A stretch of DNA of 64,000 bases from Fibrobacter sp. UWEL (GTDB taxonomy: Bacteria > Fibrobacterota > Fibrobacteria > Fibrobacterales > Fibrobacteraceae): contig NZ_FRBE01000007.1 of NCBI RefSeq assembly GCF_900142535.1, forward strand, positions 1 to 64,000, read 5' to 3'. Made by a program: the position numbers and the translations under genes. Within the stretch, counting starts at the first letter, position 1; every line of letters starts with the position of its first letter. Under the pieces are notes generated by a model. The model saw nothing but the letters and a program-made list of their open reading frames with translations, searched no databases and had not been told where the DNA came from. Positions 1 through 64,000 of the stretch are shown here, one piece after another.

Positions 1-937
1 GATGAATGGATGGAAGATAAAGCTTACTTAACCGAGAAGGAGATGGGAAAATCCGCTTTTTGCGCATGAATTTACAGAAAAGGACTTGCCTAATCTCTTG
101 TATTGCTGAGCTCTGTGCAATTTCTTCAGTCCTACTCCATGAACCAAAGCAATAGACAAAAAGAAAAGGTGTTAGCACAAAGAAAAATTTTATAGCAAAG
201 GCAAGAACCATACTAAGCACATTAAATAAATTTCTATGGCATTTTCGACGCTTCATTTTATTAAAAAGGACATCTGCAATCCGATAGCACCAATAATGAA
301 TCTTACGGCAATACAAGTACTTTCTCCACCACTTAGAGATCTTATTCATTTTGGAGATGTACAATACCGCTTCTGCAACCAGGAGGGATGAGGTTACTGT
401 AATAAGCAAATCAACCATATCATCATAGATTGATTTCTTGAAATTAACATAAACGAAAACAACAAGGACGACCTTGACAAAAATTAATGCTGCAGCAAAT
501 ACCTCATAATAGTCGGGCATGGATGAAATTCCTCTACCCAAACCATACTTATTATTTTTAAAAATAGTGTTATATGCATTTTTGTCACATACTGAACGAC
601 GAATTGAATCATTCACAACCTGTTCTCTCCTAAAACCCCAGCCATTTAAAATCAAAATTATCGTCAAGAAGAATAAAACACATTCAACAGCAGACACGGT
701 GTAAATAAGAAACGAAATTGAAAACTTATCAGGCAAAGAAGAATTTTCAGTCATCGCGTAAATAGCAAAAATAAAATCGCCCGAATCACACGTTGTATGA
801 ATCAATACATATCCAAAAACAGTAAAGATTGCTAAAAGTGCAACAAATAATTTCAAAAAAAGCTGTTGCCCATTATTTGCATTTTCTGCAAATTGACGAT
901 GCAAGTCCGTCAGCAAAACATCTTCCTTTTCCAACAT
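1..937 (-). CDS. Hypothetical multi-pass membrane protein (partial, runs off left edge)
   Basis: Reading the minus strand from the ATG at 937 gives an uninterrupted frame to base 1, so the 3' end lies outside the window. The start has a good ribosome site (GGAGG, 7 nt before ATG). The N-terminus is MLEKEDVLLTDLHRQF. Hydrophobic stretches follow at about residues 29-46 (LKLFVALLAIFTVFGYVL), 75-98, 148-166, 177-190 and 235-258, separated by basic and aromatic-rich segments. I recognise no family. It lies 116 bp beyond the end of the Wadjet operon, behind a terminator, so it is probably a separate unit. It could be a membrane effector belonging to the defence island or an unrelated gene; nothing in the sequence decides this. 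Confidence 0.65.
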   Translation of the reverse strand, partial: MLEKEDVLLTDLHRQFAENANNGQQLFLKLFVALLAIFTVFGYVLIHTTCDSGDFIFAIYAMTENSSLPDKFSISFLIYTVSAVECVLFFLTIILILNGWGFRREQVVNDSIRRSVCDKNAYNTIFKNNKYGLGRGISSMPDYYEVFAAALIFVKVVLVVFVYVNFKKSIYDDMVDLLITVTSSLLVAEAVLYISKMNKISKWWRKYLYCRKIHYWCYRIADVLFNKMKRRKCHRNLFNVLSMVLAFAIKFFFVLTPFLFVYCFGSWSRTEEIAQSSAIQEIRQVLFCKFMRKKRIFPSPSRLSKLYLPSIH

Positions 938-970
938 ATCATAACCTCCATTTTTGAAGGCCAATAATAG

Positions 971-1000
971 AAAAAGACGACTGCATCAAAGCAATCGTCC
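971..1000 (-). terminator. Rho-independent terminator closing the Wadjet operon
   Basis: On the minus strand a 9-bp stem with one mismatch (GACGATTGC / GCAGTCGTC, loop TTTGAT) is followed directly by five T residues. It starts about 50 bp after the jetD stop codon. Confidence 0.7.
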
Positions 1001-1052
1001 CTAGCAATCACGTATTTTCCATTAGAAGCGTTCTTAAAAAACTATAACAAAC

Positions 1053-2273
1053 CTATCTTTCGTTCCAGCTGATGATTTCCTGTTCCAGTTTGACGTTATT
1101 ATCCTGCATGTACTGTGCAATTTCAACATATTTTCCAGATTTAATCAACCCATTAGCCTTTATCCGGTCGTTTTCGACAAGAGGCTTGCAGTATTTTTCG
1201 TATTGTTTTAGCTGGTCAACGCTCATGCAATACGGTTTGAAGTCTATTCCGGTTTTCAGCTTTAGGTTTTCAAGAATCAAAAAGCCATCGGGATCAATGT
1301 CACCGAAGTGATAAAATTCCAATGATGCATTTTGTTGTTGTACCAACCGGATAAAATTGCGCTTGGCAGTATTATGATAGCCGCTTAGATAAACAAAGAA
1401 CGTATCATCGTGCTGAACACGATTGAACGACGTTAAGTTTTCAACCGTCATCAAGACGTTTTCAGAGATTTCAATCTTCGTTATTGTTTTGAGGGCCGTA
1501 GAAGGTAAAGCCAACGGTCTTTCTCGTAAAACGTTTACAACGTCACCGTTATCAAAGACAATCTTTGCATTGCCTTTGAAATGCACATACGAGGGATTGG
1601 GATAGACGTTCAATTCTTCCAGGATTTTCTTTTCAAATTCTTTGGGATCCAATTCCTGAGAAGCCAATTCATCAAACGTACCACTCTCGCACAAAATCTT
1701 GCACACCTGGGATCTATAGGACCTTTCCCAAAGTTTTGAATCGTGAGCGACTTCGATGGACAATTCACGTTCAAGAATTTCCTGTTGATTGTTCAGGATG
1801 TAATCAAGGAACTTTACAATGACTTTTGCAGTATCCAGAGGATAGGATTCTTTTTTACCTTGATTGATGCGTTCAATTTGCGCTTTACAAAAGCAGCTTA
1901 TAACAGCATGCTTCTCCAGGCAAGATGCATAGAAATCCAAGGCTTCCTGCTGAAGGACTTTTTTTTCTTTTACGCCAAGAATGTCGCGGATTTGATTCCA
2001 AGCATTTTCTGTATCGACTGCGAGGATTTTTGCAATGCGATTTCCAGAGCAAACGATTTCAACGAAGCCTTCCTGCTGAAGCAATGCGGCTTCTTGCTCA
2101 AAATTTTTGACCTCATCTACATCTGCAAAATCATCTTCGTACTGGGCGAAGATCTTTGACGGCTCTACTGCAAAGGATTGGCGAACAGAGTTTTCGCCTT
2201 TATAGCTTTTGCTCTTTTCATACTTCTGCAAAAGCTTCGTCAGAATCAGTTTTTGTCGAGCACTTAGATTCAT
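1053..2273 (-). CDS. jetD: Wadjet plasmid/phage-defence nuclease subunit JetD
   Basis: Wadjet is an SMC-type complex that recognises and cleaves closed circular plasmid DNA; JetD is the Toprim-fold (topoisomerase VI-like) nuclease subunit. This 406-aa protein has a mixed helical N-terminal half and a C-terminal domain of DUF2220 type. Toprim-like acidic residues are visible in 'VENLTSF' (about residue 277) and 'GDIDPDGF' (about residue 322). Its ATG overlaps the jetC stop as ATGA (2270-2273), so the two are translationally coupled. It is the last gene of the four-gene set and is followed by a terminator. Family assignment follows from motif plus operon context. Confidence 0.9.
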   Translation of the reverse strand: MNLSARQKLILTKLLQKYEKSKSYKGENSVRQSFAVEPSKIFAQYEDDFADVDEVKNFEQEAALLQQEGFVEIVCSGNRIAKILAVDTENAWNQIRDILGVKEKKVLQQEALDFYASCLEKHAVISCFCKAQIERINQGKKESYPLDTAKVIVKFLDYILNNQQEILERELSIEVAHDSKLWERSYRSQVCKILCESGTFDELASQELDPKEFEKKILEELNVYPNPSYVHFKGNAKIVFDNGDVVNVLRERPLALPSTALKTITKIEISENVLMTVENLTSFNRVQHDDTFFVYLSGYHNTAKRNFIRLVQQQNASLEFYHFGDIDPDGFLILENLKLKTGIDFKPYCMSVDQLKQYEKYCKPLVENDRIKANGLIKSGKYVEIAQYMQDNNVKLEQEIISWNER

Positions 2274-5200
2274 ACAACAGACTTCCTGATACCTTCTTCT
2301 GCATAGGTGTATTTGCCATCGGAATACAACGCCACCGTATTGTCAATATGGCTACCAATGCTGTCAATTTTCTCAGGCGGAGCTGCATAAAACACCTGAA
2401 AATGATTTTCTTCTAGGAATCGGACCATCTGCTCAATTCGTTCCTTAGACAAGGCCGAGAACGCTTCGTCGATGAAAGCGACGCGAGCGCAATTCTTTTC
2501 CTTAGGGTAGAACTGCATCAAGCTGGCGGCAAGAATGATGAAGTAAGGCGTTTGTTTTTCGCCACCGCTCGCGGAGCCTTGCTTTTGAGAAAGATCCATT
2601 TCTTCGCCATTCTTACGGCGAATACTCATATCGTAAACGAAATAGTTTCTGTAGTCCGAATATTCCATTTCATCGGAGCCCTGCTGCAGAATATCATCCA
2701 AGAATTTCTGGACATCCGCATTAAACTTGTCTTGAGAAACCTTCTGAGGATTAAAAAGATCTTGATTGAGAACACTTTCAAGATTATTGCAAATGTCAAA
2801 GAAAATCTTTCGGTCAGTCCGTTCTTCCATTTTGAACTGATAGAAATCAATGCCAAACGGAATTTTATTCAGTTCCTTATTGATGACATTAATTTCATCC
2901 CTAGCTTTTTCGATATTTTCCTTCAGTTCCGCGATAAAATCATGGAGGAACGCATTGCGCAGTTTTGTAGAAGCATCTTCCAGTTTGTTCTTTGCTTCAT
3001 CAAGTTTTGCATTGGCAATATCGCGATACTCTTCTCGGTAGAAAGGAATGAATTCAACACCGGTATAAGTCAAGTCACGTTCAGCAATCTTGTTATACTC
3101 AACTTGAATTTTGCAAAGAGCATCTTTACTTCGTTCCAGCTCCGAATCGGCCTTGGCAACTGTATTCTTGTCAAGAATGATGCAGTTCTGTTTTTGTTCA
3201 ACAGCCTTTGCATACGTTTCAAGCATTTCCTGCTCAAGTTCAAGGTTCTCACGCACCAAGCCCTGATAATCTACCATTTTACTTTCAATGTCCCGATTTA
3301 ATTCCTTAATCTTTTTTTCATTTTCAATTAGGGACGTTTTATTACTACCCACTTGTTCGCTCAAACCGTCGCTTATCTTTTTAAACTCCGCAACCTTCTC
3401 TTCAGCCATTTGAATTTCTTGCATGGCACGAAGCATTTCCGGACTCTTCTTAAGAACTTCAATTTCATTTGCAATCTGTCCAAGTTTCCCCTTCAACTGC
3501 GGGATTTTCTCTACAGATTCAAAATCATATTCTTCCGGATCCCATTCAATATTACTACACAGGCGCAACAAATCTCTCAATGCGTTAATTTGATCAGCAA
3601 GGCTCTGCAGATTTGCAGCGGTCTGTTCCTTTTCACGCTCCTTCATCTTCAGCTGCATCTCAACAACATTCTTGCCCAGGCAAGGAACAACTTCATTGAT
3701 TTTCATCATAGAAGCTGCATAGCTCTTAGCCAGCAAACCATCCTTCATCAAGCCGCCCTTCGGGTAATCATGAAGTTCTTCGATGGTATGGCAAAGATGA
3801 ATTCCATTCAGCAAATAATTGGCATACTTACGGGCAGCCTTATTCTTAATTTCAAGAATCTCGGCGGCAGAATCCTTTTCAATGTCGCTATCGGGGATTT
3901 TATCAGACAATATCACATTTGCGTTAGTGAGCTTTTTATCCTTAAGGATTCTCAAAGCCACATCGCAATATTCGTCATCGACAATCAGGTAATAACGTTT
4001 ACGTCCAAGGAAAGTTTCAATAGCCTTACGCCAGCTTTCATCCTTGATTTCTTCCACCAGTTCCGCAAAGAAACGGACTTCTGACTTAATTGAGCGATTT
4101 TCAAATTCTTCCTGAATCGCAAGCTTAGCACTTTCCGCGTCACGAGGGTAAATGACTTTTTGAGCCTGCAATGCCTTGATATCTTTATCAATATCAGCAA
4201 GTTTTTCCCTACATTCCTTCGCACGGTCCGCCAAACGAACCTTATTTGCCGTATATTCTTCGGTAATAGCCTGAATTTGATTCCCAAATTCAATGAATCT
4301 AGTCTGCTTTTCAGACGCGTCAACACCTTCTTCAGCCAGATTCTTAAGAACTTCCTGAGATTCCCTAGAAATCTGGATATCGTTTTCAATTTGCGGGAGC
4401 AATTGCGTTATGGCAACCTGGAGATTTTTCAAATCAGCAATAGCCGATTCGCAAGCACTAATATCGTCCTTACATTTCTTCAGATCATTATTCTTATCAT
4501 CTAGCGAATCACTGAGCGTTCTATTGGAATCCTTAACCTTAACAAGGTTCTCACGAGCAGCCTCTAAATCAAAATCTACAGTTTTCTTCCGTGACTCCAA
4601 TTTGCACTGTTCAAGCACCAGCGTTTTAGAACGGACCTCGCAAGCACTCAGGTCCTGCTTATCCTTCTGAAGATACTGGTAGCTAAACATCATCTTACGA
4701 ATTTTCATGTACTTCAGCTGTTTTTCGTAAGCGGTTGTTGCAGTTTCAATTTTCTCCAAAAGCTCCTTGCGCTTTTGGTTATTCTCCAGCATTTGCAGGG
4801 CTTCGGTATAATGATTTTTCTGTTCCCTCAAAGACTGCAGGGAATTCACATCATTCTGAACAAGAACGGAGTCCTTCACGAACTTTTCCACATTCTTTTC
4901 AGGCTTAAATGCCATCATCTTCAGGATCTTTTCGACATACTTTTTAAAGTCACCATCACTAACGCGAAGGCCCAACGCTCTTGCAATCGCAGACTTTGCC
5001 TTTTCGCGGCCAAGCATTTCCGAAGCCTTTACAGGAATTCCCTTTCTAGTAAGGTTCTTCCCGCTGGCAATACTTAGCTTTCCATTTTCTGCAGTTCTGA
5101 AATTAAAATCCTCAATCTTTGCATTTGGGAAAATAAACCATTTAGATTCAGCAGAATCTTGAGCAGATCGGGATTCAATGTTCACTCCAACGACAAAATC

Positions 5201-5509
5201 ACCTTCTGTGGGGGAATTGAATTCCATTACAATATAACTGACTACGGCATCCTTTCGAAGGTATCGATCTGCGCCATTTGTCTTTCGGTCGCCATGAATA
5301 TAAGCGTTTACCGTTCTTTCCTTGTCATCGGCAGCACGGTTAAACTGCGTATTGGCGAACAGCAAATAAGACATGGCGTCAAGAATCGTAGTCTTTCCGG
5401 TGCCATTAACGCCAGTAAACAAAGTAGAACTACCCAATTCAATGCAAACGTTCTGGAAGCAGGACCAGTTTATCAGAAGAAGTTTCTTAGCGGTTTTACG
5501 GAATTCCAT
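2270..5509 (-). CDS. jetC: Wadjet SMC-like ATPase JetC
   Basis: JetC is the MukB/SMC-like motor of Wadjet, thought to extrude DNA loops so that plasmids are sensed by size and topology. The N-terminus holds a Walker A, GVNGTGKTT, at about residues 33-41. The middle (about 200-950) is long charged helix-forming sequence typical of SMC coiled coils, with a hinge-like insert near residues 450-620. The C-terminus carries the ABC signature region (SGGEKQTPYF, about 980) and Walker B (ARVAFIDEAF, about 1010). The length of 1079 aa is normal for the family. It starts 2 nt after the jetB stop and overlaps jetD by 4 nt. Confidence 0.92.
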   Translation of the reverse strand: MEFRKTAKKLLLINWSCFQNVCIELGSSTLFTGVNGTGKTTILDAMSYLLFANTQFNRAADDKERTVNAYIHGDRKTNGADRYLRKDAVVSYIVMEFNSPTEGDFVVGVNIESRSAQDSAESKWFIFPNAKIEDFNFRTAENGKLSIASGKNLTRKGIPVKASEMLGREKAKSAIARALGLRVSDGDFKKYVEKILKMMAFKPEKNVEKFVKDSVLVQNDVNSLQSLREQKNHYTEALQMLENNQKRKELLEKIETATTAYEKQLKYMKIRKMMFSYQYLQKDKQDLSACEVRSKTLVLEQCKLESRKKTVDFDLEAARENLVKVKDSNRTLSDSLDDKNNDLKKCKDDISACESAIADLKNLQVAITQLLPQIENDIQISRESQEVLKNLAEEGVDASEKQTRFIEFGNQIQAITEEYTANKVRLADRAKECREKLADIDKDIKALQAQKVIYPRDAESAKLAIQEEFENRSIKSEVRFFAELVEEIKDESWRKAIETFLGRKRYYLIVDDEYCDVALRILKDKKLTNANVILSDKIPDSDIEKDSAAEILEIKNKAARKYANYLLNGIHLCHTIEELHDYPKGGLMKDGLLAKSYAASMMKINEVVPCLGKNVVEMQLKMKEREKEQTAANLQSLADQINALRDLLRLCSNIEWDPEEYDFESVEKIPQLKGKLGQIANEIEVLKKSPEMLRAMQEIQMAEEKVAEFKKISDGLSEQVGSNKTSLIENEKKIKELNRDIESKMVDYQGLVRENLELEQEMLETYAKAVEQKQNCIILDKNTVAKADSELERSKDALCKIQVEYNKIAERDLTYTGVEFIPFYREEYRDIANAKLDEAKNKLEDASTKLRNAFLHDFIAELKENIEKARDEINVINKELNKIPFGIDFYQFKMEERTDRKIFFDICNNLESVLNQDLFNPQKVSQDKFNADVQKFLDDILQQGSDEMEYSDYRNYFVYDMSIRRKNGEEMDLSQKQGSASGGEKQTPYFIILAASLMQFYPKEKNCARVAFIDEAFSALSKERIEQMVRFLEENHFQVFYAAPPEKIDSIGSHIDNTVALYSDGKYTYAEEGIRKSVV

Positions 5510-5511
5510 GA

Positions 5512-6165
5512 TTATTCTTCCTCCCCTTCTGCATCAAAGCTATCATCCACAATATCTTCGTTTTGAGGACCTGCATTTAGCATTTTTTCTCGGACACCTG
5601 CTACAAATGTGGCAAATTCAGATTCATCCAATGCGAATTGAATAGACGGGTAAAGAACAATCACGCGTTCGTTATCAGGAGCATTCCAATTGACAAAAAT
5701 CAAATTGTACCTAGCGAAAAGTTGAAGCGCAGTTTTCAAATTACTCTTGATATCAAAAGCGCCCTTGAATTCAAACTTTTCAAGTTCCGCATTCAATTCC
5801 GGGAACGAGGTTGTGATTTGTTTGGATAAAGAACCCGATTGAACCTTATCCATATACAACGTCCACAAACAGCAAAGAATGATACTCTGGAACTTGTTGA
5901 ATTTCTGCTTTGAAACAACGACATCGGTGCTGTTATTCTGGAGCATCACCACCCCATTATCCTTCACCACAATATCAAAGCCCATCAAATCCAAATAATC
6001 CGAGAACAAACCTTCGTTGGATTTAACAAAGAAAAACATCTTGCGATTATCATCATCCATATCGCGAACAATGAAGGTTTCTTTCAAAAGACGGCGGCAA
6101 CATTTCTTGAATACCAACTTTTCGGAAGCTGTAAGATCATCCCACATTTCATTAATTGTTGACAT
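5512..6165 (-). CDS. jetB: Wadjet kleisin-associated (MukE-like) subunit JetB
   Basis: This is a DUF4194-type protein of about 217 aa, the MukE-like winged-helix subunit that bridges JetA and JetC. I place the start at 6165 (MSTINEMWDDL). GGAGG lies just upstream, and longer versions would overlap jetA more without a ribosome site. Even so the gene begins 14 nt inside the 3' end of jetA. The C-terminus is strongly acidic (…DDSFDAEGEEE). Gene order JetA-JetB-JetC-JetD with overlaps is the classic Wadjet layout. Confidence 0.88.
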   Translation of the reverse strand: MSTINEMWDDLTASEKLVFKKCCRRLLKETFIVRDMDDDNRKMFFFVKSNEGLFSDYLDLMGFDIVVKDNGVVMLQNNSTDVVVSKQKFNKFQSIILCCLWTLYMDKVQSGSLSKQITTSFPELNAELEKFEFKGAFDIKSNLKTALQLFARYNLIFVNWNAPDNERVIVLYPSIQFALDESEFATFVAGVREKMLNAGPQNEDIVDDSFDAEGEEE

Positions 6166-7555
6166 CTTTCTTTGCCCTCCAATGTCGAATCTTGAATTCA
6201 TCCGATTCAACAAAATCGTCATCAATTTCTACCAAGTAGCCGTTATCGCGAGCGTATGTCACGGCAGCCATAGATGCAAGAACATCCTTTTTGTCGTTCA
6301 AGCTTAAATCAGAGCTATCGACCTTACCATTGGCCGATTGACTATCCAGGAATTGCTTCATCAGCTCCTTGGAATACGGATTATAAGATTCATTCTGCAA
6401 CTGAAGCTTTTGACGTTCCCGTTCTTCGGCACTCATCTCCACCACGTCGGCCTCGATATTCGTTTGAATACTCTGGTTTTTATGAGGATAATGGATCGAT
6501 GTTCTATCCACAAATTCGTAATCATGGATATGGAAAAGGTACTGGATTTCTTCGTCAATCTTATTCAGTTTGTCATCATCAAGATTCTGCACCAGATAGC
6601 GAACCGTTTCTTCCACATTGCCGCGATTATCCCGGCCCTTATTTCGGAGAATACGCTCACGGGCTACCGCAATCTTGATATACGCATTAATCTGATCCTT
6701 AATGCGCTTCATAATTTTGTTGTAGTCATCATGGAGAAAGCGTCTAGTACTATCCAGCATCCTGACGACCTTATCTTCTGCAATTGTCCTGGAGCAGCCT
6801 TCTTCGTCCATAACACTTTGCGTAAGGGATCCAAAATATCCGATTCCCTTGAATTCCTCTAATCGTCTAGAAATCTTTTCGCGATACAGATGGATATTTT
6901 GTTGCTGGACAAGGCGCGAATATTCCTTAATAAAGTCCCCATCGCAATACTTGATGATATTCTCTGTCAAGCTAACCAAGGAACCTTCCCTGAGCATGCC
7001 CTCAATGATCTTTTTGATGGACGTGGCCAGTTTCTTTAACGCCGATGAAAGTTTACGAGCCTCATCGTACACAGGCGTCAAAATCAACTTGTACGGGTTC
7101 TGTTCACCCTGGGACCAATGCTCCAAGGTGTTATAAATCGTATAGATAGAAACGGAGAATTCCGACCGTTTCGGATTCTTTAGTCCCTCAATAAACTGGG
7201 ACAAAGCAAGACCGTTATCCGTCATTACGATGGTCTTTTCCAATGTGGAATCATCGGTTTCTTCTTCTAGCCAGCCGGCATCAACAAAACGACGAATGAT
7301 AAAATTCGCCTTGACATTCCATTCTGATTCTCCAGCAGATACTGCTGAATTATTTTCTTGGATATCAATGTGATTTTCTAATAGGAATGCTGCGATCGAG
7401 TCACGGACAACATCACGAGCGATCCTATACGAAATTTCATCTTCGTACAGGCCATAAATCTTCAACAAAAGCTCTGAATACGCAGCCCTATTTGGGTTGC
7501 CACTTCCAAGAATTGTGAAGAAATCCGCTGGGATTATGTCAAAAACACTATGCAC
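6152..7555 (-). CDS. jetA: Wadjet kleisin-like subunit JetA
   Basis: This is a 467-aa JetA-family protein, the MukF-like kleisin of the complex. The opening 'MHSVFDIIPADFFTILGSGN' and the winged-helix-like N-terminal third match the DUF5716 style of JetA rather than the DUF3375 style. By memory, that points to a type II/III rather than a type I Wadjet; the subtype is an inference. A helical middle (about 230-310) precedes a long C-terminal tail. The gene starts 10 nt after the rhuM-like gene ends, so it is probably cotranscribed with it. Confidence 0.87.
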   Translation of the reverse strand: MHSVFDIIPADFFTILGSGNPNRAAYSELLLKIYGLYEDEISYRIARDVVRDSIAAFLLENHIDIQENNSAVSAGESEWNVKANFIIRRFVDAGWLEEETDDSTLEKTIVMTDNGLALSQFIEGLKNPKRSEFSVSIYTIYNTLEHWSQGEQNPYKLILTPVYDEARKLSSALKKLATSIKKIIEGMLREGSLVSLTENIIKYCDGDFIKEYSRLVQQQNIHLYREKISRRLEEFKGIGYFGSLTQSVMDEEGCSRTIAEDKVVRMLDSTRRFLHDDYNKIMKRIKDQINAYIKIAVARERILRNKGRDNRGNVEETVRYLVQNLDDDKLNKIDEEIQYLFHIHDYEFVDRTSIHYPHKNQSIQTNIEADVVEMSAEERERQKLQLQNESYNPYSKELMKQFLDSQSANGKVDSSDLSLNDKKDVLASMAAVTYARDNGYLVEIDDDFVESDEFKIRHWRAKKDVNN

Positions 7556-7565
7556 AAGCTAAAAC

Positions 7566-8606
7566 TCATTTTTCCAAATGTTTCGCCTTGCTTTCGATTT
7601 CTCGCAATTCAGCCATATCAGCATCATCGGCCTCAACAGCCTCCTGAGTTCTACGACGTTCGGCAAAGGCATCATATATTTCGGACACATGATCTTCCAT
7701 CTGTTTATTGGAAATATGCCCCTTATCCCGCAAAACACTCTTATTCTGGAAGTTCAGCAAGGCATCAACGTTATCACGCCAAAAATCAAGAGTCAGGTCC
7801 TTACGCTCCTTCACCCGCAATTCAGCAGAATCCAAAAACAGGACTGTCAACCGATTCAACGAATCAATTTCATCACTGGACAAATAATTTTTTGCAATAA
7901 AAATATCCTGTTTGCGCACCACGTTTCCTTGCCATGACGTCAACCCCATATTCGGTTTTTCAGCAGCGGCTCGATCGTATATAATCTCTGCAGCAGTTCT
8001 ATTGGCAACCGCGAAAAGCAGCTTGTTCTGGGTTTCGGCAAAGAACATCTGCGTAGCCTTATCGGATGCATCGTAATCACTGCTTAAAGCAAGTAAATCT
8101 CGTACCTTCTGATAAAAACGTTTTTCGGAGGCTCTGATATCACGAATGCGCTCAAGAAGTTCATCAAAGTAGTCAGGACGGCCATCAGGATTCTTGAGTC
8201 GATCGTCATCAATATCAAAACCCTTAATCATGAACTGTTTAAGGTGCTGATTCGCCCAAATACGGAACTGAACTCCTCTTTTGCTTCGGACCCTAAAACC
8301 GATAGCCAGAATCATATCCAAAGAGTAAAACCGTACGTTGTAATTCTTACCATCATCGGCAGTTATTAAATAATCCTTAATAACTGAATTTTCGTCTAAC
8401 TCTTTATCCTGCAAGACATTGGCGATGTGTATGTTGATATTCGGCACAGAGGTGGCAAAAAGTTCGGCCATCTGTTTTTGGTTCATCCATACATTACCAT
8501 CCTTGGCCATTAAGGCGACTTTTGCCTTGCCATCAAGGGTATTGTAGATGATGATACTCCGTTCCGCATTCTCCACGGCATTGCCTTTTTCGTTTTTTTT
8601 CGTCAT
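7566..8606 (-). CDS. RhuM-family (virulence-associated) protein
   Basis: This 346-aa protein matches the RhuM family in its core: an N-terminal domain with 'VWMNQKQMAELFATSVPNIN' (helix-turn-helix-like, about 40-60) and 'FYSLDMILAIGFRVRSKRG' (about 92-110), followed by the family's helical C-terminal half. RhuM proteins are common on genomic islands and beside restriction genes; their biochemical role is not settled. Here it sits 10 nt upstream of jetA and 94 nt downstream of mcrC, so it is more tightly coupled to Wadjet than to McrBC. The C-terminus is rich in E, D and K. It may be a regulator or an auxiliary factor. Confidence 0.85.
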   Translation of the reverse strand: MTKKNEKGNAVENAERSIIIYNTLDGKAKVALMAKDGNVWMNQKQMAELFATSVPNINIHIANVLQDKELDENSVIKDYLITADDGKNYNVRFYSLDMILAIGFRVRSKRGVQFRIWANQHLKQFMIKGFDIDDDRLKNPDGRPDYFDELLERIRDIRASEKRFYQKVRDLLALSSDYDASDKATQMFFAETQNKLLFAVANRTAAEIIYDRAAAEKPNMGLTSWQGNVVRKQDIFIAKNYLSSDEIDSLNRLTVLFLDSAELRVKERKDLTLDFWRDNVDALLNFQNKSVLRDKGHISNKQMEDHVSEIYDAFAERRRTQEAVEADDADMAELREIESKAKHLEK

Positions 8607-8700
8607 ATTACGCCTAATTTTTCCGGAATTTGCCTGAATTCACATTCCCCATAAATATACCTTCATTCAATTGTCAAATTTTGTCAAACCGCGCTATATT

Positions 8701-10113
8701 TCACTGCTGCGACGAAATTTTCTTCACTGGCAATGGCACCGCAATCTTGTAGAAACCTTCAAAAGCCTTAATTTCGTCGCTTTGGCTGATGATGGAGGCA
8801 TTTTTGTCGAAGAAATTTGTGCAGGAACATTTATCCTCAGCGATTGCATCGGGCGTTTCGCCATCATCATTTTCTTCTACCTGGATAACTGGGTAAACAA
8901 TCACGCAATCAGGGAATAGCTTACCCATTTCGCCTTCGACAGAACATTTTCCCCAACCTAAGGCGTCCAGAATTTTTCTATCTCTCGCATATCCGCTAAT
9001 TTCACGAACATCATCAACAATTCCCCGATTTCCCTTTTCATATCGAGGCTTATACTTAGCATCAAGAATGATTTTTTCGTCAGTCTTAACATAGTCCACT
9101 TGCGTTTTGTGGCGACCTTCTACTTGGAACTTGATTTTCCCAGGATAAGCCTCATTCAGTTTATGGAAAACATACATCTCGTAAAGACGGGACATGTCAA
9201 TGCAATATGGTTGGATGCTATGATCATTTCGGTTGGTCGAGCCGGTTTCGATGTCGTAATCAAAGTAGCGCAGGATCCTCTTCGCAACCTTTATCGCCTC
9301 AACATAATGTTTGAAAAGTTTGCTGTCGGATATCGACTTCACCTGCGATACGTTTACTTCGGCGGAAACGTTCTCAAAAGTAGATTCCAAGGTACTGATA
9401 TTTTGAAAAATCTCGTCAGAGACATTTTTTTTAAGGCTAGGGATGCCAAGCAGAGAATCTTTTGCCAATCCTAACGCTTTTTTCAGGAGACGATTTTCAG
9501 GGATATCTACAGTAAATTCTTGATATCGGCAAAAGACACGATCTTCTCGTTTGTTCAAGATATTCTTTTTTAGATGACTCTGAAAAAGAATGCGCCCGCG
9601 GACTTTGGATTGAAGATTTTCTTCGCGCATCAAGTACCCCTTGCGCAAACCACTTTTGGTCAGCTGGACGAGCAAAGACAAATAATGCAACAGCAACAAT
9701 GGCGTAATCAAGTTTTCTTGATTTTGCGGCAACGCAATAGAAGGCGCATCAACATCTATGGAATAGTAATTCGAAAAATACTTCGCTTCGTGTAACGACG
9801 ATACATTCAACGCAGTAACAAACATGCTAATGAAATCCGTTGAACATGAAGAGCTATCGGAATTGTTCATATCCTTCGGAACCACTTGAAATGGGATAGG
9901 CTTTTCACCGTCAATCTTCAACCATCCGGCGCCGATATAGTAGCTCGTCTGTAGATTTCCGTTAACGCCAAGATGAGGCTTGGCGCAGCACTTTTTCTCT
10001 TTTTCAGACGCAACAGCAAACGCCCTGCGAATGTCATCTTTACGATTCTCAAGGTCGCCGGTCACTTCAAAAGTACCGTGTTCTTTTGCCGTCAGAAACG
10101 ATTCCATAATCAC
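8701..10113 (-). CDS. mcrC: McrC-type nuclease subunit of a modification-dependent restriction system
   Basis: McrC pairs with the McrB motor to cut DNA carrying modified bases. This 470-aa protein has the family layout: an N-terminal β-rich part, a middle with 'LLLLHYLSLLVQLTKSGLRKGY' character (about 140-165) and 'SKVRGRI' (about 175), and a C-terminal PD-(D/E)XK nuclease core with 'QVDYVKTDEKIILDAKYKPRYE' (about 345-368), where D and the DAKYK motif are the metal and catalytic residues. The ATG overlaps the mcrB stop by 4 nt (10110-10113), indicating coupled translation. Confidence 0.9.
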   Translation of the reverse strand: MIMESFLTAKEHGTFEVTGDLENRKDDIRRAFAVASEKEKKCCAKPHLGVNGNLQTSYYIGAGWLKIDGEKPIPFQVVPKDMNNSDSSSCSTDFISMFVTALNVSSLHEAKYFSNYYSIDVDAPSIALPQNQENLITPLLLLHYLSLLVQLTKSGLRKGYLMREENLQSKVRGRILFQSHLKKNILNKREDRVFCRYQEFTVDIPENRLLKKALGLAKDSLLGIPSLKKNVSDEIFQNISTLESTFENVSAEVNVSQVKSISDSKLFKHYVEAIKVAKRILRYFDYDIETGSTNRNDHSIQPYCIDMSRLYEMYVFHKLNEAYPGKIKFQVEGRHKTQVDYVKTDEKIILDAKYKPRYEKGNRGIVDDVREISGYARDRKILDALGWGKCSVEGEMGKLFPDCVIVYPVIQVEENDDGETPDAIAEDKCSCTNFFDKNASIISQSDEIKAFEGFYKIAVPLPVKKISSQQ

Positions 10114-12146
10114 CTGGATTCTTCTGCAGGTGTTTTACCGACTACTTTCTTTTGAAAATGATAATTGAAATCATCAAATTCCTTCAGCGAGGCGGAACGT
10201 CTCAAAAGACCATCTTTCTTGTATTCCCTTAAAAGAGGAAGAACCTCATATTCCCATTTCATCTTGAGTTCATCTTCTGTTTTCGCCATAAAGTAGCTAT
10301 GACCGACCATCAAGTCGTCAAAGTCAACATCCGGGGCGACAACATCAGGGCTTTCCAAGAAATTTTTCACATCATTAAATTTTGCTTTTGCAATTTCACC
10401 GAGATTCTTATTGCCATTGTAATATGAATCAACAGCATCTTCATTCGCCTTCAACGTTACAAAGGCAAATCTGCGGCGTACAGCATAGTCAATAGAGCCT
10501 ACGCTACGGTCAGTTGTATTCATTGTACCGATGATATAGAGATTGGAAGGGACAGAGAATTGTTCCTTTGAATAAGGCAATGTCACTTTCAACGGATGCT
10601 CTGCACCATCTCGCTTATCGGCTTCAAGCAAGGAAATCAATTCACCAAAGATTTTGGAAACGTTTCCTCGATTGATTTCATCGATAATAAGAACGTAATT
10701 CTTATTTTCAGTTTTTTTGGAGGAACTAAGCTTGTATTCTTTTTTAAGATACTTAACTACACCTTGGAAATAGCCTTTCCAACTTTGAAAAACAGTTTCA
10801 CCAGACAACTCTCGCACCATATTCTCACGGGTAAGAGTTCCTTGATGATGCAAATCATCCTCTTTCGTTCCGGTCCAAAGAGTCAAATTTCCTTTTTTAT
10901 TCAAAGAAATACCAAATTTACTTTTACTCTTCTCATTGCCAGAATCAAGGATCAAATACTTCTCATAACCTACATAACCGTCCTCTTGCAATTTCTTTAC
11001 AAGTTCTGCGTATGCAGATTCAAAATTTGATGATTCTTGTGTTTTTGCTTTATGGCAGATAGCCTTAAAAATACCCGATTGAATTTGATAAGAAATCTTC
11101 GTTTCTCCGTCAGATTCTTCATCACAGATCGGTTTAATACCTTCAACAAAATCTTCATAGTCCATCGACTGATGGAACGTTACAAAAGCTATTTGTCCAT
11201 CATTGCTTACATAGCCATCTTCGTCTATTTTCATCAAGCATTTTTCATACTCAGCCATAACTTTTTGATGATTGTCAAAATTTTTAAAAGTCGGACTTAC
11301 AATAGACAAAGCCAAAGCTGCAGTTGCATAAGTCTTTCCAGTTCCGGGAGCGCCCTGAAGAACAACATTCTGCTTATATTTCAACAAATTAACTTGACTA
11401 TCAAAAGCTTCATTATCAACAATCAATTCATCAAAATCCAATTCGTCATCTTCAACAGGAGCTTCTTCTTTCGCATTATAGTCAACCATAAATGCATCGT
11501 ATATTTTTGACGCATTCAACTTGCTGTTATAGGCAAAAGGCTTTTCCTGATTAGTCTTATCAAGAACAAAGGCTATTGTTTGATCTTTCTTTTCTCGGCC
11601 TTTACCAGCATAAGAAAGATTATCTTTGAAACCATCAGTGAAGCTGCCATCAGAATTTTTCAATTCTGCAAGTTTGAGATTTCCTTCATCAAAAAACAAC
11701 TGAACATCATAAGAATTTTGTTCTACAGTTGCTTTACTATTTCTAATAAAAACCCGCCTAAACAATCCAGAATCAGCCTTGTATGTATCACGATTACAAA
11801 GCATCTCTTCAGTAAATTCAGGTTCATAATCAATCTTAAAGAAAGCCTGATGAGTCTGGCGATGACTTTTTACAACCAAATCCATCGTCAACTTAAAGTA
11901 CTTTATATGAGAAAAGAAAAAAGACTGTTTTCCTATACTTTCCAAAACACATTCAAATGTTCGTGCCTTCAAAGCAGAATCATAATTCATTGCCTTCCAA
12001 AGATGCACTTTTCCATCACATAGAAGGAATACATAGTCACCTTCATTCAAACCACCAAAGCCATCCCATCCTTCATCAGATTCATAGATTAACTTTGCTA
12101 CCTGATCTTTTCTTTCTTTTTTTATTTTTCCAAAGAAAATATTCAT
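10110..12146 (-). CDS. mcrB: McrB-type AAA+ NTPase with an atypical N-terminal domain
   Basis: This is the 678-aa motor and recognition subunit partnering McrC. The C-terminal AAA+ module is clear: Walker A GAPGTGKT (about 265), Walker B 'VLIIDEINRGN' (about 485) and the McrB hallmark MNTTDRS (about 541) followed by 'VRRRFAF'. McrB proteins use variable N-terminal readers to recognise modified DNA. The first ~240 residues here (start MNIFFGKIKKERKDQVAKLI) do not look like the DUF3578 reader of E. coli McrB, and I do not recognise them. It starts 15 nt after the FRG gene upstream, so these are probably one transcript. Confidence 0.9.
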   Translation of the reverse strand: MNIFFGKIKKERKDQVAKLIYESDEGWDGFGGLNEGDYVFLLCDGKVHLWKAMNYDSALKARTFECVLESIGKQSFFFSHIKYFKLTMDLVVKSHRQTHQAFFKIDYEPEFTEEMLCNRDTYKADSGLFRRVFIRNSKATVEQNSYDVQLFFDEGNLKLAELKNSDGSFTDGFKDNLSYAGKGREKKDQTIAFVLDKTNQEKPFAYNSKLNASKIYDAFMVDYNAKEEAPVEDDELDFDELIVDNEAFDSQVNLLKYKQNVVLQGAPGTGKTYATAALALSIVSPTFKNFDNHQKVMAEYEKCLMKIDEDGYVSNDGQIAFVTFHQSMDYEDFVEGIKPICDEESDGETKISYQIQSGIFKAICHKAKTQESSNFESAYAELVKKLQEDGYVGYEKYLILDSGNEKSKSKFGISLNKKGNLTLWTGTKEDDLHHQGTLTRENMVRELSGETVFQSWKGYFQGVVKYLKKEYKLSSSKKTENKNYVLIIDEINRGNVSKIFGELISLLEADKRDGAEHPLKVTLPYSKEQFSVPSNLYIIGTMNTTDRSVGSIDYAVRRRFAFVTLKANEDAVDSYYNGNKNLGEIAKAKFNDVKNFLESPDVVAPDVDFDDLMVGHSYFMAKTEDELKMKWEYEVLPLLREYKKDGLLRRSASLKEFDDFNYHFQKKVVGKTPAEESR

Positions 12147-12161
12147 ACATTCTCCAAGAAA

Positions 12162-13613
12162 TTAAAGGCCTTTAACATACTCAGCAATTTTTTCAATATT
12201 GGGATAAACAGTTGCTTTATTGATTCCAACAGAATCTAACTCATCCAAAATTTTCTTTTTTGATTCAGCTTCAATAATAAAGCATGTTTTAGCAGTTCTA
12301 GCTTTTAGCCGAGATTCAGCTTCATCCAAGGATTTGAAAACTCCACTTATGATAAACGCCCCCTGCTGATTTCTTATTCTATCATTAGAATAATCCGGCT
12401 GGACAAATAAGGGATTCATCAAGTCACCAACATTTGATATTCTTTGCAACGAAGGTTTTTCAAGTTTAACTTCCGACATCAACTTATCCAAAGTCCATAA
12501 CGGATTACACAAACATGCGTTATAACTAGCATAGGAACGAAGTTCCTGCCGAAGATTCTTTTGTTCATTTATTGAAAGATGGGGCAAGCAAGATAAATAC
12601 AAGGCTTTTTCCGAATCAGCATAAGACATTGATCCCCTAATTGTCGGAAATATATACACACGGCCATCTTCTTGAGAACTATTTTCGCAGGCAAAATATA
12701 AAGCAACTAAAGAATTCATAGAAACATCCAACAATCTTGTTGGGCAGCCAAAATGTTGCATTGTAACCAAATTATTCAAAAAAGTTGAATTCTTGAATTC
12801 GTTTGAGCAGCGAACCAGCATTTCATGATAATAGAATGACTCTTTACTCCAAGACGTTTCATGCCTTAAAACATTAGGTAGCAGCCTCCAATTTAAAGAG
12901 GACTCACCACGATAATAAAATTGAAATGGGTTTATTGGGGAACGACAATCTAAATAAATTTCAATCACGGCCTTCTTAAGGAGTTCATACTCCTTACCAA
13001 ATCCCCAAATATTCAAGCACAAAGAACAGCAATCATACTCAAGGTCCAAATGACTATTCAATTGTTCATATTTTAAGCACCCATCATTCAGTTCTAATCT
13101 GTTTAAAATGATTCTGAAAATATTTTTAGCACGTTCATCATATCTAGAATCATCAAACATAGAAAGCAAAGTATCTCTCAACTTAAGTTTCTTTTCAGAA
13201 TCAAGAGAAGTTATAAAAGATTTGTTCGATCCTCTTTCCTGAATAAACTCATTAATTCGAATAGCTAGTTCAAGTCTTTTGCCTAAGTCAACTGTTCGAG
13301 TCAACACTAGACGAGAAACATTCTCATCTTTTTCATCAAACACGTTTTTATTACTAATAATCTCCTGAAAGCATCTTTTCATTTGATCAAGTTTTTCATA
13401 AAAACCAAAAATACTAACATAACCTCGATTTTCTTCCCAATCAAGAATTCTTTCCAATTCACGCAAAATAAACGTTTTTGAATACAAATCATTCTGCTTA
13501 ATCTGCGAATTAGTTTGAAGGAATGAATCTATCATTTCCCCATACAGGGTACAACCTTTCGTCAGTTCTTTATTTCGTTCAATAAAATCAGTTAAAGAAG
13601 TAATCTTCTCCAT
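12162..13613 (-). CDS. FRG-domain protein
   Basis: This 483-aa protein carries an FRG domain in its C-terminal half. It is recognised by 'FYYRGESSLNWRLLP' (about 231-245) and 'MQHFGCPTRLLDVSMNSLVAL' (about 283-303), the conserved F/Y-R-G and QHxGxPTRLLD blocks. FRG proteins are widespread in prophages and defence islands; their activity is not established. The N-terminal 220 residues are helical with no family I recognise. Spacing of 15 nt to both neighbours (PLD-helicase upstream, McrB downstream) suggests it is an integral operon member. The codon content is AT-richer than the helicase gene, consistent with independent acquisition. Confidence 0.82.
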   Translation of the reverse strand: MEKITSLTDFIERNKELTKGCTLYGEMIDSFLQTNSQIKQNDLYSKTFILRELERILDWEENRGYVSIFGFYEKLDQMKRCFQEIISNKNVFDEKDENVSRLVLTRTVDLGKRLELAIRINEFIQERGSNKSFITSLDSEKKLKLRDTLLSMFDDSRYDERAKNIFRIILNRLELNDGCLKYEQLNSHLDLEYDCCSLCLNIWGFGKEYELLKKAVIEIYLDCRSPINPFQFYYRGESSLNWRLLPNVLRHETSWSKESFYYHEMLVRCSNEFKNSTFLNNLVTMQHFGCPTRLLDVSMNSLVALYFACENSSQEDGRVYIFPTIRGSMSYADSEKALYLSCLPHLSINEQKNLRQELRSYASYNACLCNPLWTLDKLMSEVKLEKPSLQRISNVGDLMNPLFVQPDYSNDRIRNQQGAFIISGVFKSLDEAESRLKARTAKTCFIIEAESKKKILDELDSVGINKATVYPNIEKIAEYVKGL

Positions 13614-13628
13614 AACCCTCTATTCTCC

Positions 13629-16600
13629 TTACTTCTTCTCCACACCAATCACAACTTCATCATCTTGCTTAGAAGCTTTGCGTTGGTCTTTGCGTTTTTC
13701 GCCTGTTGAGCGAAGATATTCCTTTAAGTACCGCATCTTGTTGTAGATTGCATCAAGGTCATTACCCGGAATTTTAGCTAGGATTTTAAGGTCATATTTC
13801 GGGATAGTACGCCAATTTTGCAAATCATCCTGAATAAAACGTAGGATATCATAAATATCGCTACCAGGAATTGCGATGTTGAGAGCTTCAGTTACAACCT
13901 TGTTAGCCTTGGTGTAAACATCGTTTTTAGGCATTCCATGGGAGGAATCGCGTTCAATGCTCTTGGGATCCAGTTCGGAGATTTCCTTATAGACCTTCCA
14001 GAAGTCTGCATCAATGGGCAATCCGGCGGTATCAATTTTGCACTTCAGACGAAGGGCGAAATCTACGGCATGAATTAGCTTGCGTTCGCCATTATCATTC
14101 TGGAAAACACACCAAAGGAGCGCACCCTTCTTCCTGAGTACGTAATAGCCGACGTCTTCATCTTCCTTGGCAACGGAAGCACTCTTGATTCGGTCCGGAA
14201 GATTGTTAACCTTTTCGGCAACCTCCGGATACTTCTTTTGAATCTTTTTCCATTCCATTCGGATTTCTGTGAGCGGAGACATTTCCTCGAATTCATCCGG
14301 ATCGGCATTCACCTTTTCAAAGAGCTGAGACGGCTGCGGATTGTCATCATCCTCGGTCAAAACTTGGGCATCTTCCCCAAGAATCTTGTAAATCATGGAC
14401 ATCTTGTTAGCAGCGATTTCCTTAGAGTGGATAATATCGCAGCCCTGTTCCGTGGGGAAATAGTTAAAGATGTACAGTCTGTCAAAGACCTTGCTGCCGA
14501 TACGGTTAATACGACCTATTCGCTGGATTACTCTGGTGGGGTTCCAGGGAATGTCATAGTTAATCACGAGGCCTGCGCGGCTAAGGTTCAAACCTTCGCT
14601 GAAGCGGTCAGAAACCACGAGAACCTTATACTTGTCCTCTTGCTTTTTAGAAGAAGCGTCAAAGTTATGCAGGACTGCATCGCCAATTGAATCAGGAATC
14701 AACACAACTTTCTTCAAGCTAGAGCTTTCGAAGTATTTCTTAAGATGGCTGATTGTATCCTGATATTCCGTGAATACGATTACCTTGCGATTGGGTGCAG
14801 AATCAAGATCTTCGTGAGAGCAGTCAAGAACTTTCTCGATGATATCAACGAGCTGCAGGGCCTTCGGGTCATTCTTCAGCAAATTGAGGTAATCAATTTC
14901 CTTCAAGATGCAGTCAAAGGTTCCGATGTCCTTGTCCAAATCAGCCAGGAACTTGGTCTTATCAAAGTTCTTATTATTGATGTCGTAATACTCATCCTTA
15001 TCGCGGATGGTCTTAGCGGCCTCAATGGAATTCATCCACTGAAAGAATTCTTCGAATTCAGCATTAGAAGCATCGCTTTCGCACAAGTCGCTGAACTTTT
15101 CCAGGTACTTACGGCTCTGAAAAACGACACCCTTGGCAACAGCAATTCGCTTTACCAGGCGGTAGTAACCGATTGCATTCTGAACGGTCTTTTCAAATGC
15201 ACCGAAGGAACTTTCAAAACGACGAACAAGCAAGCGGCGCATGAACTTATACATACCTTCCTGCTGGACGTTATCACTGAAATCGTCATCGGAAGAACCT
15301 AAATGGGTGTATGCATAAGGCCTATAAGCGGCTCCTGTAAAGTTTTCGTCGCTAAGGTATTCGTTGACCACCCTGTCGTAGAACTCATTTTGTTCTACGG
15401 AGAGTTCATAGAACTGTTCCTTGGGCGGAACCACCTTGGACATTTCCTTAACATCCTTGGCGTATTCAGGGTCATTCTTAATGTCAATACGATTGCGTCT
15501 GATAGTTACCGGAGCGATGATTTCACGAACTTCCTTAGAAATCAGTTTCATTTCGGCAACAATCTTACGACGCAGGCGGAAACATTTAGATTGGTCAGAG
15601 AAATCATCAACATTTTCGTAGTCTTCTCCAAAGAGAGACTTCCAACGTTTCTTGCATTCATTGGCCTGAGTTTTATCGGTCAAGGGCAAATGAGCCAGCA
15701 GATAGTTTGCGGCATCAAAATCAATGGTGAGATTCTGGAACTTTTCCTGGAGATCGCCACCGGCACAAAGATTTGCCGTACCCATGTCCATAAACAATTG
15801 CAGCAAGGATCCGAAATCGGCTGGGCTATTATTAAACGGAGTTGCAGTCAGCAAGATTACCTTTCGGCCATTGCAAATTCGCCACAGTTTTGAATAACTG
15901 TCTGTATCCTGATTACGGAAGCGATGGGCTTCATCGACGATGATGGTATCAAAGTTTCTTTCGTCAACGAATTCCATGAATTCATCGAACTTATCGGATT
16001 CAAGGATACCAGCAGAGCGAGCAACCCAACCACGATCTGCAAGACCGAAACCATTCAGGTACATATTCCAGCCACTCTTGCCATTATCATCCCCCACAAG
16101 GCTGGGCGGGCAAAGAACGAGGCCAGAACCAGTCAGCAAATTGCCCAAAAGGCTTGCAATAATGGATTTACCAAGACCGACCACGTCGGCAATAATTACG
16201 CCGTTATACTTTTCAACAATGTTAAGAGCAGAAAGAACAGCATCGGTCTGGTACTTGAAATTATTGTAGCCAGCCTTATCAAGAACCTTTGCAATTCGGC
16301 TATCAAGAGTCTTTTCCTGGATTTCTTCCTTTTCGGCAATGGTCTTTAAAACCTTTGCGTAGGCTTCAAAAGGCGTTACAGAAGAAATAACGGATTCATT
16401 CTCAATGATCTTGATGATTTTTTCCTTGACTTCTTCGTCATCGGTCAAAGGAACTGCGGAATTCCACCACATCTCAAAAAGAGCGCTTGCCTTGTCGTAA
16501 TCAAAACCAGTCAAATCTACATTGACTTCGTTCTGACCATCCAAGGCACTCCAGGTCAAGTTGCTGGAACCCGTAAGCCAATCCACCTCGTCATTCTTGA

Positions 16601-17033
16601 GGGTGAACAGGTACATCTTGGCGTGGTTGGGTTCTAGAGTCTTGCGAATTTCAAGGCGACCTTCACGAATCAATTCGATGAACAGCTTATTACGTTCAAA
16701 GAAGGAAACATCATCAACATCTCTGCTCTTGAACACGTTACGCAAGGAGTTCAAATAGGCTTCCTGACGTTCTGCAGTTACCAAGCCGTTTTCGGCAGTA
16801 GCCATTTCGATGACTCGGCCCATGTGGTCTTCGGCATTCATGCCCACCAGAACCTTGATTTTCAAATCCAGATTGGCCTTGATGGCGTCATAAAGGGTGG
16901 TGACACCAGAGAAATAGAAGAAGCCCACAAGGGTTCGCAATTCCTTGGACTTTGAAATCAGGGACTGAAGGCGTTCCTTAAAGGAGATGGTTCCTTCGGC
17001 AACTTTTTGTGTGGTAAGCAAGAATTGAGACAT
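13629..17033 (-). CDS. PLD-family nuclease fused to a SNF2-type helicase
   Basis: This 1134-aa fusion begins with a phospholipase-D-like nuclease module: 'NHAKMYLFTLKND' at about 132-145 and 'GSSNLTWSALDGQNEVN' at about 153-170, an HxK plus GSxN arrangement. A superfamily-2 SNF2 helicase follows, with Walker A 'DVVGLGKS' (about 281), DEAH (about 368), 'LLTATPFNN' (about 395) and a C-terminal lobe with 'SDRFSEGLNLSRAG' and 'QRIGRINRIGS' (about 815-848). PLD enzymes can be metal-independent DNases. With the adenine methylase upstream this reads as an ATP-dependent restriction enzyme, in architecture close to DISARM-like and RM-like helicases. The aspartate of a strict HKD motif is not at its usual spacing. 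Function is inferred. Confidence 0.85.
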   Translation of the reverse strand: MSQFLLTTQKVAEGTISFKERLQSLISKSKELRTLVGFFYFSGVTTLYDAIKANLDLKIKVLVGMNAEDHMGRVIEMATAENGLVTAERQEAYLNSLRNVFKSRDVDDVSFFERNKLFIELIREGRLEIRKTLEPNHAKMYLFTLKNDEVDWLTGSSNLTWSALDGQNEVNVDLTGFDYDKASALFEMWWNSAVPLTDDEEVKEKIIKIIENESVISSVTPFEAYAKVLKTIAEKEEIQEKTLDSRIAKVLDKAGYNNFKYQTDAVLSALNIVEKYNGVIIADVVGLGKSIIASLLGNLLTGSGLVLCPPSLVGDDNGKSGWNMYLNGFGLADRGWVARSAGILESDKFDEFMEFVDERNFDTIIVDEAHRFRNQDTDSYSKLWRICNGRKVILLTATPFNNSPADFGSLLQLFMDMGTANLCAGGDLQEKFQNLTIDFDAANYLLAHLPLTDKTQANECKKRWKSLFGEDYENVDDFSDQSKCFRLRRKIVAEMKLISKEVREIIAPVTIRRNRIDIKNDPEYAKDVKEMSKVVPPKEQFYELSVEQNEFYDRVVNEYLSDENFTGAAYRPYAYTHLGSSDDDFSDNVQQEGMYKFMRRLLVRRFESSFGAFEKTVQNAIGYYRLVKRIAVAKGVVFQSRKYLEKFSDLCESDASNAEFEEFFQWMNSIEAAKTIRDKDEYYDINNKNFDKTKFLADLDKDIGTFDCILKEIDYLNLLKNDPKALQLVDIIEKVLDCSHEDLDSAPNRKVIVFTEYQDTISHLKKYFESSSLKKVVLIPDSIGDAVLHNFDASSKKQEDKYKVLVVSDRFSEGLNLSRAGLVINYDIPWNPTRVIQRIGRINRIGSKVFDRLYIFNYFPTEQGCDIIHSKEIAANKMSMIYKILGEDAQVLTEDDDNPQPSQLFEKVNADPDEFEEMSPLTEIRMEWKKIQKKYPEVAEKVNNLPDRIKSASVAKEDEDVGYYVLRKKGALLWCVFQNDNGERKLIHAVDFALRLKCKIDTAGLPIDADFWKVYKEISELDPKSIERDSSHGMPKNDVYTKANKVVTEALNIAIPGSDIYDILRFIQDDLQNWRTIPKYDLKILAKIPGNDLDAIYNKMRYLKEYLRSTGEKRKDQRKASKQDDEVVIGVEKK

Positions 17034-17095
17034 AAAACTAACTGCAAATAACGACTGATTAACTTATAGTTGACTTTCTTTTAATTTTTTGTTAA

Positions 17096-17124
17096 ATTAT
17101 AATCATTGGGTCCTAATAAGGTGA
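17096..17124 (-). promoter_or_regulatory. Possible sigma70-like promoter for the helicase gene
   Basis: In the AT-rich 131-bp gap before the helicase gene, the minus strand shows TATAAT (17096-17101) with TTCACC 18 nt upstream. The -10 is perfect but the -35 is poor. It would start transcription of helicase-FRG-mcrBC independently of the methylase. Confidence 0.3.
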
Positions 17125-17164
17125 AAGCGGGCTTCATGCCATGCGTTTCGAAAGAAACCTAGCC

Positions 17165-17947
17165 TTATAAAGGGTCCATTTTTTGTTTCTCCAGCATATT
17201 TTTGGGACCATAATAGTTCTTCGGATATTTTTTTAAATCAAGAATGTCGTACACCAGTTTGATCTTATCTTTCAAACAATTGTAGAATCGAAATTCACCC
17301 TTTTCATAAGCGCGTTGTATAGACCATAAAACGTAATCAGATGCTTGTAGTAAAGGAATTTCTGCAGCCTGCTGGATCAAGATACGGATCACATTTTTAT
17401 TTTCGTGATGCCACTTGCTGCTAAAAGCTTCAATCGCAGAATCAATGGCGCTCTGCATGGTATCCTTGCGGACCACGTTACCCAAAGCCGAGAAATAGCA
17501 GTCTATTTCAGAATAAAGATGCAGGCGGTTTTCAAGAAGGTTCTTTACGGCATACTTGTAAATTTCAGTATTCTTGAATTCAAAACGATTCCTGAAGAAA
17601 TCTTCCTTTTTGCGAAGTACTACGCAGTAGTAGGTAAAATCCAAATTTTTTAGCAACCTGAACACCCTATCACGAACTTCGGCACAATCTTTTGCTGCAT
17701 GGAAGGCCACCTTCGTTTTTTCCATGGAGGGGATTCCCTGCAAAAGTTCATCTTCGCAGATTTCCTTATGCAAAGCGTTCAACGATTTGGTCAGTTCTTT
17801 TGGATTCTTGGTTTCCAGATAGCCAACCATAAACACCTTGCTTGCCACCCCACTTTCAATGAGGTTCACCCCATGACGGCCCAGTATATTCGGGTCGCCA
17901 GCTTCGTCAAAATAGTAATAGGCTTTTACGTTTTCAGTTTCTTTCAT
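17165..17947 (-). CDS. DUF3800-family protein
   Basis: This 260-aa protein belongs to the DUF3800 family, which has an RNase-H-like fold. The early acidic motif 'YYFDEAGDPNILG' (residues 11-23) and the late 'LLQASDYVLWSIQRAYE' (about 203-219) supply the family's conserved D/E and D residues. DUF3800 proteins recur in defence islands, often beside restriction genes. It lies between the methylase (64-nt gap) and the PLD-helicase (131-nt gap), so it could be a nuclease or accessory part of that system. No experimental role is known to me. Confidence 0.8.
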   Translation of the reverse strand: MKETENVKAYYYFDEAGDPNILGRHGVNLIESGVASKVFMVGYLETKNPKELTKSLNALHKEICEDELLQGIPSMEKTKVAFHAAKDCAEVRDRVFRLLKNLDFTYYCVVLRKKEDFFRNRFEFKNTEIYKYAVKNLLENRLHLYSEIDCYFSALGNVVRKDTMQSAIDSAIEAFSSKWHHENKNVIRILIQQAAEIPLLQASDYVLWSIQRAYEKGEFRFYNCLKDKIKLVYDILDLKKYPKNYYGPKNMLEKQKMDPL

Positions 17948-18010
17948 ACGTACAAAATATACCCATTCTATTTGTCACAATCAAGACAGTCCAGTGTTGA
18001 CATACAAATC

Positions 18011-21000
18011 TTACAAATCCTCGCCTTGGAGCCAGTCTGCGGATATGGAAGTCGTTTGAGACGATGCGGAAGATTTATTGGGCTTTGCAGCGGATGTTGT
18101 GGCGGAAGTACCTTCCACAATTGCGATTTCTTCGTCAGTTAATCCATAGAGTTCATAAACAAGTTTATCGATTTCGGCTTCTTGTTTGGAAGTGTCAGCG
18201 GTGGGGTCTTTCTTTTTGGCGGCAATAATGAAATCTACCAATGCAATAATAGATTGCTGTTGTATTGGAGAAGTTTTTGGAATCGGGATTTCCTTTAATT
18301 GGAAACCCTTGATTTTGGGGAATAAAGCCTTATTATCAGAAAATTTAGACAACCACCAGAACTTAATCAAATTTGAGCAACATAGTCCCAAAATAAACTT
18401 TTCAGAATAGCTTTTATTTTCAACAAGAATACTATACATAGTATTCAATGTCGCAACCCCAATTTCATCTAAAGCAAAAATTGGTTCTGGAGCCCCAATC
18501 TGCCTCGTCACAATTTTCGAAGCATGATGAATTTTCATGTTCCAAGATCCGCCTGCTTTAACCTTTAATGGTTCATTCAAAAAATAGAGCGAAGGATTTG
18601 GCAAATAATAACGTGAAATATCCCGGCCAGTATAACAAGCTTCCCATCCAGCCCCCATAGGAGATTCCTTAACATAAGTTTTTTTATCAGCAGTTTGCAA
18701 CCCAAAAGTTACACTAGCAATATCACCTAATTTCAATTGAGTCTCTATTGAAAACTCTTTTTGGACATTAAAAACAAAATCTGCATCATTTTCCCATTGA
18801 CTTTGTTCTAACAGGTCGAAATTCTTAAATTTGAAATTTTCACACTTTTCTATAACAACTCGATGTTGTTTTTCCTTGCCTGATTTTAGGACAATAGTCG
18901 CATTATCTACTTGAGCAGATTCAAATACTTTATCGTGCAAAACCAATCTCAATACGTCACAATTTTCAAGAATAAATTGTCGCAAAGGCTTGATATATTT
19001 ATTCGTTAGATACGTATTCGGAGTAATGAAACTCAAAATACCATTTTTCCTCAATAGATCTACACCACCCTCAAAAAATAGATGGAACAAGTCAACTTTG
19101 TAACTAGCAACCTCAAAATGGGTTCTGTAATAGTCCAACAACTTTTCGTCAGTATTGGATGGCTGGCAAAGCAAATACGGCGGATTTCCAATTACAATAT
19201 CAAAGCCGCACTTGCCCTTTCTGTCAAATACATCACGGAAATAGGTATGCCAGAGGAAGAACTTATCATTGGGCAAAGGCAATGCATCAATGGCCTTGCT
19301 CTTTTCCGGGGCGATGTGCTTAATGTAATTCTTCACATTAAGATTAATGTCTTTCTTCAGGTGTTCCTTGACATTATAGTCGTCAGTCTTATAGAAACTG
19401 TTCAAATCCCTTTGAATCTGTTCCATGGCCTGCTTTTCGTCAAACACCAAAGACATCTGATCGCTAGCCTTGCCACGGCTACGATCCTTCTTTTCACCAG
19501 CAAGAGAACTCAAGTCAATGCCCTCATAGCTTTCTAGCAAGCTATTTCCCTGCATAATCTTGTATTCCAAGTTAGGCAAAGCATCGGGTTCAACTTCGTC
19601 CACCACCAACGACAACCAGAAACGGAGCTGGGCAATATCAACGGCACCCTTTTCAATATCCACGCCGTAAATATTCTGCTGGATAATTTCTCGTTTCAAG
19701 GTAGCTTCGGGATTCTTGCTATTCTTCTGCACAACACCAAGTTTCAAGCGAGTCTTATAAAGCAAATTCAAGAGACCCATGGGGAAAGCGCCACTACCAA
19801 TAGCAGGGTCGCAAATCTTGACCTCAGAAAGCTTCTGGTCTAGAGTTTCCTTTTCCTTTTCGGTGAAAGAATCAGCATTCAGGTCAACAACCAAGGAACG
19901 AATGCGAGATCCTTCGACTTCGCTAGCGCTCCGCTCAGGATGACACAAGGAAGGGCATTCGCTTTCTAGGTAGGCAATCAAGGATTCGTTGCACATGTAG
20001 CCAACTATTTCCTTGGGGGTATAGAACGCGCCCTTGTCCTTGTTATCTTCCAACAAGTTTTCAAAAATCTTGCCCAGCATTTCCGGGTCAACACTGACAT
20101 CGGCATCGGTAGGGTCATTTTCATCAATGGTAAAGTTGAACCGGTCAAAGAAATCAAAGAGACCGCACACTTCGTCATTGAAATAGGGTTTACGCTTTTT
20201 GATCCAACTCTTGATATCGGGAGCCTTGCGTTCCGTATCGTAGAACTTCTTGTTGTGGAAAACCGCACCCGGCAAGGCAAAGTCAAAGTCATCGTCCCGG
20301 TCCTTGTCAAACAAGCCGCAGTTCAAAAACGGGAACTTAAACTTCTTAAGAGTCGAGTTCTTTAGTTTACGTTCACTTTCCTTACGGTTGAACGAGTAGA
20401 AAAGAACTTCCTCCAAAACCTTATCTACAAAGCTATTCTGCTCTTCGGGAGAAACATGATCAAACAGATGCTGGAGAAAATCCTTATCACCGCCCTTCCA
20501 ACCATCAGTCCCCATGGGAATGCCAAGCCAACCCTTCTTCTGGAGGAACTGAATAAATACCAGACGACCCATGAGCTTTTTCACATAGTTACGAACGGCC
20601 TTTTCAGCGTCATCGCCATAAGCCTTGGTAAACTGATCAAAGATTGCGGAATTCGGAGCACTCATTTCGGTGCGTTCGTACTTGTTCTTCTTGACTTCGA
20701 TATAGCGAGCACCAGTCACATACTGCACAATATCTTCGTAGAACACCTTGTATTCGCGGAAGAAGTCGTCACTGAGTTTTTCAACGTCGAAAGCACTTTT
20801 GAGATCTTCATAAGCTGCAATTTTCTTGCAAATGCGAGTGCGGAAAGTATTGTTGCGGGCGCCTGCCTCCACAAAGAAACTCTGACGACGGTAATTGTTC
20901 AACTCCTGCTTGCCATTCACAATCTCGCTGGTCACCAAAGACAAACGGAAATTGCCTTTATCGTCAAAGAAGAAGAACAGGCCCTGGGTAAACGCACCTT

Positions 21001-21337
21001 CGACAGAGCCATTGCCTACATAGGGCTTAACAAAAACTTCTTTCAGCACAGTCACGGAATCATCAAACTGCTTACGGCGGGAACTACGTTCCGAAAGAAC
21101 GCCATCCATCTGCTTGGCACAGCAAATAATGGGCTTGGAGCGACCATCCGAAGTTTCCAAGGTCACGGAACCAAGGATATTCAAGCCATCAATGCGAGTC
21201 TTCTGCTCAGCACCGCCGAACTTGCCGACAACTTTACCCTTACGAGTCTCCCCCGGGAAAATAGTCTTCAAGAACTTCACAATGCAGTTCTTATCACAAT
21301 CCTTGATAATGGCATCAAATTCCGGATATGTAGGCAT
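18011..21337 (-). CDS. Eco57I-type adenine-specific DNA methyltransferase (class I SAM-dependent)
   Basis: This 1108-aa protein has a long N-terminal region (1-420), a core methyltransferase with motif I 'DPAIGSGAFPMG' (about 510), the catalytic NPPY (about 717) and a C-terminal target-recognition-like half ending in 'KLVYELYGLTDEEI' (about 1068). NPPY indicates N6-adenine methylation. The start at MPTYPEF has AGGAG upstream. No PD-(D/E)XK nuclease motif is obvious at the N-terminus, so cleavage may be supplied by the PLD-helicase downstream. A dispersed palindromic repeat is translated in frame at about residues 464-477 (CHPERSASEVEGSRI), just before motif I. The gene heads the run of defence genes on this strand. 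Confidence 0.85.
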   Translation of the reverse strand: MPTYPEFDAIIKDCDKNCIVKFLKTIFPGETRKGKVVGKFGGAEQKTRIDGLNILGSVTLETSDGRSKPIICCAKQMDGVLSERSSRRKQFDDSVTVLKEVFVKPYVGNGSVEGAFTQGLFFFFDDKGNFRLSLVTSEIVNGKQELNNYRRQSFFVEAGARNNTFRTRICKKIAAYEDLKSAFDVEKLSDDFFREYKVFYEDIVQYVTGARYIEVKKNKYERTEMSAPNSAIFDQFTKAYGDDAEKAVRNYVKKLMGRLVFIQFLQKKGWLGIPMGTDGWKGGDKDFLQHLFDHVSPEEQNSFVDKVLEEVLFYSFNRKESERKLKNSTLKKFKFPFLNCGLFDKDRDDDFDFALPGAVFHNKKFYDTERKAPDIKSWIKKRKPYFNDEVCGLFDFFDRFNFTIDENDPTDADVSVDPEMLGKIFENLLEDNKDKGAFYTPKEIVGYMCNESLIAYLESECPSLCHPERSASEVEGSRIRSLVVDLNADSFTEKEKETLDQKLSEVKICDPAIGSGAFPMGLLNLLYKTRLKLGVVQKNSKNPEATLKREIIQQNIYGVDIEKGAVDIAQLRFWLSLVVDEVEPDALPNLEYKIMQGNSLLESYEGIDLSSLAGEKKDRSRGKASDQMSLVFDEKQAMEQIQRDLNSFYKTDDYNVKEHLKKDINLNVKNYIKHIAPEKSKAIDALPLPNDKFFLWHTYFRDVFDRKGKCGFDIVIGNPPYLLCQPSNTDEKLLDYYRTHFEVASYKVDLFHLFFEGGVDLLRKNGILSFITPNTYLTNKYIKPLRQFILENCDVLRLVLHDKVFESAQVDNATIVLKSGKEKQHRVVIEKCENFKFKNFDLLEQSQWENDADFVFNVQKEFSIETQLKLGDIASVTFGLQTADKKTYVKESPMGAGWEACYTGRDISRYYLPNPSLYFLNEPLKVKAGGSWNMKIHHASKIVTRQIGAPEPIFALDEIGVATLNTMYSILVENKSYSEKFILGLCCSNLIKFWWLSKFSDNKALFPKIKGFQLKEIPIPKTSPIQQQSIIALVDFIIAAKKKDPTADTSKQEAEIDKLVYELYGLTDEEIAIVEGTSATTSAAKPNKSSASSQTTSISADWLQGEDL
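19908..19945. repeat. Dispersed palindromic repeat inside the methyltransferase gene
   Basis: The segment 'gatccttcgacttcgc…ccgctcaggatgac' is the same repeat type as those at 24640, 26195, 27751 and 32161. It is translated without frameshift as CHPERSASEVEGSRI. Confidence 0.75.
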
Positions 21338-21371
21338 AAAACGCTCCTAATTTATGCTTGAAATATAAGTT

Positions 21372-21399
21372 AAAAAGGCTGACACAAACGTGTCAGCCT
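21372..21399 (-). terminator. Terminator after the DUF6602 gene
   Basis: A perfect 10-bp stem (AGGCTGACAC / GTGTCAGCCT, four-nt loop) is followed on the minus strand by a T run. It separates the DUF6602 gene from the methyltransferase gene, which has its own ribosome site. Confidence 0.8.
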
Positions 21400-21441
21400 A
21401 GGCTTTGAGCCTAATTTAGATACCACCTACAAAAGCGTTGA

Positions 21442-22269
21442 TTATATCGACTTCTTTCCCAATTTACCAAGACAATATGTCTTAGTACTTTTTAGGTTAA
21501 GAAAGCCTGGTTTTTCGCCATAGGAAAATCGAGATTTGTCATAGTAAACACTAAGAATGCCATTTACCAGGTGTTGCATTCCCAAGCCACTATCGGGGTG
21601 TTCAAATAACAGATATTCACTTTTTTGAGATTTACCCTTATTCGGTTTCTTTTTAAACACAGTCCACTTTTTAAGACATGAGACCATATTAATCGTATCT
21701 TCAAATTTCACATCGGAATAATTATCTTCTATCGTTTTCATAAGCAAATCTCGATAATTAAAATCCGCATCTATTCCAACAATCGCAGTCAATGGGTGAC
21801 GAATTTTAATTCCTTCAAAAAGTGATTTTATTCTTTTCAAGGCATTACACTCGCCACCAATATTATTATTAGTCAAAGTTCGTTTAACAGAAATAAGAGC
21901 AATCACACCTTCAGGAGGAACAACAACAAACTCGTTAAAATTCTCATAAATCGGATAATGCGTTTTGTCATAAACAATGATATCAATCTGAGAAGAATGC
22001 TCATCTTTTTCACCCGCTCTTAGTTTTTTCTCATTTGCCTTAACCGCAGGTCTAACAACAAAGCCACTATATACACCAAGACCTTCAGGAAGATGCTTTT
22101 TTAAGAAATTTCTAATCAACTCCTCAACAAACCGTCCTTCTTCGGCAGCATGATCAGACATTTTCTTCCCATGGCTATTGGGCAATAAATACTCAAGATT
22201 TCTATAGACCTCAAAAAAAGCCTTAACTTCACTTGTAAAAAAATCTGATACTGTGGTACCATCCATCAT
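21442..22269 (-). CDS. DUF6602-family protein (putative PD-(D/E)XK-like nuclease)
   Basis: This protein of about 275 aa resembles DUF6602. The pattern 'GRFVEELIRNFLKKHLP' (helix with E), 'SQIDIIVYD' (about 93) and 'EGVIALISVKRTL' (about 119-131) fits a restriction-endonuclease-like core (E…D…xVK). DUF6602 proteins occur in defence islands. I chose the start at 22269 because GGAGG lies 5-8 nt upstream of twin ATGs (22269, 22266); the frame stays open 20 codons further up without a ribosome site. It is transcribed towards the methyltransferase gene but is closed by its own terminator. The nuclease role is an inference from motif shape. Confidence 0.72.
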   Translation of the reverse strand: MMDGTTVSDFFTSEVKAFFEVYRNLEYLLPNSHGKKMSDHAAEEGRFVEELIRNFLKKHLPEGLGVYSGFVVRPAVKANEKKLRAGEKDEHSSQIDIIVYDKTHYPIYENFNEFVVVPPEGVIALISVKRTLTNNNIGGECNALKRIKSLFEGIKIRHPLTAIVGIDADFNYRDLLMKTIEDNYSDVKFEDTINMVSCLKKWTVFKKKPNKGKSQKSEYLLFEHPDSGLGMQHLVNGILSVYYDKSRFSYGEKPGFLNLKSTKTYCLGKLGKKSI

Positions 22270-22353
22270 GCAATCCTCCTTTTTTGATTTGCGCTTGGAA
22301 TATACTTCTTTTTTCATTGGAAAGAGCACTCAATTTAAATAATGTATAAGCAC

Positions 22354-22379
22354 AAAAAAGCAGTCCCCACAGGACTGCT
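22354..22379 (-). terminator. Terminator downstream of the unknown gene pair
   Basis: An 8-bp stem AGCAGTCC / GGACTGCT with a 5-nt loop is followed by a T run on the minus strand (22354-22359). It closes the two-gene unit 23751-22494 plus the remnant. Confidence 0.7.
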
Positions 22380-22401
22380 CTTTCTCACTCATTCATTTTA
22401 A

Positions 22402-22490
22402 CTATCCTTCTCCCCATTCCGCCTCCCAATCCTCTTCCACGTCGCTCTTGGGGATTTCGAAGTCGCCGATCCACTTCCCTACGGCATCGG
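22402..22490 (-). pseudogene. Duplicated 3' remnant of the acidic hypothetical gene at 23272-23751
   Basis: The minus strand here encodes 'VGKWIGDFEIPKSDVEEDW' and then a stop at 22402. This stretch is identical in protein to the tail of the gene at 23272 and nearly identical in DNA (about 60 matching bases). It has no start codon or ribosome site of its own and follows the stop of the gene at 22494. It is best read as the leftover of a tandem duplication, or of replacement of a gene 3' end. Confidence 0.75.
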
Positions 22491-22493
22491 CCC

Positions 22494-23282
22494 CTAGAAC
22501 GTGATCCAATCCGCTTGAAAGGGAATCCCCAGGTCTATATACTCGTAACTTCGTTCCGGTTTTTCCCATCCATAAAATTCGGAACCATCTGGTTCCTTGT
22601 AGTCCGGGTTAGGATACATGGTGGGAGTCATTTCAACGCGATTGTCGTGCCACTTGATTTTTGTGCCGCTTTTCATACAGCCTCGTGACCAAATTGACCA
22701 GTGGTAAAAGGTGATTTCGGCGATTTTGGCCTCTTCGTCTATAGTGATTGAAGGCGAAAAGTCAAAATTTAGGCTGTCAAGGTCTCCCTTGCAGCTGCTG
22801 CGGAAGCTCTGGCCGACAAATTTTCTATCCAGATCCATTTTATCGGTGAGCAACAGCATGCAGTCGTAATTGGCATGCCAGCGTCTAGGCAAGAAAATGC
22901 CACGGCTATCCCAAAGCAGAAACGCTTCCCATAGAGCCTCGGGCGTAAAAGGCACCTGGACAAACGGCATAATGTCCATATCAGTGAATTTCCATATACG
23001 GATGTCGCCATTGTCGTCTTTCAGACGTTCAACAATGTTTTCACCCTTCTTTAGTACAAGCAAGTGGGTGGCATCATTACGACCGCAAGTACATGCGTAA
23101 AGATGATAATCAGGATCAAGACTAATGTGTTTGAACAGGTCCATGATCTTCTCATCCTGAGGGACCAGCGATTCAACCCCCTCCTCATCAAGCTGCGGAA
23201 CATCGTCCTTTTCGAACCTGGAGATCAGTTTCCGCATCAAAGCGGACTGCGATTCGCCATATTTTATTGTTTTAATCATCAT
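22494..23282 (-). CDS. Hypothetical protein (262 aa)
   Basis: I do not recognise this protein. It is soluble, with no signal peptide or membrane segment. It is rich in aromatic residues with many W, and it includes 'CTCGRNDATHLLVLKKGE' and a DPDYHLYAC segment. The start overlaps the 3' end of the gene at 23272 by 11 nt. Twin ATGs at 23282 and 23279 follow a strong GGGGAGG site, so the second may be used. The pair plus the downstream gene remnant resembles small islands of immunity-like or orphan proteins, but no partner toxin is visible. Confidence 0.6.
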   Translation of the reverse strand: MMIKTIKYGESQSALMRKLISRFEKDDVPQLDEEGVESLVPQDEKIMDLFKHISLDPDYHLYACTCGRNDATHLLVLKKGENIVERLKDDNGDIRIWKFTDMDIMPFVQVPFTPEALWEAFLLWDSRGIFLPRRWHANYDCMLLLTDKMDLDRKFVGQSFRSSCKGDLDSLNFDFSPSITIDEEAKIAEITFYHWSIWSRGCMKSGTKIKWHDNRVEMTPTMYPNPDYKEPDGSEFYGWEKPERSYEYIDLGIPFQADWITF

Positions 23283-23751
23283 CTTCCTCCCCCAAGTCCA
23301 CTTCCTCCTCCCAATCCTCTTCCACGTCGCTCTTGGGGATTTCGAAGTCGCCGATCCACTTGCCTACCGTTTCGGCCTTGAAGCGGTCGATTTCGTCCCA
23401 GTCGCTGCGGACCACATAAACCAGGTATCGGAATTCCTGGTAGAGTTCGTAGTCCGATTCCTCGAAGAATTCCTCGTAGCCACATCCCAAGCCATCCACA
23501 AAGCCGTGTTCGTTCAGTTTATCGAAGAAATCCATGTCGATGGGATCCTCGAAGTGCTTATCGTACACGCTGGTTTCCGTCTTGTAGAAGTTCGGAATGC
23601 CGTCGCACTCCGCAAGGGAAAGGAACACAGTCTCCCCCGCATCGGATTTCAGTTCCACTTCAGCCACCACCACGCCGGTGCCCGGGCCACAGGGACCCAC
23701 GCCACCATCAACCACGCCACACTTCACATCCATAATCTGGTACTTTGCCAT
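23272..23751 (-). CDS. Hypothetical acidic protein (159 aa)
   Basis: This is an unrecognised soluble protein. The N-terminus is MAKYQIMDVKCGVVDGG with a glycine-rich 'GGVGPCGPGTG' stretch (about 15-26). The body is acidic and the tail is extremely so (…EEVDLGEEDDD). It overlaps the next gene, and a copy of its last ~25 codons lies at 22402-22490. The acidity and small size would suit an immunity or inhibitor protein, but that is a guess. Confidence 0.62.
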   Translation of the reverse strand: MAKYQIMDVKCGVVDGGVGPCGPGTGVVVAEVELKSDAGETVFLSLAECDGIPNFYKTETSVYDKHFEDPIDMDFFDKLNEHGFVDGLGCGYEEFFEESDYELYQEFRYLVYVVRSDWDEIDRFKAETVGKWIGDFEIPKSDVEEDWEEEVDLGEEDDD

Positions 23752-23874
23752 GATAGGCCTCCATTTATTTGTTAATACCTATCCATTTTATCGGTGCACA
23801 AAAGAATTCTGTCAAAAAATTCTTGACATATTATTCTAAACGGGCGATATTAAGGAAAAAGGGAGAATTCGCAT

Positions 23875-24591
23875 ATGCCCATATACACTTACGATCCTCA
23901 GTTTAAAAAAAGACCGTTCTACACAAAACATCCCTACATGCAACCTTTTGTGGGCGAGAACTACGATTCACCCAATCACAAAAAACTATTGCTTGTGGGC
24001 GAAAGCCACTATATGCCAGAACATTCAACGGTCCACCACCATGTCAACGAGTGGTACCATGGGGCACCGGTTTTGTCTATCGAAGAACAAAGGTATTGCG
24101 ATACAGCAGGAACACGCGCATACAAAAGCGGAAGGTTCGGGGAGGTCGTTGAAAAGCACCTTCAATCCGTACTTCCTGTAGATGGAAATGCATGGGAGGA
24201 AACTGCATCCATAAACTATTACATGCGACCTGCAGACTATCTCGAAAACATCCAAAAACTGTGGAAAAAATCATCCGAAGGCGACAAGCAAACAGATAAG
24301 GAATTCGCCATAGAAAACCTTCTCTTTGTTATGGATGTTTTGAAACCCGATTTAATGATTTTCTTATCCAAGCAGTCCTGTGTAGATGCAGAAACCACGT
24401 ACAAGAAATTATTCGGGACAGAGCTTTGGGACTGGACCAGTTCTCGCGGGATCGAGTACATCTACACCTATCATCCTTCTTGCCCATGCTGGCATTCCAA
24501 AATGAAGTACTGGAAGGCAAAGGACGCCAACGAGAACAGCCTCGTTGCGAAAGATTTTTTCGACTCCTGGCTAAGGGACAACTGGATTTAA
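23875..24591 (+). CDS. Uracil-DNA-glycosylase-superfamily-like protein
   Basis: This 238-aa protein has a pattern reminiscent of the uracil-DNA-glycosylase fold: 'KKLLLVGESHYMPE' (about 41-54, motif-1 position), 'NYYMRPADYLENIQK' (about 110-124), 'LKPDLMIFLSKQS' (about 157-169) and 'YIYTYHPSC' (about 199-207, the histidine-containing motif-2 position). Similar orphan proteins are annotated only as hypothetical, so repair activity is unproven. It is one of few plus-strand genes in the accessory region and has an upstream TATTCT-like -10. A hairpin lies after its stop. Confidence 0.5.
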   Translation: MPIYTYDPQFKKRPFYTKHPYMQPFVGENYDSPNHKKLLLVGESHYMPEHSTVHHHVNEWYHGAPVLSIEEQRYCDTAGTRAYKSGRFGEVVEKHLQSVLPVDGNAWEETASINYYMRPADYLENIQKLWKKSSEGDKQTDKEFAIENLLFVMDVLKPDLMIFLSKQSCVDAETTYKKLFGTELWDWTSSRGIEYIYTYHPSCPCWHSKMKYWKAKDANENSLVAKDFFDSWLRDNWI

Positions 24592-24682
24592 AAAAAGCCA
24601 CCCCGAGGAGCCCTCGAGATGGCATAAAAAGCTGACATAGATTCTTCGACTTCGCACCTTCGGTGCTTCGCTCAGAATGACG
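24592..24682. repeat. Terminator hairpin plus dispersed palindromic repeat (copy 1)
   Basis: An A7 run and a stem of the form GCCACCCCGAGG…CCTCGAGATGGC (24592-24624) terminate the converging minus-strand gene and possibly the plus-strand one. The repeat 'gattcttcgacttcgc…ctcagaatgacg' follows at 24640-24682. The same two-part module follows the genes at 26250, 27812 and 32262. Confidence 0.7.
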
Positions 24683-24694
24683 TAGGGCTATGGG

Positions 24695-25723
24695 TTACTT
24701 GGCGGCGAGAGCTGCTTCAAGTTCCTTGATGCGAGCAGCCTGGGAAGCATTCTCTGCAGCCAGGGAAGCATTTTCTGCGTCCTTAGCAGCATTTTCAGCA
24801 TCCTTGTCGGCGAGCTGCTTCTCAAGACGTTCAGCCTTCTCACGAGCCTTTTCCGCATCGATTTCCAGGCTGGCAATGATGCAGTCACGTTCCTTCTTGG
24901 TCATCACGGGCTTATCCTCGTCCTTTTCGCTGGACTTGAGGCGCTCAAGGGCTTCCGTCACAGCATCATTCTTGATATCAAATTCAGCCGCACTTGCAAA
25001 GGCATGCTTCAGAACGTAAATCCACTGGTCTTCATCGGTAGACAATTCATCTGCGCCCTTGTTAAAGTTAGGCAACTGCAAGAAAATATACTTAATGCGA
25101 TCGCTAATCGGCAAGAGGCTACCCTTCTTAAGTTCATTTCCGCTATAAAGCATCCAGTCATCCCAGGTCTCGGTAGAAGTTTCGGGAACGGGGAAGTTAC
25201 AGACCCATACGCAAACAGTTTCCGGCAGTTCATATGCACGGCTGCGGATATCGCGCTTTTCATCAACGGTCAACACAGGAGGTTCACGGCTGGCAAGCTT
25301 CTTCTTCGTTTCTTCCTCGCGAGTCTTGTCAAGTTCCGCCTTCGCCTTGAGCATCAGCGCAGATCCATAAGTCAACACGCGATCGCTGAAAAAATGATGG
25401 CAGCGGTTCTGAACTTCAATATCCACGGCGCGGCCGTCACGGGTCTGGGCACGGATATCAAAGCACCAGGTTTCCTTCTCCCCTCCCTCGGCATCTTCGG
25501 ACTGGTAGGTAATGCGCTTGGTCTTGAACTTGAGAGATGCAATTTCACGTTCCTTGTCCAGATGCATGACACTATTCAAGAAGTTCGTCAGCGACTTAGC
25601 GCTGGCAAGCAACTTCTTGAAGCCGGCATCACTCAGAGGGTTATCATAAACACCACCAGATACGGGTTCCTGGGGCAAGGTGGATTCATTCTTTTCATTT
25701 TCAACGGTATGCTTTTCAGTCAT
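24695..25723 (-). CDS. Rpn-family PD-(D/E)XK nuclease / putative transposase (paralogue 1)
   Basis: This protein of about 342 aa belongs to the PDDEXK_2 (Rpn-like) group. The N-terminal nuclease core shows 'NPLSDAGFKKLLAS' (D), then 'DIRAQTRDGRAVDIEVQNR' (about 90-110), where D and ExQ are the metal-binding and catalytic positions. Rpn proteins promote recA-independent recombination and are often phase-variable. The C-terminus is a coiled coil built from 'KDAENA' repeats ending ARIKELEAALAAK, shared almost exactly with the gene at 27812. I set the start at 25723 because that ATG is the one aligned with the conserved leader of the two sister genes. Confidence 0.78.
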   Translation of the reverse strand: MTEKHTVENEKNESTLPQEPVSGGVYDNPLSDAGFKKLLASAKSLTNFLNSVMHLDKEREIASLKFKTKRITYQSEDAEGGEKETWCFDIRAQTRDGRAVDIEVQNRCHHFFSDRVLTYGSALMLKAKAELDKTREEETKKKLASREPPVLTVDEKRDIRSRAYELPETVCVWVCNFPVPETSTETWDDWMLYSGNELKKGSLLPISDRIKYIFLQLPNFNKGADELSTDEDQWIYVLKHAFASAAEFDIKNDAVTEALERLKSSEKDEDKPVMTKKERDCIIASLEIDAEKAREKAERLEKQLADKDAENAAKDAENASLAAENASQAARIKELEAALAAK

Positions 25724-25736
25724 ACAGGATTTTCCA

Positions 25737-25841
25737 TTTTTCACAAGACAAAATCGCCCTGCGGAATAGGCCTATTCCCTATTCTTTACTATACACGTTG
25801 TAATGAACCCATTTGTACAAAATTTCTTTGTAAAAAAATTA
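25737..25841 (-). promoter_or_regulatory. Conserved Rpn leader, copy 1
   Basis: This stretch of about 105 bp upstream of the gene is shared with 27181-27289 and 28731-28837. It contains an invariant 'tattctttactatacacg' block. Here it also has a perfect 16-bp palindrome GGAATAGG/CCTATTCC at 25763-25778. It probably holds the promoter and an operator or attenuating hairpin. Confidence 0.65.
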
Positions 25842-25907
25842 AGACTATGGTCACTTCGGCAAGTTCAGCGACCTTCGGCTATCGCGTGAAGCCTTTTTTC
25901 GGGGATT

Positions 25908-25947
25908 ATACCTACTAAACGCCATATTTTCATCATTTAGTATGTAT
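25908..25947. repeat. Spaced inverted repeat, unit 1 of 3
   Basis: Arms ATACCTACTAAA (25908-25919) and TTTAGTATGTAT (25936-25947) flank a 16-nt AT-rich centre that starts with C and ends with CA. One arm mismatch. The surrounding 25,842-26,145 stretch has no plausible gene. Confidence 0.75.
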
Positions 25948-26002
25948 CAAAAATTGATTTTTCCTATTTCGCACAGCCATGAGCCCCGTTCAACGAGTCA
26001 GT

Positions 26003-26042
26003 TTGCATACTAAACTCGAAATTTAACCCATTTGGTATGCAT
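26003..26042. repeat. Spaced inverted repeat, unit 2 of 3
   Basis: Arms TGCATACTAAA (26004-26014) and TTTGGTATGCA (26031-26041) have one mismatch and again a 16-nt centre beginning with C and ending with CA. Confidence 0.75.
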
Positions 26043-26077
26043 CCATCGAAGCATTCACCACAAACAAACTAACAACC

Positions 26078-26117
26078 GTACCTACTAAACACAGTGTTAT
26101 AAACATTTAGTAGGTAC
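26078..26117. repeat. Spaced inverted repeat, unit 3 of 3
   Basis: Arms GTACCTACTAAA (26078-26089) and TTTAGTAGGTAC (26106-26117) are a perfect 12-bp inverted repeat around a 16-nt centre. Confidence 0.8.
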
Positions 26118-26146
26118 CGCCAGTATTTTTGGGCATTTCAAGCGAC

Positions 26147-26237
26147 AAAAAAGCCACCCCAAGATTCCTTGAGATGACTAAAAAAGCTGACCTAGATTCT
26201 TCGACTTCGCACCTTCGGTGCTTCGCTCAGAATGACG
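26147..26237. repeat. Terminator hairpin plus dispersed palindromic repeat (copy 2)
   Basis: The same module as at 24592: an A run and GCCACCCCAAGATTCC…TTGAGATGAC stem at 26147-26180, then the palindromic repeat at 26195-26237. It terminates the gene at 26250. Confidence 0.7.
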
Positions 26238-26249
26238 TAGGGCTATGGG

Positions 26250-27176
26250 TTACTTGGCGGCGAGAGCTGCAAGCTGAGCCTTAAGAGCAGCAATTTCTGC
26301 AGCCAAGGAAGCATTTTCTGCATCCTTCCTTGCAATTTCAGCATCCTTCCTTTTGATTTTTGCCCTGAGGCTACGAGCTTCCTTTTCCTCTGCACGACGC
26401 ACATCGCCTGCGCTGACGAAGCCAAGCCTTTGACCAATACTCTGGAATGCCATCTTCAACCTCTTAAGTGATGTGGTAGTAATATACTCTCCTAAATATA
26501 GTTCAATTTTGCTGATTAGGGTAGCGCTATCACTCATGCTGATGGTCTTCAGCCTTTCCTCAATCTTCGGGAGCATCCTGCGATACTTCCCTGCCTTGAA
26601 CGCGTACTTCATGGTAATAATGCCAACGGCTGCCTCAACATTTTCATCCGCAAGGCAGATTTCATCGTCAATTTCCGCAAGGTTCACGAAGGCGAATTCA
26701 AAATTCGGTACACGATCCTTGTACTTCGCGCGAATGCTGCGATACTTTTCAAGAGGATCCCACTTGTCGGTACCATTGTAGATAACGATTGCCTTCGTGG
26801 GAAGGCTGGCCAGCTCAGGATTACTCTTGTTCACCATGACCCTCAGCGTATAGCGGCCTATCTGCGCAAAAATATCGTCACTAGGCGAAGACTTATGCTC
26901 CAGCAATATGCCAAAGATAATATCCTCCCCAGCCTTACTCTTTACACGGAACGCAAGATCAGCTTCACCCCGCTCTCCAACATCATTGTAAGCCCCAGAA
27001 ATTTCCTCCAGCGTATCCAAATCCACTTCGGAAAGAATCTCGCGAAGGACCTTATTTTTCTTAGCCGCTATACGGAACAGGGCTCTTGTATTCTGCGGGC
27101 GGGAATAGATGTACTTCAGGAAGCCGTCATGATTACGACGGTTCCTCAGTTTCCTTTTTGATTTTTCCTTGTTCAT
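26250..27176 (-). CDS. Rpn-family nuclease / putative transposase (paralogue 2)
   Basis: This 308-aa protein is of the YhgA-like Rpn type. The N-terminus 'HDGFLKYIYSRPQNTRALF' is followed by the nuclease residues 'GERGEADLAFRVKSKAGEDIIFGILLEHKSS' (about 68-98), where D, ExK and a following K are typical, and by 'AIVIYNGTDKWDPLEKY' (about 129-145). The C-terminal coiled coil (KDAEIARKDAENASLAAE…) is a shorter variant of its sisters' tails. The start lies at the conserved leader-ATG junction. It is transcribed from the leader at 27181-27289. Confidence 0.8.
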   Translation of the reverse strand: MNKEKSKRKLRNRRNHDGFLKYIYSRPQNTRALFRIAAKKNKVLREILSEVDLDTLEEISGAYNDVGERGEADLAFRVKSKAGEDIIFGILLEHKSSPSDDIFAQIGRYTLRVMVNKSNPELASLPTKAIVIYNGTDKWDPLEKYRSIRAKYKDRVPNFEFAFVNLAEIDDEICLADENVEAAVGIITMKYAFKAGKYRRMLPKIEERLKTISMSDSATLISKIELYLGEYITTTSLKRLKMAFQSIGQRLGFVSAGDVRRAEEKEARSLRAKIKRKDAEIARKDAENASLAAEIAALKAQLAALAAK

Positions 27177-27180
27177 GTAC

Positions 27181-27289
27181 AGTATTTTTGTTCACTGGGC
27201 TAAATTGCCCTGCGGAATAGGCAAAGTCCCCTATTCTTTACTATACACGTTGTAATGAGGCCATTTGTACGATTTTTCTTTGTAAAAAG
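27181..27289 (-). promoter_or_regulatory. Conserved Rpn leader, copy 2
   Basis: Shares the invariant block with copies 1 and 3. The GGAATAGG palindrome is interrupted here. A GGGC-TAAATT-GCCC hairpin lies just upstream of the ribosome-binding region. Confidence 0.6.
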
Positions 27290-27291
27290 TT

Positions 27292-27636
27292 TTATTCCTT
27301 GAGCTTGGCGAGGATGGGGTGATTGGGTACGAAGTTCTTTTCTACGAACCTGATCTTGTCTTCCAGGGGGATATTGGTGTTGGCAAGCAAGTAGTCGCCG
27401 AAGCGCTCTATGAAGCTATAAGGATCCCACTTGCCCATGTGCGAGATGACGTAATCCAAGAACACGTCCACATCGCCATCGGCATGTCTGCAAGCGATGC
27501 TCTCGGATATCCAGGCGAATCCAGCCGCCCTATCGTAACTGGGTGACTGAGGGTTATTAGGATTTTCCTCCTCCCCCTTGTAATAGATGCAGAATTTCAA
27601 GCTATCCAAGTTTTTTGTATTGCGCGGGTCGTTCAT
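27292..27636 (-). CDS. Hypothetical small protein (114 aa)
   Basis: The start at 27636 (MNDPRNTKNLDSLKF) is set by a strong AGGAGG site; the frame is open 15 codons further up without one. I recognise no family. It is soluble, with 'GFAWISESIACRHADGDVD' and a C-terminal 'NFVPNHPILAKLKE'. It sits between two Rpn genes and ends where the Rpn leader begins, so readthrough into paralogue 2 is possible. Confidence 0.6.
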   Translation of the reverse strand: MNDPRNTKNLDSLKFCIYYKGEEENPNNPQSPSYDRAAGFAWISESIACRHADGDVDVFLDYVISHMGKWDPYSFIERFGDYLLANTNIPLEDKIRFVEKNFVPNHPILAKLKE

Positions 27637-27697
27637 ACCAGCCTCCTTTTGAATACAAAAATAACCCTTTGATAGCTCCATGAGGTCGCTTCAGAAG

Positions 27698-27793
27698 CGA
27701 CAAAAAAAGCCACCCCGAGAATCCTCGAGATGACTAAAAAAGCTGACCTAGATTCTTCGACTTCGCACCTTCGGTGCTTCGCTCAGAATGACG
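27698..27793. repeat. Terminator hairpin plus dispersed palindromic repeat (copy 3)
   Basis: An A7 run and GCCACCCCGAGAATCCTCG stem at 27700-27735, then the palindromic repeat at 27751-27793, directly 3' of paralogue 3. Confidence 0.7.
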
Positions 27794-27811
27794 GGCGCGA
27801 GTGACGAGTGT

Positions 27812-28726
27812 TTACTTGGCGGCGAGAGCTGCTTCAAGTTCCTTGATGCGAGCAGCCTGAGAAGCATTCTCTGCAGCCAAGGATGCGTTTTCTGCGTCCT
27901 TGTCAGCAATTTCTGCATCCTTTTCAGCAAGTTTCTTCTCGAGGGCTTCTTGCCTTTTGCGCTGTGCGTCAGCAATTGTCTCATACGGCGGTCTAACAAA
28001 ATCCATTTTGAGTTCCTCCTCGAAGGTTTTGGAAAGCCAGCCATTCAAATATACATCAATGGAGGCGACCAAGTCAAGGGTTCCATCTACCTTCTTAGGG
28101 GTTCCAATCCGGTCCAGAACCTTCTTGAAGACATCCTTGTGGGCTTCCGGATCGCGGGAGTATTTCAGAGCGACAATAAACGCACCCAAGCGAGGGCTAA
28201 ACTTTTCAATGCAGGTCTCATCAGGAACATCATCCACATCCACAAAGACGCCCTTGAAGGGAAGCACAATATCCCGCAATACATCGGGGTAATCGTCCAA
28301 CTTTTCCAGCGGATTCCAATCATCCTTGCCATTATAGAGGATAATCGCAACGGAAGGAATACCCTTGACCGCATTTTCCTTCAGCTTTTCAACCATCAGG
28401 TGGTAGTGGTACTTGCGGAGCTGCTCCAGGACTTCGTCGTCCATATAGGACTTGTGCTCCACCAGGAAACCAACGCACACCTGTACGGGACCACCCCGCA
28501 AGTATTCCTTCTTAACCTTTGCACGGAACGCGAGATCTGCATACCCCGTGTTTGCAGTATCACTGAAGTCCGCAGGAATCCGCTCCAGGGTACTCAGGTC
28601 CAAAAGGTTGATGATTGCCAGCAAATCCGCATTCTGGGAAGCCAGGTATTCCACAAATTCCAGGAACGTACTCACATCGGCAAGCCCATCCCTGCAAAAA
28701 GAATCATGACGCAAAGATTTATTCAT
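27812..28726 (-). CDS. Rpn-family nuclease / putative transposase (paralogue 3)
   Basis: This 304-aa Rpn-type protein has the nuclease region 'TGYADLAFRAKVKKE' and 'CVGFLVEHKSYMDDEVLEQL' (about 60-95), then 'VAIILYNGKDDWNPLEKLD' (about 122-140). The tail 'DAENASLAAENASQAARIKE' is the same coiled coil as in paralogue 1, while the nuclease core is closer to paralogue 2. The tail therefore seems to have been exchanged between subfamilies. The start at 28726 (MNKSLRH) is aligned with the leader of its sisters; an ATG three codons upstream lies inside the conserved leader. Confidence 0.78.
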   Translation of the reverse strand: MNKSLRHDSFCRDGLADVSTFLEFVEYLASQNADLLAIINLLDLSTLERIPADFSDTANTGYADLAFRAKVKKEYLRGGPVQVCVGFLVEHKSYMDDEVLEQLRKYHYHLMVEKLKENAVKGIPSVAIILYNGKDDWNPLEKLDDYPDVLRDIVLPFKGVFVDVDDVPDETCIEKFSPRLGAFIVALKYSRDPEAHKDVFKKVLDRIGTPKKVDGTLDLVASIDVYLNGWLSKTFEEELKMDFVRPPYETIADAQRKRQEALEKKLAEKDAEIADKDAENASLAAENASQAARIKELEAALAAK

Positions 28727-28730
28727 GTAC

Positions 28731-28837
28731 AGCATTTTTGTTCACAGGGCTAAATTGCCCTGCGTAATAGGCCTATCCCCTATTCTTTACTATACACGTT
28801 GTAATGAACCCGTTTGTACGAAATTTCTTTGTAAAAT
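28731..28837 (-). promoter_or_regulatory. Conserved Rpn leader, copy 3
   Basis: Same leader as 25737 and 27181. It has a perfect CAGGGC-TAAATT-GCCCTG hairpin (28745-28762) just before the start and an ATAGGCCTAT palindrome next to the invariant block. Confidence 0.62.
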
Positions 28838-28840
28838 TTT

Positions 28841-28936
28841 TCAATACCGAACAAACAGCAATACGCTCACAATCATGGTTACAAAAGCGATCGTTCCAAA
28901 ATACTGATTCAGTCCAGTAAATAAACATTCTATCAT
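28841..28936 (-). CDS. Possible 31-aa membrane peptide
   Basis: A short frame from ATG 28936 to TGA 28841 encodes MIECLFTGLNQYFGTIAFV followed by TMIVSVLLFVRY, a single hydrophobic helix. A GGGGAG purine stretch lies immediately upstream. It sits directly before the Rpn leader of paralogue 3. It could be a small membrane protein or type I toxin-like peptide. No antisense RNA signal was identified. Confidence 0.35.
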   Translation of the reverse strand: MIECLFTGLNQYFGTIAFVTMIVSVLLFVRY

Positions 28937-29030
28937 ACTCCCCATTCCTTTGGTGTGGCTAAGTGCTTTAGAAATCAATTTGTTTCGCAAAGCATATCAG
29001 CCCAAGGCGGGGAATTGTAAAAAAGCGCAT

Positions 29031-29064
29031 AAAAAAAGCTGACCCAGAAAGTCCTCAGGGTGAC
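29031..29064 (-). terminator. Probable terminator of the Fic gene
   Basis: On the minus strand, an imperfect ACCCTGAGG/TCTGGGT hairpin is followed by AGC and seven T residues, right after the Fic stop codon. Confidence 0.5.
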
Positions 29065-30039
29065 TTACTTAACAAGCCAACGGCCGGTCTTATCGGAGCC
29101 ACTTCGTTCCACTAAATCGCATTCTCGCAACTTAGCCAAATCACGTTCAACTGTTTTTGCGGACACCTTTAATTTTTTTGCGAGGGCATCTATTGTCACA
29201 GAATTATCTCGTAGCAAGGCAAGAATCTTATTTTGGCGATCGGTCAAATCCATCTTAAATTCAGATTCAGAACCGTCAAATGGGACATCCTTGTACTTTT
29301 TCAGAGTTTCAAGAATATTCTGCAGCATAAATTCAATAAAGGGACTCGACTCTCCAGCCTTTGTAGCAGCCGCAATCGCATCATAATACTTTTGCTGATT
29401 AGCAAAAACCATGTTTTCCACAGGCAAGAATTCAAAAACAGGGTTCATTTTTCCTAGAATCAGCGATTGCCATAGGCGCCCAGTTCGGCCATTTCCATCA
29501 CTAAATGGATGAATGAACTCAAATTCATAATGAAATACGCAGGATCGAATGAGCATATGGTCCTTGCTCACTTTCAACCAATCAAAAAGATTTTTCATCA
29601 ACTCAGGGACCATATTGGGTGGCGGAGCCAAATGAACACACTTTTTTCCCTTAAAGACGCCCTCGTTACAGTTTCGGAATTTGCCGGCATCGGGAGTTAT
29701 TCCTTGCATCATCACGCCATGAGCCTTCAGCAAATCCTTTACAGAGAACGGATTAAGTTTAGAATACAATTCGTATGTGGCAAGGGCATTTTTTACCTCG
29801 AGAATTTCTCGAGCAGGAGCCAAAACCCGTTTACCGTTAATAATGTCACTCACTGCGTTTTCGCTTAAGGAGTTACCTTCTATGGCTAGGGAACTATGAA
29901 TGCTTTTGATTCTATTTGCCCTACGCAATTTCAGACTATCAGTCTTTTCTAAGCGAATAACAAAACGTTCCACCAGCGCCGAGATTTCAGCCGCTAAAGT
30001 CAGTATTTGGGAATTCAACTGGAATGGAGGAGGGTTCAT
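29065..30039 (-). CDS. Fic-domain protein with N-terminal inhibitory helix and C-terminal winged helix
   Basis: Fic enzymes usually transfer AMP from ATP to target proteins. This 324-aa protein has the inhibitory motif SSLAIEGN at 49-56 (S-x-x-x-E-G-N, class II, N-terminal), the catalytic HPFSDGNGRTGR (about 176-187) and a C-terminal helix-turn-helix 'LAKKLKVSAKTVERDLAKLRE' (about 284-305), as in Fic proteins that may bind their own promoter. The inhibitory glutamate and catalytic histidine are both intact. A 12-bp tandem repeat abuts the start codon and leaves no clear ribosome site, suggesting autoregulation. The gene stands alone. Confidence 0.9.
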   Translation of the reverse strand: MNPPPFQLNSQILTLAAEISALVERFVIRLEKTDSLKLRRANRIKSIHSSLAIEGNSLSENAVSDIINGKRVLAPAREILEVKNALATYELYSKLNPFSVKDLLKAHGVMMQGITPDAGKFRNCNEGVFKGKKCVHLAPPPNMVPELMKNLFDWLKVSKDHMLIRSCVFHYEFEFIHPFSDGNGRTGRLWQSLILGKMNPVFEFLPVENMVFANQQKYYDAIAAATKAGESSPFIEFMLQNILETLKKYKDVPFDGSESEFKMDLTDRQNKILALLRDNSVTIDALAKKLKVSAKTVERDLAKLRECDLVERSGSDKTGRWLVK

Positions 30040-30097
30040 ATTTACACCGACATTTACAAAGACAAATACATAGACATTTACTACGACATTTACACCG
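30038..30097. repeat. Five tandem 12-bp repeats at the start of the Fic gene
   Basis: Units on the plus strand: ATATTTACACCG, ACATTTACAAAG, ACAAATACATAG, ACATTTACTACG, ACATTTACACCG, with exact 12-nt period. The first unit overlaps the start codon. The period is near one helical turn, so sites face one side of the DNA. Confidence 0.8.
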
Positions 30098-30154
30098 TCA
30101 TAAATATATATTATGCAGCATCGTTAGTCAAGTAGATCGTTTCACAGGGCGTTG

Positions 30155-30976
30155 CTACGACACCAGTGCTCTTGCTAGGTTGGCGACGAGTTCGTCTTCG
30201 TCATCCACATAGCTCAGAGGATCCAGCTTGATGCGGTTAATGGTCTCTTCCGTCTTGAGAAAGGCCTTCTTGTCGTTGCAATCCGTATACCGATTCTTTA
30301 ACATGCGGAACACCCGCTCTTCTTCGACGGCGGGGGCCTTGGTGGGATCGATGTAGGCGGCACCATACATCACATCCTTAAAGAAGCGTATACTTCCGGG
30401 TTCCTCAAAATGGAGGGCGCAACAGGCGAACAGATCCCGTATTTCCTGAGGGTTGTAAATGGCATTTTTCAGTTCGTCCAACCGGGTAGGGAGCGGGCGC
30501 GCCGGACGCACCACAATGCTATAGCCGATTTCCGCGCGAAGTTCCGACCCCGACATATAAAAGCCCTTGACTTCCAAAGAGTGGAGGGCGACCTCATAAC
30601 GGCGAGAATAAAACGAACTATCCAAAACGGTGTCGGCAACGGGCTGTTGATTGTTGGTTTCCTCACAGGCCCAGAAGAATTTTTCCCGAATCAGAAGCTC
30701 ACAGGCGAAATCGTCTGCGGGGACGGCCCTGGGCACGAAATGGACCCGACGAGATTCACACCGCAGGATGTATTGTTCTGTAATGAACTTGTACAGCCCG
30801 GGATAATCCCGCTTGGGTGTATCGCAGGAGAGAAACTCCCGAAAGCTTCCCGGAATTTCGTCCCAACCTAAGCCATCCCGGAAAGGTTCAATCACATTAA
30901 TGGTCAAGGGGCGTCTGTCGGCAAAATTCCAACAGTGCAACCCCGGCATAATATCAACTTCAAAATCCTGTGCCAT
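30155..30976 (-). CDS. Hypothetical protein (273 aa)
   Basis: This is an unrecognised soluble protein starting MAQDFEVDIMPGLHCWNFAD. It has no signal peptide or membrane segment. Notable stretches are 'RRPLTINVIEPFRDGLGWDE' (about 21-40) and a mixed charged C-terminus with 'YVDDEDELVANLARAL'. It lies between the Fic gene and a small membrane protein, all on the minus strand, with gaps over 50 bp. GC content is higher than that of the Fic gene, so it may be older resident DNA. Confidence 0.6.
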   Translation of the reverse strand: MAQDFEVDIMPGLHCWNFADRRPLTINVIEPFRDGLGWDEIPGSFREFLSCDTPKRDYPGLYKFITEQYILRCESRRVHFVPRAVPADDFACELLIREKFFWACEETNNQQPVADTVLDSSFYSRRYEVALHSLEVKGFYMSGSELRAEIGYSIVVRPARPLPTRLDELKNAIYNPQEIRDLFACCALHFEEPGSIRFFKDVMYGAAYIDPTKAPAVEEERVFRMLKNRYTDCNDKKAFLKTEETINRIKLDPLSYVDDEDELVANLARALVS

Positions 30977-31028
30977 ACACAGGGTATATCAGCACAGGAT
31001 TTAAGATTGTCAAATAATTTTTTCGAGT

Positions 31029-31550
31029 TTAATTCCGTTCTATCTTGGATAGGATTTTCTGGCAGCGGCTTTCGAACCAGTCACCGAGAGGGGTGTTGCT
31101 GAAGGTGTTACCTGCAAAGAGTTTCCCGTCCATGAAAAAGAACTTTGTGGTTCCTCCGTTTTTGGGAATCCAGCGGATTGCCTGGGGAGCAATCATGCTC
31201 AAGCGGGATCTCAGGAACTTGATGTAGGAGCGGATTTCCTCTACCTTGCCGGGATAGAAGCCCAGGCAAGTGCGGTGACACCCTTCAACGTTCACATCGC
31301 TACCGCTAATGCTATAGAGGGAGCCGTCTGCGCAGAAGGCGTATCCTGCGGGAATGGCGCGGGACGGATTGACGATACTGTCCCTTACAGAAATCCAGGC
31401 GAAGACGGGTTCACTGGGTACCATTTTTTCGAAGGAGTTCGCAAGGCTCAACTCTTTCTGGCGGGAATAATCCATAGCGCGGTCGCGAATGACTAGAGAG
31501 ACGCCCCAGACGATCAGGAGCACGGCAATAAAGTAGCATACCCAAATCAT
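31029..31550 (-). CDS. Hypothetical single-pass membrane protein
   Basis: Starting at 31550 gives MIWVCYFIAVLLIVWGVSLV, one N-terminal membrane anchor, then about 150 residues outside or periplasmic with several cysteines. The start is backed by GGAGAAG 5 nt upstream and lies 1 nt after the stop of the lipoprotein gene, so the two form an operon. No family recognised. The C-terminal half contains 'RWIPKNGGTTKFFFMDGKLF'. Confidence 0.65.
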   Translation of the reverse strand: MIWVCYFIAVLLIVWGVSLVIRDRAMDYSRQKELSLANSFEKMVPSEPVFAWISVRDSIVNPSRAIPAGYAFCADGSLYSISGSDVNVEGCHRTCLGFYPGKVEEIRSYIKFLRSRLSMIAPQAIRWIPKNGGTTKFFFMDGKLFAGNTFSNTPLGDWFESRCQKILSKIERN

Positions 31551-31551
31551 C

Positions 31552-31950
31552 TTACTTCTCCATCCAGCAATCGGTTTCGACCATGGCACGATAGTCGTCA
31601 GCAGTCAGGTTCTGGAATTCGGTGACAATTTCTACGGCGGTGTCGGTGCAGTTAATTTTTTCTTCGCTCACGGCGTTCTTCTTCACGGCGGCGCAAGCGG
31701 CTTCTGCACCGTCCATGAAGTCGTGATGATAGGTGCGGGTCAAAGTGCTGGTGCCGTTAACGGCATCGAAGTCGAAGTCAATGACAGCGTTGGTATCGGC
31801 GGCAGCTCTGCAGCTTGTAAACATGTGTTCTTCGGAGTAGCTGACAGCGGTATCATTTTCAAAAGAAGGAGCCACGCTGTTTTTCGCATCGCTGCAAGCA
31901 GTGAATGCAGCGCAAAGAGCGATGGTAGCGAGAACGAGTAACTTTTTCAT
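31552..31950 (-). CDS. Small lipoprotein
   Basis: The start at 31950 (MKKLLVLATIALCAAFTACS) gives a textbook lipoprotein signal with lipobox FTAC, Cys at about residue 19. A purine-rich ribosome site AGAGG lies upstream. The mature part is about 113 aa, acidic, with two or three further cysteines and no family I recognise. It is followed 1 nt later by the membrane-protein gene at 31550. Confidence 0.72.
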   Translation of the reverse strand: MKKLLVLATIALCAAFTACSDAKNSVAPSFENDTAVSYSEEHMFTSCRAAADTNAVIDFDFDAVNGTSTLTRTYHHDFMDGAEAACAAVKKNAVSEEKINCTDTAVEIVTEFQNLTADDYRAMVETDCWMEK

Positions 31951-32113
31951 TTTAAACCTCTTTTGTTGTTTAGGTCGTTTTCTTTTGAACGGCCATAAGG
32001 TAGCTACTCTCTCTCCCACTTTCAAATACATTATTCTTGCCAAAACAATAACGCAAAGTTATTATTTGCATTAAAATCCATAATTTTGGAGGATAAATAA
32101 GGTTTTTATAAAG

Positions 32114-32241
32114 AAAAAAAGCCACCCCGAAAGTACTCGAGATAGCTAAAAAATGTCCTAGATTCTTCGACTTCGCACCTTCGGTGCTTCGCTCAGAATG
32201 ACATAGGACTTCGCACCTTCGGTGCTTCGTTCAGAATGACA
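32114..32241. repeat. Terminator hairpin plus palindromic repeat with partial second copy
   Basis: The 31951-32261 gap holds the terminator module (A7 GCCACCCCGAAAG…TCGAGAT, 32114-32144), the palindromic repeat at 32161-32203 and a second, 5'-truncated copy at 32207-32241. It terminates the gene at 32262. The remainder next to 31950 probably carries the lipoprotein promoter. Confidence 0.7.
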
Positions 32242-32261
32242 TGGTTCAGGATGACGTAGGG

Positions 32262-33098
32262 TTACTTGCGCTTACGCTTTTTGGACTTTTTCTTGGAGTC
32301 GTCCTGCTTGGGTTCGTCCTTAGAGTCCTTTTTGAGGTCATCCAGATCGACAGGTTCTGCATCCAGCTCGGAGACTGCGGTCTTGACGCCAGCGATTTCG
32401 GTCTTGAGGTCTGCCATAGCGGGGAGCATGTTGTTTTCCAGAACGCCCTGGATCTTTTCCAGCGGCTGGACGATGGCTGCGGAATTGTCCTGCACTTCAG
32501 CAGTCTTACCACCGAGAATACCCATGGAGGAAAGTACCACACCTGCAACGGAAATCAGCACGGCGAGGAAAGCGAGAAGAATTGCCTTGCCGGTCTTCTT
32601 GGTCTGTGCGGTGGCCTGAGCCAGCATGTCGTCTTCGAAGCCCTTGAATTCGTTGGCCTGAAGTTCCTTGAGGGGCTCGGTGACGTAGATGGAGTTGTTG
32701 ACGAAACGGACCAGCTGTTCGGAAATAAGACCTGCTTCAATGTACACGCGGGATTCCACCATGCCGGCGGAAACATAGGAGACGTCGTCACCGAAGGTGA
32801 CAGCGGAATCCTTTCCGGAATCCAGTTCCAATACTAGACCCTGATTCTTGAGGTAATCCAAAAGGGTGATGGCCTCCAGGACCTTGTTGATGAACACCTT
32901 GGACTTTTCCTTGACGGTGTCTTCCTTGCCTTCGTTGATGTAGAAGTTGAAGTATGCCACTTCGTCGTTGTGGAAGGTGACCTTGTTATCCTGGAAGAGG
33001 GATTCCAGGGCCTTAATGGGGAAATTTGCAGTAGCGTCTGCAGAGTTTGCGATCAGCTTGCCAATCAGAGCCTGTTCGCCGAAATTAAACTTTCTCAT
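32262..33098 (-). CDS. Hypothetical membrane-anchored protein with basic tail
   Basis: This 278-aa protein starts MRKFNFGEQALIGKLIANSA, with GGAG 6 nt upstream. The first 165 residues are soluble-looking, followed by one membrane helix (about 168-192, 'AILLAFLAVLISVAGVVLSSM'), a helical segment and a lysine-rich tail 'SKKKSKKRKRK'. No family recognised. With a single internal helix and a highly charged tail it may be a cell-envelope or scaffold protein. Divergent from the pectate lyase gene. Confidence 0.68.
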   Translation of the reverse strand: MRKFNFGEQALIGKLIANSADATANFPIKALESLFQDNKVTFHNDEVAYFNFYINEGKEDTVKEKSKVFINKVLEAITLLDYLKNQGLVLELDSGKDSAVTFGDDVSYVSAGMVESRVYIEAGLISEQLVRFVNNSIYVTEPLKELQANEFKGFEDDMLAQATAQTKKTGKAILLAFLAVLISVAGVVLSSMGILGGKTAEVQDNSAAIVQPLEKIQGVLENNMLPAMADLKTEIAGVKTAVSELDAEPVDLDDLKKDSKDEPKQDDSKKKSKKRKRK

Positions 33099-33228
33099 GG
33101 TAATCTCCAGAAGGGAGGTGAATGGGTGAAATATAGTTTCTCGGCTGATTTTTTTGCAGATAAAAGAGTGTTAAAAGATTTTTGTCAAAAGGGGAAATAA
33201 AAGGTATTTTAGGGATGAGGTGTATAAA

Positions 33229-34992
33229 ATGAATCGTTTGGATATTCCCCTTAAGAATTTTGCAAAAATCGCACTGATTTTTGGTTGTGCAGCCCTAGAA
33301 GTCCATGCGGCAGCAGACCAATGCAAGCCTATTGGCTGGGCAACGCGCTCGGGCCGCTCTAGCACCGCTTTCGAGGTGACTGGTGGCGGAAATGTGGTGG
33401 CCGATACAGCCCGTGATTTTAGCACGCTCCAGAGCTTGGTAAAGGGAACCACGCCCAAGGTGATTTACATCGACGGCACTCTGGGCGATGGCTGGCAGGA
33501 TCGTTCCGGTAGCCGCCTGGTCATCGACGGAAGCAACAAGACGATTATCGGGTTAAAGGCGGGCACAAAGCTGAATGCCTGCATCCGTATTGCAGGGGCT
33601 GCGAAGAATATCATCCTCCGCAACATCGTGGTGGAAGGCCCCGGTTCCAACTCCACTCAGGCCTGGGACAACTTGACTATCGAAGGTAGCTCCGGCAAGT
33701 ATCCCAGCAACATCTGGATTGACCATTGCGAATTCTGGGACGGCCAGGATGGTAACGCCGACGTGGTGAAGGGCGCGGACAACGTGACTTTTACCTGGTG
33801 TAAGTTCGGCTACAAGAAAAAGAGCGAACACAATCTTTCTAACCTGATTGGCAGTAGCGATTCCGAGCCGGAAAGCGAAGGCAAGCTGAATGTGACCTAC
33901 ATGTTCAACTGGTGGGTGGCCGCAAACCAGCGCAAGCCCCGCTGCCGCTACGGGAATATTCATGTGGTGAACAACCTGATCACCGGCAACTCCAGCATTA
34001 CCGCCGGCGTGGATGTGCTGGGCATGGCTCCTGGCTACCAGTGCACCATCCGTTCCGAACGCAACCACTTTATCGACGAACGAGAGCCCATTTATCTGGG
34101 ACTTTCCGGAACCATCGGCGTTGCAGAAACCATCGACAACAAGTACACCAACTGCACGGGCAATACCAAGGGAAACGGCACTTCCTTTACGCCGCCCTAT
34201 GACTACACCGGATTCATGCTGAACGTAAATGACGTGGAAGCCGCGGTGAAGGCGGGAGCCGGCGCTACCCTTACGAGCCCCACTGTTTGCGACGCGGGTT
34301 ATGTGGAGCCCACTCCTCCTGAACCGGTGGCGGAAAAGGCCTACCAGGCAGAAAGCGGCATAATTACCGGCGGAGTTGTGGAAAGTTCCAACACAGGTTT
34401 TGCGGGTACCGGCTATGTGAATTTTGACAAGGGCGGCAGCCTGCTCGTAAAGGTCAGTGTTGAAAAGTACGGTATGTACCAGCTGGACATAGACTACACT
34501 AATGGCTCCAAGGAAGACCGTAAGCTGGATATTTCTAGCAGTGGAAAGCTACCCGACGGAACGGCGGTGGCGGACGCCGTTAACGAAACATTTGGCAAGA
34601 CCAGCAGCTGGACCGAATGGAAAACTCTGACCACAAAGCTGAAGCTAGCCCCCGGGGAAAACAGCCTGACGTTCACTACCGTCGATGGCAATGACGGTCC
34701 CAATCTGGACCAGTTCGACTTAACTCTCCTGGAGGAAAAGGAACTGCCCAGCGACTCGGGTGACTCCCTGCAGACTCCGGATGCCATCGCAGCAAACCCG
34801 CAGAGGAACTCGCTGGGGAACGTTCTAGGAAACTCTGCGGGGAACGTCGCCGCCAAGAACGTGAAGGTATTCGACCTGAACGGAAATCTAGTCCGCAATG
34901 TACCTTATGCAGAAAAGTCTGGCACATCCGCCTCTCCGGAACAGTACACCAGGGGCCTCCCCCGCGGCCGCTACATCATTTTGCAGAAGTGA
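33229..34992 (+). CDS. Secreted pectate lyase, PL1 family, with CBM and C-terminal Fibrobacter domain
   Basis: Cleaves polygalacturonate by β-elimination. A signal peptide covers about residues 1-28 (…CAALEVHAA). The PL1 β-helix shows 'NIWIDHCEFWDGQDGNADVV' (about 160-180), the calcium-binding vWiDH region, and 'QRKPRCRYGNIHVVNN' (about 233-248) with the catalytic arginine. A CBM35/CBM6-like β-sandwich follows ('KAYQAESGIITGG…DQFDLTLL', about 370-500). A C-terminal 'VFDLNGNLVRN…RGRYIILQK' domain resembles those of the other secreted enzymes here. The start at 33229 has GAGGTG upstream. It is the only plus-strand CAZyme in the cluster and lacks the shared 19-bp palindrome. Confidence 0.88.
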   Translation: MNRLDIPLKNFAKIALIFGCAALEVHAAADQCKPIGWATRSGRSSTAFEVTGGGNVVADTARDFSTLQSLVKGTTPKVIYIDGTLGDGWQDRSGSRLVIDGSNKTIIGLKAGTKLNACIRIAGAAKNIILRNIVVEGPGSNSTQAWDNLTIEGSSGKYPSNIWIDHCEFWDGQDGNADVVKGADNVTFTWCKFGYKKKSEHNLSNLIGSSDSEPESEGKLNVTYMFNWWVAANQRKPRCRYGNIHVVNNLITGNSSITAGVDVLGMAPGYQCTIRSERNHFIDEREPIYLGLSGTIGVAETIDNKYTNCTGNTKGNGTSFTPPYDYTGFMLNVNDVEAAVKAGAGATLTSPTVCDAGYVEPTPPEPVAEKAYQAESGIITGGVVESSNTGFAGTGYVNFDKGGSLLVKVSVEKYGMYQLDIDYTNGSKEDRKLDISSSGKLPDGTAVADAVNETFGKTSSWTEWKTLTTKLKLAPGENSLTFTTVDGNDGPNLDQFDLTLLEEKELPSDSGDSLQTPDAIAANPQRNSLGNVLGNSAGNVAAKNVKVFDLNGNLVRNVPYAEKSGTSASPEQYTRGLPRGRYIILQK

Positions 34993-35020
34993 TGTAGGAT
35001 AAAATAACGCAGATTAAAGC

Positions 35021-35058
35021 AAAAAAAAGCCTCGCTACCCATCCCAGGAGCGAGGCTT
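35021..35058 (-). terminator. Strong hairpin terminator between PL1 and the next gene
   Basis: A 10-bp stem AAGCCTCGCT / AGCGAGGCTT is followed by eight T on the minus strand, terminating the gene at 35142. A second hairpin (TTTCCTAAAAA / TTTTTAGGAAA, about 35098-35126) lies between. Confidence 0.75.
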
Positions 35059-35141
35059 AATATTTAGAGAGAGAGAAGTACTAATAATATACTCTCATTT
35101 TTCCTAAAAAGATAGCCTTTTTAGGAAACAAGTATTCCAAA

Positions 35142-36008
35142 TTAGTTTACTACTTCACCTCGGCCTTGCTCGGCGGACTTGGAGCCTGCGACCTTGGGGC
35201 GAACGGTAAAGCAGTTGCTCAGGCCCAGTTCTGCAAGGAAGTGGAGCAGAATCTTGTATTCATCACCGGGGACGAAGGATTCAAAATTACGCTGGAAGAT
35301 GTTGAACATGTGGGCGGCATCGTCCACATACTTCTGGGAAACTTCGAAGAAATTCACCATGTTCACTGCATACAGTTTCTTGAACAGCAGGGCGGGCAGC
35401 ACAAACATAACGCGGAACCAATCCGTCACTGTTTCGGATTTCTGGGGCTTGGAATTCTGCTGCTTCACAATATTAGCGCAGGTGCGAACTTCCTTGCCCA
35501 GGGCATTCAGCTGGAGGGCGCGGAATTCAGGCATCTGGTAAATCTTGGCATCGGCCACCATGTCCAGAGTTTCGCTGACGAAAAAGTTGGTAAAGTCAGA
35601 GTAAAGAGCCTGGGACATGGAGGCGAGAACTTCCGGCTGACCGTTGGGAACGATCTTTTCCAAGTCGGCCTGGAACTTGCCCAGAGCATTCTTGTAGTTC
35701 ACATCGGTACAGCAGAGTTCATAATCCACATTGTTGAGGATTGCCTCGCGGGACATTTCAAAGCGAACTACGTCGCGGAGCTTTCTGTACAGGTCGTTTT
35801 CGTCGGAGGGTTCCATCTTGGCGCCGTACTTTTTCTCGGCGGCTTCGACCTTCTGGTTGATGAGGGCGGCGAAATCCGTTTCGTTCACTACCTTCACGGA
35901 AGCGGTCACCATCTGCTTGAACAAGTCGTTGTACTGTGCGGCGGACTTTTCATCCGTCACCTTGAAGTTCAGCAGTTTTTCCAGAGCTTTTTCGAATTCT
36001 TTCTGCAT
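35142..36008 (-). CDS. Hypothetical cytoplasmic protein
   Basis: This protein of about 288 aa starting MQKEFEKALEKLLNF (36008) is all-helical in appearance, with no signal peptide. An upstream start at 36035 is possible, but neither has a strong ribosome site. It contains 'FRVMFVLPALLFKKLYAVNMVNFFEVSQKYVDDAAHMF' (about 206-245), a hydrophobic amphipathic stretch reminiscent of phasin- or polyhydroxyalkanoate-granule-associated proteins, but I cannot claim that family. It interrupts the CAZyme cluster. Confidence 0.6.
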   Translation of the reverse strand: MQKEFEKALEKLLNFKVTDEKSAAQYNDLFKQMVTASVKVVNETDFAALINQKVEAAEKKYGAKMEPSDENDLYRKLRDVVRFEMSREAILNNVDYELCCTDVNYKNALGKFQADLEKIVPNGQPEVLASMSQALYSDFTNFFVSETLDMVADAKIYQMPEFRALQLNALGKEVRTCANIVKQQNSKPQKSETVTDWFRVMFVLPALLFKKLYAVNMVNFFEVSQKYVDDAAHMFNIFQRNFESFVPGDEYKILLHFLAELGLSNCFTVRPKVAGSKSAEQGRGEVVN

Positions 36009-36066
36009 AGTATATCCGCGGGTTATTGAGTGCAATAATATAGCATTTAGCGAGCTTCTAGATGGG

Positions 36067-36094
36067 AAAAGGGCCGCGATTTTACTCGCGACCC
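36067..36094 (-). terminator. Terminator of the GH5 gene
   Basis: Stem GGGTCGCGA / TCGCGGCCC (one mismatch, loop GTAAAA) is followed by TTTT on the minus strand, about 25 bp after the GH5 stop. Confidence 0.7.
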
Positions 36095-36117
36095 CTATTT
36101 GGGATGTGTGTTAAAGC

Positions 36118-37788
36118 TTAATGGCTAAAGACCTTGATGTACTTGGCGCCATTGCGGAGGCGGCCAAGGCGTTTGCCATCTGCGGTGAAGGAGCCAGCAC
36201 CTCGGCTTCGCTCGGTGACCTTATTGCGTTCAGCGCCTCGACTAGGCTCGGCGACCTTACGGCCGATGGCATCCGGTGCGTCTTTATTTTCAAATTCGAT
36301 GTAGTCAATGTCCATCCAGTCACCGGTAACGGTAAAGCGCAGGATGTGTTCGCCCTCGGTCAGGTTCACCTTGGCGGAGACCATCTGATAGTCATCATAG
36401 TTTGCACTCTCATCATCCAGAGATGCGCCCTTGGGGACTGCAATTTCTTCCGTAATATCCTTGCCGTCCATAGACAGCTTAAAGCCGGAGGTTTCGTTAG
36501 CGGAGGCTACAGAAGCGTTCATGGTGTATTCGCCCGTTGCAGCAACGTTCACGGTGTATTCCAGCCATTCGCCTGTCTGATTATAGCCCACCACAATGCG
36601 ACCATCACTCTTCTTGTAAAGATCAACTGCGGGAGCGTCGTCCTTGCGGTAATCGCTGTCACCCTGATTTTTAGAATCCTTATCGCTGTAAGATTCGTTA
36701 CCCTTGCCTACGCCGGGAACGTCAAAGTCTTCCGCTTCAATCTTGCCAGGAATTGCATTCGCCACGCCCTTGAACGGACTCTGGGGAACAGGTTCCACAG
36801 CAACGGTATCCGTCCAGGAATATTGCATGCGGTCCACGCCGGACTGGTTCACGATTTCAAGGGTGGTATTTGCACCTTCACCAGAACGTGTGACCATGCT
36901 GTACCAGTCACCATCACGAAGGCCTACCCAGTAGAAGCTACCCATCTGCCATTCGCGCAGCTGTTCGGACATACCGCGAATGTATGCCATGAAGTAGTTG
37001 GTGGGATTAGGATCGTTATAATCCATCTTCTCGTAATGAACGCCAGCCTTGTCGCCGGGGCCCATGGCGCCGCCCCATTCCGTACAGACGGTGCGGTCAG
37101 CGTACTTGCCCACCTTTCCCTTGAAGCTATTCTTCCAGCCTTCTTCGGTGGTAATGCTCATATTCCAGAAGGTGTATTCGTGGACTGCGAAAAGGCACCC
37201 ATCAAAGCGGGGATCGTCGGCAATCTCAGGCACATTCCAAGCCAAGCCAGTACCGTCCAGCAGAATATGATCGCGAGGCACATCGGGGAAACGTTCCAGC
37301 CAGGTTGCATACAAATTACGTAACTCGTCCTTGGTATACATGTGGGGTTCGTTGAAAATTTCAAAATAGGCGTCGGAATTATCGCCGTACTGTTTGACCA
37401 CAGTGTCCCACATTTTCCACCAGTCATCCATGTTCTTGGGGCCGCTAGGCTGTGCGGGGCCCCAATAGCCAATGACCACGCGGCCGTGAGCTAAGATACC
37501 ATCGATAATTCCCTGGTAATAGCCCCATGCCGTAGAAGCGGTAGGTTCATTGATTGGAATACGCAGGCTGTTAATGCCCAGTTTTTCTACGAACTGCCCC
37601 ATAACGCGATCAGAGAGTGCGTAGGCGGATTCGTAGGTCATGTTCAAGGACATGCCCGAAAGTACCAGCACGTCGGACACAAAGTTGTCTCGCTTATCGG
37701 CCCAGTTGGTACCGCGAAACTGATTTGTAATTGCAAAAGAATTGACTGTCAAAAGTGCCGCAAGGGCTGCAGTTCTAAACATTCCCAT
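36118..37788 (-). CDS. Secreted GH5 glycoside hydrolase with CBM6
   Basis: This 556-aa enzyme has a signal peptide (1-19, cleaved near NSFA) and a GH5 (β/α)8 domain with acid/base E in 'EIFNEPHM' (about 146) and nucleophile E in 'CTEWGGA' (about 234). A CBM6 follows (about 350-500, opening 'IPGKIEAEDFDVPG'), then a linker 'VAEPSRGAERNKVTERSRGA' and a C-terminal 'FTADGKRL…KYIKVFSH' domain. The substrate is probably a β-glucan, mannan or xylan; sequence alone does not decide. AGAGGA precedes the start. The 19-bp palindrome lies 122 bp upstream. The linker contains translated repeat elements also found in the GH27 gene. Confidence 0.85.
   Translation of the reverse strand: MGMFRTAALAALLTVNSFAITNQFRGTNWADKRDNFVSDVLVLSGMSLNMTYESAYALSDRVMGQFVEKLGINSLRIPINEPTASTAWGYYQGIIDGILAHGRVVIGYWGPAQPSGPKNMDDWWKMWDTVVKQYGDNSDAYFEIFNEPHMYTKDELRNLYATWLERFPDVPRDHILLDGTGLAWNVPEIADDPRFDGCLFAVHEYTFWNMSITTEEGWKNSFKGKVGKYADRTVCTEWGGAMGPGDKAGVHYEKMDYNDPNPTNYFMAYIRGMSEQLREWQMGSFYWVGLRDGDWYSMVTRSGEGANTTLEIVNQSGVDRMQYSWTDTVAVEPVPQSPFKGVANAIPGKIEAEDFDVPGVGKGNESYSDKDSKNQGDSDYRKDDAPAVDLYKKSDGRIVVGYNQTGEWLEYTVNVAATGEYTMNASVASANETSGFKLSMDGKDITEEIAVPKGASLDDESANYDDYQMVSAKVNLTEGEHILRFTVTGDWMDIDYIEFENKDAPDAIGRKVAEPSRGAERNKVTERSRGAGSFTADGKRLGRLRNGAKYIKVFSH
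36208..36262. repeat. Translated repeat elements in the GH5 linker
   Basis: Two 'cacctcggcttcgctcggtg' / 'cgcctcgactaggctcggcg' type elements, encoding AEPSRGA and TERSRGA. Related copies lie at 37936-37965 (intergenic) and 38058-38097 (GH27 linker). Confidence 0.6.
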
Positions 37789-37873
37789 ATTTTCCTCTCA
37801 TGCGGTAACCAGCCGCAAAAAAACAACACAGAGCAACCACCACAATTATCTCTGCAATGATAAAGATACCTAC

Positions 37874-37903
37874 AAAAAAGCCCCGCAGAATCTATCTGCG
37901 AGG
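37874..37903 (-). terminator. Terminator of the GH27 gene
   Basis: CCTCGCAGA / TCTGCGGGG hairpin followed by six T on the minus strand. Confidence 0.7.
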
Positions 37904-37909
37904 AAGTTT

Positions 37910-37928
37910 TGTGGACGTTTTATCCAAG
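37910..37928. promoter_or_regulatory. Shared palindrome, site 1 (upstream of GH5)
   Basis: TGTGGAC-GTTTT-ATCCAAG matches the consensus core GGAY-N5-RTCC. It lies 122 bp upstream of the GH5 start, just after the GH27 terminator. Confidence 0.6.
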
Positions 37929-37972
37929 AAGCGTTTCGGCACCTCGGCGATGCTCGGTGACCTTTGGGGTGC

Positions 37973-39856
37973 TTAGCGGGTAAAGACCTTGATGTGCTTA
38001 GCTCCGCTGTGGAGGCTGTTCAGGCGCTTGCCATTTACAGTGAACTTGCTCTGGGCACCTCGGCTTTGCACAGCGCCTCGGCTAGGCTCGGCGACCTTAC
38101 TGCCAATGGCGTCCTTACATTCGACGCCTCCGCAAGTTTCTGCACAATGAGATCCATCCTCTTCACAATTAGACGTTACGAAGGTGATGTAGTCAATGTC
38201 CATCCAGTCGCCAGTGACGGTGAAGCGCAAGATGTGTTCACCCTTTGTCAGATTCACAGCTGCTTGAACCTTTTGGAAATCATCGTAATTGTCTTCGCCT
38301 TCGCCCTTGGGGACTGCGATTTCTTCCGTAATATCCTTGCCATCCATAGACAGCTTGAAGCTGGAAGTTTCATTGGCGGAAGCAACTGCGGCAAACATAG
38401 TGTATTCGCCGGTTTCAGCAACGTTCACGGAGTATTCCAGCCATTCGCCAGCCTGATTGTAGCCCACCACGATCTTGCCGCCATCCTTTTCGTACAGGTC
38501 AACGCCGGTGCCCTTGCGGTAATCGGAATTGCCATGGTTTTCGGAATCCTTTTCGTTGTAGGTGGTATTGCCTGCGCCGACACCGTTAATATCGAAGTCC
38601 TCCGCTTCAATCTTGCCCGGAATAGCCCAGGCCTTACCGCCAAAGGGTTCGCGGGGAACCGGCTTGAGAATCAAGCGCAACAGCACGGAACCGTGTGCAG
38701 GAACTTCAGCAGATACGCTGGACTTTGCACCAAGATCCTTCTTCTGCCAGGCATCGCGAACTTCCACTTCGCCAGTAACGCCAATATCAGCAAAGTTGCA
38801 TTCGATGGTCTGGGGAGAAGTATTGTCGTTGAGGAGAGCCACAGCGATGTCGCCATTCTTCAAAGGCTTAGTCCAAATCTGCTTTCCATCCTTATTGGAA
38901 ATGCGATGGCCCTGAACGCCTAGGGAATCCTGGTTGATGGCAATCATATCCTTATTCAGGTAAAGGTCCTTGACCTGAGTAGACATCTTACGAACATCGG
39001 AACTGATCATGATAGGTGCGGCCATGATGGACCACATAGTCATCTGGGATTTCTGTTCTTCGTAGGTCAGCTTGCTATTGTCCACTTCGAGCATGTCCGG
39101 GTCGTTCCATTTGCCGGGCTTTGCAATTTCCCAATACTTGTTGTTGGCATCGATAATCTCGTAAATGCCGCGATACCAGGAGGTGGATCTCCATTCGGGA
39201 CCAATATCAAAAGTGGTACGCCACAGGTGAGCGATTTTCGGCATCCAGTCCTTATATTCCCAGGCGCAAATGCTGAACACGATGTCGCGTCCGGAATTGC
39301 GGAGCGCCTTGGACATACGGGTGTAATCTTCTTCCTGGTTGGAATTAGGTGCGGGGTCACAGTTATCGTACTTCAGGTAGTCTACGCCCCATTCGGCGAA
39401 CTTCTTGGCGTCCTGTTCTTCGTGCATGTAGGAGCCGTTTTCGCTGTCCCACTTGGAGTTGTAATGATGGCAGGTACGTTTACCGCGGTCGCCATAAACG
39501 CCAAACTTCAATCCCTTGGCGTGAATGTAATCGGCCAGAGCCTTCATGCCGCTGGGGAATGTAGTCGGGTGATTCTGGAGGTCACCATTGGCGTCACGCT
39601 TGGTATGCATCCAGTTGTCATCCAGATTCAGGTAGATGTAGCCCGCGTCGCGGAGACCCGAGGTCACCATTGCGTCGGCAACTTCCTTGATCTGATTTTC
39701 GTTGATGTTTTCATGGAATACGTTCCAGCTGTTCCAACCCAACGGGGGCGTAAGCACCAAACTGTCGGGATGGGCATTTGCAGTTGCTGCAAATCCGAGG
39801 GTTGCAAGTGCGGCAGCGGCGAAAACGCGGCTGGAAACGCGAGATTTCTTTGACAT
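37973..39856 (-). CDS. Secreted GH27 α-galactosidase with CBM6
   Basis: Removes α-1,6-galactose from galactomannan or galacto-oligosaccharides. The 627-aa protein has a signal peptide (1-28, 'ATANA'), a GH27 domain opening 'LTPPLGWNSWNVF' with nucleophile D in 'YLKYDNC' (about 160) and acid/base D in 'RTTFDIGPEW' (about 213), and a C-terminal antiparallel β domain. A CBM6 (about 410-560) is followed by a linker with 'VAEPSRGAVQSRGA' and the tail 'FTVNGKRL…KHIKVFTR'. The tail is close to that of the adjacent GH5 protein. AGGAG precedes the start. Confidence 0.92.
   Translation of the reverse strand: MSKKSRVSSRVFAAAALATLGFAATANAHPDSLVLTPPLGWNSWNVFHENINENQIKEVADAMVTSGLRDAGYIYLNLDDNWMHTKRDANGDLQNHPTTFPSGMKALADYIHAKGLKFGVYGDRGKRTCHHYNSKWDSENGSYMHEEQDAKKFAEWGVDYLKYDNCDPAPNSNQEEDYTRMSKALRNSGRDIVFSICAWEYKDWMPKIAHLWRTTFDIGPEWRSTSWYRGIYEIIDANNKYWEIAKPGKWNDPDMLEVDNSKLTYEEQKSQMTMWSIMAAPIMISSDVRKMSTQVKDLYLNKDMIAINQDSLGVQGHRISNKDGKQIWTKPLKNGDIAVALLNDNTSPQTIECNFADIGVTGEVEVRDAWQKKDLGAKSSVSAEVPAHGSVLLRLILKPVPREPFGGKAWAIPGKIEAEDFDINGVGAGNTTYNEKDSENHGNSDYRKGTGVDLYEKDGGKIVVGYNQAGEWLEYSVNVAETGEYTMFAAVASANETSSFKLSMDGKDITEEIAVPKGEGEDNYDDFQKVQAAVNLTKGEHILRFTVTGDWMDIDYITFVTSNCEEDGSHCAETCGGVECKDAIGSKVAEPSRGAVQSRGAQSKFTVNGKRLNSLHSGAKHIKVFTR
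38058..38097. repeat. Translated repeat elements in the GH27 linker
   Basis: Elements 'ggcacctcggctttgc' and 'gcgcctcggctaggctcggc' encode QSRGAQS and VAEPSRGA, the same family as at 36208. A third copy (37936-37965) lies just beyond the stop codon. Confidence 0.6.
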
Positions 39857-39930
39857 CTTTATACTCCTGATTTCTTTCCTCTAAAACTACCTTTTGCATT
39901 TAAAAGGTTCCAGCCCATCTTACAACCTTT

Positions 39931-39949
39931 CATTGACATATTTACAACG
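39931..39949. promoter_or_regulatory. Weak candidate palindrome upstream of GH27
   Basis: CATTGAC-ATATT-TACAACG matches the left half of the shared palindrome but not the right. It is 75 bp upstream of the GH27 start. Confidence 0.25.
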
Positions 39950-39951
39950 GC

Positions 39952-41454
39952 TTATTTTCCAACATGAACCTTCTTGAAGGTACTGCCAGAGCGGACCATG
40001 TATACGCCGGACTTCTTGACGAGAGCCTTCGCCTTATCCTGAAGTTCCATGGAATTGCTGGCGCGGAACTTGCCCAGGAATTCGCCCGACAGAGAATAAA
40101 TGCTGTACTGACGGGATGCCAGGGCGGCACCATTTAACGAACTTCCAATCACTTGCGCTTGTTCCGGTGCGGAAATCTTTTTAATGCTTACATTGTCCAG
40201 CGTCATGTTCACTGCATCGGAGCCAGCATTGAAGCTGAGGCGGCTGTTAGTATCCGTAGCGGCGGTCATCTGGAACTGGAATGTGTAAGTCTTGGCGCTG
40301 GTGCCAATATCGAAATTCTGCTTTTCCGCCAGGTAGCTAGCCCAAGGATCCTCGTGCTGTTCCACGTTCACTTCCAGCTTGCGGGCGGCAGCGGCGCTTG
40401 CGTCAAAGCTGATTTCGTACCACTGGTCTTTTTCCAGATGGAGGTTATGCTGGATCAGCTGCACGGTGTAGGGCTGAGCGCCCACTGCAGAAATATTGAA
40501 GTTGTAGGCGCCATCTTTGACCGCGCCGGTAGCGGAAGCATCACCATGGGTCTGCAAGGTCCAGGCATTTGCCGTAGAGTCAAAGCCGCCATTATAAATT
40601 TCATCGCGGTTGGTGGGTTCAACAAAAGGCGGCTCGATGGACGGATCCGCAGTAGCGCCATCCAGAGAGAAGCGCTTTACGAAATTCCAGATTTCGTCGG
40701 AGGTGTTGACGCTGGCCAAGTCCATAGAGTACCAGTGGCCCTTACCTGCAATAGTCATCAGGCGGACTTCGCTATTATCCTTACAGCCGGTCCACACTTC
40801 CAGAGAAGCCTGAGATGAGGTGCGCCCCACCGGGTACTGGGAAATCTTTTCGGACGCGCCGCAGCCTTCGTAATTTGCCCATTTTTTCACATAGTCGGCG
40901 CCACCGCTATAGCCCACCACATCATCGGTTGTTCCATGAGTGTGGATAATGGGCATCATGCGCTTGCTTGAGGCGCCGGCACCAAAAGGATATCCCGAGC
41001 AAGGGGCGATTGCCGCGATCATGTCGCCCATCTTGTTGGCAGCGTGATAACTCATCATGCCGCCCATGGAAAATCCGGAAACGTACACGCGCTTCTTGTC
41101 GATACCGTACTTGGTATTCATCTCGCTGATGATGGCCTTCAGGAAGTTCACGTCCTTATCGCCGGAAATATCCCAGGACTTATTCTCACCATTGGGAAAA
41201 ACCACCACAAAACGGGCGGTATCTGCAATTTCTTCCCACTTGGCGGCATCGTGCTGGTACTTTGCATCCTGATTCATGCCATGCATCTGGATAATCAGGG
41301 GACGATCCTTCTCGATATTAGTAGGCGCATAAACCATCATATTTCGATTGGAACCGTTAACATTCAGATTCTGAGTCTGAACAGAGGCGCAAAAGCCGCT
41401 AGTTGCGACAGCAGAAAAGACAGCAGCAGCTGTCAAAAGTTTTCTACAAAACAT
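39952..41454 (-). CDS. Secreted CE1-like carbohydrate esterase with CBM4/9-type module
   Basis: An α/β-hydrolase of the feruloyl/acetyl-xylan esterase (LpqC/PHB depolymerase-like) type, removing ester side groups from hemicellulose. After a signal peptide (1-22) come the oxyanion region 'IIQMHGMNQ', the nucleophile in GFSMGG (about 128), D in 'HGTTDDVVGY' (about 175) and H in 'GKGHWYS' (about 238). A CBM_4_9-like β-sandwich ('IYNGGFDSTANAW…MTLDNVSIKK', about 285-440) and a C-terminal 'YSLSGEFLGKF…SGVYMVRSG' domain follow. The start at 41454 is chosen for AGGAG 6 nt upstream. It is the only esterase here without CBM6. Confidence 0.85.
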   Translation of the reverse strand: MFCRKLLTAAAVFSAVATSGFCASVQTQNLNVNGSNRNMMVYAPTNIEKDRPLIIQMHGMNQDAKYQHDAAKWEEIADTARFVVVFPNGENKSWDISGDKDVNFLKAIISEMNTKYGIDKKRVYVSGFSMGGMMSYHAANKMGDMIAAIAPCSGYPFGAGASSKRMMPIIHTHGTTDDVVGYSGGADYVKKWANYEGCGASEKISQYPVGRTSSQASLEVWTGCKDNSEVRLMTIAGKGHWYSMDLASVNTSDEIWNFVKRFSLDGATADPSIEPPFVEPTNRDEIYNGGFDSTANAWTLQTHGDASATGAVKDGAYNFNISAVGAQPYTVQLIQHNLHLEKDQWYEISFDASAAAARKLEVNVEQHEDPWASYLAEKQNFDIGTSAKTYTFQFQMTAATDTNSRLSFNAGSDAVNMTLDNVSIKKISAPEQAQVIGSSLNGAALASRQYSIYSLSGEFLGKFRASNSMELQDKAKALVKKSGVYMVRSGSTFKKVHVGK

Positions 41455-41550
41455 CCCATTCTCCTTAATAATGGAACCAGACACCACTCCAGTTCCTGCT
41501 ATCCTAAAACTATACCCCGCAGGAGAAAATAAGCAAGTAATAAAGAAAAA

Positions 41551-41573
41551 CCTATGGACGAAATGTCCATAGG
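41551..41573. promoter_or_regulatory. Shared palindrome, site 2 (upstream of the CE1-like esterase)
   Basis: Perfect 9-bp arms CCTATGGAC / GTCCATAGG around a 5-nt centre GAAAT, 97 bp upstream of the start codon. Confidence 0.75.
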
Positions 41574-41640
41574 ATTCCCGAATTTGCCACTAGATCCGTC
41601 CAGATTTCTTTGAGTAGGAAGCTCCGCTTCCACTCAAACA

Positions 41641-41692
41641 AAAAAAGGCATGCTAAACAGGCAAAAGCCTGTGAAAGCATAGCCTTTTTTTC
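41641..41692. terminator. Nested bidirectional terminator after GH43 (A)
   Basis: A7-GGC…GCC-T7 enclosing ATGCT/AGCAT and ACAGGC-AAAA-GCCTGT stems. A related structure occurs at 53264-53318. Confidence 0.75.
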
Positions 41693-41739
41693 GGGGTTCC
41701 AAGGGGCAGAGCCCCTTGCGTCTTATTAACCCCCTTGCG

Positions 41740-44061
41740 TTATCTTACGTTCACCTTGTGCAGGAGACCGCCGGAGACGGGCTTCACGATGTACACGCCG
41801 TTGCTCTTGACGAACTGGCGGGTAGCATTCACGATGTCCATACCGTTGGAACGGATCATGCCCAGCATATGGCCCTTCAGGTCAAACACGCGGTAGTTCT
41901 GCACGCCACGTTCTTCAGCGAACTTGACCAGACCAATACCATCAGGATTCTGAGGATCTTCCGTCTTGATGGGAGCGGGGTCAGTAGCGTCCTTGCCTTC
42001 GGCGAAGTTGAAGTAGTCAATGTCGAACCAGTCTGCAGTTGCAGTGAATCGCAGGATGTGTTCGCCAGCGGGCAGGGTCACGTTAGCCTTTACCTTGCTG
42101 TAGTCATCAAAATTCTGGGCGGAATCGCCAGCAGCCTTATTAGCCTTAGGAACGGTAATTTCGTCGGTCAGGTCCTTGCCATCCAGAGACAGCTTGAAGC
42201 TAGAGCCGCCATCGGATGCAACTGCGGCAAACATAGTGTAATCGCCAGCCTTAGCCACGTTGATGGTGTATTCCAGCCATTCGTCCTTCTGGATATAGCC
42301 CACCACAATGCGGTCGCCGGACTTCACGTACAGATCCACCGGGGTATCCTTACGGTAGTCGCTGTCGCCCTTATTGTCGGAATCGCCATCGCTGTAAGAG
42401 GGGCCGCCCTTGCCCTTACCCGGATCGTCGAAGTCTTCTGCTTCGATCTGGCCAGGAATTGCCCACGGAGTCTGGGTTGCGTTATGAGCAGTTTGAGGAA
42501 CCGGTTCTGCAGCAGCGTTATCCAGGTAAATTTCGTCGTTTTCGTTGTCGCCCACCTTGAACCAGTCAAAGGCAGCGGTACCGCCAGCAGTCTTCTTCGC
42601 GAAGTTGAACAGGCCGAAACGGTAACCCACGAACATGCCCAAGGTGTAGGGCAACTTCAGTTCGTTACCGATCTGGGTCCAGCTGGAGCCATTAAGGCTA
42701 TAGTAGAACTTTGCTCTGTCCTTGGTAAAATCAAAGTCAATGCGGAAGTAGGCTTCGTCACCGTTAATGGCAACACTCTTGAGCTTGTATTCACGTTCGT
42801 AGTAAACCACTTCAAAGCTATTGCCGGACTTTTCGAGAGCCACAAAGCCCAGGGAGTCAGCCAAGGCAACCAAGCCAGCTACGTCACCATCCTTCATGTC
42901 CTTGCCGCTCACCAGAGTACGGCCAGAGCACTTGGGACCATAGGTACGCTGGGTCAGGGTATTCTTTGCAGTGTAGAGCTTGCTATCGGTACGGCCAGTA
43001 GTAATTCTTAACTTGCCATCCTTCAGGGCCCAATTCTTGTTATCGGGATTGTGGTTCCACTGCCATTCCAGGGGAAGTTCATCGCCATCGAAATCGTCGG
43101 AAGTCACCATGCCGTAGCCGGGATCCACTTCGTTTTCAAGGTTAAGAGTAGCAGGAGCGGCGCCGCCCACAACAGTAGGCCAGCCATCCTTCCATTCCAC
43201 TTCCATCAGGTAGGGAATACGGCCAATGCCACCGCTGTCGCGGAACAGGTAAGCATACCACTTGCCGGCATCAGTCTGGAAGATACTGCCCTGAGCCACA
43301 CCATTCTTCTGCAGGAATACCTTGCCAGAATAGCCGCCCATCAGCTTGTCGGAACGGAACACCAGTTCAGTACGGCAAGGGCCATACCAGCTAATGCCAA
43401 ACAGATAGTACTTGCCGTCCACCTTTTCCATGTGGGCGCCTTCGAGAGCAACAATGTAGCTGCTTGTACCAGAAGTTTGGTTACGCAAAGATTCGCTCAC
43501 CAATACGGTAGAGCCACCATCCGGACCAGAAAGGTCTGCTTTCAGCTTTACGATGTTCAGCTGACCACCACCATAAATCACGTAAGCGCTGCCATCATCG
43601 TCCATAAAGAAGCTGGGGTCATGATAGAACGGCAGCTGCTTTTCTACAAAGGGGCCGTTTTCAATATCGTCGGTAATATAAAGATGAGTCTTGTTGGTGG
43701 TATAAGATGGAGTCAGAATGTACCACTTGCCCTTGTGATAACGAATGGCAGAAGCCCAGGAACCCTTACCATAGGCATTTTCGCCGCCTTCAAGGTTCAT
43801 CTTGTTGTTATTGACCAAGGTCTGGTAGGCGTAATTGACGGTACGCCAGTTGGAAAGATCCGTAGACTTCATGATAGGTACGCCAGGTGCATAATGCATG
43901 GTGGTACTGACCATGTAGTAGTTGTCGCCCTCACCCTTTGCGATGCAAAGGTCCGGCACGTCGGAATAAATCCACGGATTTGAAACGGTTGCTGCGGAAG
44001 CGGCGCCAACGAATGCGGCACCCAGAACAGCGCTCTTCACAAAATTTCTAAACAATCCCAT
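41740..44061 (-). CDS. Secreted GH43 β-xylosidase/arabinofuranosidase with CBM6 (A)
   Basis: This enzyme of about 773 aa has a signal peptide (…AAFVGAASAA) and a five-bladed GH43 domain: D in 'SDVPDLCIAKG' (about 42), D in 'FYHDPSFFMDDDG' (about 150) and acid E in 'ALEGAHMEKVDG' (about 210). A GH43_C2-type β-sandwich follows (about 330-530, 'DDFDGDELPLEWQWNHNPD'), then a CBM6 (about 555-690) and the 'VFDLKGHMLGMIRS…VYIVK' tail. The subfamily looks like GH43_12, which would fit arabinofuranosidase/xylosidase action on arabinoxylan; this is inferred. The start at 44061 follows AGGAG. The shared palindrome lies 95 bp upstream. Confidence 0.88.
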   Translation of the reverse strand: MGLFRNFVKSAVLGAAFVGAASAATVSNPWIYSDVPDLCIAKGEGDNYYMVSTTMHYAPGVPIMKSTDLSNWRTVNYAYQTLVNNNKMNLEGGENAYGKGSWASAIRYHKGKWYILTPSYTTNKTHLYITDDIENGPFVEKQLPFYHDPSFFMDDDGSAYVIYGGGQLNIVKLKADLSGPDGGSTVLVSESLRNQTSGTSSYIVALEGAHMEKVDGKYYLFGISWYGPCRTELVFRSDKLMGGYSGKVFLQKNGVAQGSIFQTDAGKWYAYLFRDSGGIGRIPYLMEVEWKDGWPTVVGGAAPATLNLENEVDPGYGMVTSDDFDGDELPLEWQWNHNPDNKNWALKDGKLRITTGRTDSKLYTAKNTLTQRTYGPKCSGRTLVSGKDMKDGDVAGLVALADSLGFVALEKSGNSFEVVYYEREYKLKSVAINGDEAYFRIDFDFTKDRAKFYYSLNGSSWTQIGNELKLPYTLGMFVGYRFGLFNFAKKTAGGTAAFDWFKVGDNENDEIYLDNAAAEPVPQTAHNATQTPWAIPGQIEAEDFDDPGKGKGGPSYSDGDSDNKGDSDYRKDTPVDLYVKSGDRIVVGYIQKDEWLEYTINVAKAGDYTMFAAVASDGGSSFKLSLDGKDLTDEITVPKANKAAGDSAQNFDDYSKVKANVTLPAGEHILRFTATADWFDIDYFNFAEGKDATDPAPIKTEDPQNPDGIGLVKFAEERGVQNYRVFDLKGHMLGMIRSNGMDIVNATRQFVKSNGVYIVKPVSGGLLHKVNVR

Positions 44062-44155
44062 AAGGACTCCTTTTACAGGGTACACCACACCCCGTTTCCT
44101 TTTTCATAAAGATACCCACAAATAAGAATGACATTCTACCAATAAAAACATGTTT

Positions 44156-44174
44156 CATTGATAAAATGTCAATG
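44156..44174. promoter_or_regulatory. Shared palindrome, site 3 (upstream of GH43 A)
   Basis: CATTGAT-AAAAT-GTCAATG, arms matching at 6 of 7 positions, 95 bp upstream of the start. Confidence 0.65.
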
Positions 44175-44201
44175 GGGTGTTTGAATAAGATTTGTGTTTT
44201 G

Positions 44202-46205
44202 TTACTTGGAAACGCTCATTTTAAGCGTTTTTCCGCCTTTTTGGGACCTAAGGAGGTAAATACCGGAGCGATTTACCAGATTTGCGGTCTTGACATTCAG
44301 TTCCTGCAGGCCCTGGCCAGAAACGTGGCCCAGCAGGTTACCTTGAAGGTCGAAGACGCCGTAAGAAGTTGGACCCGTCACCTGAAGGCGAGCCAGGAAG
44401 AAATCAGGAGTAGTATCCTTAGGTTCTTCAGGGACGGTGTCCTTGGAATTTTCAACTGCAGGGAGAGCGAACTTGATCCAGTCCAGATTGATGTAGCTCT
44501 TGGTAATCTGCACTTTAAGAACGTGTTCTCCCTTGGTCAGCGGGAGTGACCCCAGCTTGAGTTCCTTATAAACATCGAAGGATTCGTCAATCTGAGCCAC
44601 GTTAATGGAGTCCAGAACCTGCTTTTCGTCTACGTACAGGATAAAGCCTGCGGTTTCCATGGCGGTAGATACGTTTGCCGTCACGTCGTACTCGCCATCG
44701 GCTTCCACATTGAAGGTGTATTCCATCCATTCACCTGCAGTAGTATAGCCCAGAGCCAAGCCTCCGTCGGCAGCCTTCACGATGTCCACGCCATCGTCGC
44801 GGTATTCTCCGCCCTTGTTCTCGTAATCGTCGTCGTGATAAGCCTTGCCTTCACCGCCTACGTCATAATTTTCAAATTCGATCTTTCCCGGGATGGAAAC
44901 GGCCTTGTCGCCATAGGGAGCCTGAGGAATAACCGGAGTGATGTAAATGCGATAGGCATTATAAACGTTCTTGATATCGATGGGAACCGTGATGGAACCG
45001 TTATTGACCGTATATTCCTTGCTGGATTCAGGCGTAGTAGAGGGGACAGCCTTGTCCTTATCTTCCCAGGTCACGTATTCCACGGATACGTCCACCTTAC
45101 TGCCCAAAAATTCCGGAATCTTGTCGATCTTGACGTCCACATTGCCCAGGGTGTTACCGCCCACCACAATGCTTGCAACCTTTTTCTTGGAATCTACGGC
45201 GGCGAAACCGTCCACGCCATCGCTCTTGTCGTTAGGGGGTGTGACCTTGGCCATGTAACCACTCATGTCACCATACCACTTATAGAGATGCCAGCCACCG
45301 CCACGTTCGTTGTTCTTGGTCAAGAGGCTTCCCAGACGACCGGGCAGCGGTACGAACCACCAGGAAATCATTGCACTTTCGACGCCATGACGTTCAAACT
45401 TGGCAATGAAGGGCACAGAAACGCCAGGGTTACCTTCCAGTTCGTGCTTGCTGTGGGAATATTCGTTAATGCTCACCTTGCGGGGAGAAATATTGTACTT
45501 CTTTTCCAGAGCGCGGTAGTTTTCCAGAGCGCCCACGAAGCCCTCGGAACCCCACTGGTGCCAGCTAATCACATCGGGAACCACATTGTTCTCGACACAA
45601 TACTTCAGGAAGCTTTCCATGCGGGAGGAATTGTAATAGGAGTAAGAAGGTCCAATGATCTTTGCATCGGGATCCAGCTGACGGAGCAGCTGATAAGTAG
45701 GCTTCCACAGGTCAGCTTCGAAGTTGTTGGAGCCCTTCCAAGTATCGTTCGGTTCGTTCCAGATTTCGTAACCGTCGAAGTTCTGGACGGCTGCGGACTT
45801 CTTGTCGTTCACCACGGAGGTGACTTCGGATTTCCAGTGATCCCAGTTCTTGTACTGGTAGGGCCAGCCGGGCAAAATATCTGCCAGACGGATCTGAACC
45901 TTACCGGTAGTGTTCTTGAGGCGGGGAGAAATGAGGAAGGCGCCACCAATACCCTGCTGGCGACCGGAACCGCTACGAGCGGGGGCCAGGAACACATTAG
46001 GGTTCAGTGGAGCCACATCGGCATCCACATTGCTGGGGAGGGTTTCGGTGAAACCGTAAAGAGAACCGGAAGCTACATGAGTTACCGGGCGAATGCTATC
46101 CCCAAGGCTTACGCTTACAGTAGTTGCCGCCATAGCGCTGTAAGGTAAGGCCATCATAAACGCCGCAGTCATCACCTGCTTCATGCGAAAAAGTTTTTCA
46201 AACAT
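44202..46205 (-). CDS. Secreted clan GH-A (GH39-like) glycosidase with CBM6
   Basis: This enzyme of about 667 aa has a signal peptide (…MALPYSAMA) and a (β/α)8 domain with acid/base E in 'YEIWNEPND' (about 148) and likely nucleophile E in 'SINEYSHS' (about 246). The pattern is GH39-like, often β-xylosidase, though GH30/GH79-like families share it. A CBM6 (about 460-590) carries 'IPGKIEFENYDVGGEGKAY'. The tail is 'VFDLQGNLLGHVSG…GIYLLRSQK'. The start at 46205 follows AAGGATGATGGG. No shared palindrome is found in the 124-bp gap upstream. It may be read through from the CE6 gene or use TTGCAA-rich sequence near 46290-46320. Confidence 0.8.
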   Translation of the reverse strand: MFEKLFRMKQVMTAAFMMALPYSAMAATTVSVSLGDSIRPVTHVASGSLYGFTETLPSNVDADVAPLNPNVFLAPARSGSGRQQGIGGAFLISPRLKNTTGKVQIRLADILPGWPYQYKNWDHWKSEVTSVVNDKKSAAVQNFDGYEIWNEPNDTWKGSNNFEADLWKPTYQLLRQLDPDAKIIGPSYSYYNSSRMESFLKYCVENNVVPDVISWHQWGSEGFVGALENYRALEKKYNISPRKVSINEYSHSKHELEGNPGVSVPFIAKFERHGVESAMISWWFVPLPGRLGSLLTKNNERGGGWHLYKWYGDMSGYMAKVTPPNDKSDGVDGFAAVDSKKKVASIVVGGNTLGNVDVKIDKIPEFLGSKVDVSVEYVTWEDKDKAVPSTTPESSKEYTVNNGSITVPIDIKNVYNAYRIYITPVIPQAPYGDKAVSIPGKIEFENYDVGGEGKAYHDDDYENKGGEYRDDGVDIVKAADGGLALGYTTAGEWMEYTFNVEADGEYDVTANVSTAMETAGFILYVDEKQVLDSINVAQIDESFDVYKELKLGSLPLTKGEHVLKVQITKSYINLDWIKFALPAVENSKDTVPEEPKDTTPDFFLARLQVTGPTSYGVFDLQGNLLGHVSGQGLQELNVKTANLVNRSGIYLLRSQKGGKTLKMSVSK

Positions 46206-46328
46206 CCCATCATCCTTTTTTCCGGACACAACATCGCGCCTGATTTCTAAAACAAAAATTACCTCCTTTTGGGAGGTAATCTTAGGGATGATTTGCAAGT
46301 AGTTTTGCAATAATTGCAAACGCCGCAA

Positions 46329-47888
46329 TTACTTTTCGTTACGGATGACGAATGCCTTCTGGCCAGGAATGCGAACCAGGTAGATACCCTGCTTCTGAGC
46401 AGTTGCCTTGGTGACGCGATTGCCGTTCATATCGAAGTACTGGGCGTTTTCCATGTTGGTCTTGACCATCAGCTTGTTGCCAATGGAAAGTGCGGCATCG
46501 ACCTTCTTGAATTCAATGTAGTCGATGTTCACCCAGTCTGTTTCGATGGAAATCTTCAGGTCGTAATCGCCAGCCTTCAGGGTGACCTTGCCGCCGCTAA
46601 CATCGCTATAGGTGTCATAGTCAGGACCCTTTTCGGAAACCATGGTCTCACCGATCTTGGCATCGCCCAGGTAAACGGAAATGGAGCCTGTGCCATTGGT
46701 ACCTGCCAGACGGCCAATCATTTCGTATTCGCCGTCTTCTTCCACATGGACAGAATACTTCAGCCATTCGCCAGCCTGAGTATAGCCCACAGCCATACCC
46801 ATACCAGCCTTGTAGATGTCTACAGCGTCACCGCGGTATTCGCCACCCTGGTTGGCAGCATCCAGGTCGGAGTAAGCCTTGCCAGAACCGCCCTTGTTAT
46901 AGTCTTCTGCCTGGACCTTGCCCGGAATCTTGAAGACATCGCCATAGGGGCCATATTCTTCGGGCTTTTCGCTACCTGCGGAACCGCCACCATAGAGGGG
47001 AACTTCCACAGCACCAGCACTTGCGTCCACTGTCTTGTCAATGAGTTTCAGCATTTCAGCGGCATAACGCTTACCCATTTCTACATAGCCATCATGGTCG
47101 AAATGCAGACGGTCGGACTGGTTGCCCGTACCCTGGGACTTGGCAACGCCAAACTTTGCAAAGTACTTGGAAAGTCCGTTCACGCGGGTACTCATGCCGT
47201 GGCAGGCGCCATTATACACCATTTCGCCAGCGACAAAGGGCAATTCCTCGGAAATACCCAGGTCCTTGCGCATGTCGTCGTAAGTCTTCTTGACGATGGT
47301 TTCCCAGTTGGACATGCCGCCATCGGTTTCGCCCTGATGGAAGATGAAGCCCTTGATGACGCCCACTTCCTGAGCCTTCTTTGCCAGGGTGATAATGGCG
47401 GAATAGTCGTTACCCTGGGCGTCGTAATCCTTAGCCCAGTTGGAAAGCCAGCTTTCGGCGGAATTTACATAGGGCTGCCACTGGTCCTTGTCAAACAGCT
47501 TGATGGAGGCGCCACCCACAGCCACCGGGATAATACCGATGGTCACATTGGGCATTTCCTGGGCCATGGTTCTACCGAAGTAGTCCGCCACGGAAAGGCC
47601 TTCCTGGCAATGGAACATGGGGGGCACTGCCTTGGACCACTGGCCCTTGGCAACCTTAATGCTGGGATTATTCTTTCGAGCAGAACAGTCAATACCGGAC
47701 AACATGACAAAATTGTCAAGAGGCTCCTGGTCACTATTCTGGATAGGACCTGCGCCAGCCATATTGGACTGACCGTAAGCAATGTAAATGTGGAAATTCG
47801 GATTGGGAGCCGCTTCAGCCTGAGGAGCAAGCATGGAGAGACCGAACGTGCAGCAAGCAACTGCAGCCACTTTATGGATAAGATTCAT
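46329..47888 (-). CDS. Secreted CE6-type acetylxylan esterase with CBM6 (A)
   Basis: This SGNH-like esterase removes acetyl groups from xylan. The 519-aa protein has a signal peptide (…APQAEA), GQSNMAG with the nucleophile Ser (about 40) and 'FHQGETDGG' (about 181) with the catalytic histidine. A CBM6 (about 330-470) and the tail 'FDMNGNRVTKATAQKQGIYL' follow. It is a close paralogue of the gene at 48124, and the pair resembles the CBM6-bearing Axe6A/Axe6B of F. succinogenes. The start at 47888 is the first after a weak AAGGG site; an in-frame codon 23 codons upstream is less likely. Confidence 0.9.
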   Translation of the reverse strand: MNLIHKVAAVACCTFGLSMLAPQAEAAPNPNFHIYIAYGQSNMAGAGPIQNSDQEPLDNFVMLSGIDCSARKNNPSIKVAKGQWSKAVPPMFHCQEGLSVADYFGRTMAQEMPNVTIGIIPVAVGGASIKLFDKDQWQPYVNSAESWLSNWAKDYDAQGNDYSAIITLAKKAQEVGVIKGFIFHQGETDGGMSNWETIVKKTYDDMRKDLGISEELPFVAGEMVYNGACHGMSTRVNGLSKYFAKFGVAKSQGTGNQSDRLHFDHDGYVEMGKRYAAEMLKLIDKTVDASAGAVEVPLYGGGSAGSEKPEEYGPYGDVFKIPGKVQAEDYNKGGSGKAYSDLDAANQGGEYRGDAVDIYKAGMGMAVGYTQAGEWLKYSVHVEEDGEYEMIGRLAGTNGTGSISVYLGDAKIGETMVSEKGPDYDTYSDVSGGKVTLKAGDYDLKISIETDWVNIDYIEFKKVDAALSIGNKLMVKTNMENAQYFDMNGNRVTKATAQKQGIYLVRIPGQKAFVIRNEK

Positions 47889-47966
47889 AACACACACCCT
47901 TTTATGCTTATCCCAAAACACCAGGAGTAAATCTACCCTTTTATTTGGGAAAAACAACTTTTTTCT

Positions 47967-48000
47967 AAAAAAATGGGCCCAGCCCCCCGGCCGGGTCCCT
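47967..48000 (-). terminator. GC-rich terminator after the small ORF
   Basis: Minus strand GGGACCCGGCC…GGCTGGGCCC hairpin followed by ATTTTTTT. It separates CE6 (B) plus the small ORF from CE6 (A). Confidence 0.65.
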
Positions 48001-48024
48001 CGAACTCTTTGAAATCTCCTGATA

Positions 48025-48108
48025 CTAACCGTAAATCAGTCCCAAGGCGATAGCGATGACTGCAAAAAATGCAATCTGCTTCACGATGGATATATCTTGG
48101 CGATTCAT
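48025..48108 (-). CDS. 27-aa predicted membrane peptide
   Basis: A frame from ATG 48108 to TAG 48025 encodes MNRQDISIVKQIAFFAVIAI followed by ALGLIYG. It has a short polar N-terminus, then a single hydrophobic helix. A strong AAGGAG lies 8 nt before the start. It begins 15 nt after the stop of the CE6 (B) gene and ends just before a terminator, so it would be cotranscribed. Codon use and the clean ribosome site make it more than chance, but no family is known to me. Confidence 0.6.
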   Translation of the reverse strand: MNRQDISIVKQIAFFAVIAIALGLIYG

Positions 48109-48123
48109 TGAGAATTCTCCTTA

Positions 48124-49731
48124 TTACTTTTCGTTACGAATAACAAAGGTCTTCTGGCCCGGAATGCGAACCACATAGGCGCCCTGCTTCTGGGCAACAG
48201 ACTTGGAAACGCGATTGCCATTCATATCGAAATACTGAGCCTTGTCCATGTTAGTCTTGACCATCAGCGTTTTGCCAATAGCGTCACCCGGTTCCGGAGT
48301 ATCGGCAGCCTTCTTGGTGAACTTAACCCAGTCGATATCAATCCAGGAGTTGGTCACTTCCAGCTTCAATTCATGATCACCAGCGGTAAGCGTAGCGGTG
48401 CCAGCCTTCACGGTGTCAAACTTATCGAAACCAGCGCCAGTATTCACAATTTCAGTACCAATCTGCTTGTCGTCCATATAGATGGCGATGCTACCAGTAC
48501 CGTTGTCGCCAGCTACCAGAGCGGTAATGTCGTATTCGCCAGCTTCCTTGACGTTGACGGAATACTTCATCCAGTCGCCCTTTTCGCAATAGCCGACCAC
48601 CATACCCATGTTGGGCTGGTAAATGTCCACGTCATCCTTACGGAGCTTGCCGCCTTCGTTACCCTTGTTATTGTCATGGTAGGCAACTTCGGCACCACCC
48701 TTGTTGTATTCTTCGGCTTCAACGGTACCCGGAATTGCGATCACGTCGGTATAGGGGCCGTATTCTTCGGGAGGTGCGTCAGGCACGGTAGAGCTGGTAG
48801 GATCCGTCAGGTTCACTGCAGGAGCATCCGGATCAATAGTCTTGTCGATCAGCTTCAGCATTTCGGAGCAGTAACGACGACCCAGTTCAATAACGCCTTC
48901 GCGGCCAAAGTGGTAGGGGTCAGCGCCGTTACCCTTCAAGCCCTGAGAGGATGCCAGGCCAAACTTCTTGAAGTTATTCTTCAGCTGGGCGATACCGCTA
49001 TTCTTGCTGGAGCAGCAGCTTCCCTGGCCGGAGTTACCCGAGGGGTCGTTCATCATTTCGCCAGCAACGAAAGCCACTTCGTTTTCGTCCAATTCAAGAG
49101 CGTCCACAATGTCCTTGTAGGTCTTGTAAACGGTCTTGCGCCAGTTATCATCAGTACCATCGGATTCGCCCTGATGGAAGATGAAGCCCTTGATCACACC
49201 CACTTCCTTGGCCTTCTTGCCCAAGTCCACCATTCTCTGGTAGGGATTGGAACCGTAGTCCTTTGCCCAGGTCTGGATGTAGCTTGCAGCAGAGCTGAAG
49301 TAAGCCTGGTACTGGTCCTTGTCGAAAGCCTTGATGCTTACGGCACCAATTGCCACAGGAATAATACCCACGGTCACACCCGGCAGGGAGTCCACCATGG
49401 CGCGGCCAAAGTAGTCTGCAGGGGAAAGCTTTTCAAAGGAATGGAACATGGGGGGAATAGCGGGATACCACTTACCCATTTCGATAGACTGGGTGGTCTG
49501 ACCGCTACGGCTGCTGGCGTTTGCATTGTGGGATGCCAGCATGATAAAATTCTTGGGATCCTTAGCCTGGTCCACAGAAGGGACGATTTCGCCGTTACCA
49601 GCCATATTGGACTGGCCGTAGGCAAAATAAATGTGGAAATTCGGGTTAGGAGCAGCGTTTGCCTGGGAAGCAAACAGAGTAAGCCCAAACGCGCAACATG
49701 CAGCTGCGGTTACCTTATGGAAAAGATTCAT
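48124..49731 (-). CDS. Secreted CE6-type acetylxylan esterase with CBM6 (B)
   Basis: Paralogue of CE6 (A), about 535 aa. Signal peptide ends near SQANA; nucleophile in GQSNMAG (about 38); 'FHQGESDGT' (about 188). It differs by a cysteine-containing loop 'GQGSCCSSKNSG' (about 238-249) absent from its sister. A CBM6 (about 345-480) and the tail 'FDMNGNRVSKSVAQKQGAYV' follow. The start at 49731 follows AGAGG; a start two codons up overlaps it. The shared palindrome lies 87 bp upstream. It forms an operon with the 27-aa ORF. Confidence 0.9.
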   Translation of the reverse strand: MNLFHKVTAAACCAFGLTLFASQANAAPNPNFHIYFAYGQSNMAGNGEIVPSVDQAKDPKNFIMLASHNANASSRSGQTTQSIEMGKWYPAIPPMFHSFEKLSPADYFGRAMVDSLPGVTVGIIPVAIGAVSIKAFDKDQYQAYFSSAASYIQTWAKDYGSNPYQRMVDLGKKAKEVGVIKGFIFHQGESDGTDDNWRKTVYKTYKDIVDALELDENEVAFVAGEMMNDPSGNSGQGSCCSSKNSGIAQLKNNFKKFGLASSQGLKGNGADPYHFGREGVIELGRRYCSEMLKLIDKTIDPDAPAVNLTDPTSSTVPDAPPEEYGPYTDVIAIPGTVEAEEYNKGGAEVAYHDNNKGNEGGKLRKDDVDIYQPNMGMVVGYCEKGDWMKYSVNVKEAGEYDITALVAGDNGTGSIAIYMDDKQIGTEIVNTGAGFDKFDTVKAGTATLTAGDHELKLEVTNSWIDIDWVKFTKKAADTPEPGDAIGKTLMVKTNMDKAQYFDMNGNRVSKSVAQKQGAYVVRIPGQKTFVIRNEK

Positions 49732-49817
49732 ACACACCTCTTTTTAATTTTCCCAGTTTTTACCATTATAAATCTATCCCATACAAGGCTAAAAATACCC
49801 AAAAAAAGCCCATGATT

Positions 49818-49836
49818 CATGGATAAAATGTCAATA
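49818..49836. promoter_or_regulatory. Shared palindrome, site 4 (upstream of CE6 B)
   Basis: CATGGAT-AAAAT-GTCAATA, 87 bp upstream of the CE6 (B) start and about 170 bp upstream of the divergent kinase-like gene. Confidence 0.65.
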
Positions 49837-50003
49837 AACGAGAATTTACAAAGGAGCGACACCCCGTTTTTTAGTAAAAAATCAGTATTTTTTCTTCAAT
49901 CGGTCCTAAATTACGCAATTTTCGCGTTATTATGTAAGTTTTTCAATAAGCGAGCATTCCAATTGGAAAACAAAAAAAGGATTTCTACTTTTCCGCCATG
50001 CAG

Positions 50004-50879
50004 ATGACGAAATTCTACAAGGTGGCCGGCCACGTTTTCCAGGTGAATATTCCGGAGGAAATTGCCCCCGCCCTATTCGCCCTCATGGGTAACTACCAGC
50101 CCTTTGAAGTAACTCCCGCGGAAAACGCCCCCGTTTTTTGCCTGGATGTGGATAGCAATACTTCCCCCGTGGAGTTTGCGGAAGAAACCCGCCAGGAAGA
50201 CGAAGGCCAGGAAATCATCTGCGGAAAATCTCCCGACGGCAAGGACGTCTTTGTATTCTATCTGGGCAAAAAAAACACAGGCGCACTCATTTGCGGCGCA
50301 GGTTTCAAGAACGCCCTCATCAGATTCCCAGCCCAGGAAGCGGATCATTACAGAAAATTCGCCCTGAACAATGGTCTCATGATTTTGTACGCCCTGGCAA
50401 CCGCCGGGGAAATGACCGCCCTTTTCCACTCCGCCGTCATCGACTACGAAGGCAAGGGGTATATGTTCCTGGGCAAGAGCGGCACGGGCAAGAGCACCCA
50501 CGCCCGCATGTGGCTTTCCCGTTTCAAGGAGGCGGACCTCCTGAACGACGACAATCCCGTTGTCCGTTTCGAGGATTCCGGCGCCTGGGTCTACGGATCC
50601 CCCTGGAGCGGCAAGACGCCCTGCTATAAGAACCGCAGGATCCCCTTGCAAGGGATTATTGACTTAAGCCAGGCCCCCGCCAACGTAATCCGCCCCATGA
50701 AGGGGATTGAAGCCTACATGGCCGTGAAGGTCAGTATTTCCGGAATGCGCTGGAATCGTGCCATCGCCGACGGATTGCACAACACGGAAAATCGCCTAGC
50801 CCAAGAAGTAAAGATGTTCCATCTGGATTGTCTGCCCGACGAGAACGCCGCAGAAGTCTGCTACCAGGCCGCACGATGA
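50004..50879 (+). CDS. HPr-kinase-like protein (RiPP-cassette type)
   Basis: This protein of about 291 aa has a Walker A 'GKSGTGKSTHARMW' (about 155-168), preceded by 'FHSAVIDYEGKGYMFLG', and 'LLNDDNPVVRF' (about 177-187), the usual acidic residues of HprK-fold kinases. Such short kinases occur in lasso-peptide and related PqqD-containing clusters rather than as true HPr kinases. No HPr or PTS gene is nearby. The start is either 50004 or two codons earlier; neither has a clear ribosome site. Its stop overlaps the next start (ATGA, 50876-50879). It is first of four overlapping or abutting genes. Confidence 0.75.
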   Translation: MTKFYKVAGHVFQVNIPEEIAPALFALMGNYQPFEVTPAENAPVFCLDVDSNTSPVEFAEETRQEDEGQEIICGKSPDGKDVFVFYLGKKNTGALICGAGFKNALIRFPAQEADHYRKFALNNGLMILYALATAGEMTALFHSAVIDYEGKGYMFLGKSGTGKSTHARMWLSRFKEADLLNDDNPVVRFEDSGAWVYGSPWSGKTPCYKNRRIPLQGIIDLSQAPANVIRPMKGIEAYMAVKVSISGMRWNRAIADGLHNTENRLAQEVKMFHLDCLPDENAAEVCYQAAR

Positions 50880-51322
50880 ACCTCACAGACGATCAGATTC
50901 TCTTGGAAGCGATCCGTATGGTGGAAAGCGGAGTAACCGTCACCTTCCCGGTGAACGGCAGAAGTATGCTGCCCTTCATTATTGGCGGTAGGGAAAGTCT
51001 AGTCCTGACCAAGCCCGAAAATTTCAAGGTCGGGGACATTGTCCTTGCCTATGTGGATGGGAACCGTTTCGTAATCCATCGGGTGGAGCGCATCCAGGGC
51101 GAGAACGTGACTTTGATTGGGGATGGCAACTTGTGTCTGAGGGAACACTGCAAGATTAGTGATGTAAAGGCCCTCGCCACTCACGCCGTTAACGCAAAGG
51201 GAATCCTTAGGGACCTGTACACCAGACGCCGCAGGTTTGCCGCCAAGCTGTGGAAGTGGGCAATTCCCGTCCGAAAATATTTACTTTTTATCTATCGTAA
51301 AACTCACCCAGGAATTTTCTAG
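50876..51322 (+). CDS. S24/S26-like peptidase (SipW-type Ser-His)
   Basis: This 148-aa protein resembles the catalytic domain of signal peptidases. 'TFPVNGRSMLPFI' (about 22-34) holds the nucleophilic serine in G-R-S-M, and 'VLAYVDGNRFVIHRVERIQG' (about 55-75) has His where bacterial leader peptidases usually have Lys, as in SipW/eukaryotic S26B enzymes. 'LIGDGN' follows. The C-terminal ~35 residues are basic ('TRRRRFAAKLWKWAIPVRKY'), perhaps membrane-associating. It could mature a peptide exported by the ABC transporter downstream. It overlaps the kinase gene by 4 nt. Confidence 0.72.
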   Translation: MNLTDDQILLEAIRMVESGVTVTFPVNGRSMLPFIIGGRESLVLTKPENFKVGDIVLAYVDGNRFVIHRVERIQGENVTLIGDGNLCLREHCKISDVKALATHAVNAKGILRDLYTRRRRFAAKLWKWAIPVRKYLLFIYRKTHPGIF

Positions 51323-51324
51323 CT

Positions 51325-51591
51325 ATGAAAATCAAGAACGGTTTTGTACTTCGCGACGTGTGTGGCGAAAAAGTGATTATGGGCGAAGGCGTAGGCGCCC
51401 TGGATTTTGGCCGCCTGCTGTGCCTGAATTCCACCGCAGCCTTCCTGTGGGACGTTGCCGCACAGGGCGATTTCACGGTGACGAGTCTGGCTGAAAAGCT
51501 TTGCGAAGAATACGACGTGACCTTGGACCAGGCGGTCCAGGACGTATCCGCCATTGTGGACCAGTGGAAAGAAGTTAACGTCATCGAATGA
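51325..51591 (+). CDS. PqqD-family protein (RiPP recognition element)
   Basis: An 88-aa PqqD-fold protein, starting 2 nt after the peptidase gene. The N-terminal β strands are followed by 'LLCLNSTAAFLWDVAAQGDF' (about 29-48) and 'LAEKLCEEYDVTLDQAVQDV' (about 55-75), the classic PqqD pattern. In RiPP pathways this domain binds the precursor leader. Here no precursor is recognisable within the window. Its stop overlaps the ABC transporter start by 4 nt. Confidence 0.85.
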   Translation: MKIKNGFVLRDVCGEKVIMGEGVGALDFGRLLCLNSTAAFLWDVAAQGDFTVTSLAEKLCEEYDVTLDQAVQDVSAIVDQWKEVNVIE

Positions 51592-53252
51592 AATACCTAA
51601 CCTGGCTATGGCGTAACTCCCGGGGTGAACGCATCAATATGAGCGTTCGCGTTATGGTGGGCGTCCTCCAGGTTGCCGCTGGGCTGTTGACGATCTGGCT
51701 CAGCAAGAAATTTATTGACGAAACCATCCGGACGGGAACGGACCAGGAAATTGTCCAGATGGTCGCCCTCCTGGTGGGAACTGTAGTTGCCAGCGTTTTC
51801 ATGCGGCAGCTGAATTATTACCTGAACATCAAGAGCGTGACCCGAGGGGCAAACCGCCTGAGGGCCGATGTATTCCGGAAAATTTTCCTGCGGAAACTAT
51901 TCTGCAAGGAAGCCCTACACTCCGGCGACGTATCCTCCCGAGTAATGAAGGATGTGGAAACCGCCTGCGATGTGACCTTCGAGAAATTACCCCAGATAGT
52001 TGTTACCACCGTGCAGCTGGTAGGTGCCTTCCTGATGATGCGCTGGTTTGACCCGCGGCTGGCCTGGGCGCTGTTGCTGACGACGCCCGTGGTACTAGCC
52101 CTAGGGAAGCTGATTGCCAAGCGCCTGCGGAAAATGACCGCGGAAATCCGCGAAAGCGAAAGCCGCATCCAGATGCACGTTCAGGAATGTGCGGAACACG
52201 ACGTACTGATCCGCGCCATGGGCAGTGAAAATTTTGTAGGCGACCTGCTAAGCGAAAAACAGAATTACCTGATGGGCCGCGTGGTCAAGCGAAGCCGCTT
52301 TACGGTCATCGTAAGAATTTTAATGGGACTTGCATTTAGTTTGGGATATATCGTCGCCTTCGTGTGGGGCGGCATCGGGCTTCGTCACGGCGCCATTACC
52401 TTCGGCGTCATGACCTCTTTCCTGCAGCTGGTAGGGCAAATCCAGCATCCCATCTTTAGCCTGCTAAATGCGGCGCCTCAGATGATTCACGCCACCGCAA
52501 GCATTGACCGAATCCAGGAAATATCTTCTAGTGATTGCGAGTTGATCGCAGGTGATCGCGGGTCTGCAGCAAGTGGTCTCGGGTCTGCCGCAGGTAAGGA
52601 CGGCGTCGCCGTCCGCTTCGAAAACGTCACCTTCGGGTACGATGAAAACAGGACCATTCTGGATAATATCAATCTGGAATTCAAGTCCGGCAGTAAGGTG
52701 GCCCTCATGGGTGAAACCGGCGCCGGCAAGACAACCCTGTTCAGGTTGATGTTGGGATTTGTAAAGCCCCTCTCGGGATCTGTTCAAGTCTACCACACCG
52801 CCGGCAGTGCAGCAACTTCAAGAGAATCCGTCGCGGGGGTCGCGACTCGCAGCCACTTCGTCTTTGTCCCTCAGGGGAATTCCCTCATGAGCGGATCCAT
52901 CCGGCTGAATCTCCAGATGGCAAATCCCCAAGCGTCCCTACAGGAGATGGAAACGGCGCTTCATAATGCATGCGCCGACTTCGTGAAGGATCTTCCCGCA
53001 GGTTTAGATACTGAAATTGGCGAAAGAGGTTACGGCCTCAGTGAAGGTCAGGCCCAGCGAATTGCTGTGGCCCGCGGCCTCCTGCAAGAGGGAAGTATTA
53101 TGCTGCTGGACGAAATCAGCGCCTCTCTGGATGCCGAAACCGAACAGGAAATGTACAGCAGAATCTTCAAGGCCTATCCCAACAAGACCATGATCTTCAT
53201 TACCCATCGGGATGCCGTCTGCAAACTCTGCGACGAAACCGTCAAGCTGTAA
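51588..53252 (+). CDS. ABC transporter, fused permease and ATPase
   Basis: This 554-aa exporter half has an N-terminal membrane domain (hydrophobic segments at about 16-37, 62-80, 145-165, 240-262, 270-290) and an ABC ATPase: Walker A 'MGETGAGKTT' (about 374), Q-loop 'FVFVPQGNS' (about 425), a degenerate signature 'YGLSEGQAQR' (about 483) and Walker B 'IMLLDEISASLD' (about 504-515), then H-loop 'FITHRD'. No peptidase C39 domain is present, so processing would rely on the S26-like neighbour. Two low-complexity Ala/Gly/Ser insertions (about 312-335 and 400-420) are unusual for this family. Confidence 0.85.
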   Translation: MKYLTWLWRNSRGERINMSVRVMVGVLQVAAGLLTIWLSKKFIDETIRTGTDQEIVQMVALLVGTVVASVFMRQLNYYLNIKSVTRGANRLRADVFRKIFLRKLFCKEALHSGDVSSRVMKDVETACDVTFEKLPQIVVTTVQLVGAFLMMRWFDPRLAWALLLTTPVVLALGKLIAKRLRKMTAEIRESESRIQMHVQECAEHDVLIRAMGSENFVGDLLSEKQNYLMGRVVKRSRFTVIVRILMGLAFSLGYIVAFVWGGIGLRHGAITFGVMTSFLQLVGQIQHPIFSLLNAAPQMIHATASIDRIQEISSSDCELIAGDRGSAASGLGSAAGKDGVAVRFENVTFGYDENRTILDNINLEFKSGSKVALMGETGAGKTTLFRLMLGFVKPLSGSVQVYHTAGSAATSRESVAGVATRSHFVFVPQGNSLMSGSIRLNLQMANPQASLQEMETALHNACADFVKDLPAGLDTEIGERGYGLSEGQAQRIAVARGLLQEGSIMLLDEISASLDAETEQEMYSRIFKAYPNKTMIFITHRDAVCKLCDETVKL

Positions 53253-53263
53253 CCCCCTCAGAC

Positions 53264-53384
53264 AAAAAAAGGCAAGCTAAACTGGCTAAAGCCAGTGAAG
53301 GCGCAGCTCTTTTTTGGGGGGTCCAGGGGGGCAGAGCCCCCTTGCATCTAAAAAAAGAACATCCCGATTACTCGGGATGTTCTT
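53264..53384. terminator. Two successive bidirectional hairpins after the ABC gene
   Basis: An A7-GGC…T6 nested structure with CTGGC/GCCAG (53264-53318), related to that at 41641, then a perfect 13-bp stem AAGAACATCCCGA / TCGGGATGTTCTT (53355-53384) flanked by A and T runs. Between them is a 'ggggggcagagccccc' hairpin element. They serve the convergent ABC and GH30 genes. Confidence 0.8.
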
Positions 53385-53420
53385 TTGGTATTTGGTGTTT
53401 TGGTTTATGGAAATTCTTGA

Positions 53421-55562
53421 TTACTTCACGTTCACGCGAGCAGTCATACCTTCGGACTTCACCAGGTAGGAGCCAGCATTCTTAACAAGAGCGGAAGTCT
53501 TCTTCTGGATGTCTGCAGTGCCCATGGCCTGGAATTCACCCATCAAGTTACCGTTCAGGTCAAACACGCTGTAGTTACGAACGCCAGACACGTTGAAGTT
53601 CACATTTGCAATGCTCAGGCCCGGATCCGGGTTGTTCGGCTGTTCCGTTACTTCACCCGGTTCAGGATCGGTAGCGTCCTTACCTTCGACGAAGGTAAAG
53701 TAATCCACGTCCATCCAGTCGCCAGTGACCTGGAAGCGCATAATGTGCTTGCCGGCGGTGAGGGAAACATTTCTCTGGACCTTGCCGAATTCATCGAAAT
53801 CGCCTTCGGTTGCAGTTACCGTCTTGGGAACCACGATAGTATCCGTAATGGCCTTGTTATCCATAAGCATCTGGAAGCTTGCTGTACCATTGCTGGAAGC
53901 CACGTAGGCAAACATGGTATAGTCACCAGTCTTCTTGACGTCCACGGTGTATTCCAGCCATTCGCCAGCGCGGTTGTAACCAATCACGGTGCCAAACTTC
54001 TTGTCATAAACATCGACGGGAGTATCCTTGCGGTATTCGCTCTTACCCTGGTTATCAGAATCAGTATCGTAGTAAGAAGCATTGCTGTTGCCGTTTTCGT
54101 CCTTGCCGGAGCCCGGAATGTCGAAGTCTTCGGCCTGGATCTTACCAGGAATTGCCCACGGAGTCTTAGTGTCGTTAAAGGGTTCCTGAGGAACAACCAC
54201 CTGGGGGCCAACGCCAACCAAGGTCACGATACAGTCCTTATTGGTAGCACCAGATTCCATGGTGATGGTCACGGTACCATTCTTTGCTTCCACTTCGCCT
54301 TCGTACTTGGCGTTCTTAGCTTCGGAAGTGGTATACACATGGAAGCTTTCGATGGTGGAACCAGGAACGTTAATCGTGACACTCTTGGAGTTCTTGTAAT
54401 CGCGGTTTACGAGAACCACGATAGTGCTATCGCCATCGGCACTCTTGTAAGCAGAAGCGAACAGGTTTGCCTCGGGATTAGCAGTTGCGCCTACACGCAC
54501 TGCCCCCGGGCGAACAAAGCGGGCGTACTGAGAGAGAACGTAGCCACGCTTAGAAACCTTGCCGATTTCGTTCGTAGGAATGGAAAGTTTGTTGCCGAAA
54601 TCCTTTTCCATGATCAGGCCGTAGCAACGACGGATATACCACCAGGTGTACTGGCTGAAATTGCCCACAACAAGGCCGCGGTGAATTTCGTAAGCCACGT
54701 CCATGGCGCGGACAGTATCCTTCTTTGCGGCGGTAGCCTGGTCACCGGTCACCATCACAGTACGCCAGTAGTTACCACTGCCCTGGCTTTCGGTATAGTG
54801 TTCGGTCATCCAGCGTTCCACCTTCTTCTGGTCAGCGAGAGAATACTGGAAGAAGTTATCGCCAGTAGATGCCACCATGGCGTAGAAGTGAGCACCAAGA
54901 ATATCCCAGTTCTTCAATGCGCTTGCATCATTCAGAACCTTGTCGTACATATTCTTTGCGTATGCAAAAGACTCGGTAGAAATCACCTTGGTGCCGTTCT
55001 TACGCATCTGATCGGCATAGTTCTTGGTGAAGTTGTAAATTTCGTCTGCAGACCAGCAAGCCCATTCAGAACACCAGTCCGGTTCGTTACTGATAGAAAT
55101 TGCATACAGGGGAACGCCCTGGTTCTTCATGTATGCGGAGAATTCATTCAGATGGTCCACATACTTCTGATAGTTGCTGGCGGCGATATGCTGGTTGCCA
55201 CCTGCGAATTCAGACGTCCAGGGAGTTGCATAAAGAATAAAGTCATCGCCGGCTACAGCCTTAGCAGCCTTAGCTGCGGCAACTTCCTTGTTAAAGTCAT
55301 TGGAACTTGCATACACCGGAATACGAAGGGTATTCAAGCCGATCTGGCCATCGCCGGTACCAAAGGCAAGCTTCGCATCGGCTTCGGAAAGACCGCCGCC
55401 ACCCTGCCACTGGTTATGAACCATGCCACCAAAGCCACGGATGACCTGGTGTTCTTCGCTCAAATCTACATTAACAGTTGCTGCGTTGGAGAGGCCAAAG
55501 AGGCCAGCAATCAGGCTTGCGCCCAAAACAAAGCGGCTTACGCCGTTCTTATAATCTTTCAT
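53421..55562 (-). CDS. Secreted GH30 glucuronoxylanase-like enzyme with CBM6
   Basis: This protein of about 713 aa has a signal peptide (…LFGLSNA) and a GH30 (β/α)8 domain: 'QVIRGFGGM' at the start, acid/base E in 'SISNEPDWCSEW' (about 157) and nucleophile E in 'WMTEHYTES' (about 249). The side β-sandwich follows, then a CBM6 (about 470-620). The tail is 'VFDLNGNLMGEF…GSYLVKSEG'. The pattern resembles subfamily 8, which cleaves xylan next to glucuronic acid side groups. The start at 55562 (a GTG two codons upstream is possible) follows a weak GGGATG site. The shared palindrome lies 86 bp upstream. Confidence 0.88.
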   Translation of the reverse strand: MKDYKNGVSRFVLGASLIAGLFGLSNAATVNVDLSEEHQVIRGFGGMVHNQWQGGGGLSEADAKLAFGTGDGQIGLNTLRIPVYASSNDFNKEVAAAKAAKAVAGDDFILYATPWTSEFAGGNQHIAASNYQKYVDHLNEFSAYMKNQGVPLYAISISNEPDWCSEWACWSADEIYNFTKNYADQMRKNGTKVISTESFAYAKNMYDKVLNDASALKNWDILGAHFYAMVASTGDNFFQYSLADQKKVERWMTEHYTESQGSGNYWRTVMVTGDQATAAKKDTVRAMDVAYEIHRGLVVGNFSQYTWWYIRRCYGLIMEKDFGNKLSIPTNEIGKVSKRGYVLSQYARFVRPGAVRVGATANPEANLFASAYKSADGDSTIVVLVNRDYKNSKSVTINVPGSTIESFHVYTTSEAKNAKYEGEVEAKNGTVTITMESGATNKDCIVTLVGVGPQVVVPQEPFNDTKTPWAIPGKIQAEDFDIPGSGKDENGNSNASYYDTDSDNQGKSEYRKDTPVDVYDKKFGTVIGYNRAGEWLEYTVDVKKTGDYTMFAYVASSNGTASFQMLMDNKAITDTIVVPKTVTATEGDFDEFGKVQRNVSLTAGKHIMRFQVTGDWMDVDYFTFVEGKDATDPEPGEVTEQPNNPDPGLSIANVNFNVSGVRNYSVFDLNGNLMGEFQAMGTADIQKKTSALVKNAGSYLVKSEGMTARVNVK

Positions 55563-55647
55563 AATCACATCCCATAATGGTCACCACAACCACTACTCTA
55601 AAGATATCCTCATCCAAACAAAACCGAATACTCCAACGTGGAATCGC

Positions 55648-55666
55648 CATGGACAATTTATCCACA
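55648..55666. promoter_or_regulatory. Shared palindrome, site 5 (upstream of GH30)
   Basis: CATGGAC-AATTT-ATCCACA, 86 bp upstream of the GH30 start codon. Confidence 0.7.
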
Positions 55667-55692
55667 GGTGCAGCCCGCCCGTATTAAACACA

Positions 55693-55722
55693 GAAAGCCT
55701 CCCGAGTTCTCGGGAAGCTTTC
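55693..55722 (-). terminator. Terminator of GH43 (B)
   Basis: 14-bp stem GAAAGCcTCCCGAG / CTCGGGAaGCTTTC (one mismatch pair, TT loop) about 55 bp after the GH43 stop. Confidence 0.6.
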
Positions 55723-55777
55723 CATTTGGGATGTGTTATGGAGTTTTTTTGGCCTTTTCAGCCTAAATTCGCCATTT

Positions 55778-58090
55778 TTAACGTACGGAACGTACCTTGG
55801 AAACCAAGCCCGTTGCCACATTGCGGATCAGGTTCACGCCCTGGACCTTTTCTGCAGCAGGAGACTTCTGCCACATTGCAGCAGCATCCGCCATGGAGGA
55901 AGCAAACAGATCAGCAACCTTATTGCCATGAATATCGAATACCTGGAAATGGGTCTTACCCTGGGCATTCAGCATCATGTTCTGGCCAATAACGGTCGTG
56001 TTGGTATCCGGATCTGCAACAGGATCGGTACCTCCAATGGGAGCGTCGTCCTTGGCATCCTTACCCTTTACGAAGTTGAAGTAGTCCACATCGAACCAGT
56101 CTGCAGTTGCAGTAAAGCGCAAGATGTGTTCACCCTTGGTAAGGCTTACATTGGCGCTGACCTTATTGTAATCGTCAAAGTTCTGAGCGTCGTCTTCACC
56201 CTTCTTGTTTGCAGGTACGGTAACATCAGAGGTAATGTCCTTGCCGTCCATGGAGAGCTTGAAGCTAGAGCCGCCATCAGAAGCCACTGCAGCAAACATA
56301 GTGTAGTCACCATCTTCTGCAACGTTCACGGTGTATTCCAACCATTCGTCCTTCTTGATGTAGCCCACTACCAGCTTGTCGCCAGACTTCTTGTAGATAT
56401 CTACGCCCGTACCGTCACGATACTTGGAGCATTCAGCTTCCTTGCCTGTATCGGTGCAGGAGTGGTTATCGGAATCATCGTCATAATAAGACTTCAGGTC
56501 AGAACCCTTGCCGGTACCCGGAACGTCGAAGTTTTCTGCTTCAATCTTACCAGGAATAGCCCAGGCCTTGCCATCGTTACCGAAAGTGGACTGGGGAGTA
56601 GGCGGAGTAGTACCGCTACCTTCGAAGCCCCAGTTCAGGATAGCCATGGTAGAGTCCTGAGAGCCCTTGAACACAAGGAACAGCTGGTCCACAATGCCAG
56701 AGAGGCCGTCCACATCGCACTTGGTTTCTGCGTAGGTGGTCTTGGAGCTGGTCTTAGCAAGAGTACAAGTGCCAGCCAGGGTACCAGTTGCAGAGCCCTT
56801 ATGGATTTCAATCTTGTTGTTATCGGCAGTACTTGCGGCTTCTACAGTAAAGCCAGTTGCACCGGTACCGAAGTCAACGCCAGACACGCGGATCCAGGAT
56901 TCCTTGGTAGAGAGCGGCAGCAGGACACTTGCGGAAACCTTACCCGGAGACCACAGAGAACGGCTACGGACACCCTTCTGCTTGGAGCTGGTCAAAGCCG
57001 GATACCAATCATAAGGATCGAAGTTTTCAATCTGTTCAGGACCTTCGTTGGTGCAAACCACCTGCTTGATGGTACCGTCGGCATTGTAGAACATTTCGTC
57101 GACGGAAACGCTACGGTGGTAGCCTTCATTCGGCTTCGGCTGACCATCGTCTGCCGGGATGATTTCCAGGCCGTCGTGGCCCTTAGCAATACGGCGGTCA
57201 TGGTAAACCACATAGGAATGGCCCTTAAATTCTGCAATACCATGATGGTTGTTGTTACCGTTAATGCTCCTGCCATTCATGCTGGGGTCGCCCAGAATGG
57301 TGCCCTTCCAAGTAAAGGGTCCCATGGGGCTATCGCCAATACCGTAGTCAATAGTAGGAGCACCCTGCTGCCAACCAGTACTGTAGGAGAAGTAATACTT
57401 CTTGTTGTGCTTATGGATGTAGGAAGCTTCCAGCATCTTACGGGTAGAAAGGCCATTCACCTTCACATGGGAGCCATTGCCCACAGGAGCGTCCTTGGCA
57501 TCGTTCAGTTTCACAACGTCAAAGTTATCGGTGTTCGGACGGCTAGTGCTTTCGCCACCACCCCATGTAACGTAGGTAGTTCCATCGTCATCGATGAAAA
57601 TACCCGGGTCAAAACACCAGGAAACGCCATCACAGCCAATGATGCCGCTACCGCCAATCAGCTTGGACTTGCCCTGGCCAACAGCATTGGTCCAAGGACC
57701 TTCAATGCCATCAGCCTTGATATAACCAATACCGCCGCCACCGCCATCGGGGAACACGATATAGAGTTTACCAGTCTTGGGATCGGATGCAATACCAGAA
57801 GCCCAAATAGCACCAATGCCGTTAATCTGACGGGAGTCATAAATGATACCGAAGTCAGTCCAGTTCTGCATATCCTTAGAACGGAAGCCATAAAGAGCAT
57901 AGATCTTATAGCCATCGGAGTTATACGGAGCCGGGTCATCGGAGTCGGTGATGATGTAGAAATATTCATCATCAGCAGCTGCACCGGGGTCAGCTAGATA
58001 GTGGTAAGTGGAAATCGGATTATAAGCCAATCCGAACGTTGCTAGGCCCGCAGTAAGGCAGGCGCCACATACTTTCTTAAAAGTATTCAT
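55778..58090 (-). CDS. Secreted GH43 arabinofuranosidase/xylosidase with two CBM6-like modules (B)
   Basis: This 770-aa protein has a signal peptide (…ATFGLA) and a GH43 domain opening 'YHYLADPGAAADDEYFYI' (catalytic D at about 33), 'CFDPGIFIDDDGTTYV' (about 167) and 'MLEASYIHKHNKKYYFSYS' (acid E, about 225). The first CBM6-like module is 'GVRSRSLWSPGKV…LNWGFEG' (about 365-495). A second CBM6 (about 510-680) opens 'IPGKIEAENFDVPG' and ends near DVDYFNF. The tail is 'VFDIHGNKVADLFAS…VNLIRN'. It is a tandem duplicate of the gene at 58316. Substrate is probably arabinoxylan. The shared palindrome lies 111 bp upstream. Confidence 0.88.
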   Translation of the reverse strand: MNTFKKVCGACLTAGLATFGLAYNPISTYHYLADPGAAADDEYFYIITDSDDPAPYNSDGYKIYALYGFRSKDMQNWTDFGIIYDSRQINGIGAIWASGIASDPKTGKLYIVFPDGGGGGIGYIKADGIEGPWTNAVGQGKSKLIGGSGIIGCDGVSWCFDPGIFIDDDGTTYVTWGGGESTSRPNTDNFDVVKLNDAKDAPVGNGSHVKVNGLSTRKMLEASYIHKHNKKYYFSYSTGWQQGAPTIDYGIGDSPMGPFTWKGTILGDPSMNGRSINGNNNHHGIAEFKGHSYVVYHDRRIAKGHDGLEIIPADDGQPKPNEGYHRSVSVDEMFYNADGTIKQVVCTNEGPEQIENFDPYDWYPALTSSKQKGVRSRSLWSPGKVSASVLLPLSTKESWIRVSGVDFGTGATGFTVEAASTADNNKIEIHKGSATGTLAGTCTLAKTSSKTTYAETKCDVDGLSGIVDQLFLVFKGSQDSTMAILNWGFEGSGTTPPTPQSTFGNDGKAWAIPGKIEAENFDVPGTGKGSDLKSYYDDDSDNHSCTDTGKEAECSKYRDGTGVDIYKKSGDKLVVGYIKKDEWLEYTVNVAEDGDYTMFAAVASDGGSSFKLSMDGKDITSDVTVPANKKGEDDAQNFDDYNKVSANVSLTKGEHILRFTATADWFDVDYFNFVKGKDAKDDAPIGGTDPVADPDTNTTVIGQNMMLNAQGKTHFQVFDIHGNKVADLFASSMADAAAMWQKSPAAEKVQGVNLIRNVATGLVSKVRSVR

Positions 58091-58200
58091 ATGTCCATCC
58101 CATTTTTTTCTGAACGAACCCGTTCAGATTAGTTTCTACATCACACCAATCATAAATTACATCCCCCGTACAGGATTTCATATACGTTTTCAAGAGGTAA

Positions 58201-58219
58201 TATGGATTTTTTATCCATA
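58201..58219. promoter_or_regulatory. Shared palindrome, site 6 (upstream of GH43 B)
   Basis: Perfect palindrome TATGGAT-TTTTT-ATCCATA, 111 bp upstream of the start. Confidence 0.75.
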
Positions 58220-58260
58220 AGAGAAAATCCCGTATTTTTTCAAAAAACGGCCTTCTAGCA

Positions 58261-58296
58261 AAAAACGCCCTGTTCCTATTACAGAACAGAGCGTCA
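58261..58296 (-). terminator. Terminator of GH43 (C)
   Basis: Minus strand GACGCTCTGTTC…GAACAGGGCGT hairpin followed by T6. Confidence 0.75.
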
Positions 58297-58315
58297 AAGG
58301 ATTTATGGAAATTCT

Positions 58316-60589
58316 TTAGCGAATTGCACGCACCTTGGAAACCATACCGGTAGCCTTGTTACGGATCAGGTTCACACCCTGAGCCTTCTTGGCTGCGGAA
58401 GACTTCTGCCACTTCATGGTAGCTTCGGCCATGGTTGCGGCGAATACATCAGCAATCTTGTTACCCTGAATGTCAAAGACTTCGTACTGGGCCATACCCT
58501 GAGCATCAAACTTCACATTCTGGACAACAATTGCATCCTTGCCGCCCTCGAGAGTGCCGTTGGGAGCATTATCTTCGGCATTCTTACCCTTTGCCAGGTT
58601 GAAGTAGTCCAGATCGAACCAGTCTGCGGCAGCAGTAATACGGATGATATTTACGCCAGCCTTCAAGGTAACATTGGTCTTGACCTTGTTGTAGTCACTG
58701 TAGTTTTCTTCACCAGCAGTTGCTGCAGGAACGGTAACTTCGCCAGCGCTTTCACCGTTGACGGAAACCGTGAAGCTGGAGCCACCACTAGAAGCGGCTG
58801 CAACATACATGGTGTAATCACCGGCTTCGGCAGCGTTCACAGAGTATTCAAGCCATTCGCCCTTGTTGATGTAGCCAACAACAATCTGAGTATCACTCTT
58901 CTTGTAAATGTCTACGCCAGTACCATCACGATACTTGGAGCATTCAGCTTCCTTGCCGGTGTCAGTGCAGGAATGATTGTCTGCATCAGCTTCGGAATAG
59001 GAATCGTTGCCTGCGCCATAGCCCGGATCGTCAAAGTCTTCGGCCTGAATAACGCCAGGAACAGCCCAAGGAGTCTTGGTATCGTTATGAGCGGTCTGAG
59101 GTTCCGGTTCACGCTTCTGACCCTGGAATTCCCATTCCAGAAGGCCCATAGTGGAGTCCTTGGAGCCCTTGAACACGAAGAACACCTGGTCAATAACGCC
59201 AGTCAGGCCCTTCATTTCGCAATCATTGTCAGCATAGGTCTGCCAGCTGCCAGTCTTGGTCAGTTCGCAGGTACCAGCCAGAGTACCAGTTTCGCTACCC
59301 GTACGGATTTCAACCTTGTTGCCATCGCCTACGTTTGCAGCCTTGATACGGAGGTTTTCAGCACCCTTACCGAAATCAACACCAGAAATACGAATCCAGG
59401 AAGTCTTGGTGCCAAGCGGAGTCAGAACATGCTTAACGGCTTCGCCCTTGGTCCAGTCCGTACGGCTACGAATGTTACGCTGCTTGGAGCTGGTGAGAGC
59501 CTTGTAAGTTCTGAGAGCGTCAAAGTTCTTGATCTGCTTAGGTCCTTCGCGGGTGAAGGAAAGCTTGTTCATCTTGTCGCCAGACCAGGTCAGCTCATCA
59601 ATGGAAACGCTTCTGTGGTTTTCCTTGTTGGGGCTGTTGGTGCAGACACCGGCCTGAGTACAGGAACCCGGATGTTCGTCGGCAGTGACAAGACGGCGAT
59701 CATGGTACACAGCATACCACTTGCCCTTGAATTCAGCAAAGCCCTGATGGTTGTTACCACCTTCGTTATGGGCATCAGGTACAGCGGAAATACCCGGAAT
59801 CACGGTACCCACGAAAGTGTAGGGGCCAGTGATGCTATTGGAATAGCCATAGTCGATCACCTGAGGCAGAGTGTTAAAGCTCAAGTAGTAGGTGTTATCC
59901 TTCTTATGGATATAGGGAGCTTCAAAGGAACCCGGCGCCTCGATACGCTTGAGAGAGTTCTTGTCAAAGGTAATCTTGCCGTTATTGTCGGTAAACTTGA
60001 TAATATCCAGGTTGTTACCGTACTTGCGCTTGTCGTTTTCGCCACCGCCGAAAATCACGTAGCCAGTGCCGTCTTCTTCGATGAAAATACCCGGGTCGAA
60101 GCAGTGAGCGATATCGTCGCAACCGCCAATGAAGCTGGAGCCATAGTGGGCGGCAATGTAGTTCACGCCGTGAGTTTCCTTGACAGGATCCTTATAGGGG
60201 CCAGCAATATTGTCGGCAGTGATCATGCCCACGCCGCTAGCGCCGTTGGGGTAAACGATGTAAATACGGCCCTTGTGGACGGCAATACCAGAAGCCCAAG
60301 TGTTATTGGGATAATCACCAAATTCACGCTTGGAACGGAAAATCATACCGTGGTCGGTCCAGTTCTTCATATCTTCAGAAGAGAAGGCGTTCAAGCCCAC
60401 GATATCGTAATCGTAGTTCTTCTGAGGGGAATAGTCATCCACGTCGGTCAAGACATAGAAGGTATCACCATCGGAGGCCGCAGACGGGTCTGCCAGATAA
60501 TGATAGGTAGAAAGGGGATTGTCAGCCAATCCGAACGTGACAAGACCTGCAGTAAGGCAGGCGCCGCCTACTTTTTTGAAAATATTCAT
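58316..60589 (-). CDS. Secreted GH43 arabinofuranosidase/xylosidase with two CBM6-like modules (C)
   Basis: Paralogue of GH43 (B), about 757 aa, same layout: signal peptide, GH43 with 'YHYLADPSAASDGDTFYV' (D at about 33), 'HCFDPGIFIEEDGTGYV' (about 165) and 'SFEAPYIHKKDNTYYLSF' (acid E, about 221), a first CBM6-like module ('NIRSRTDWTKGEAV…LLEWEFQG'), a second CBM6 opening 'VPGVIQAEDFDDPG', and the tail 'VFDIQGNKIADVFAATMAEA'. I start at MNIFKKVGG (60589), aligned with its sister. Divergence concentrates in surface loops of the catalytic domain, suggesting different side-chain preference. The palindrome lies 95 bp upstream. Confidence 0.88.
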   Translation of the reverse strand: MNIFKKVGGACLTAGLVTFGLADNPLSTYHYLADPSAASDGDTFYVLTDVDDYSPQKNYDYDIVGLNAFSSEDMKNWTDHGMIFRSKREFGDYPNNTWASGIAVHKGRIYIVYPNGASGVGMITADNIAGPYKDPVKETHGVNYIAAHYGSSFIGGCDDIAHCFDPGIFIEEDGTGYVIFGGGENDKRKYGNNLDIIKFTDNNGKITFDKNSLKRIEAPGSFEAPYIHKKDNTYYLSFNTLPQVIDYGYSNSITGPYTFVGTVIPGISAVPDAHNEGGNNHQGFAEFKGKWYAVYHDRRLVTADEHPGSCTQAGVCTNSPNKENHRSVSIDELTWSGDKMNKLSFTREGPKQIKNFDALRTYKALTSSKQRNIRSRTDWTKGEAVKHVLTPLGTKTSWIRISGVDFGKGAENLRIKAANVGDGNKVEIRTGSETGTLAGTCELTKTGSWQTYADNDCEMKGLTGVIDQVFFVFKGSKDSTMGLLEWEFQGQKREPEPQTAHNDTKTPWAVPGVIQAEDFDDPGYGAGNDSYSEADADNHSCTDTGKEAECSKYRDGTGVDIYKKSDTQIVVGYINKGEWLEYSVNAAEAGDYTMYVAAASSGGSSFTVSVNGESAGEVTVPAATAGEENYSDYNKVKTNVTLKAGVNIIRITAAADWFDLDYFNLAKGKNAEDNAPNGTLEGGKDAIVVQNVKFDAQGMAQYEVFDIQGNKIADVFAATMAEATMKWQKSSAAKKAQGVNLIRNKATGMVSKVRAIR

Positions 60590-60683
60590 AAAAAACACAT
60601 CACTCAAATAAGACGGCCCATTCCGCCTCATTTACAAATTTAACCCCCAACCCCCTCATTTCATACCACCATAAAAAAAGTCC

Positions 60684-60702
60684 CATGGACAAAATATCCA
60701 CA
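60684..60702. promoter_or_regulatory. Shared palindrome, site 7 (upstream of GH43 C)
   Basis: CATGGAC-AAAAT-ATCCACA, 95 bp upstream of the start codon. Confidence 0.7.
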
Positions 60703-60740
60703 GGACGTTTCCAAAAATTTAAATAATAAGGCATCCATTT

Positions 60741-60805
60741 TGAGGAGGCGGAGCCCCTTGCGTCTCATAACGTTTGGGAAAGGGGTCTAGGGGGCAGCGC
60801 CCCCT
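60741..60805. repeat. GC-rich 'ggggcagagccccttgcgtct' repeat element
   Basis: Two partial copies ('gaggcggagccccttgcgtct' and 'agggggcagcgccccctacatct') related to 41693-41725 and 53317-53348. The strong GC hairpin may terminate the lipoprotein gene. Confidence 0.55.
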
Positions 60806-60810
60806 ACATC

Positions 60811-62106
60811 TCACAACGGTCGGTCGAAGCCGTCAACTCCATAGAATTCGATGTCGTCGATCCAAATCTCATTGGAACCGCCACCACCAAAGATATTGAA
60901 GTTGGTAACGTGATCCTTCACGGCGTTCCATCCCAGGTTACCACCGTTAGTATCGGTAGAATCCCTGAAGTCAGCCGGAGTAACCACATAACGCTTCCAC
61001 TTGTTATTCACTCGGACATGTGCCCAGGCCTTACCATCGATCAGTCCGGCGGCAGTATCCTGAACGTCCAGCAGAACATCCATAGAGACGCTAATCCACT
61101 GGGTGGTATCGTTATCGGCAGTACCGCGAGCCCACAGCACGATAGAATCCAAATCCGTAAAGTTCTGCGTTTCGGCGAAGGCGTAACCCATAAGAGCCCA
61201 GTTGTAAAGGGAGTCGTTGGTGTAGACAAAGTGAGCCACCTTGCCATCGCGACCCTCGCCTGCATCGCTAACAGAAAGTTCTGCGTCAGCATACCTAGCG
61301 TAGTTCTTATACCAGGAGCCTACACCATTTTCGAAGTTTTCGAACAGGTAATCAGGGTACTTAACAGTAGCGGTATCCACCGGAGCGGTGCCAATTGCAA
61401 TGTCAGTCGTTTCCTTATCGGACTTCACCTTAGTAGAAACAAAACCGATATCCTGCTTAGCCTTGCTATTGTCGCTTTCATCGCCCATGTTGGAGACCTT
61501 GCCTCTCAAGGCGAAGCTAACCACATTGAAGGTTCCTTCGGGCAGGGATTCAAAGGTAAACTTACCCAAGGAGTCAGTTTGAACAACGTAATCCACACCC
61601 TGGACCACAACACTTGCGCTTCGAATACCATTGGGCAGGTAAACCTGACCAGATACAGCACCTGGAGCAGCAAGCTTCACTTCCATGGAGTACACGGAGT
61701 CGTCTTCGGTAATGGAAAGGCGGGAAACAGCCTTGTCAGATTCGCCACGAGTTTCCACCATATAACTGGTGGGCTTCATTTTCGCCTTGATAACGGCCTG
61801 ACCCAGACTGTCAGTTACAACGTTGAAGATACCAGCAGTGGTATCCATAGCGCCAACAGGAGATTCTCCCTCGTTGACATAAGATTCATCAGTATCACGT
61901 TCGACGTAGCCAGCCAGATAATCTACACGGCGGACCAGCACTCGAGCATTGGCTGCAGGAGACCCGTCCTGATTCAGAACGGTAAGTGCAATATCATTTT
62001 CTGTCTCGAAGGTCGTACCGGCAGTGTTCGTCGAACACGCCAGCATGGCAACGCCCAGAGCGGACGCCACCACGACAGATCCAATTTTCCACACCCGTTT
62101 CATCAT
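60811..62106 (-). CDS. Lipoprotein with regulatory-like and jelly-roll domains
   Basis: This 431-aa protein has a lipoprotein signal (lipobox MLAC, Cys at about 24). A first carboxypeptidase-regulatory-like β domain (about 38-130) precedes a second ('GAVSGQVYLPNGIRSASVVV', about 150-205). A C-terminal galactose-binding/CBM-like jelly roll (about 255-431) includes 'DYLFENFENGVGSWYKNYAR' and ends 'NIFGGGGSNEIWIDDIEFYG'. It is probably an outer-membrane-anchored glycan-binding protein. Twin ATGs (62106, 62103) follow AGGAG and overlap the regulator's stop, so it is cotranslated with the TIGR02147 gene. Confidence 0.78.
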   Translation of the reverse strand: MMKRVWKIGSVVVASALGVAMLACSTNTAGTTFETENDIALTVLNQDGSPAANARVLVRRVDYLAGYVERDTDESYVNEGESPVGAMDTTAGIFNVVTDSLGQAVIKAKMKPTSYMVETRGESDKAVSRLSITEDDSVYSMEVKLAAPGAVSGQVYLPNGIRSASVVVQGVDYVVQTDSLGKFTFESLPEGTFNVVSFALRGKVSNMGDESDNSKAKQDIGFVSTKVKSDKETTDIAIGTAPVDTATVKYPDYLFENFENGVGSWYKNYARYADAELSVSDAGEGRDGKVAHFVYTNDSLYNWALMGYAFAETQNFTDLDSIVLWARGTADNDTTQWISVSMDVLLDVQDTAAGLIDGKAWAHVRVNNKWKRYVVTPADFRDSTDTNGGNLGWNAVKDHVTNFNIFGGGGSNEIWIDDIEFYGVDGFDRPL

Positions 62107-62966
62107 TTCGTCTCCTTTACGCCAGCCTCCGTCTTATCGGCAGATCCCACGCCACCCTTGCGGGCAACCGGGAAGAAGGCCATGGAGAGTTGCATAACCC
62201 TATCGGTATTCTTAGCGCTATCAACTCGCTTTTGCACCAGACGGCGGAATTCTCTCAGCATATCGCGGAGATCATCGAAGCATGCCTGGTCGACGGACAG
62301 GGTAAGAGTAGAAATATTTCTTTCTTCCGGAGGGAGCTCGTCAATGGAATCGCTGGCCAAAGAGAGTATCTGCTTCTGGAATTTACCAATAGCAGCACGT
62401 TTTTCGGGCCCACCTACGGTAAGGTGAGCTTCGGTCAAGGCAAGACGGCCAGAAGCCATCTTCTTGACAAGGCCCACTTCTAACAAAGTATCGATAGCTT
62501 CCTGGGCCTGAGCCTCGGTAATGGGCGGGCAGATTTCGCGGGCGATCTGCTTGATGTTCACGATACCGCCGTTCAAGTCCAGATAGGCTCGAACTGCGGG
62601 AATCCACCAGTTTTCCAGGAGCTTAAGTTCTGCGGCCTGCAGGCTGTGACGATCCACGTCACGGAGGGCAAGAGCCTTAGCCATGATTTCTTCGCGCTTG
62701 TTCTTATCCTTAGTAACAGCGGCGGAGAACAGCAAGTCGAAATATTCGGCTTCACGACCAGAAAGGGCCAAGATGTCCTTGGCGGCCGGAAGGGCATGGG
62801 CGGGGAGGTGCTGCTTCTTCTGGAGCACACGGTAGAGGTAGCTGGAATCCAAGCCCAGCTTGTCGCCCATCATGCGATAACTATAGAAAGGCATCTCGAC
62901 TTTTTTACGGTCGTAGTAGTCCTTCAAGAAGTCGCGATAGTCCGCAATGTCAGAGAAAGTAACCAT
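62103..62966 (-). CDS. TIGR02147-family protein, putative regulator
   Basis: This 287-aa protein matches the TIGR02147 family, a lineage-expanded group in Fibrobacter. The N-terminus 'DIADYRDFLKDYYDRKK' is followed by a helix-turn-helix-like 'MMGDKLGLDSSYLYRVLQKK' (about 32-51), 'LSGREAEYFDLLFSAAVTKD' (about 70-89), a winged-helix-like middle (about 135-185) and the C-terminal 'NISTLTLSVDQACFDDLRDM' (about 222-241). DNA binding is predicted from the motif, not demonstrated for this family. It overlaps the downstream lipoprotein gene. One copy of the shared palindrome lies 88 bp upstream of its start, suggesting it belongs to, or controls, the CAZyme regulon. Confidence 0.82.
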   Translation of the reverse strand: MVTFSDIADYRDFLKDYYDRKKVEMPFYSYRMMGDKLGLDSSYLYRVLQKKQHLPAHALPAAKDILALSGREAEYFDLLFSAAVTKDKNKREEIMAKALALRDVDRHSLQAAELKLLENWWIPAVRAYLDLNGGIVNIKQIAREICPPITEAQAQEAIDTLLEVGLVKKMASGRLALTEAHLTVGGPEKRAAIGKFQKQILSLASDSIDELPPEERNISTLTLSVDQACFDDLRDMLREFRRLVQKRVDSAKNTDRVMQLSMAFFPVARKGGVGSADKTEAGVKETK

Positions 62967-63053
62967 AATTTTCTTCTTCTTTCGTTGTTATATCTTTACA
63001 AACAATAAGATAGACTATGCGGACCTTAAAAAATACAGCGTAAGACAAATCAT

Positions 63054-63072
63054 CATGGACATTTTGTCAAAG
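63054..63072. promoter_or_regulatory. Shared palindrome, site 8 (upstream of the TIGR02147 gene)
   Basis: CATGGAC-ATTTT-GTCAAAG, arms partly degenerate on the right, 88 bp upstream of the regulator's start codon. The 62967-63243 gap has no other feature I can name. Confidence 0.6.
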
Positions 63073-63243
63073 CCCCTCGTGAAGTTCATCACACACCGGC
63101 TAAAATCTAATAAAAACGGGGATTTTTGCCCCGATTTTCACGAATTACACCCCCAAAATCCGCGTACATTTTCAATCAAATTCCAGTATAAAATAACCGC
63201 GGGGTCTCCAGACTCCGTAAAAAAAGCATAGATTTTATTCCAT

Positions 63244-64000
63244 ATGGCCCACAACACTAGGTTTAGTTTCAAACAAAAGGCACTTTTCTGCGTTTTTGCC
63301 GTTTTTTCGGCAATTCTTGTCTGTGCGTTCGTTCAATATGTTTATAAGGCCACCCAGGCCAAGCAAGAAACAGAAGCCGTCGCCTACGGGGAAACCGTAG
63401 CAGCAGCCATCCAATTGTCCCTGGACAAGAGCACCAACGTGGCAAGTACCCTGGCAAATCTCTATCAGGAGATGGGAGAGGGCTTTTTAGGAGATTTCGA
63501 GAAGGTGGCCGCCCGACTGACCGCGGATAATCCCGCCATTGGAAGCGCATATATCGCCCCCAACGCCATTATTAAGGTAGCCTACCCCGCCAAAGTCAAC
63601 AAGGCAACTATTGGATTCGAGATGCTGAAGGACCCAGATCAGGGTCCCAGGGCTCTAACAGCAATCCGTAGCCAAAAGGCAACCATCGCAGGCCCCCTAA
63701 GCTTGATTGAAGGGGGAAGCGGATTCATCATTCGCGTTCCTGTTTTCGACAAGAGCCACAGTTTCCAGGCATTTGGCATCGTGGTGCTGGACTGGTCCAA
63801 CTTTATCCAGCAGGTGAACGAGGCTCTACCCAACAAATCCGTATTCAAATTCGCCCTGTGGATGGACGATAACCAGAACGCCATTACCGACAAGAACGGG
63901 TTTATCTACACCAACTCCAGCGAATCCATCGGGACCAGGGTGACTCTGCCCGTAAGCGTTCCCAACGACACTTGGCATCTTTCCGTAGAACCGTCCGAGG
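63244..64000 (+). CDS. CHASE-domain membrane receptor (partial, runs off right edge)
   Basis: The frame from ATG 63244 is open to the window end (252 codons). An N-terminal membrane helix (about 10-33, 'KALFCVFAVFSAILVCAFVQ') leads into an extracytoplasmic CHASE-like sensor: 'NPAIGSAYIAPNAIIKVAYP' (about 98-117), 'IGFEMLKDPDQGPRALTAIR' (about 125-144) and 'TIAGPLSLIEGGSGFIIRVP' (about 149-168). CHASE domains usually precede histidine kinase, cyclase or GGDEF outputs; the output here lies outside the window. No clear ribosome site precedes the ATG. Divergent from the TIGR02147 gene. Confidence 0.75.
   Translation, partial: MAHNTRFSFKQKALFCVFAVFSAILVCAFVQYVYKATQAKQETEAVAYGETVAAAIQLSLDKSTNVASTLANLYQEMGEGFLGDFEKVAARLTADNPAIGSAYIAPNAIIKVAYPAKVNKATIGFEMLKDPDQGPRALTAIRSQKATIAGPLSLIEGGSGFIIRVPVFDKSHSFQAFGIVVLDWSNFIQQVNEALPNKSVFKFALWMDDNQNAITDKNGFIYTNSSESIGTRVTLPVSVPNDTWHLSVEPSE

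Follow-up and report, generated by a model that had tools for sequence, protein, structure and literature searches.

The window, which is the whole 64,000-nt stretch of Fibrobacter sp. UWEL DNA that was analysed, contains a series of hemicellulase and esterase genes together with a TIGR02147-family gene and a lipoprotein gene that overlap by 4 bases. Upstream of many of these genes lies a palindromic site, followed by a -10-like box. The features are listed below ("site" stands for a putative binding site of the candidate regulator; the spacer is the number of nucleotides between site and box; target genes marked Pfam were assigned with it).

37910..37928, minus strand: site CTTGGATAAAACGTCCACA in the GH5-CBM6 promoter (Pfam); TATCTTTA box at 37861-37868, spacer 41
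39931..39949, minus strand: degenerate weak site CGTTGTAAATATGTCAATG in the alpha-galactosidase (GH27)-CBM6 promoter (composite pattern; Pfam); TAGTTTTA box at 39882-39889, spacer 41
41553..41571, minus strand: site, perfect palindrome, in the esterase-CBM4_9 promoter (Pfam); TAGTTTTA box at 41505-41512, spacer 40
44156..44174, minus strand: site in the GH43-CBM6 promoter (Pfam); TATCTTTA box at 44107-44114, spacer 41
46304..46320, minus strand: another palindrome, TTTGCAATTATTGCAAA (the operator type of paralogue C34/L092), in the GH39-CBM6 promoter; TAATTTTT box from 46261 downward, spacer about 41
49818..49836, minus strand: site in the CE6-CBM6 promoter (Pfam); TAGATTTA box at 49769-49776, spacer 41; a further box has a spacer of 20
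55648..55666, minus strand: site in the GH30-CBM6 promoter (Pfam); TATCTTTA box at 55599-55606, spacer 41
58201..58219, minus strand: site, perfect palindrome with 7-bp arms, in a GH43-CBM6 promoter (Pfam); TAATTTAT box at 58152-58159, spacer 41
60684..60702, minus strand: site in the second GH43-CBM6 promoter (Pfam); TAAATTTG box at 60635-60642, spacer 41
60811..62106, minus strand: partner lipoprotein gene, with a 4-base overlap with the regulator gene; Cys24, ETEN motif, transthyretin/Ig-like domain and predicted CBM11-like C-terminal domain
62103..62966, minus strand: candidate regulator gene, TIGR02147 family; predicted XRE-like helix-turn-helix (HTH) at about residues 10-65, DUF4423 with a predicted winged helix at about 121-180
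63054..63072, minus strand: site before the TIGR02147 gene (proposed autoregulation); TATCTTAT box at 63005-63012, spacer 41

All eight palindromic sites claimed in a preliminary description of this DNA were found in the window. The two that it gave as perfect palindromes, at 41551 (9-bp arms) and 58201 (7-bp arms), were borne out, with one correction of position: the 9-bp arms do span 41551-41573, while the 19-mer itself occupies 41553-41571. With the pattern of that description and at most 2 mismatches there are 9 matches in the window, against a mean of 2.0 and a maximum of 7 in shuffled sequences (9 or more in 0 of 100 shuffles). The ninth match, at 53847, is intragenic. The refined 19-bp consensus, CATGGAYAWWWTRTCCATG, has 11 matches with at most 2 mismatches in the 3.53-Mb genome and 29 with at most 3, compared with 0 and 1 for a reversed-pattern control. 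About 9 of the 29 are intragenic and were treated as background, and none of the 11 closer matches is. These 11 are all intergenic, and what follows them is in nearly every case a CBM6 hemicellulase gene, an esterase gene or that of the regulator. The condition that would have refuted the motif, an equal frequency in coding DNA or before unrelated genes, thus did not hold. Across 111 Fibrobacteraceae genomes the good pattern gave 432 matches (36 in the control).

The genes behind the sites in this genome encode GH5, GH43 (four), CE6 (two), GH30, GH141, GH2, GH95 and two GH10 enzymes, nearly all with CBM6, as well as several secreted esterases. CBM6 occurs in about 14 of the 20 site-bearing genes, a list that takes in the degenerate alpha-galactosidase site, and there are approximately 30 CBM6 genes genome-wide. 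In other genomes, 26 of 46 proteins downstream of sites carry CBM6 and 20 of 46 are GH10. In F. succinogenes S85, RNA-seq placed CBM6, CE6, GH10 and GH30 in one co-expression cluster and CBM6, GH27, GH43, GH95 and GH141 in another (PMC6204037), which speaks independently for the regulon. The idea that a shared palindrome marks a single CAZyme regulon is supported. Judged from sequence, the palindrome is almost certainly a real protein-binding site with a regulon of its own.

Two outlying sites were also recorded. A good 2-mismatch site at C1:336865 (L025:6866-6884), located where a gene ends and a convergent one follows, lacks a box at 41 nt, a tRNA and any obvious target; it counts against the regulon reading. 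A 3-mismatch site precedes phosphoglucose isomerase (C11:84293; L036:4794), the sole candidate target in central metabolism and a weak one.

The preliminary description had the sites at a constant distance from the start codon. This did not hold, as with the start codons used here the gaps range from 52 to 127 nt. The rigid distance is instead to a promoter box: a TAnnTTW -10-like box follows 40-41 nt after the site in all 8 of the window sites, and a TANNTTW box at 40-42 nt in 50 of 62 non-redundant sites across the family. After a 70%-identity filter had left these 62 promoters, the strict form TAnnTTTR stood exactly 41 nt past the site in 23 of them, a lower bound for the box in view of the looser count. 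Bins 40 and 42 held 3 and 1, other bins at most 2, and bins on the upstream side at most 1. The result is not circular because the sites were picked by the palindrome alone. A binomial P of about 1e-47 after correction is only rough because homologous promoters persist after the filter. The first T of the TAnnTTW box comes 51 nt after the dyad centre, and in the aligned information profile the palindrome and RR..TA..TTW are the only conserved elements.

No conserved -35 element appears in the aligned profile of the site-bearing promoters. TTGACA within 1 mismatch at 16-18 nt was found in 0 of 50 of them, yet in just 2 of 30 control promoters, and the missing -35 does not discriminate because control promoters rarely have one. 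The box resembles the TAnnTTTG -7 box of Bacteroidota. Of 83 other upstream regions, 30 contain TANNTTTR, compared with about 10% of shuffled ones, and the box looks like a general promoter element here.

With a -10 box downstream of it, the palindrome would lie outside the mRNA. Terminators or 5' leader hairpins, which can be inverted repeats, would fit those sites that stand between consecutive same-strand genes. Conservation in the palindrome nevertheless concerns specific bases (the information profile peaks at GA..TC) and not just pairing, the loop is AT-only with no T-tract, and some sites (49818, 63054) stand between divergently oriented genes. The RNA-level reading was rejected on position and sequence conservation and is extremely improbable.

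Counted from the box, the dyad would stand some 62 nt before the inferred start of transcription, where class I activators bind (-61.5 in the case of E. coli CRP). The rigid distance to the promoter box puts the dyad near -62 and speaks for an activator. By analogy, the layout points to class I activator geometry and not to that of a steric repressor. A repressor operator, bound by the TIGR02147 protein or another one and blocking transcription until an inducer comes, is unlikely. XRE-like palindromic operators are often repressor sites, repressors commonly autoregulate, and TGTATCAT-type arms surround the -35 in promoters that belong to other TIGR02147 paralogues, a repressor-like layout. The present site, however, never overlaps the -10 box or the inferred start; it is held 40-41 nt from the box (51 nt from dyad to T), and a simple steric block would not call for so strict a phasing ahead of the -35 region. 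Activation rather than repression is highly probable. Of the earlier proposal of an operator for a dimeric regulator, the symmetric, dimer-type site is retained; an operator at constant start-codon distance is not.

The protein encoded at 62103-62966 is a clear member of the TIGR02147/DUF4423 family. It scores 195 bits against TIGR02147 (NCBIfam; cut-off 50), covering model positions 8-271 of 272, and 102.6 bits against DUF4423 (PF14394; Pfam cut-off 30). Its AlphaFold model (mean pLDDT 82.5) has N-terminal helices at 10-24, 30-37, 41-48 and 56-65, which form a four-helix HTH, and a winged-helix-like segment within DUF4423. Structure and sequence matches to XRE (CI, C.AhdI, HigA) and MarR proteins are weak, and Foldseek with the whole regulator gave no match with an E value below 0.1. 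Membership of the CRP/FNR family, which would call for a cNMP-binding domain and a winged HTH, was rejected: Pfam gives DUF4423 alone and the N-terminus is predicted to be all-helical.

The preliminary description treated the TIGR02147 gene as a mere target. The site upstream of it was confirmed, and the gene is now also the best candidate for the regulator. With E values up to 1e-90, orthologues were found in 91 of the 111 family genomes. All 55 named orthologues, including that of Fibrobacter intestinalis ATCC 43854, have the site 53-100 nt upstream (53 with at most 4 mismatches and two with 5; shuffled minimum 6). The box stands at 41 nt before 46 of these 55, and mostly at 40 before the rest. 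Nine more distant orthologues (53-79% identity) have the site with at most 4 mismatches, and in another family a protein with 49% identity is preceded by a weak palindrome (5 mismatches). This genome has 22 TIGR02147 matches, one of them a fragment (21 full-length; the "Fsuc_second" paralogue family), and the main site was found upstream of 0 of 20 other paralogues. These upstream sequences suggest that the TIGR02147 protein very probably is the regulator that reads the palindrome.

A conserved upstream site marks a target and does not by itself identify the binder. Other regulators are numerous in the genome, among them a CHASE-domain sensor and, like it adjoining the cluster, a histidine kinase-response regulator, and one of them could bind the motif, the TIGR02147 gene being only one more target. 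That the site precedes every family orthologue tested and none of the 20 paralogues makes this improbable, as do two same-clade paralogues with palindromes of their own at the same offset, as if each protein read its own. The number of motifs also tracks the presence of the orthologue: the 91 genomes with it have 407 sites (28 in the control; mean 4.5), and the 20 without it have 25 (8 in the control; mean 1.3). This co-occurrence is weakened because the pattern is phylogenetically clumped, most orthologue-less genomes belonging to one genus, and because these genomes also appear to be without the GH10-CBM6 subtype; loss of the whole regulon is an alternative reading of it.

The genes of the CHASE-domain sensor and the histidine kinase-response regulator (window 63244-63999 and L035:114-1763) are divergent from the regulator operon.

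In all 82 testable regulator loci, some of which are the same genome counted twice, the gene that follows, in most cases overlapping by 4 bases, encodes a lipoprotein 376-462 aa long. The lipobox cysteine (Cys24) and an ETEN motif are invariant across these partners. The predicted structure (pLDDT 80.8) consists of a transthyretin/Ig-like domain and a C-terminal beta-sandwich, and the latter matches CBM11 in Foldseek (1v0a; E 2.7e-8, TM(target) 0.73, 15% identity). Pfam gave no CBM match for the lipoprotein in the window. On this model, the partner is predicted to be a carbohydrate-binding (CBM11-like) surface lipoprotein.

Taken as a whole, the palindrome is probably the site of a dimeric TIGR02147/DUF4423 activator that drives a xylan-degradation regulon in class I fashion. 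The dimer would bind the 19-bp palindrome directly, with the dyad 51 nt before the first T of the TAnnTTW -10 box, and would contact RNA polymerase as a class I activator, recruiting it to promoters that have no conserved -35. It would turn on its own operon as well as genes for GH10, GH43, GH30, CE6, GH2, GH95 and GH141 enzymes (mostly with CBM6) and esterases. The co-transcribed lipoprotein would be the likely partner in sensing or capturing polysaccharide. The computations themselves show the site, its spacing, the content of the regulon, the conserved site before the regulator gene, the co-occurrence and the operon pairing; direct binding, activation, the transcription start, dimerisation and the signal are inferences.

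Class I promoters such as those of E. coli CRP share with the Fibrobacter sites a palindrome about five helical turns before the -10 and rigid spacing. A weak or absent -35 is a class I trait too, one that in Fibrobacter the control promoters mostly show as well. As in class I promoters, the dyad keeps a constant, helically phased spacing to the -10 and sits farther upstream than the -35 region. Unlike CRP, the Fibrobacter protein has a predicted XRE-like HTH and DUF4423, a 19-bp site with an odd centre (TGGAY-N5-RTCCA) and a TAnnTTW box, and its contact with polymerase is presumed. Among the papers searched, none that names TIGR02147 or deals with its function was found (one paper mentions DUF4423 in passing), nor any literature linking Fibrobacter with TIGR02147, with TAnnTTTG, or with a hemicellulase operator or activator. 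No described counterpart of the palindrome was found in these searches, in line with the preliminary description, which knew of no operator of this sequence in Fibrobacter.

Fibrobacter is a major fibre degrader of the rumen and gut, and the transcriptional control of its cellulase genes, and of its plant-cell-wall enzymes, has been stated to be an unanswered question (PMC3079729). The hemicellulase cluster Fisuc_1762-1804 of F. succinogenes S85 has a similar content of CBM6 GH10, GH43, GH2 and esterase genes, and two response regulators were suggested for it (PMC3079729); the present data favour TIGR02147 over these. The outcome is a named candidate regulator with its site, a gene list and a directly testable promoter rule. 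For one protein of TIGR02147/DUF4423 this amounts to a proposed binding site and regulon, the first function proposed for a family that has about 20 copies in the genome and is paired with a predicted carbohydrate-binding lipoprotein.

This genome has 21 full-length TIGR02147 genes, and in most cases a related lipoprotein gene comes next. Each of the two same-clade paralogues has a palindrome of its own, again 51 nt from the box. That of C34 (L092) is TTTGCAA-N3-TTGCAAA; with at most 1 mismatch, and with a box 41 nt on, it precedes four promoters in this genome, namely those of its own gene, the GH39-CBM6 gene in the window, a GH127 and a GH43-CBM6. The GH39-CBM6 gene (44202-46205) is without the main site, and therefore a cluster gene that lacks it has the second type. 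The C34/L092 palindrome is kept at orthologues of at least 89% identity and drifts at about 77%, and this pair is less secure because of that drift. The palindrome of C6 (L087) is TGTTGAAA-N3-TTTCAACG, and no second good target for it was found in the genome.

Several paralogous pairs per genome are also described for RsgI/SigI of Clostridium thermocellum, whose extracellular partner has a carbohydrate-binding domain (PMC4711584, PMC12203970). The TIGR02147 pairs likewise come several to a genome, and the partner has a (here predicted) carbohydrate-binding domain. RsgI, however, is a transmembrane anti-sigma factor acting on a sigma factor, whereas in Fibrobacter a lipoprotein that shows no clear membrane span accompanies a predicted DNA-binding activator. 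RsgI family membership was rejected for the partner, a lipoprotein (invariant Cys24) next to a TIGR02147 gene. Tentatively, TIGR02147 proteins and their ETEN lipoproteins may be regulator pairs that sense polysaccharides, some 20 to a genome and together a large family specific to the lineage, in which each activator would read its own palindrome at the 51-nt offset and the surface lipoprotein would inform a cytoplasmic activator with no transmembrane link.

Upstream of other TIGR02147 genes (L076, L077, L079, L080 and L082), repeated TGTATCAT / ATGATACA arms were observed, which in some cases flank a TTGAC -35-like hexamer. These are possible operators, in a repressor-like layout, of another TIGR02147 subgroup. 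About 4 kb beyond the first, at L035:2975-6971, a TIGR02147 gene, its lipoprotein gene and a GH5 gene stand in a row, possibly another regulator-target unit. At the other end of the window, PADLOC reported matches to the JetD, JetC and JetA models of Wadjet type I (1053-7468) and further defence-candidate matches (7566-17947).

Follow-up and report, generated by a model that had tools for sequence, protein, structure and literature searches.

A conserved kinase, peptidase, PqqD and exporter cassette of Fibrobacter and its probable peptide precursors encoded elsewhere in the genome

The closest described relatives of the locus discussed here are the Linear Polyphosphorylated Peptides (LPPs), made by the lpp cluster of Paenibacillus alginolyticus (Popov et al., Nat Commun 2026, PMC13381572). 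Their description dates from May 2026, and the portions of that paper drawn on here state that they are restricted to Bacillota. According to the same portions, the LPP core consists of an SpI peptidase, a RiPP recognition element (RRE), an HprK, an NTP transferase and an MsbA-like transporter. YxxP is given there as a known RRE-binding leader motif; N33 and D70 of the RRE, LppB, hold the Pro and Tyr of the YxxP leader, and the catalytic residues of the peptidase, LppS, are S29, H68 and D93.

We analyzed a stretch of 64,000 nucleotides from Fibrobacter sp. UWEL (contig NZ_FRBE01000007.1), referred to below as the window. Four of its genes (Table 1) are very likely the core of an LPP-type RiPP pathway of Fibrobacterota whose precursors are encoded in trans.

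The cassette and its proteins

The cassette occupies positions 49998-53252 on one strand, in the order kinase (KIN), S26 peptidase, PqqD and ABC exporter. A preliminary description of this DNA had named the same four parts with PqqD first; the parts stand and the order does not, as the kinase is first and PqqD is third. The genes do abut as it claimed, with 4-nt overlaps between KIN and S26 and between PqqD and ABC and a 2-nt gap between S26 and PqqD. The divergent acetylxylan esterases that it placed beside the cassette are also there, as SASA acetylesterases encoded on the opposite-strand flanks, together with GH30/GH43-type enzymes carrying CBM6.

Table 1. Genes of the cassette, in window coordinates
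Predicted product	Coordinates	Strand	Length and remarks
HprK/PEPCK-fold kinase (KIN; LppK-like, ScmC-like)	49998..50879	+	293 aa
S26 signal-peptidase-like leader peptidase (LppS-like)	50876..51322	+	148 aa, N-terminal membrane anchor not evident
PqqD-type RiPP recognition element (RRE; LppB-like)	51325..51591	+	88 aa
MsbA/CydCD-like ABC exporter, permease-ATPase fusion (LppD-like)	51588..53252	+	554 aa

KIN scores below every curated cut-off in Pfam and NCBIfam. Its best NCBIfam match is ScmC (TIGR04249, 32.7 vs 125 bits), and the HPr(Ser) kinase/phosphatase models TIGR00679 (15.2 vs 240 bits) and PF07475 (15.7 vs 33.3) are likewise missed. The motifs SGTGKSTHAR and NDDNP are invariant in all 31 aligned homologues. 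An AlphaFold2 model of KIN (pLDDT 92.9) matches PEPCK and HPr kinase/phosphatase structures in the PDB (best E 1.5e-7; HprK E 5.1e-5), and the modelled fold is related to HPr kinase/phosphatase. Sequence-only profile searches of the PDB gave no match at E 0.01 for KIN or for the peptidase.

The peptidase passes the PF00717 cut-off (26.1 vs 23.3 bits), and its model (pLDDT 87.2) has a fold matching LexA/UmuD, human SPC-A and SipA (best E 1.3e-3). Its putative catalytic residues S30, H68 and D83, invariant in 23 of 23 homologues, correspond to the three of LppS, D83 being equated with D93 by motif order only. PqqD scores 50.6 bits against PF05402, whose cut-off is 23.4. Its N35, Y63 and D73, also invariant in 23/23, are aligned by HMMER with N33, Y60 and D70 of LppB (9x8z). 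The exporter passes the cut-offs of PF00664 (103.1 bits) and PF00005 (80.1 bits) and reaches no NCBIfam equivalog cut-off among the 25 matches listed.

A search with KIN hit 76 of the 111 Fibrobacteraceae genomes, three of them only weakly (E ~1e-4), and the same four-gene order is found in 33 of 41 loci, the window's own included; the cassette is therefore not a product of chance. It is also conserved in rumen Bacteroidales. A gene for a PF14907 nucleotidyltransferase (NT) abuts KIN in 24 of the 40 related Fibrobacteraceae loci, and the UWEL genome has two such genes outside the window, on contigs C24 and C4. In four genomes, KIN is on its own and PqqD is encoded at another place. Six loci have a nearby gene that by eye is TldD-like, amid otherwise unrelated chromosomal genes, and it was rejected as a partner.

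The preliminary description had named a degraded lasso or bacteriocin locus as the finding that would speak against it. The homologues do not show one, and the idea is rejected, as the cyclase-less four-gene set is itself the conserved unit. A related proposal, that the cassette is a remnant or variant lasso cluster minus cyclase and B2 peptidase whose product is a linear relative of lasso peptides, we consider improbable. It would account for two features shared with lasso clusters, the YxxP leader and the discrete PqqD. In its favor are also the NCBIfam matches of PqqD, led by the lasso PqqD models at 26 bits (below their cut-offs of 70 and 80), and the PDB RRE that the PqqD profile fits best, TfuB1 of a lasso system (E 0.0014, vs 0.04 for PbaB1 and 0.41 for LppB, as profile matches only). 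However, two phyla share this set, S26 peptidase included, and the UWEL genome has a single PF05402 match above cut-off. Neither an Asn-synthetase-like lasso cyclase nor a B2 peptidase was recognized among selected neighbors of 40 Fibrobacteraceae and 69 Bacteroidota loci.

A family of small precursors

The preliminary description saw no precursor in the window, supposed that one might be encoded elsewhere and proposed looking for a conserved small ORF that co-occurs with homologous cassettes. The first two points are supported. An all-against-all comparison of small ORFs, with no motif assumed, gave a precursor family of 44 ORFs in 35 loci, and the UWEL genome has six genes of this family, all on contigs other than that of the window; one of them lies on contig C21 near 58.8 kb. 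It had also drawn attention to a gene for a 27-aa membrane peptide about 1.9 kb from the cassette. This ORF (48025-48108) has no YxxP motif and gave only weak matches in the loci (E >=2), none a credible homologue, so neither the link nor a role as precursor stands.

The leader is lasso-like (K-x-Y-x-x-P-x-M; in its longer form YxxPxMxVVxL...LLxxS). All 89 distinct precursors have the Pro and a Tyr or Phe, 81 have Met or Leu at P+2, and a Ser at P+16/+17 is near-invariant (86/89). The C-terminus is variable and acidic. In 10 pairs, the leaders have pS 0.215 and pN 0.046; they are thus under purifying selection, and this computation supports the coding nature of the genes. No Pfam or NCBIfam family scores above cut-off.

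In many loci, the precursor gene lies directly before NT-KIN, in operon position. This adjacency is partly by construction, since the model was built from cassette-near ORFs; genome-wide counts are not affected. Among the 111 Fibrobacteraceae genomes, 71 have both precursor and PqqD, four the precursor only, two PqqD only and 34 neither, a figure inflated by shared ancestry. In one genus (g1) alone, the counts are 70, 4, 2 and 4, respectively, and the association is weaker (p 6e-4). The 56 high-quality genomes of the family show no exceptions (38 both, 18 neither), and the four genomes with precursors but without PqqD are all <=90% complete. One genome has the cassette and no precursor match. 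Of 295 Bacteroidales genomes sampled, the 33 with PqqD include all 10 with precursors, one of these being a chosen centre whose cassette was known beforehand. All 35 cassette-bearing Bacteroidota genomes examined have precursors.

The peptide and its partner proteins

The preliminary description of a RiPP-like maturation and export system is supported, and we predict by analogy with LPPs that the four genes most likely serve to produce and export small phosphorylated peptides whose genes lie outside the window. Every chemical step and function given here is what we infer for such a pathway. PqqD would bind a precursor of 40-60 aa by its YxxP leader, and the HprK-like kinase would phosphorylate the conserved Ser, 16-17 residues past the leader Pro. 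The PF14907 nucleotidyltransferase, encoded elsewhere in the UWEL genome, may then elaborate the phosphate. The S26 peptidase, guided by PqqD, would cut off the leader near the LLxxS motif, and the ABC exporter would move the acidic peptide out of the cell. The earlier statement that the cassette has no modification enzyme is thus not retained, as by LPP precedent the HprK-like protein would be the primary one and the genome has the two PF14907 genes besides.

The Fibrobacter precursors display another pattern. In 33 of 34 cases, the upstream gene encodes a secreted protein whose C-terminus carries a characteristic tail. This tail occurs in exactly five proteins of the UWEL genome, those paired with precursors, and four of them drew no useful match in Pfam or NCBIfam. 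This pairing is tighter than the adjacency to the cassette, and the UWEL precursors sit on other contigs than the cassette, which would suit the suggestion that the small peptides are simply a conserved tail-gene of secreted proteins (a chaperone or regulator) unconnected to the kinase cassette. We give this suggestion little chance, as it does not explain the co-occurrence with PqqD in the high-quality Fibrobacteraceae genomes and in 10 of 10 Bacteroidales, the precursor genes directly before NT-KIN or a leader motif already known from RREs (PMC13381572, as far as drawn on here). The least probable alternative, in which a radical SAM enzyme or another modification supplies the main chemistry and the kinase is accessory, can point to a radical SAM/SPASM maturase beside KIN in three Prevotella loci, but these are only three of the 69 Bacteroidota loci, and no such maturase stood out among the Fibrobacteraceae neighbor genes read.

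Returning to the LPP-type pathway, the modified peptide probably works together with its tail protein at the cell surface, because nearly every Fibrobacter precursor gene is coupled to one. It is possible, but on the whole unlikely, that the phosphopeptide is a dedicated partner of a surface-protein family and not a free antibiotic or signal, the pair being made together and the peptide being attached to, anchoring or displaying the protein. If true, a RiPP would serve as a building part of the cell surface, and one shared cassette would serve many protein-peptide pairs per genome. For LPPs, a secreted protein encoded with nearly every precursor is a functional clue absent from the portions of PMC13381572 used here. 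With this pairing, and a tail confined to five proteins, the purpose of LPPs can be tested directly in Fibrobacter and Prevotella that grow in culture.

Comparison with known systems

Three other systems share some of these genes. Paeninodin-type lasso peptides have an HprK-like kinase, an NTP transferase, a discrete RRE and a related leader motif (PMC13381572, in part). They differ in cyclase C and peptidase B2, which were not recognized among the neighbors read in the loci, and in a leader W and RRE G where we find Y and N. The kinase is most like ScmC of SynChlorMet (Scm), and PqqD is weakly like ScmD; however, neither cut-off is reached (32.7 vs 125 bits, as above, and 15.6 vs 100), and no radical SAM pair lies near the window cassette. 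Plasmid pNP243 of Butyrivibrio fibrisolvens (NZ_CP146964.1) carries together an NTase, a KIN-like protein, a YxxP small protein (57 aa), PqqD, an S24/S26 peptidase and an ABC transporter. It differs in that the precursor is within the cluster, the core is Cys/Pro-rich and polysaccharide genes lie alongside, and its kinase is ~31% identical to KIN over half its length only.

The LPP comparison rests on the portions of PMC13381572 noted above. The LPP core gene set is the Fibrobacter set, with four genes in the window and PF14907 elsewhere. Common to both are the YxxP leader, a Ser shortly after it, the variable C-terminus, the catalytic Ser/His/Asp of the peptidase and the Asn/Asp of the RRE. 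However, the LPP leader YxxPxVLxHQxIxFETxxS is not matched, the Fibrobacter family lacking the FET cleavage motif, and the Pro-Ser spacing is 17 as against 15 in LppA (from P-13 and S3). Unlike LPPs, the Fibrobacter system has several precursors per genome, all in trans in UWEL. Since the PqqD profile fits TfuB1 better than LppB, descent from the Bacillota LPPs is not established.

Literature searches, covering listings of open PMC papers, brought up no account of the cassette or its precursors in Fibrobacter or Bacteroidota. In conclusion, the LPP-type pathway would extend to Gram-negative fibre degraders of gut and rumen that belong to two phyla. What is new relative to LPPs as described in the portions used is the occurrence in two further phyla, Fibrobacterota and Bacteroidota instead of Bacillota only, a precursor family distinct from theirs, the location of its genes in trans and their pairing with tail-bearing secreted proteins.

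The four-gene cassette and its distribution

The junctions between the four cassette genes measure, in gene order, -4, +2 and -4 nt. In the Pfam/NCBIfam profile search the kinase is closest to ScmC, and structure comparison finds a PEPCK/HprK fold in its AlphaFold2 model (pLDDT 92.9) and a LexA/UmuD/signal-peptidase fold in that of the S26 peptidase (pLDDT 87.2). Because the N-terminal helix of this peptidase (residues 5-17) is polar by eye and not a membrane anchor, the enzyme probably works in the cytosol. The window PqqD is the sole PF05402 match over cut-off in the genome. A 27-aa membrane-peptide ORF with a Shine-Dalgarno-like AGGAG lies directly downstream of a SASA/CBM6 esterase gene; it lacks the YxxP motif, and no ORF in the loci is a credible homologue of it.

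Features of the window and their profile matches
Feature	Position	Strand	Pfam/NCBIfam result
Kinase	49998-50879	shared by all four cassette genes	below all Pfam/NCBIfam cut-offs
S26 peptidase	50876-51322	same	S24/S26 Pfam over cut-off
PqqD	51325-51591	same	Pfam over cut-off
ABC exporter	51588-53252	same	Pfam over cut-off
27-aa ORF	48025-48108	minus	

The kinase has a match in 76 of the 111 Fibrobacteraceae genomes, three of them weak. We examined 41 loci, namely the window and one stretch, 20 kb at most, from each of 40 kinase genomes, and 33 of these (window counted) have the four genes in identical order. The remaining eight lack some neighbors: L034 the exporter, L035 the peptidase and exporter, and L064 and L066 PqqD and the exporter; L040, L042, L061 and L063 have the kinase alone. 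For six of the eight, PqqD is encoded elsewhere in the genome (G028, G032, G051, G052, G053 and G090). A PF14907 nucleotidyltransferase gene is present within 25 of the 40 fetched stretches, directly upstream of the kinase in 24; the protein at L036 scores 149.9 bits against a cut-off of 31.2.

A GTDB genome scan with the kinase alignment gave 593 relatives. Among the best 80, which were kept, 69 are not labelled Fibrobacter; these are mostly from Prevotella and other Bacteroidales, many are of ruminant origin, and most of their loci have the same gene set. In a midpoint-rooted tree of 97 kinases (38 Fibrobacteraceae including the window, one Butyrivibrio, and the 58 Bacteroidota kinases left from those 69 after filtering by length and score), the Fibrobacteraceae form one group nested among the Bacteroidota, with one long-branched Phocaeicola row inside it. 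A single ancient transfer would fit this tree, although its root is only a midpoint.

Three Prevotella loci (L125, L140 and L149) have a radical SAM/SPASM peptide maturase (PF04055) upstream of the kinase, and PqqD and Cys-containing YxxP peptides beside it. The L149 maturase matches PF04055, and its best NCBIfam match, TIGR04463, is below cut-off. This arrangement is possibly a hybrid subtype. A Bacillota relative, on the Butyrivibrio fibrisolvens rumen plasmid pNP243 (L225, 6388-8411), has a kinase, a 57-aa YxxP peptide, PqqD and an S24/S26 peptidase.

Precursor peptides

An all-against-all comparison of 20-130 aa ORFs in the cassette loci yielded one widespread family besides PqqD and other frames of cassette genes (44 ORFs, 35 loci). 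Forty-one of the 44 share the strand of the cassette. Family members frequently sit immediately before the nucleotidyltransferase or kinase gene, and no Pfam or NCBIfam model matches them. The leader consensus of 89 distinct members is K-x-Y-x-x-P-x-M-x-V-V-x-L ... L-L-x-x-S. Both the Pro and the Tyr or Phe occur in 89/89, but these residues belonged to the search pattern by which the peptides were gathered and anchored; L/I/V is at +13 in 87/89. The Ser, which was not in that pattern, is exactly 17 residues after the Pro (P+17) in 75 and at +16 or +17 in 86, and nine other two-residue windows contain Ser in 5 to 15 of the 89. Ten leader pairs gave a pS of 0.215 versus a pN of 0.046, and therefore the precursors are real coding genes. 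The C-terminal part is variable, about 21 aa long, with a mean net charge of -4.2. Position P+16 holds a small residue (G/S/A/C) in 76/89, and the -3 position of the site after it is hydrophobic. This pattern would fit leader cleavage after P+16, leaving the Ser as the first core residue; cleavage two residues earlier, modelled on the precursor LppA of Linear Polyphosphorylated Peptides (LPPs), would also fit.

The preliminary description suggested that the precursor gene might lie elsewhere, and this was borne out. At E 10 or better, the window's own contig has no precursor-profile match, and the genome has six: three on contig C21, one on C3 and two on C25. With two PF14907 genes (C24 and C4) and the four window genes, the predicted gene set is full: in LPP lettering, A (six), K, S, B and D (window) and N (two).

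Among the 111 Fibrobacteraceae genomes, the precursor profile matches 75 and the PqqD profile 73, with both in 71, precursor only in four (G023, G039, G044 and G079; 65-90% complete), PqqD only in two (G041, weak, and G048) and neither in 34, a family-wide co-occurrence that is inflated by shared ancestry. The 56 high-quality genomes show no exceptions (both 38, neither 18), and genus g1 alone has both in 70, precursor only in four, PqqD only in two and neither in four (p 6e-4). In 295 genomes drawn from the order of the Prevotella genome G111, itself a cassette genome, PqqD occurs in 33 and the precursor in 10, all among the 33. All 35 Bacteroidota genomes reached via 36 cassette loci encode the precursor, in 1 to 30 copies.

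Pairing with tail-bearing secreted proteins

In Fibrobacteraceae most precursor genes have a partner gene, for a protein ending in W-F-D-L-K-G-R-K-L-N-x-K-P-T-x-K-G-T-Y-Y-x-N-G-K-K-V-I-V-K or similar. Such a gene is directly upstream of the precursor at 31 of 34 Fibrobacteraceae loci by a strict pattern and at 33 by eye (36 loci were given, two without a parsable peptide). Starting from the tail, a precursor lies within 420 nt at 26 of 33 loci (34 given, 33 parsed) versus 196 of 4000 random stretches. Near the cassette, a tail partner accompanies 28 of 29 peptides in Fibrobacteraceae and, in Bacteroidota, 11 of 15 by eye and 4 of 15 by pattern. The strict tail occurs in 23 of the 580 ORFs of at least 150 aa in those Fibrobacteraceae cassette loci, partner genes included.

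In the window genome, matches to the tail profile number exactly five, and these are the partner genes (five for six precursors); the profile included some of these tails, so that finding the partners was expected and finding no others was not. The CAZymes beside the cassette have a different terminal tail, with no match to the profile. The tail is present in 75/75 precursor genomes and, with weaker scores (best E 1.2e-14), in 8 of the 36 others. On C21, two partner and precursor pairs lie in tandem (L162:6196-10124; partners of 599 and 561 aa), and their near-identical peptides suggest a recent duplication.

The partners look secreted and one has Listeria-Bacteroides repeats; a Pfam search found no family in four of them. 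Type IX secretion has been proposed for Fibrobacter envelope enzymes (PMC6851124), and the window genome encodes the translocon protein SprA. From its position and likeness, the tail is a candidate type IX sorting domain. The pairing of the genes argues for a role of the peptide at the cell surface together with its partner. At three Prevotella loci (L089, L077 and L114), secreted proteins upstream of the kinase resemble, by eye, C10, C1 or M6 proteases, some with a similar tail.

Comparison with the LPP pathway

As described by Popov et al. (2026, PMC13381572), the LPP parts are the precursor LppA, kinase LppK, RRE LppB, SpI-like peptidase LppS, exporter LppD and NTP transferase LppN. In B. 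subtilis, LPP precursor and core carry one to four phosphates on core Ser3, dependent on LppK; LppS with LppB removes the leader, and deletion of lppN has no effect. Those authors state that LPPs are Bacillota-restricted and of a role unknown to them, and their main text contains no word starting with bacteroid or fibrobact.

The C4 PF14907 gene is in a polysaccharide locus with LicD (L155:9638-19554), which by eye also encodes a TagD-like cytidylyltransferase, a flippase-like protein and glycosyltransferases. Since Bacillota LPP-type clusters are reported in capsule loci (PMC13381572), this location is a hint, and only that, of a sugar-like addition to the phosphate.

In the window PqqD, N and D occupy the sites equivalent to N33 and D70 of LppB, which are described as holding YxxP; as its best PDB match is TfuB1, not LppB, the system is only a candidate member of the LPP clade. 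Points of difference from the published LPPs are the leader consensus, the Pro-Ser spacing, the phylum, the encoding of precursors in trans and the pairing with a partner. The Fibrobacter system is therefore most likely a variant that functions like the LPP pathway.
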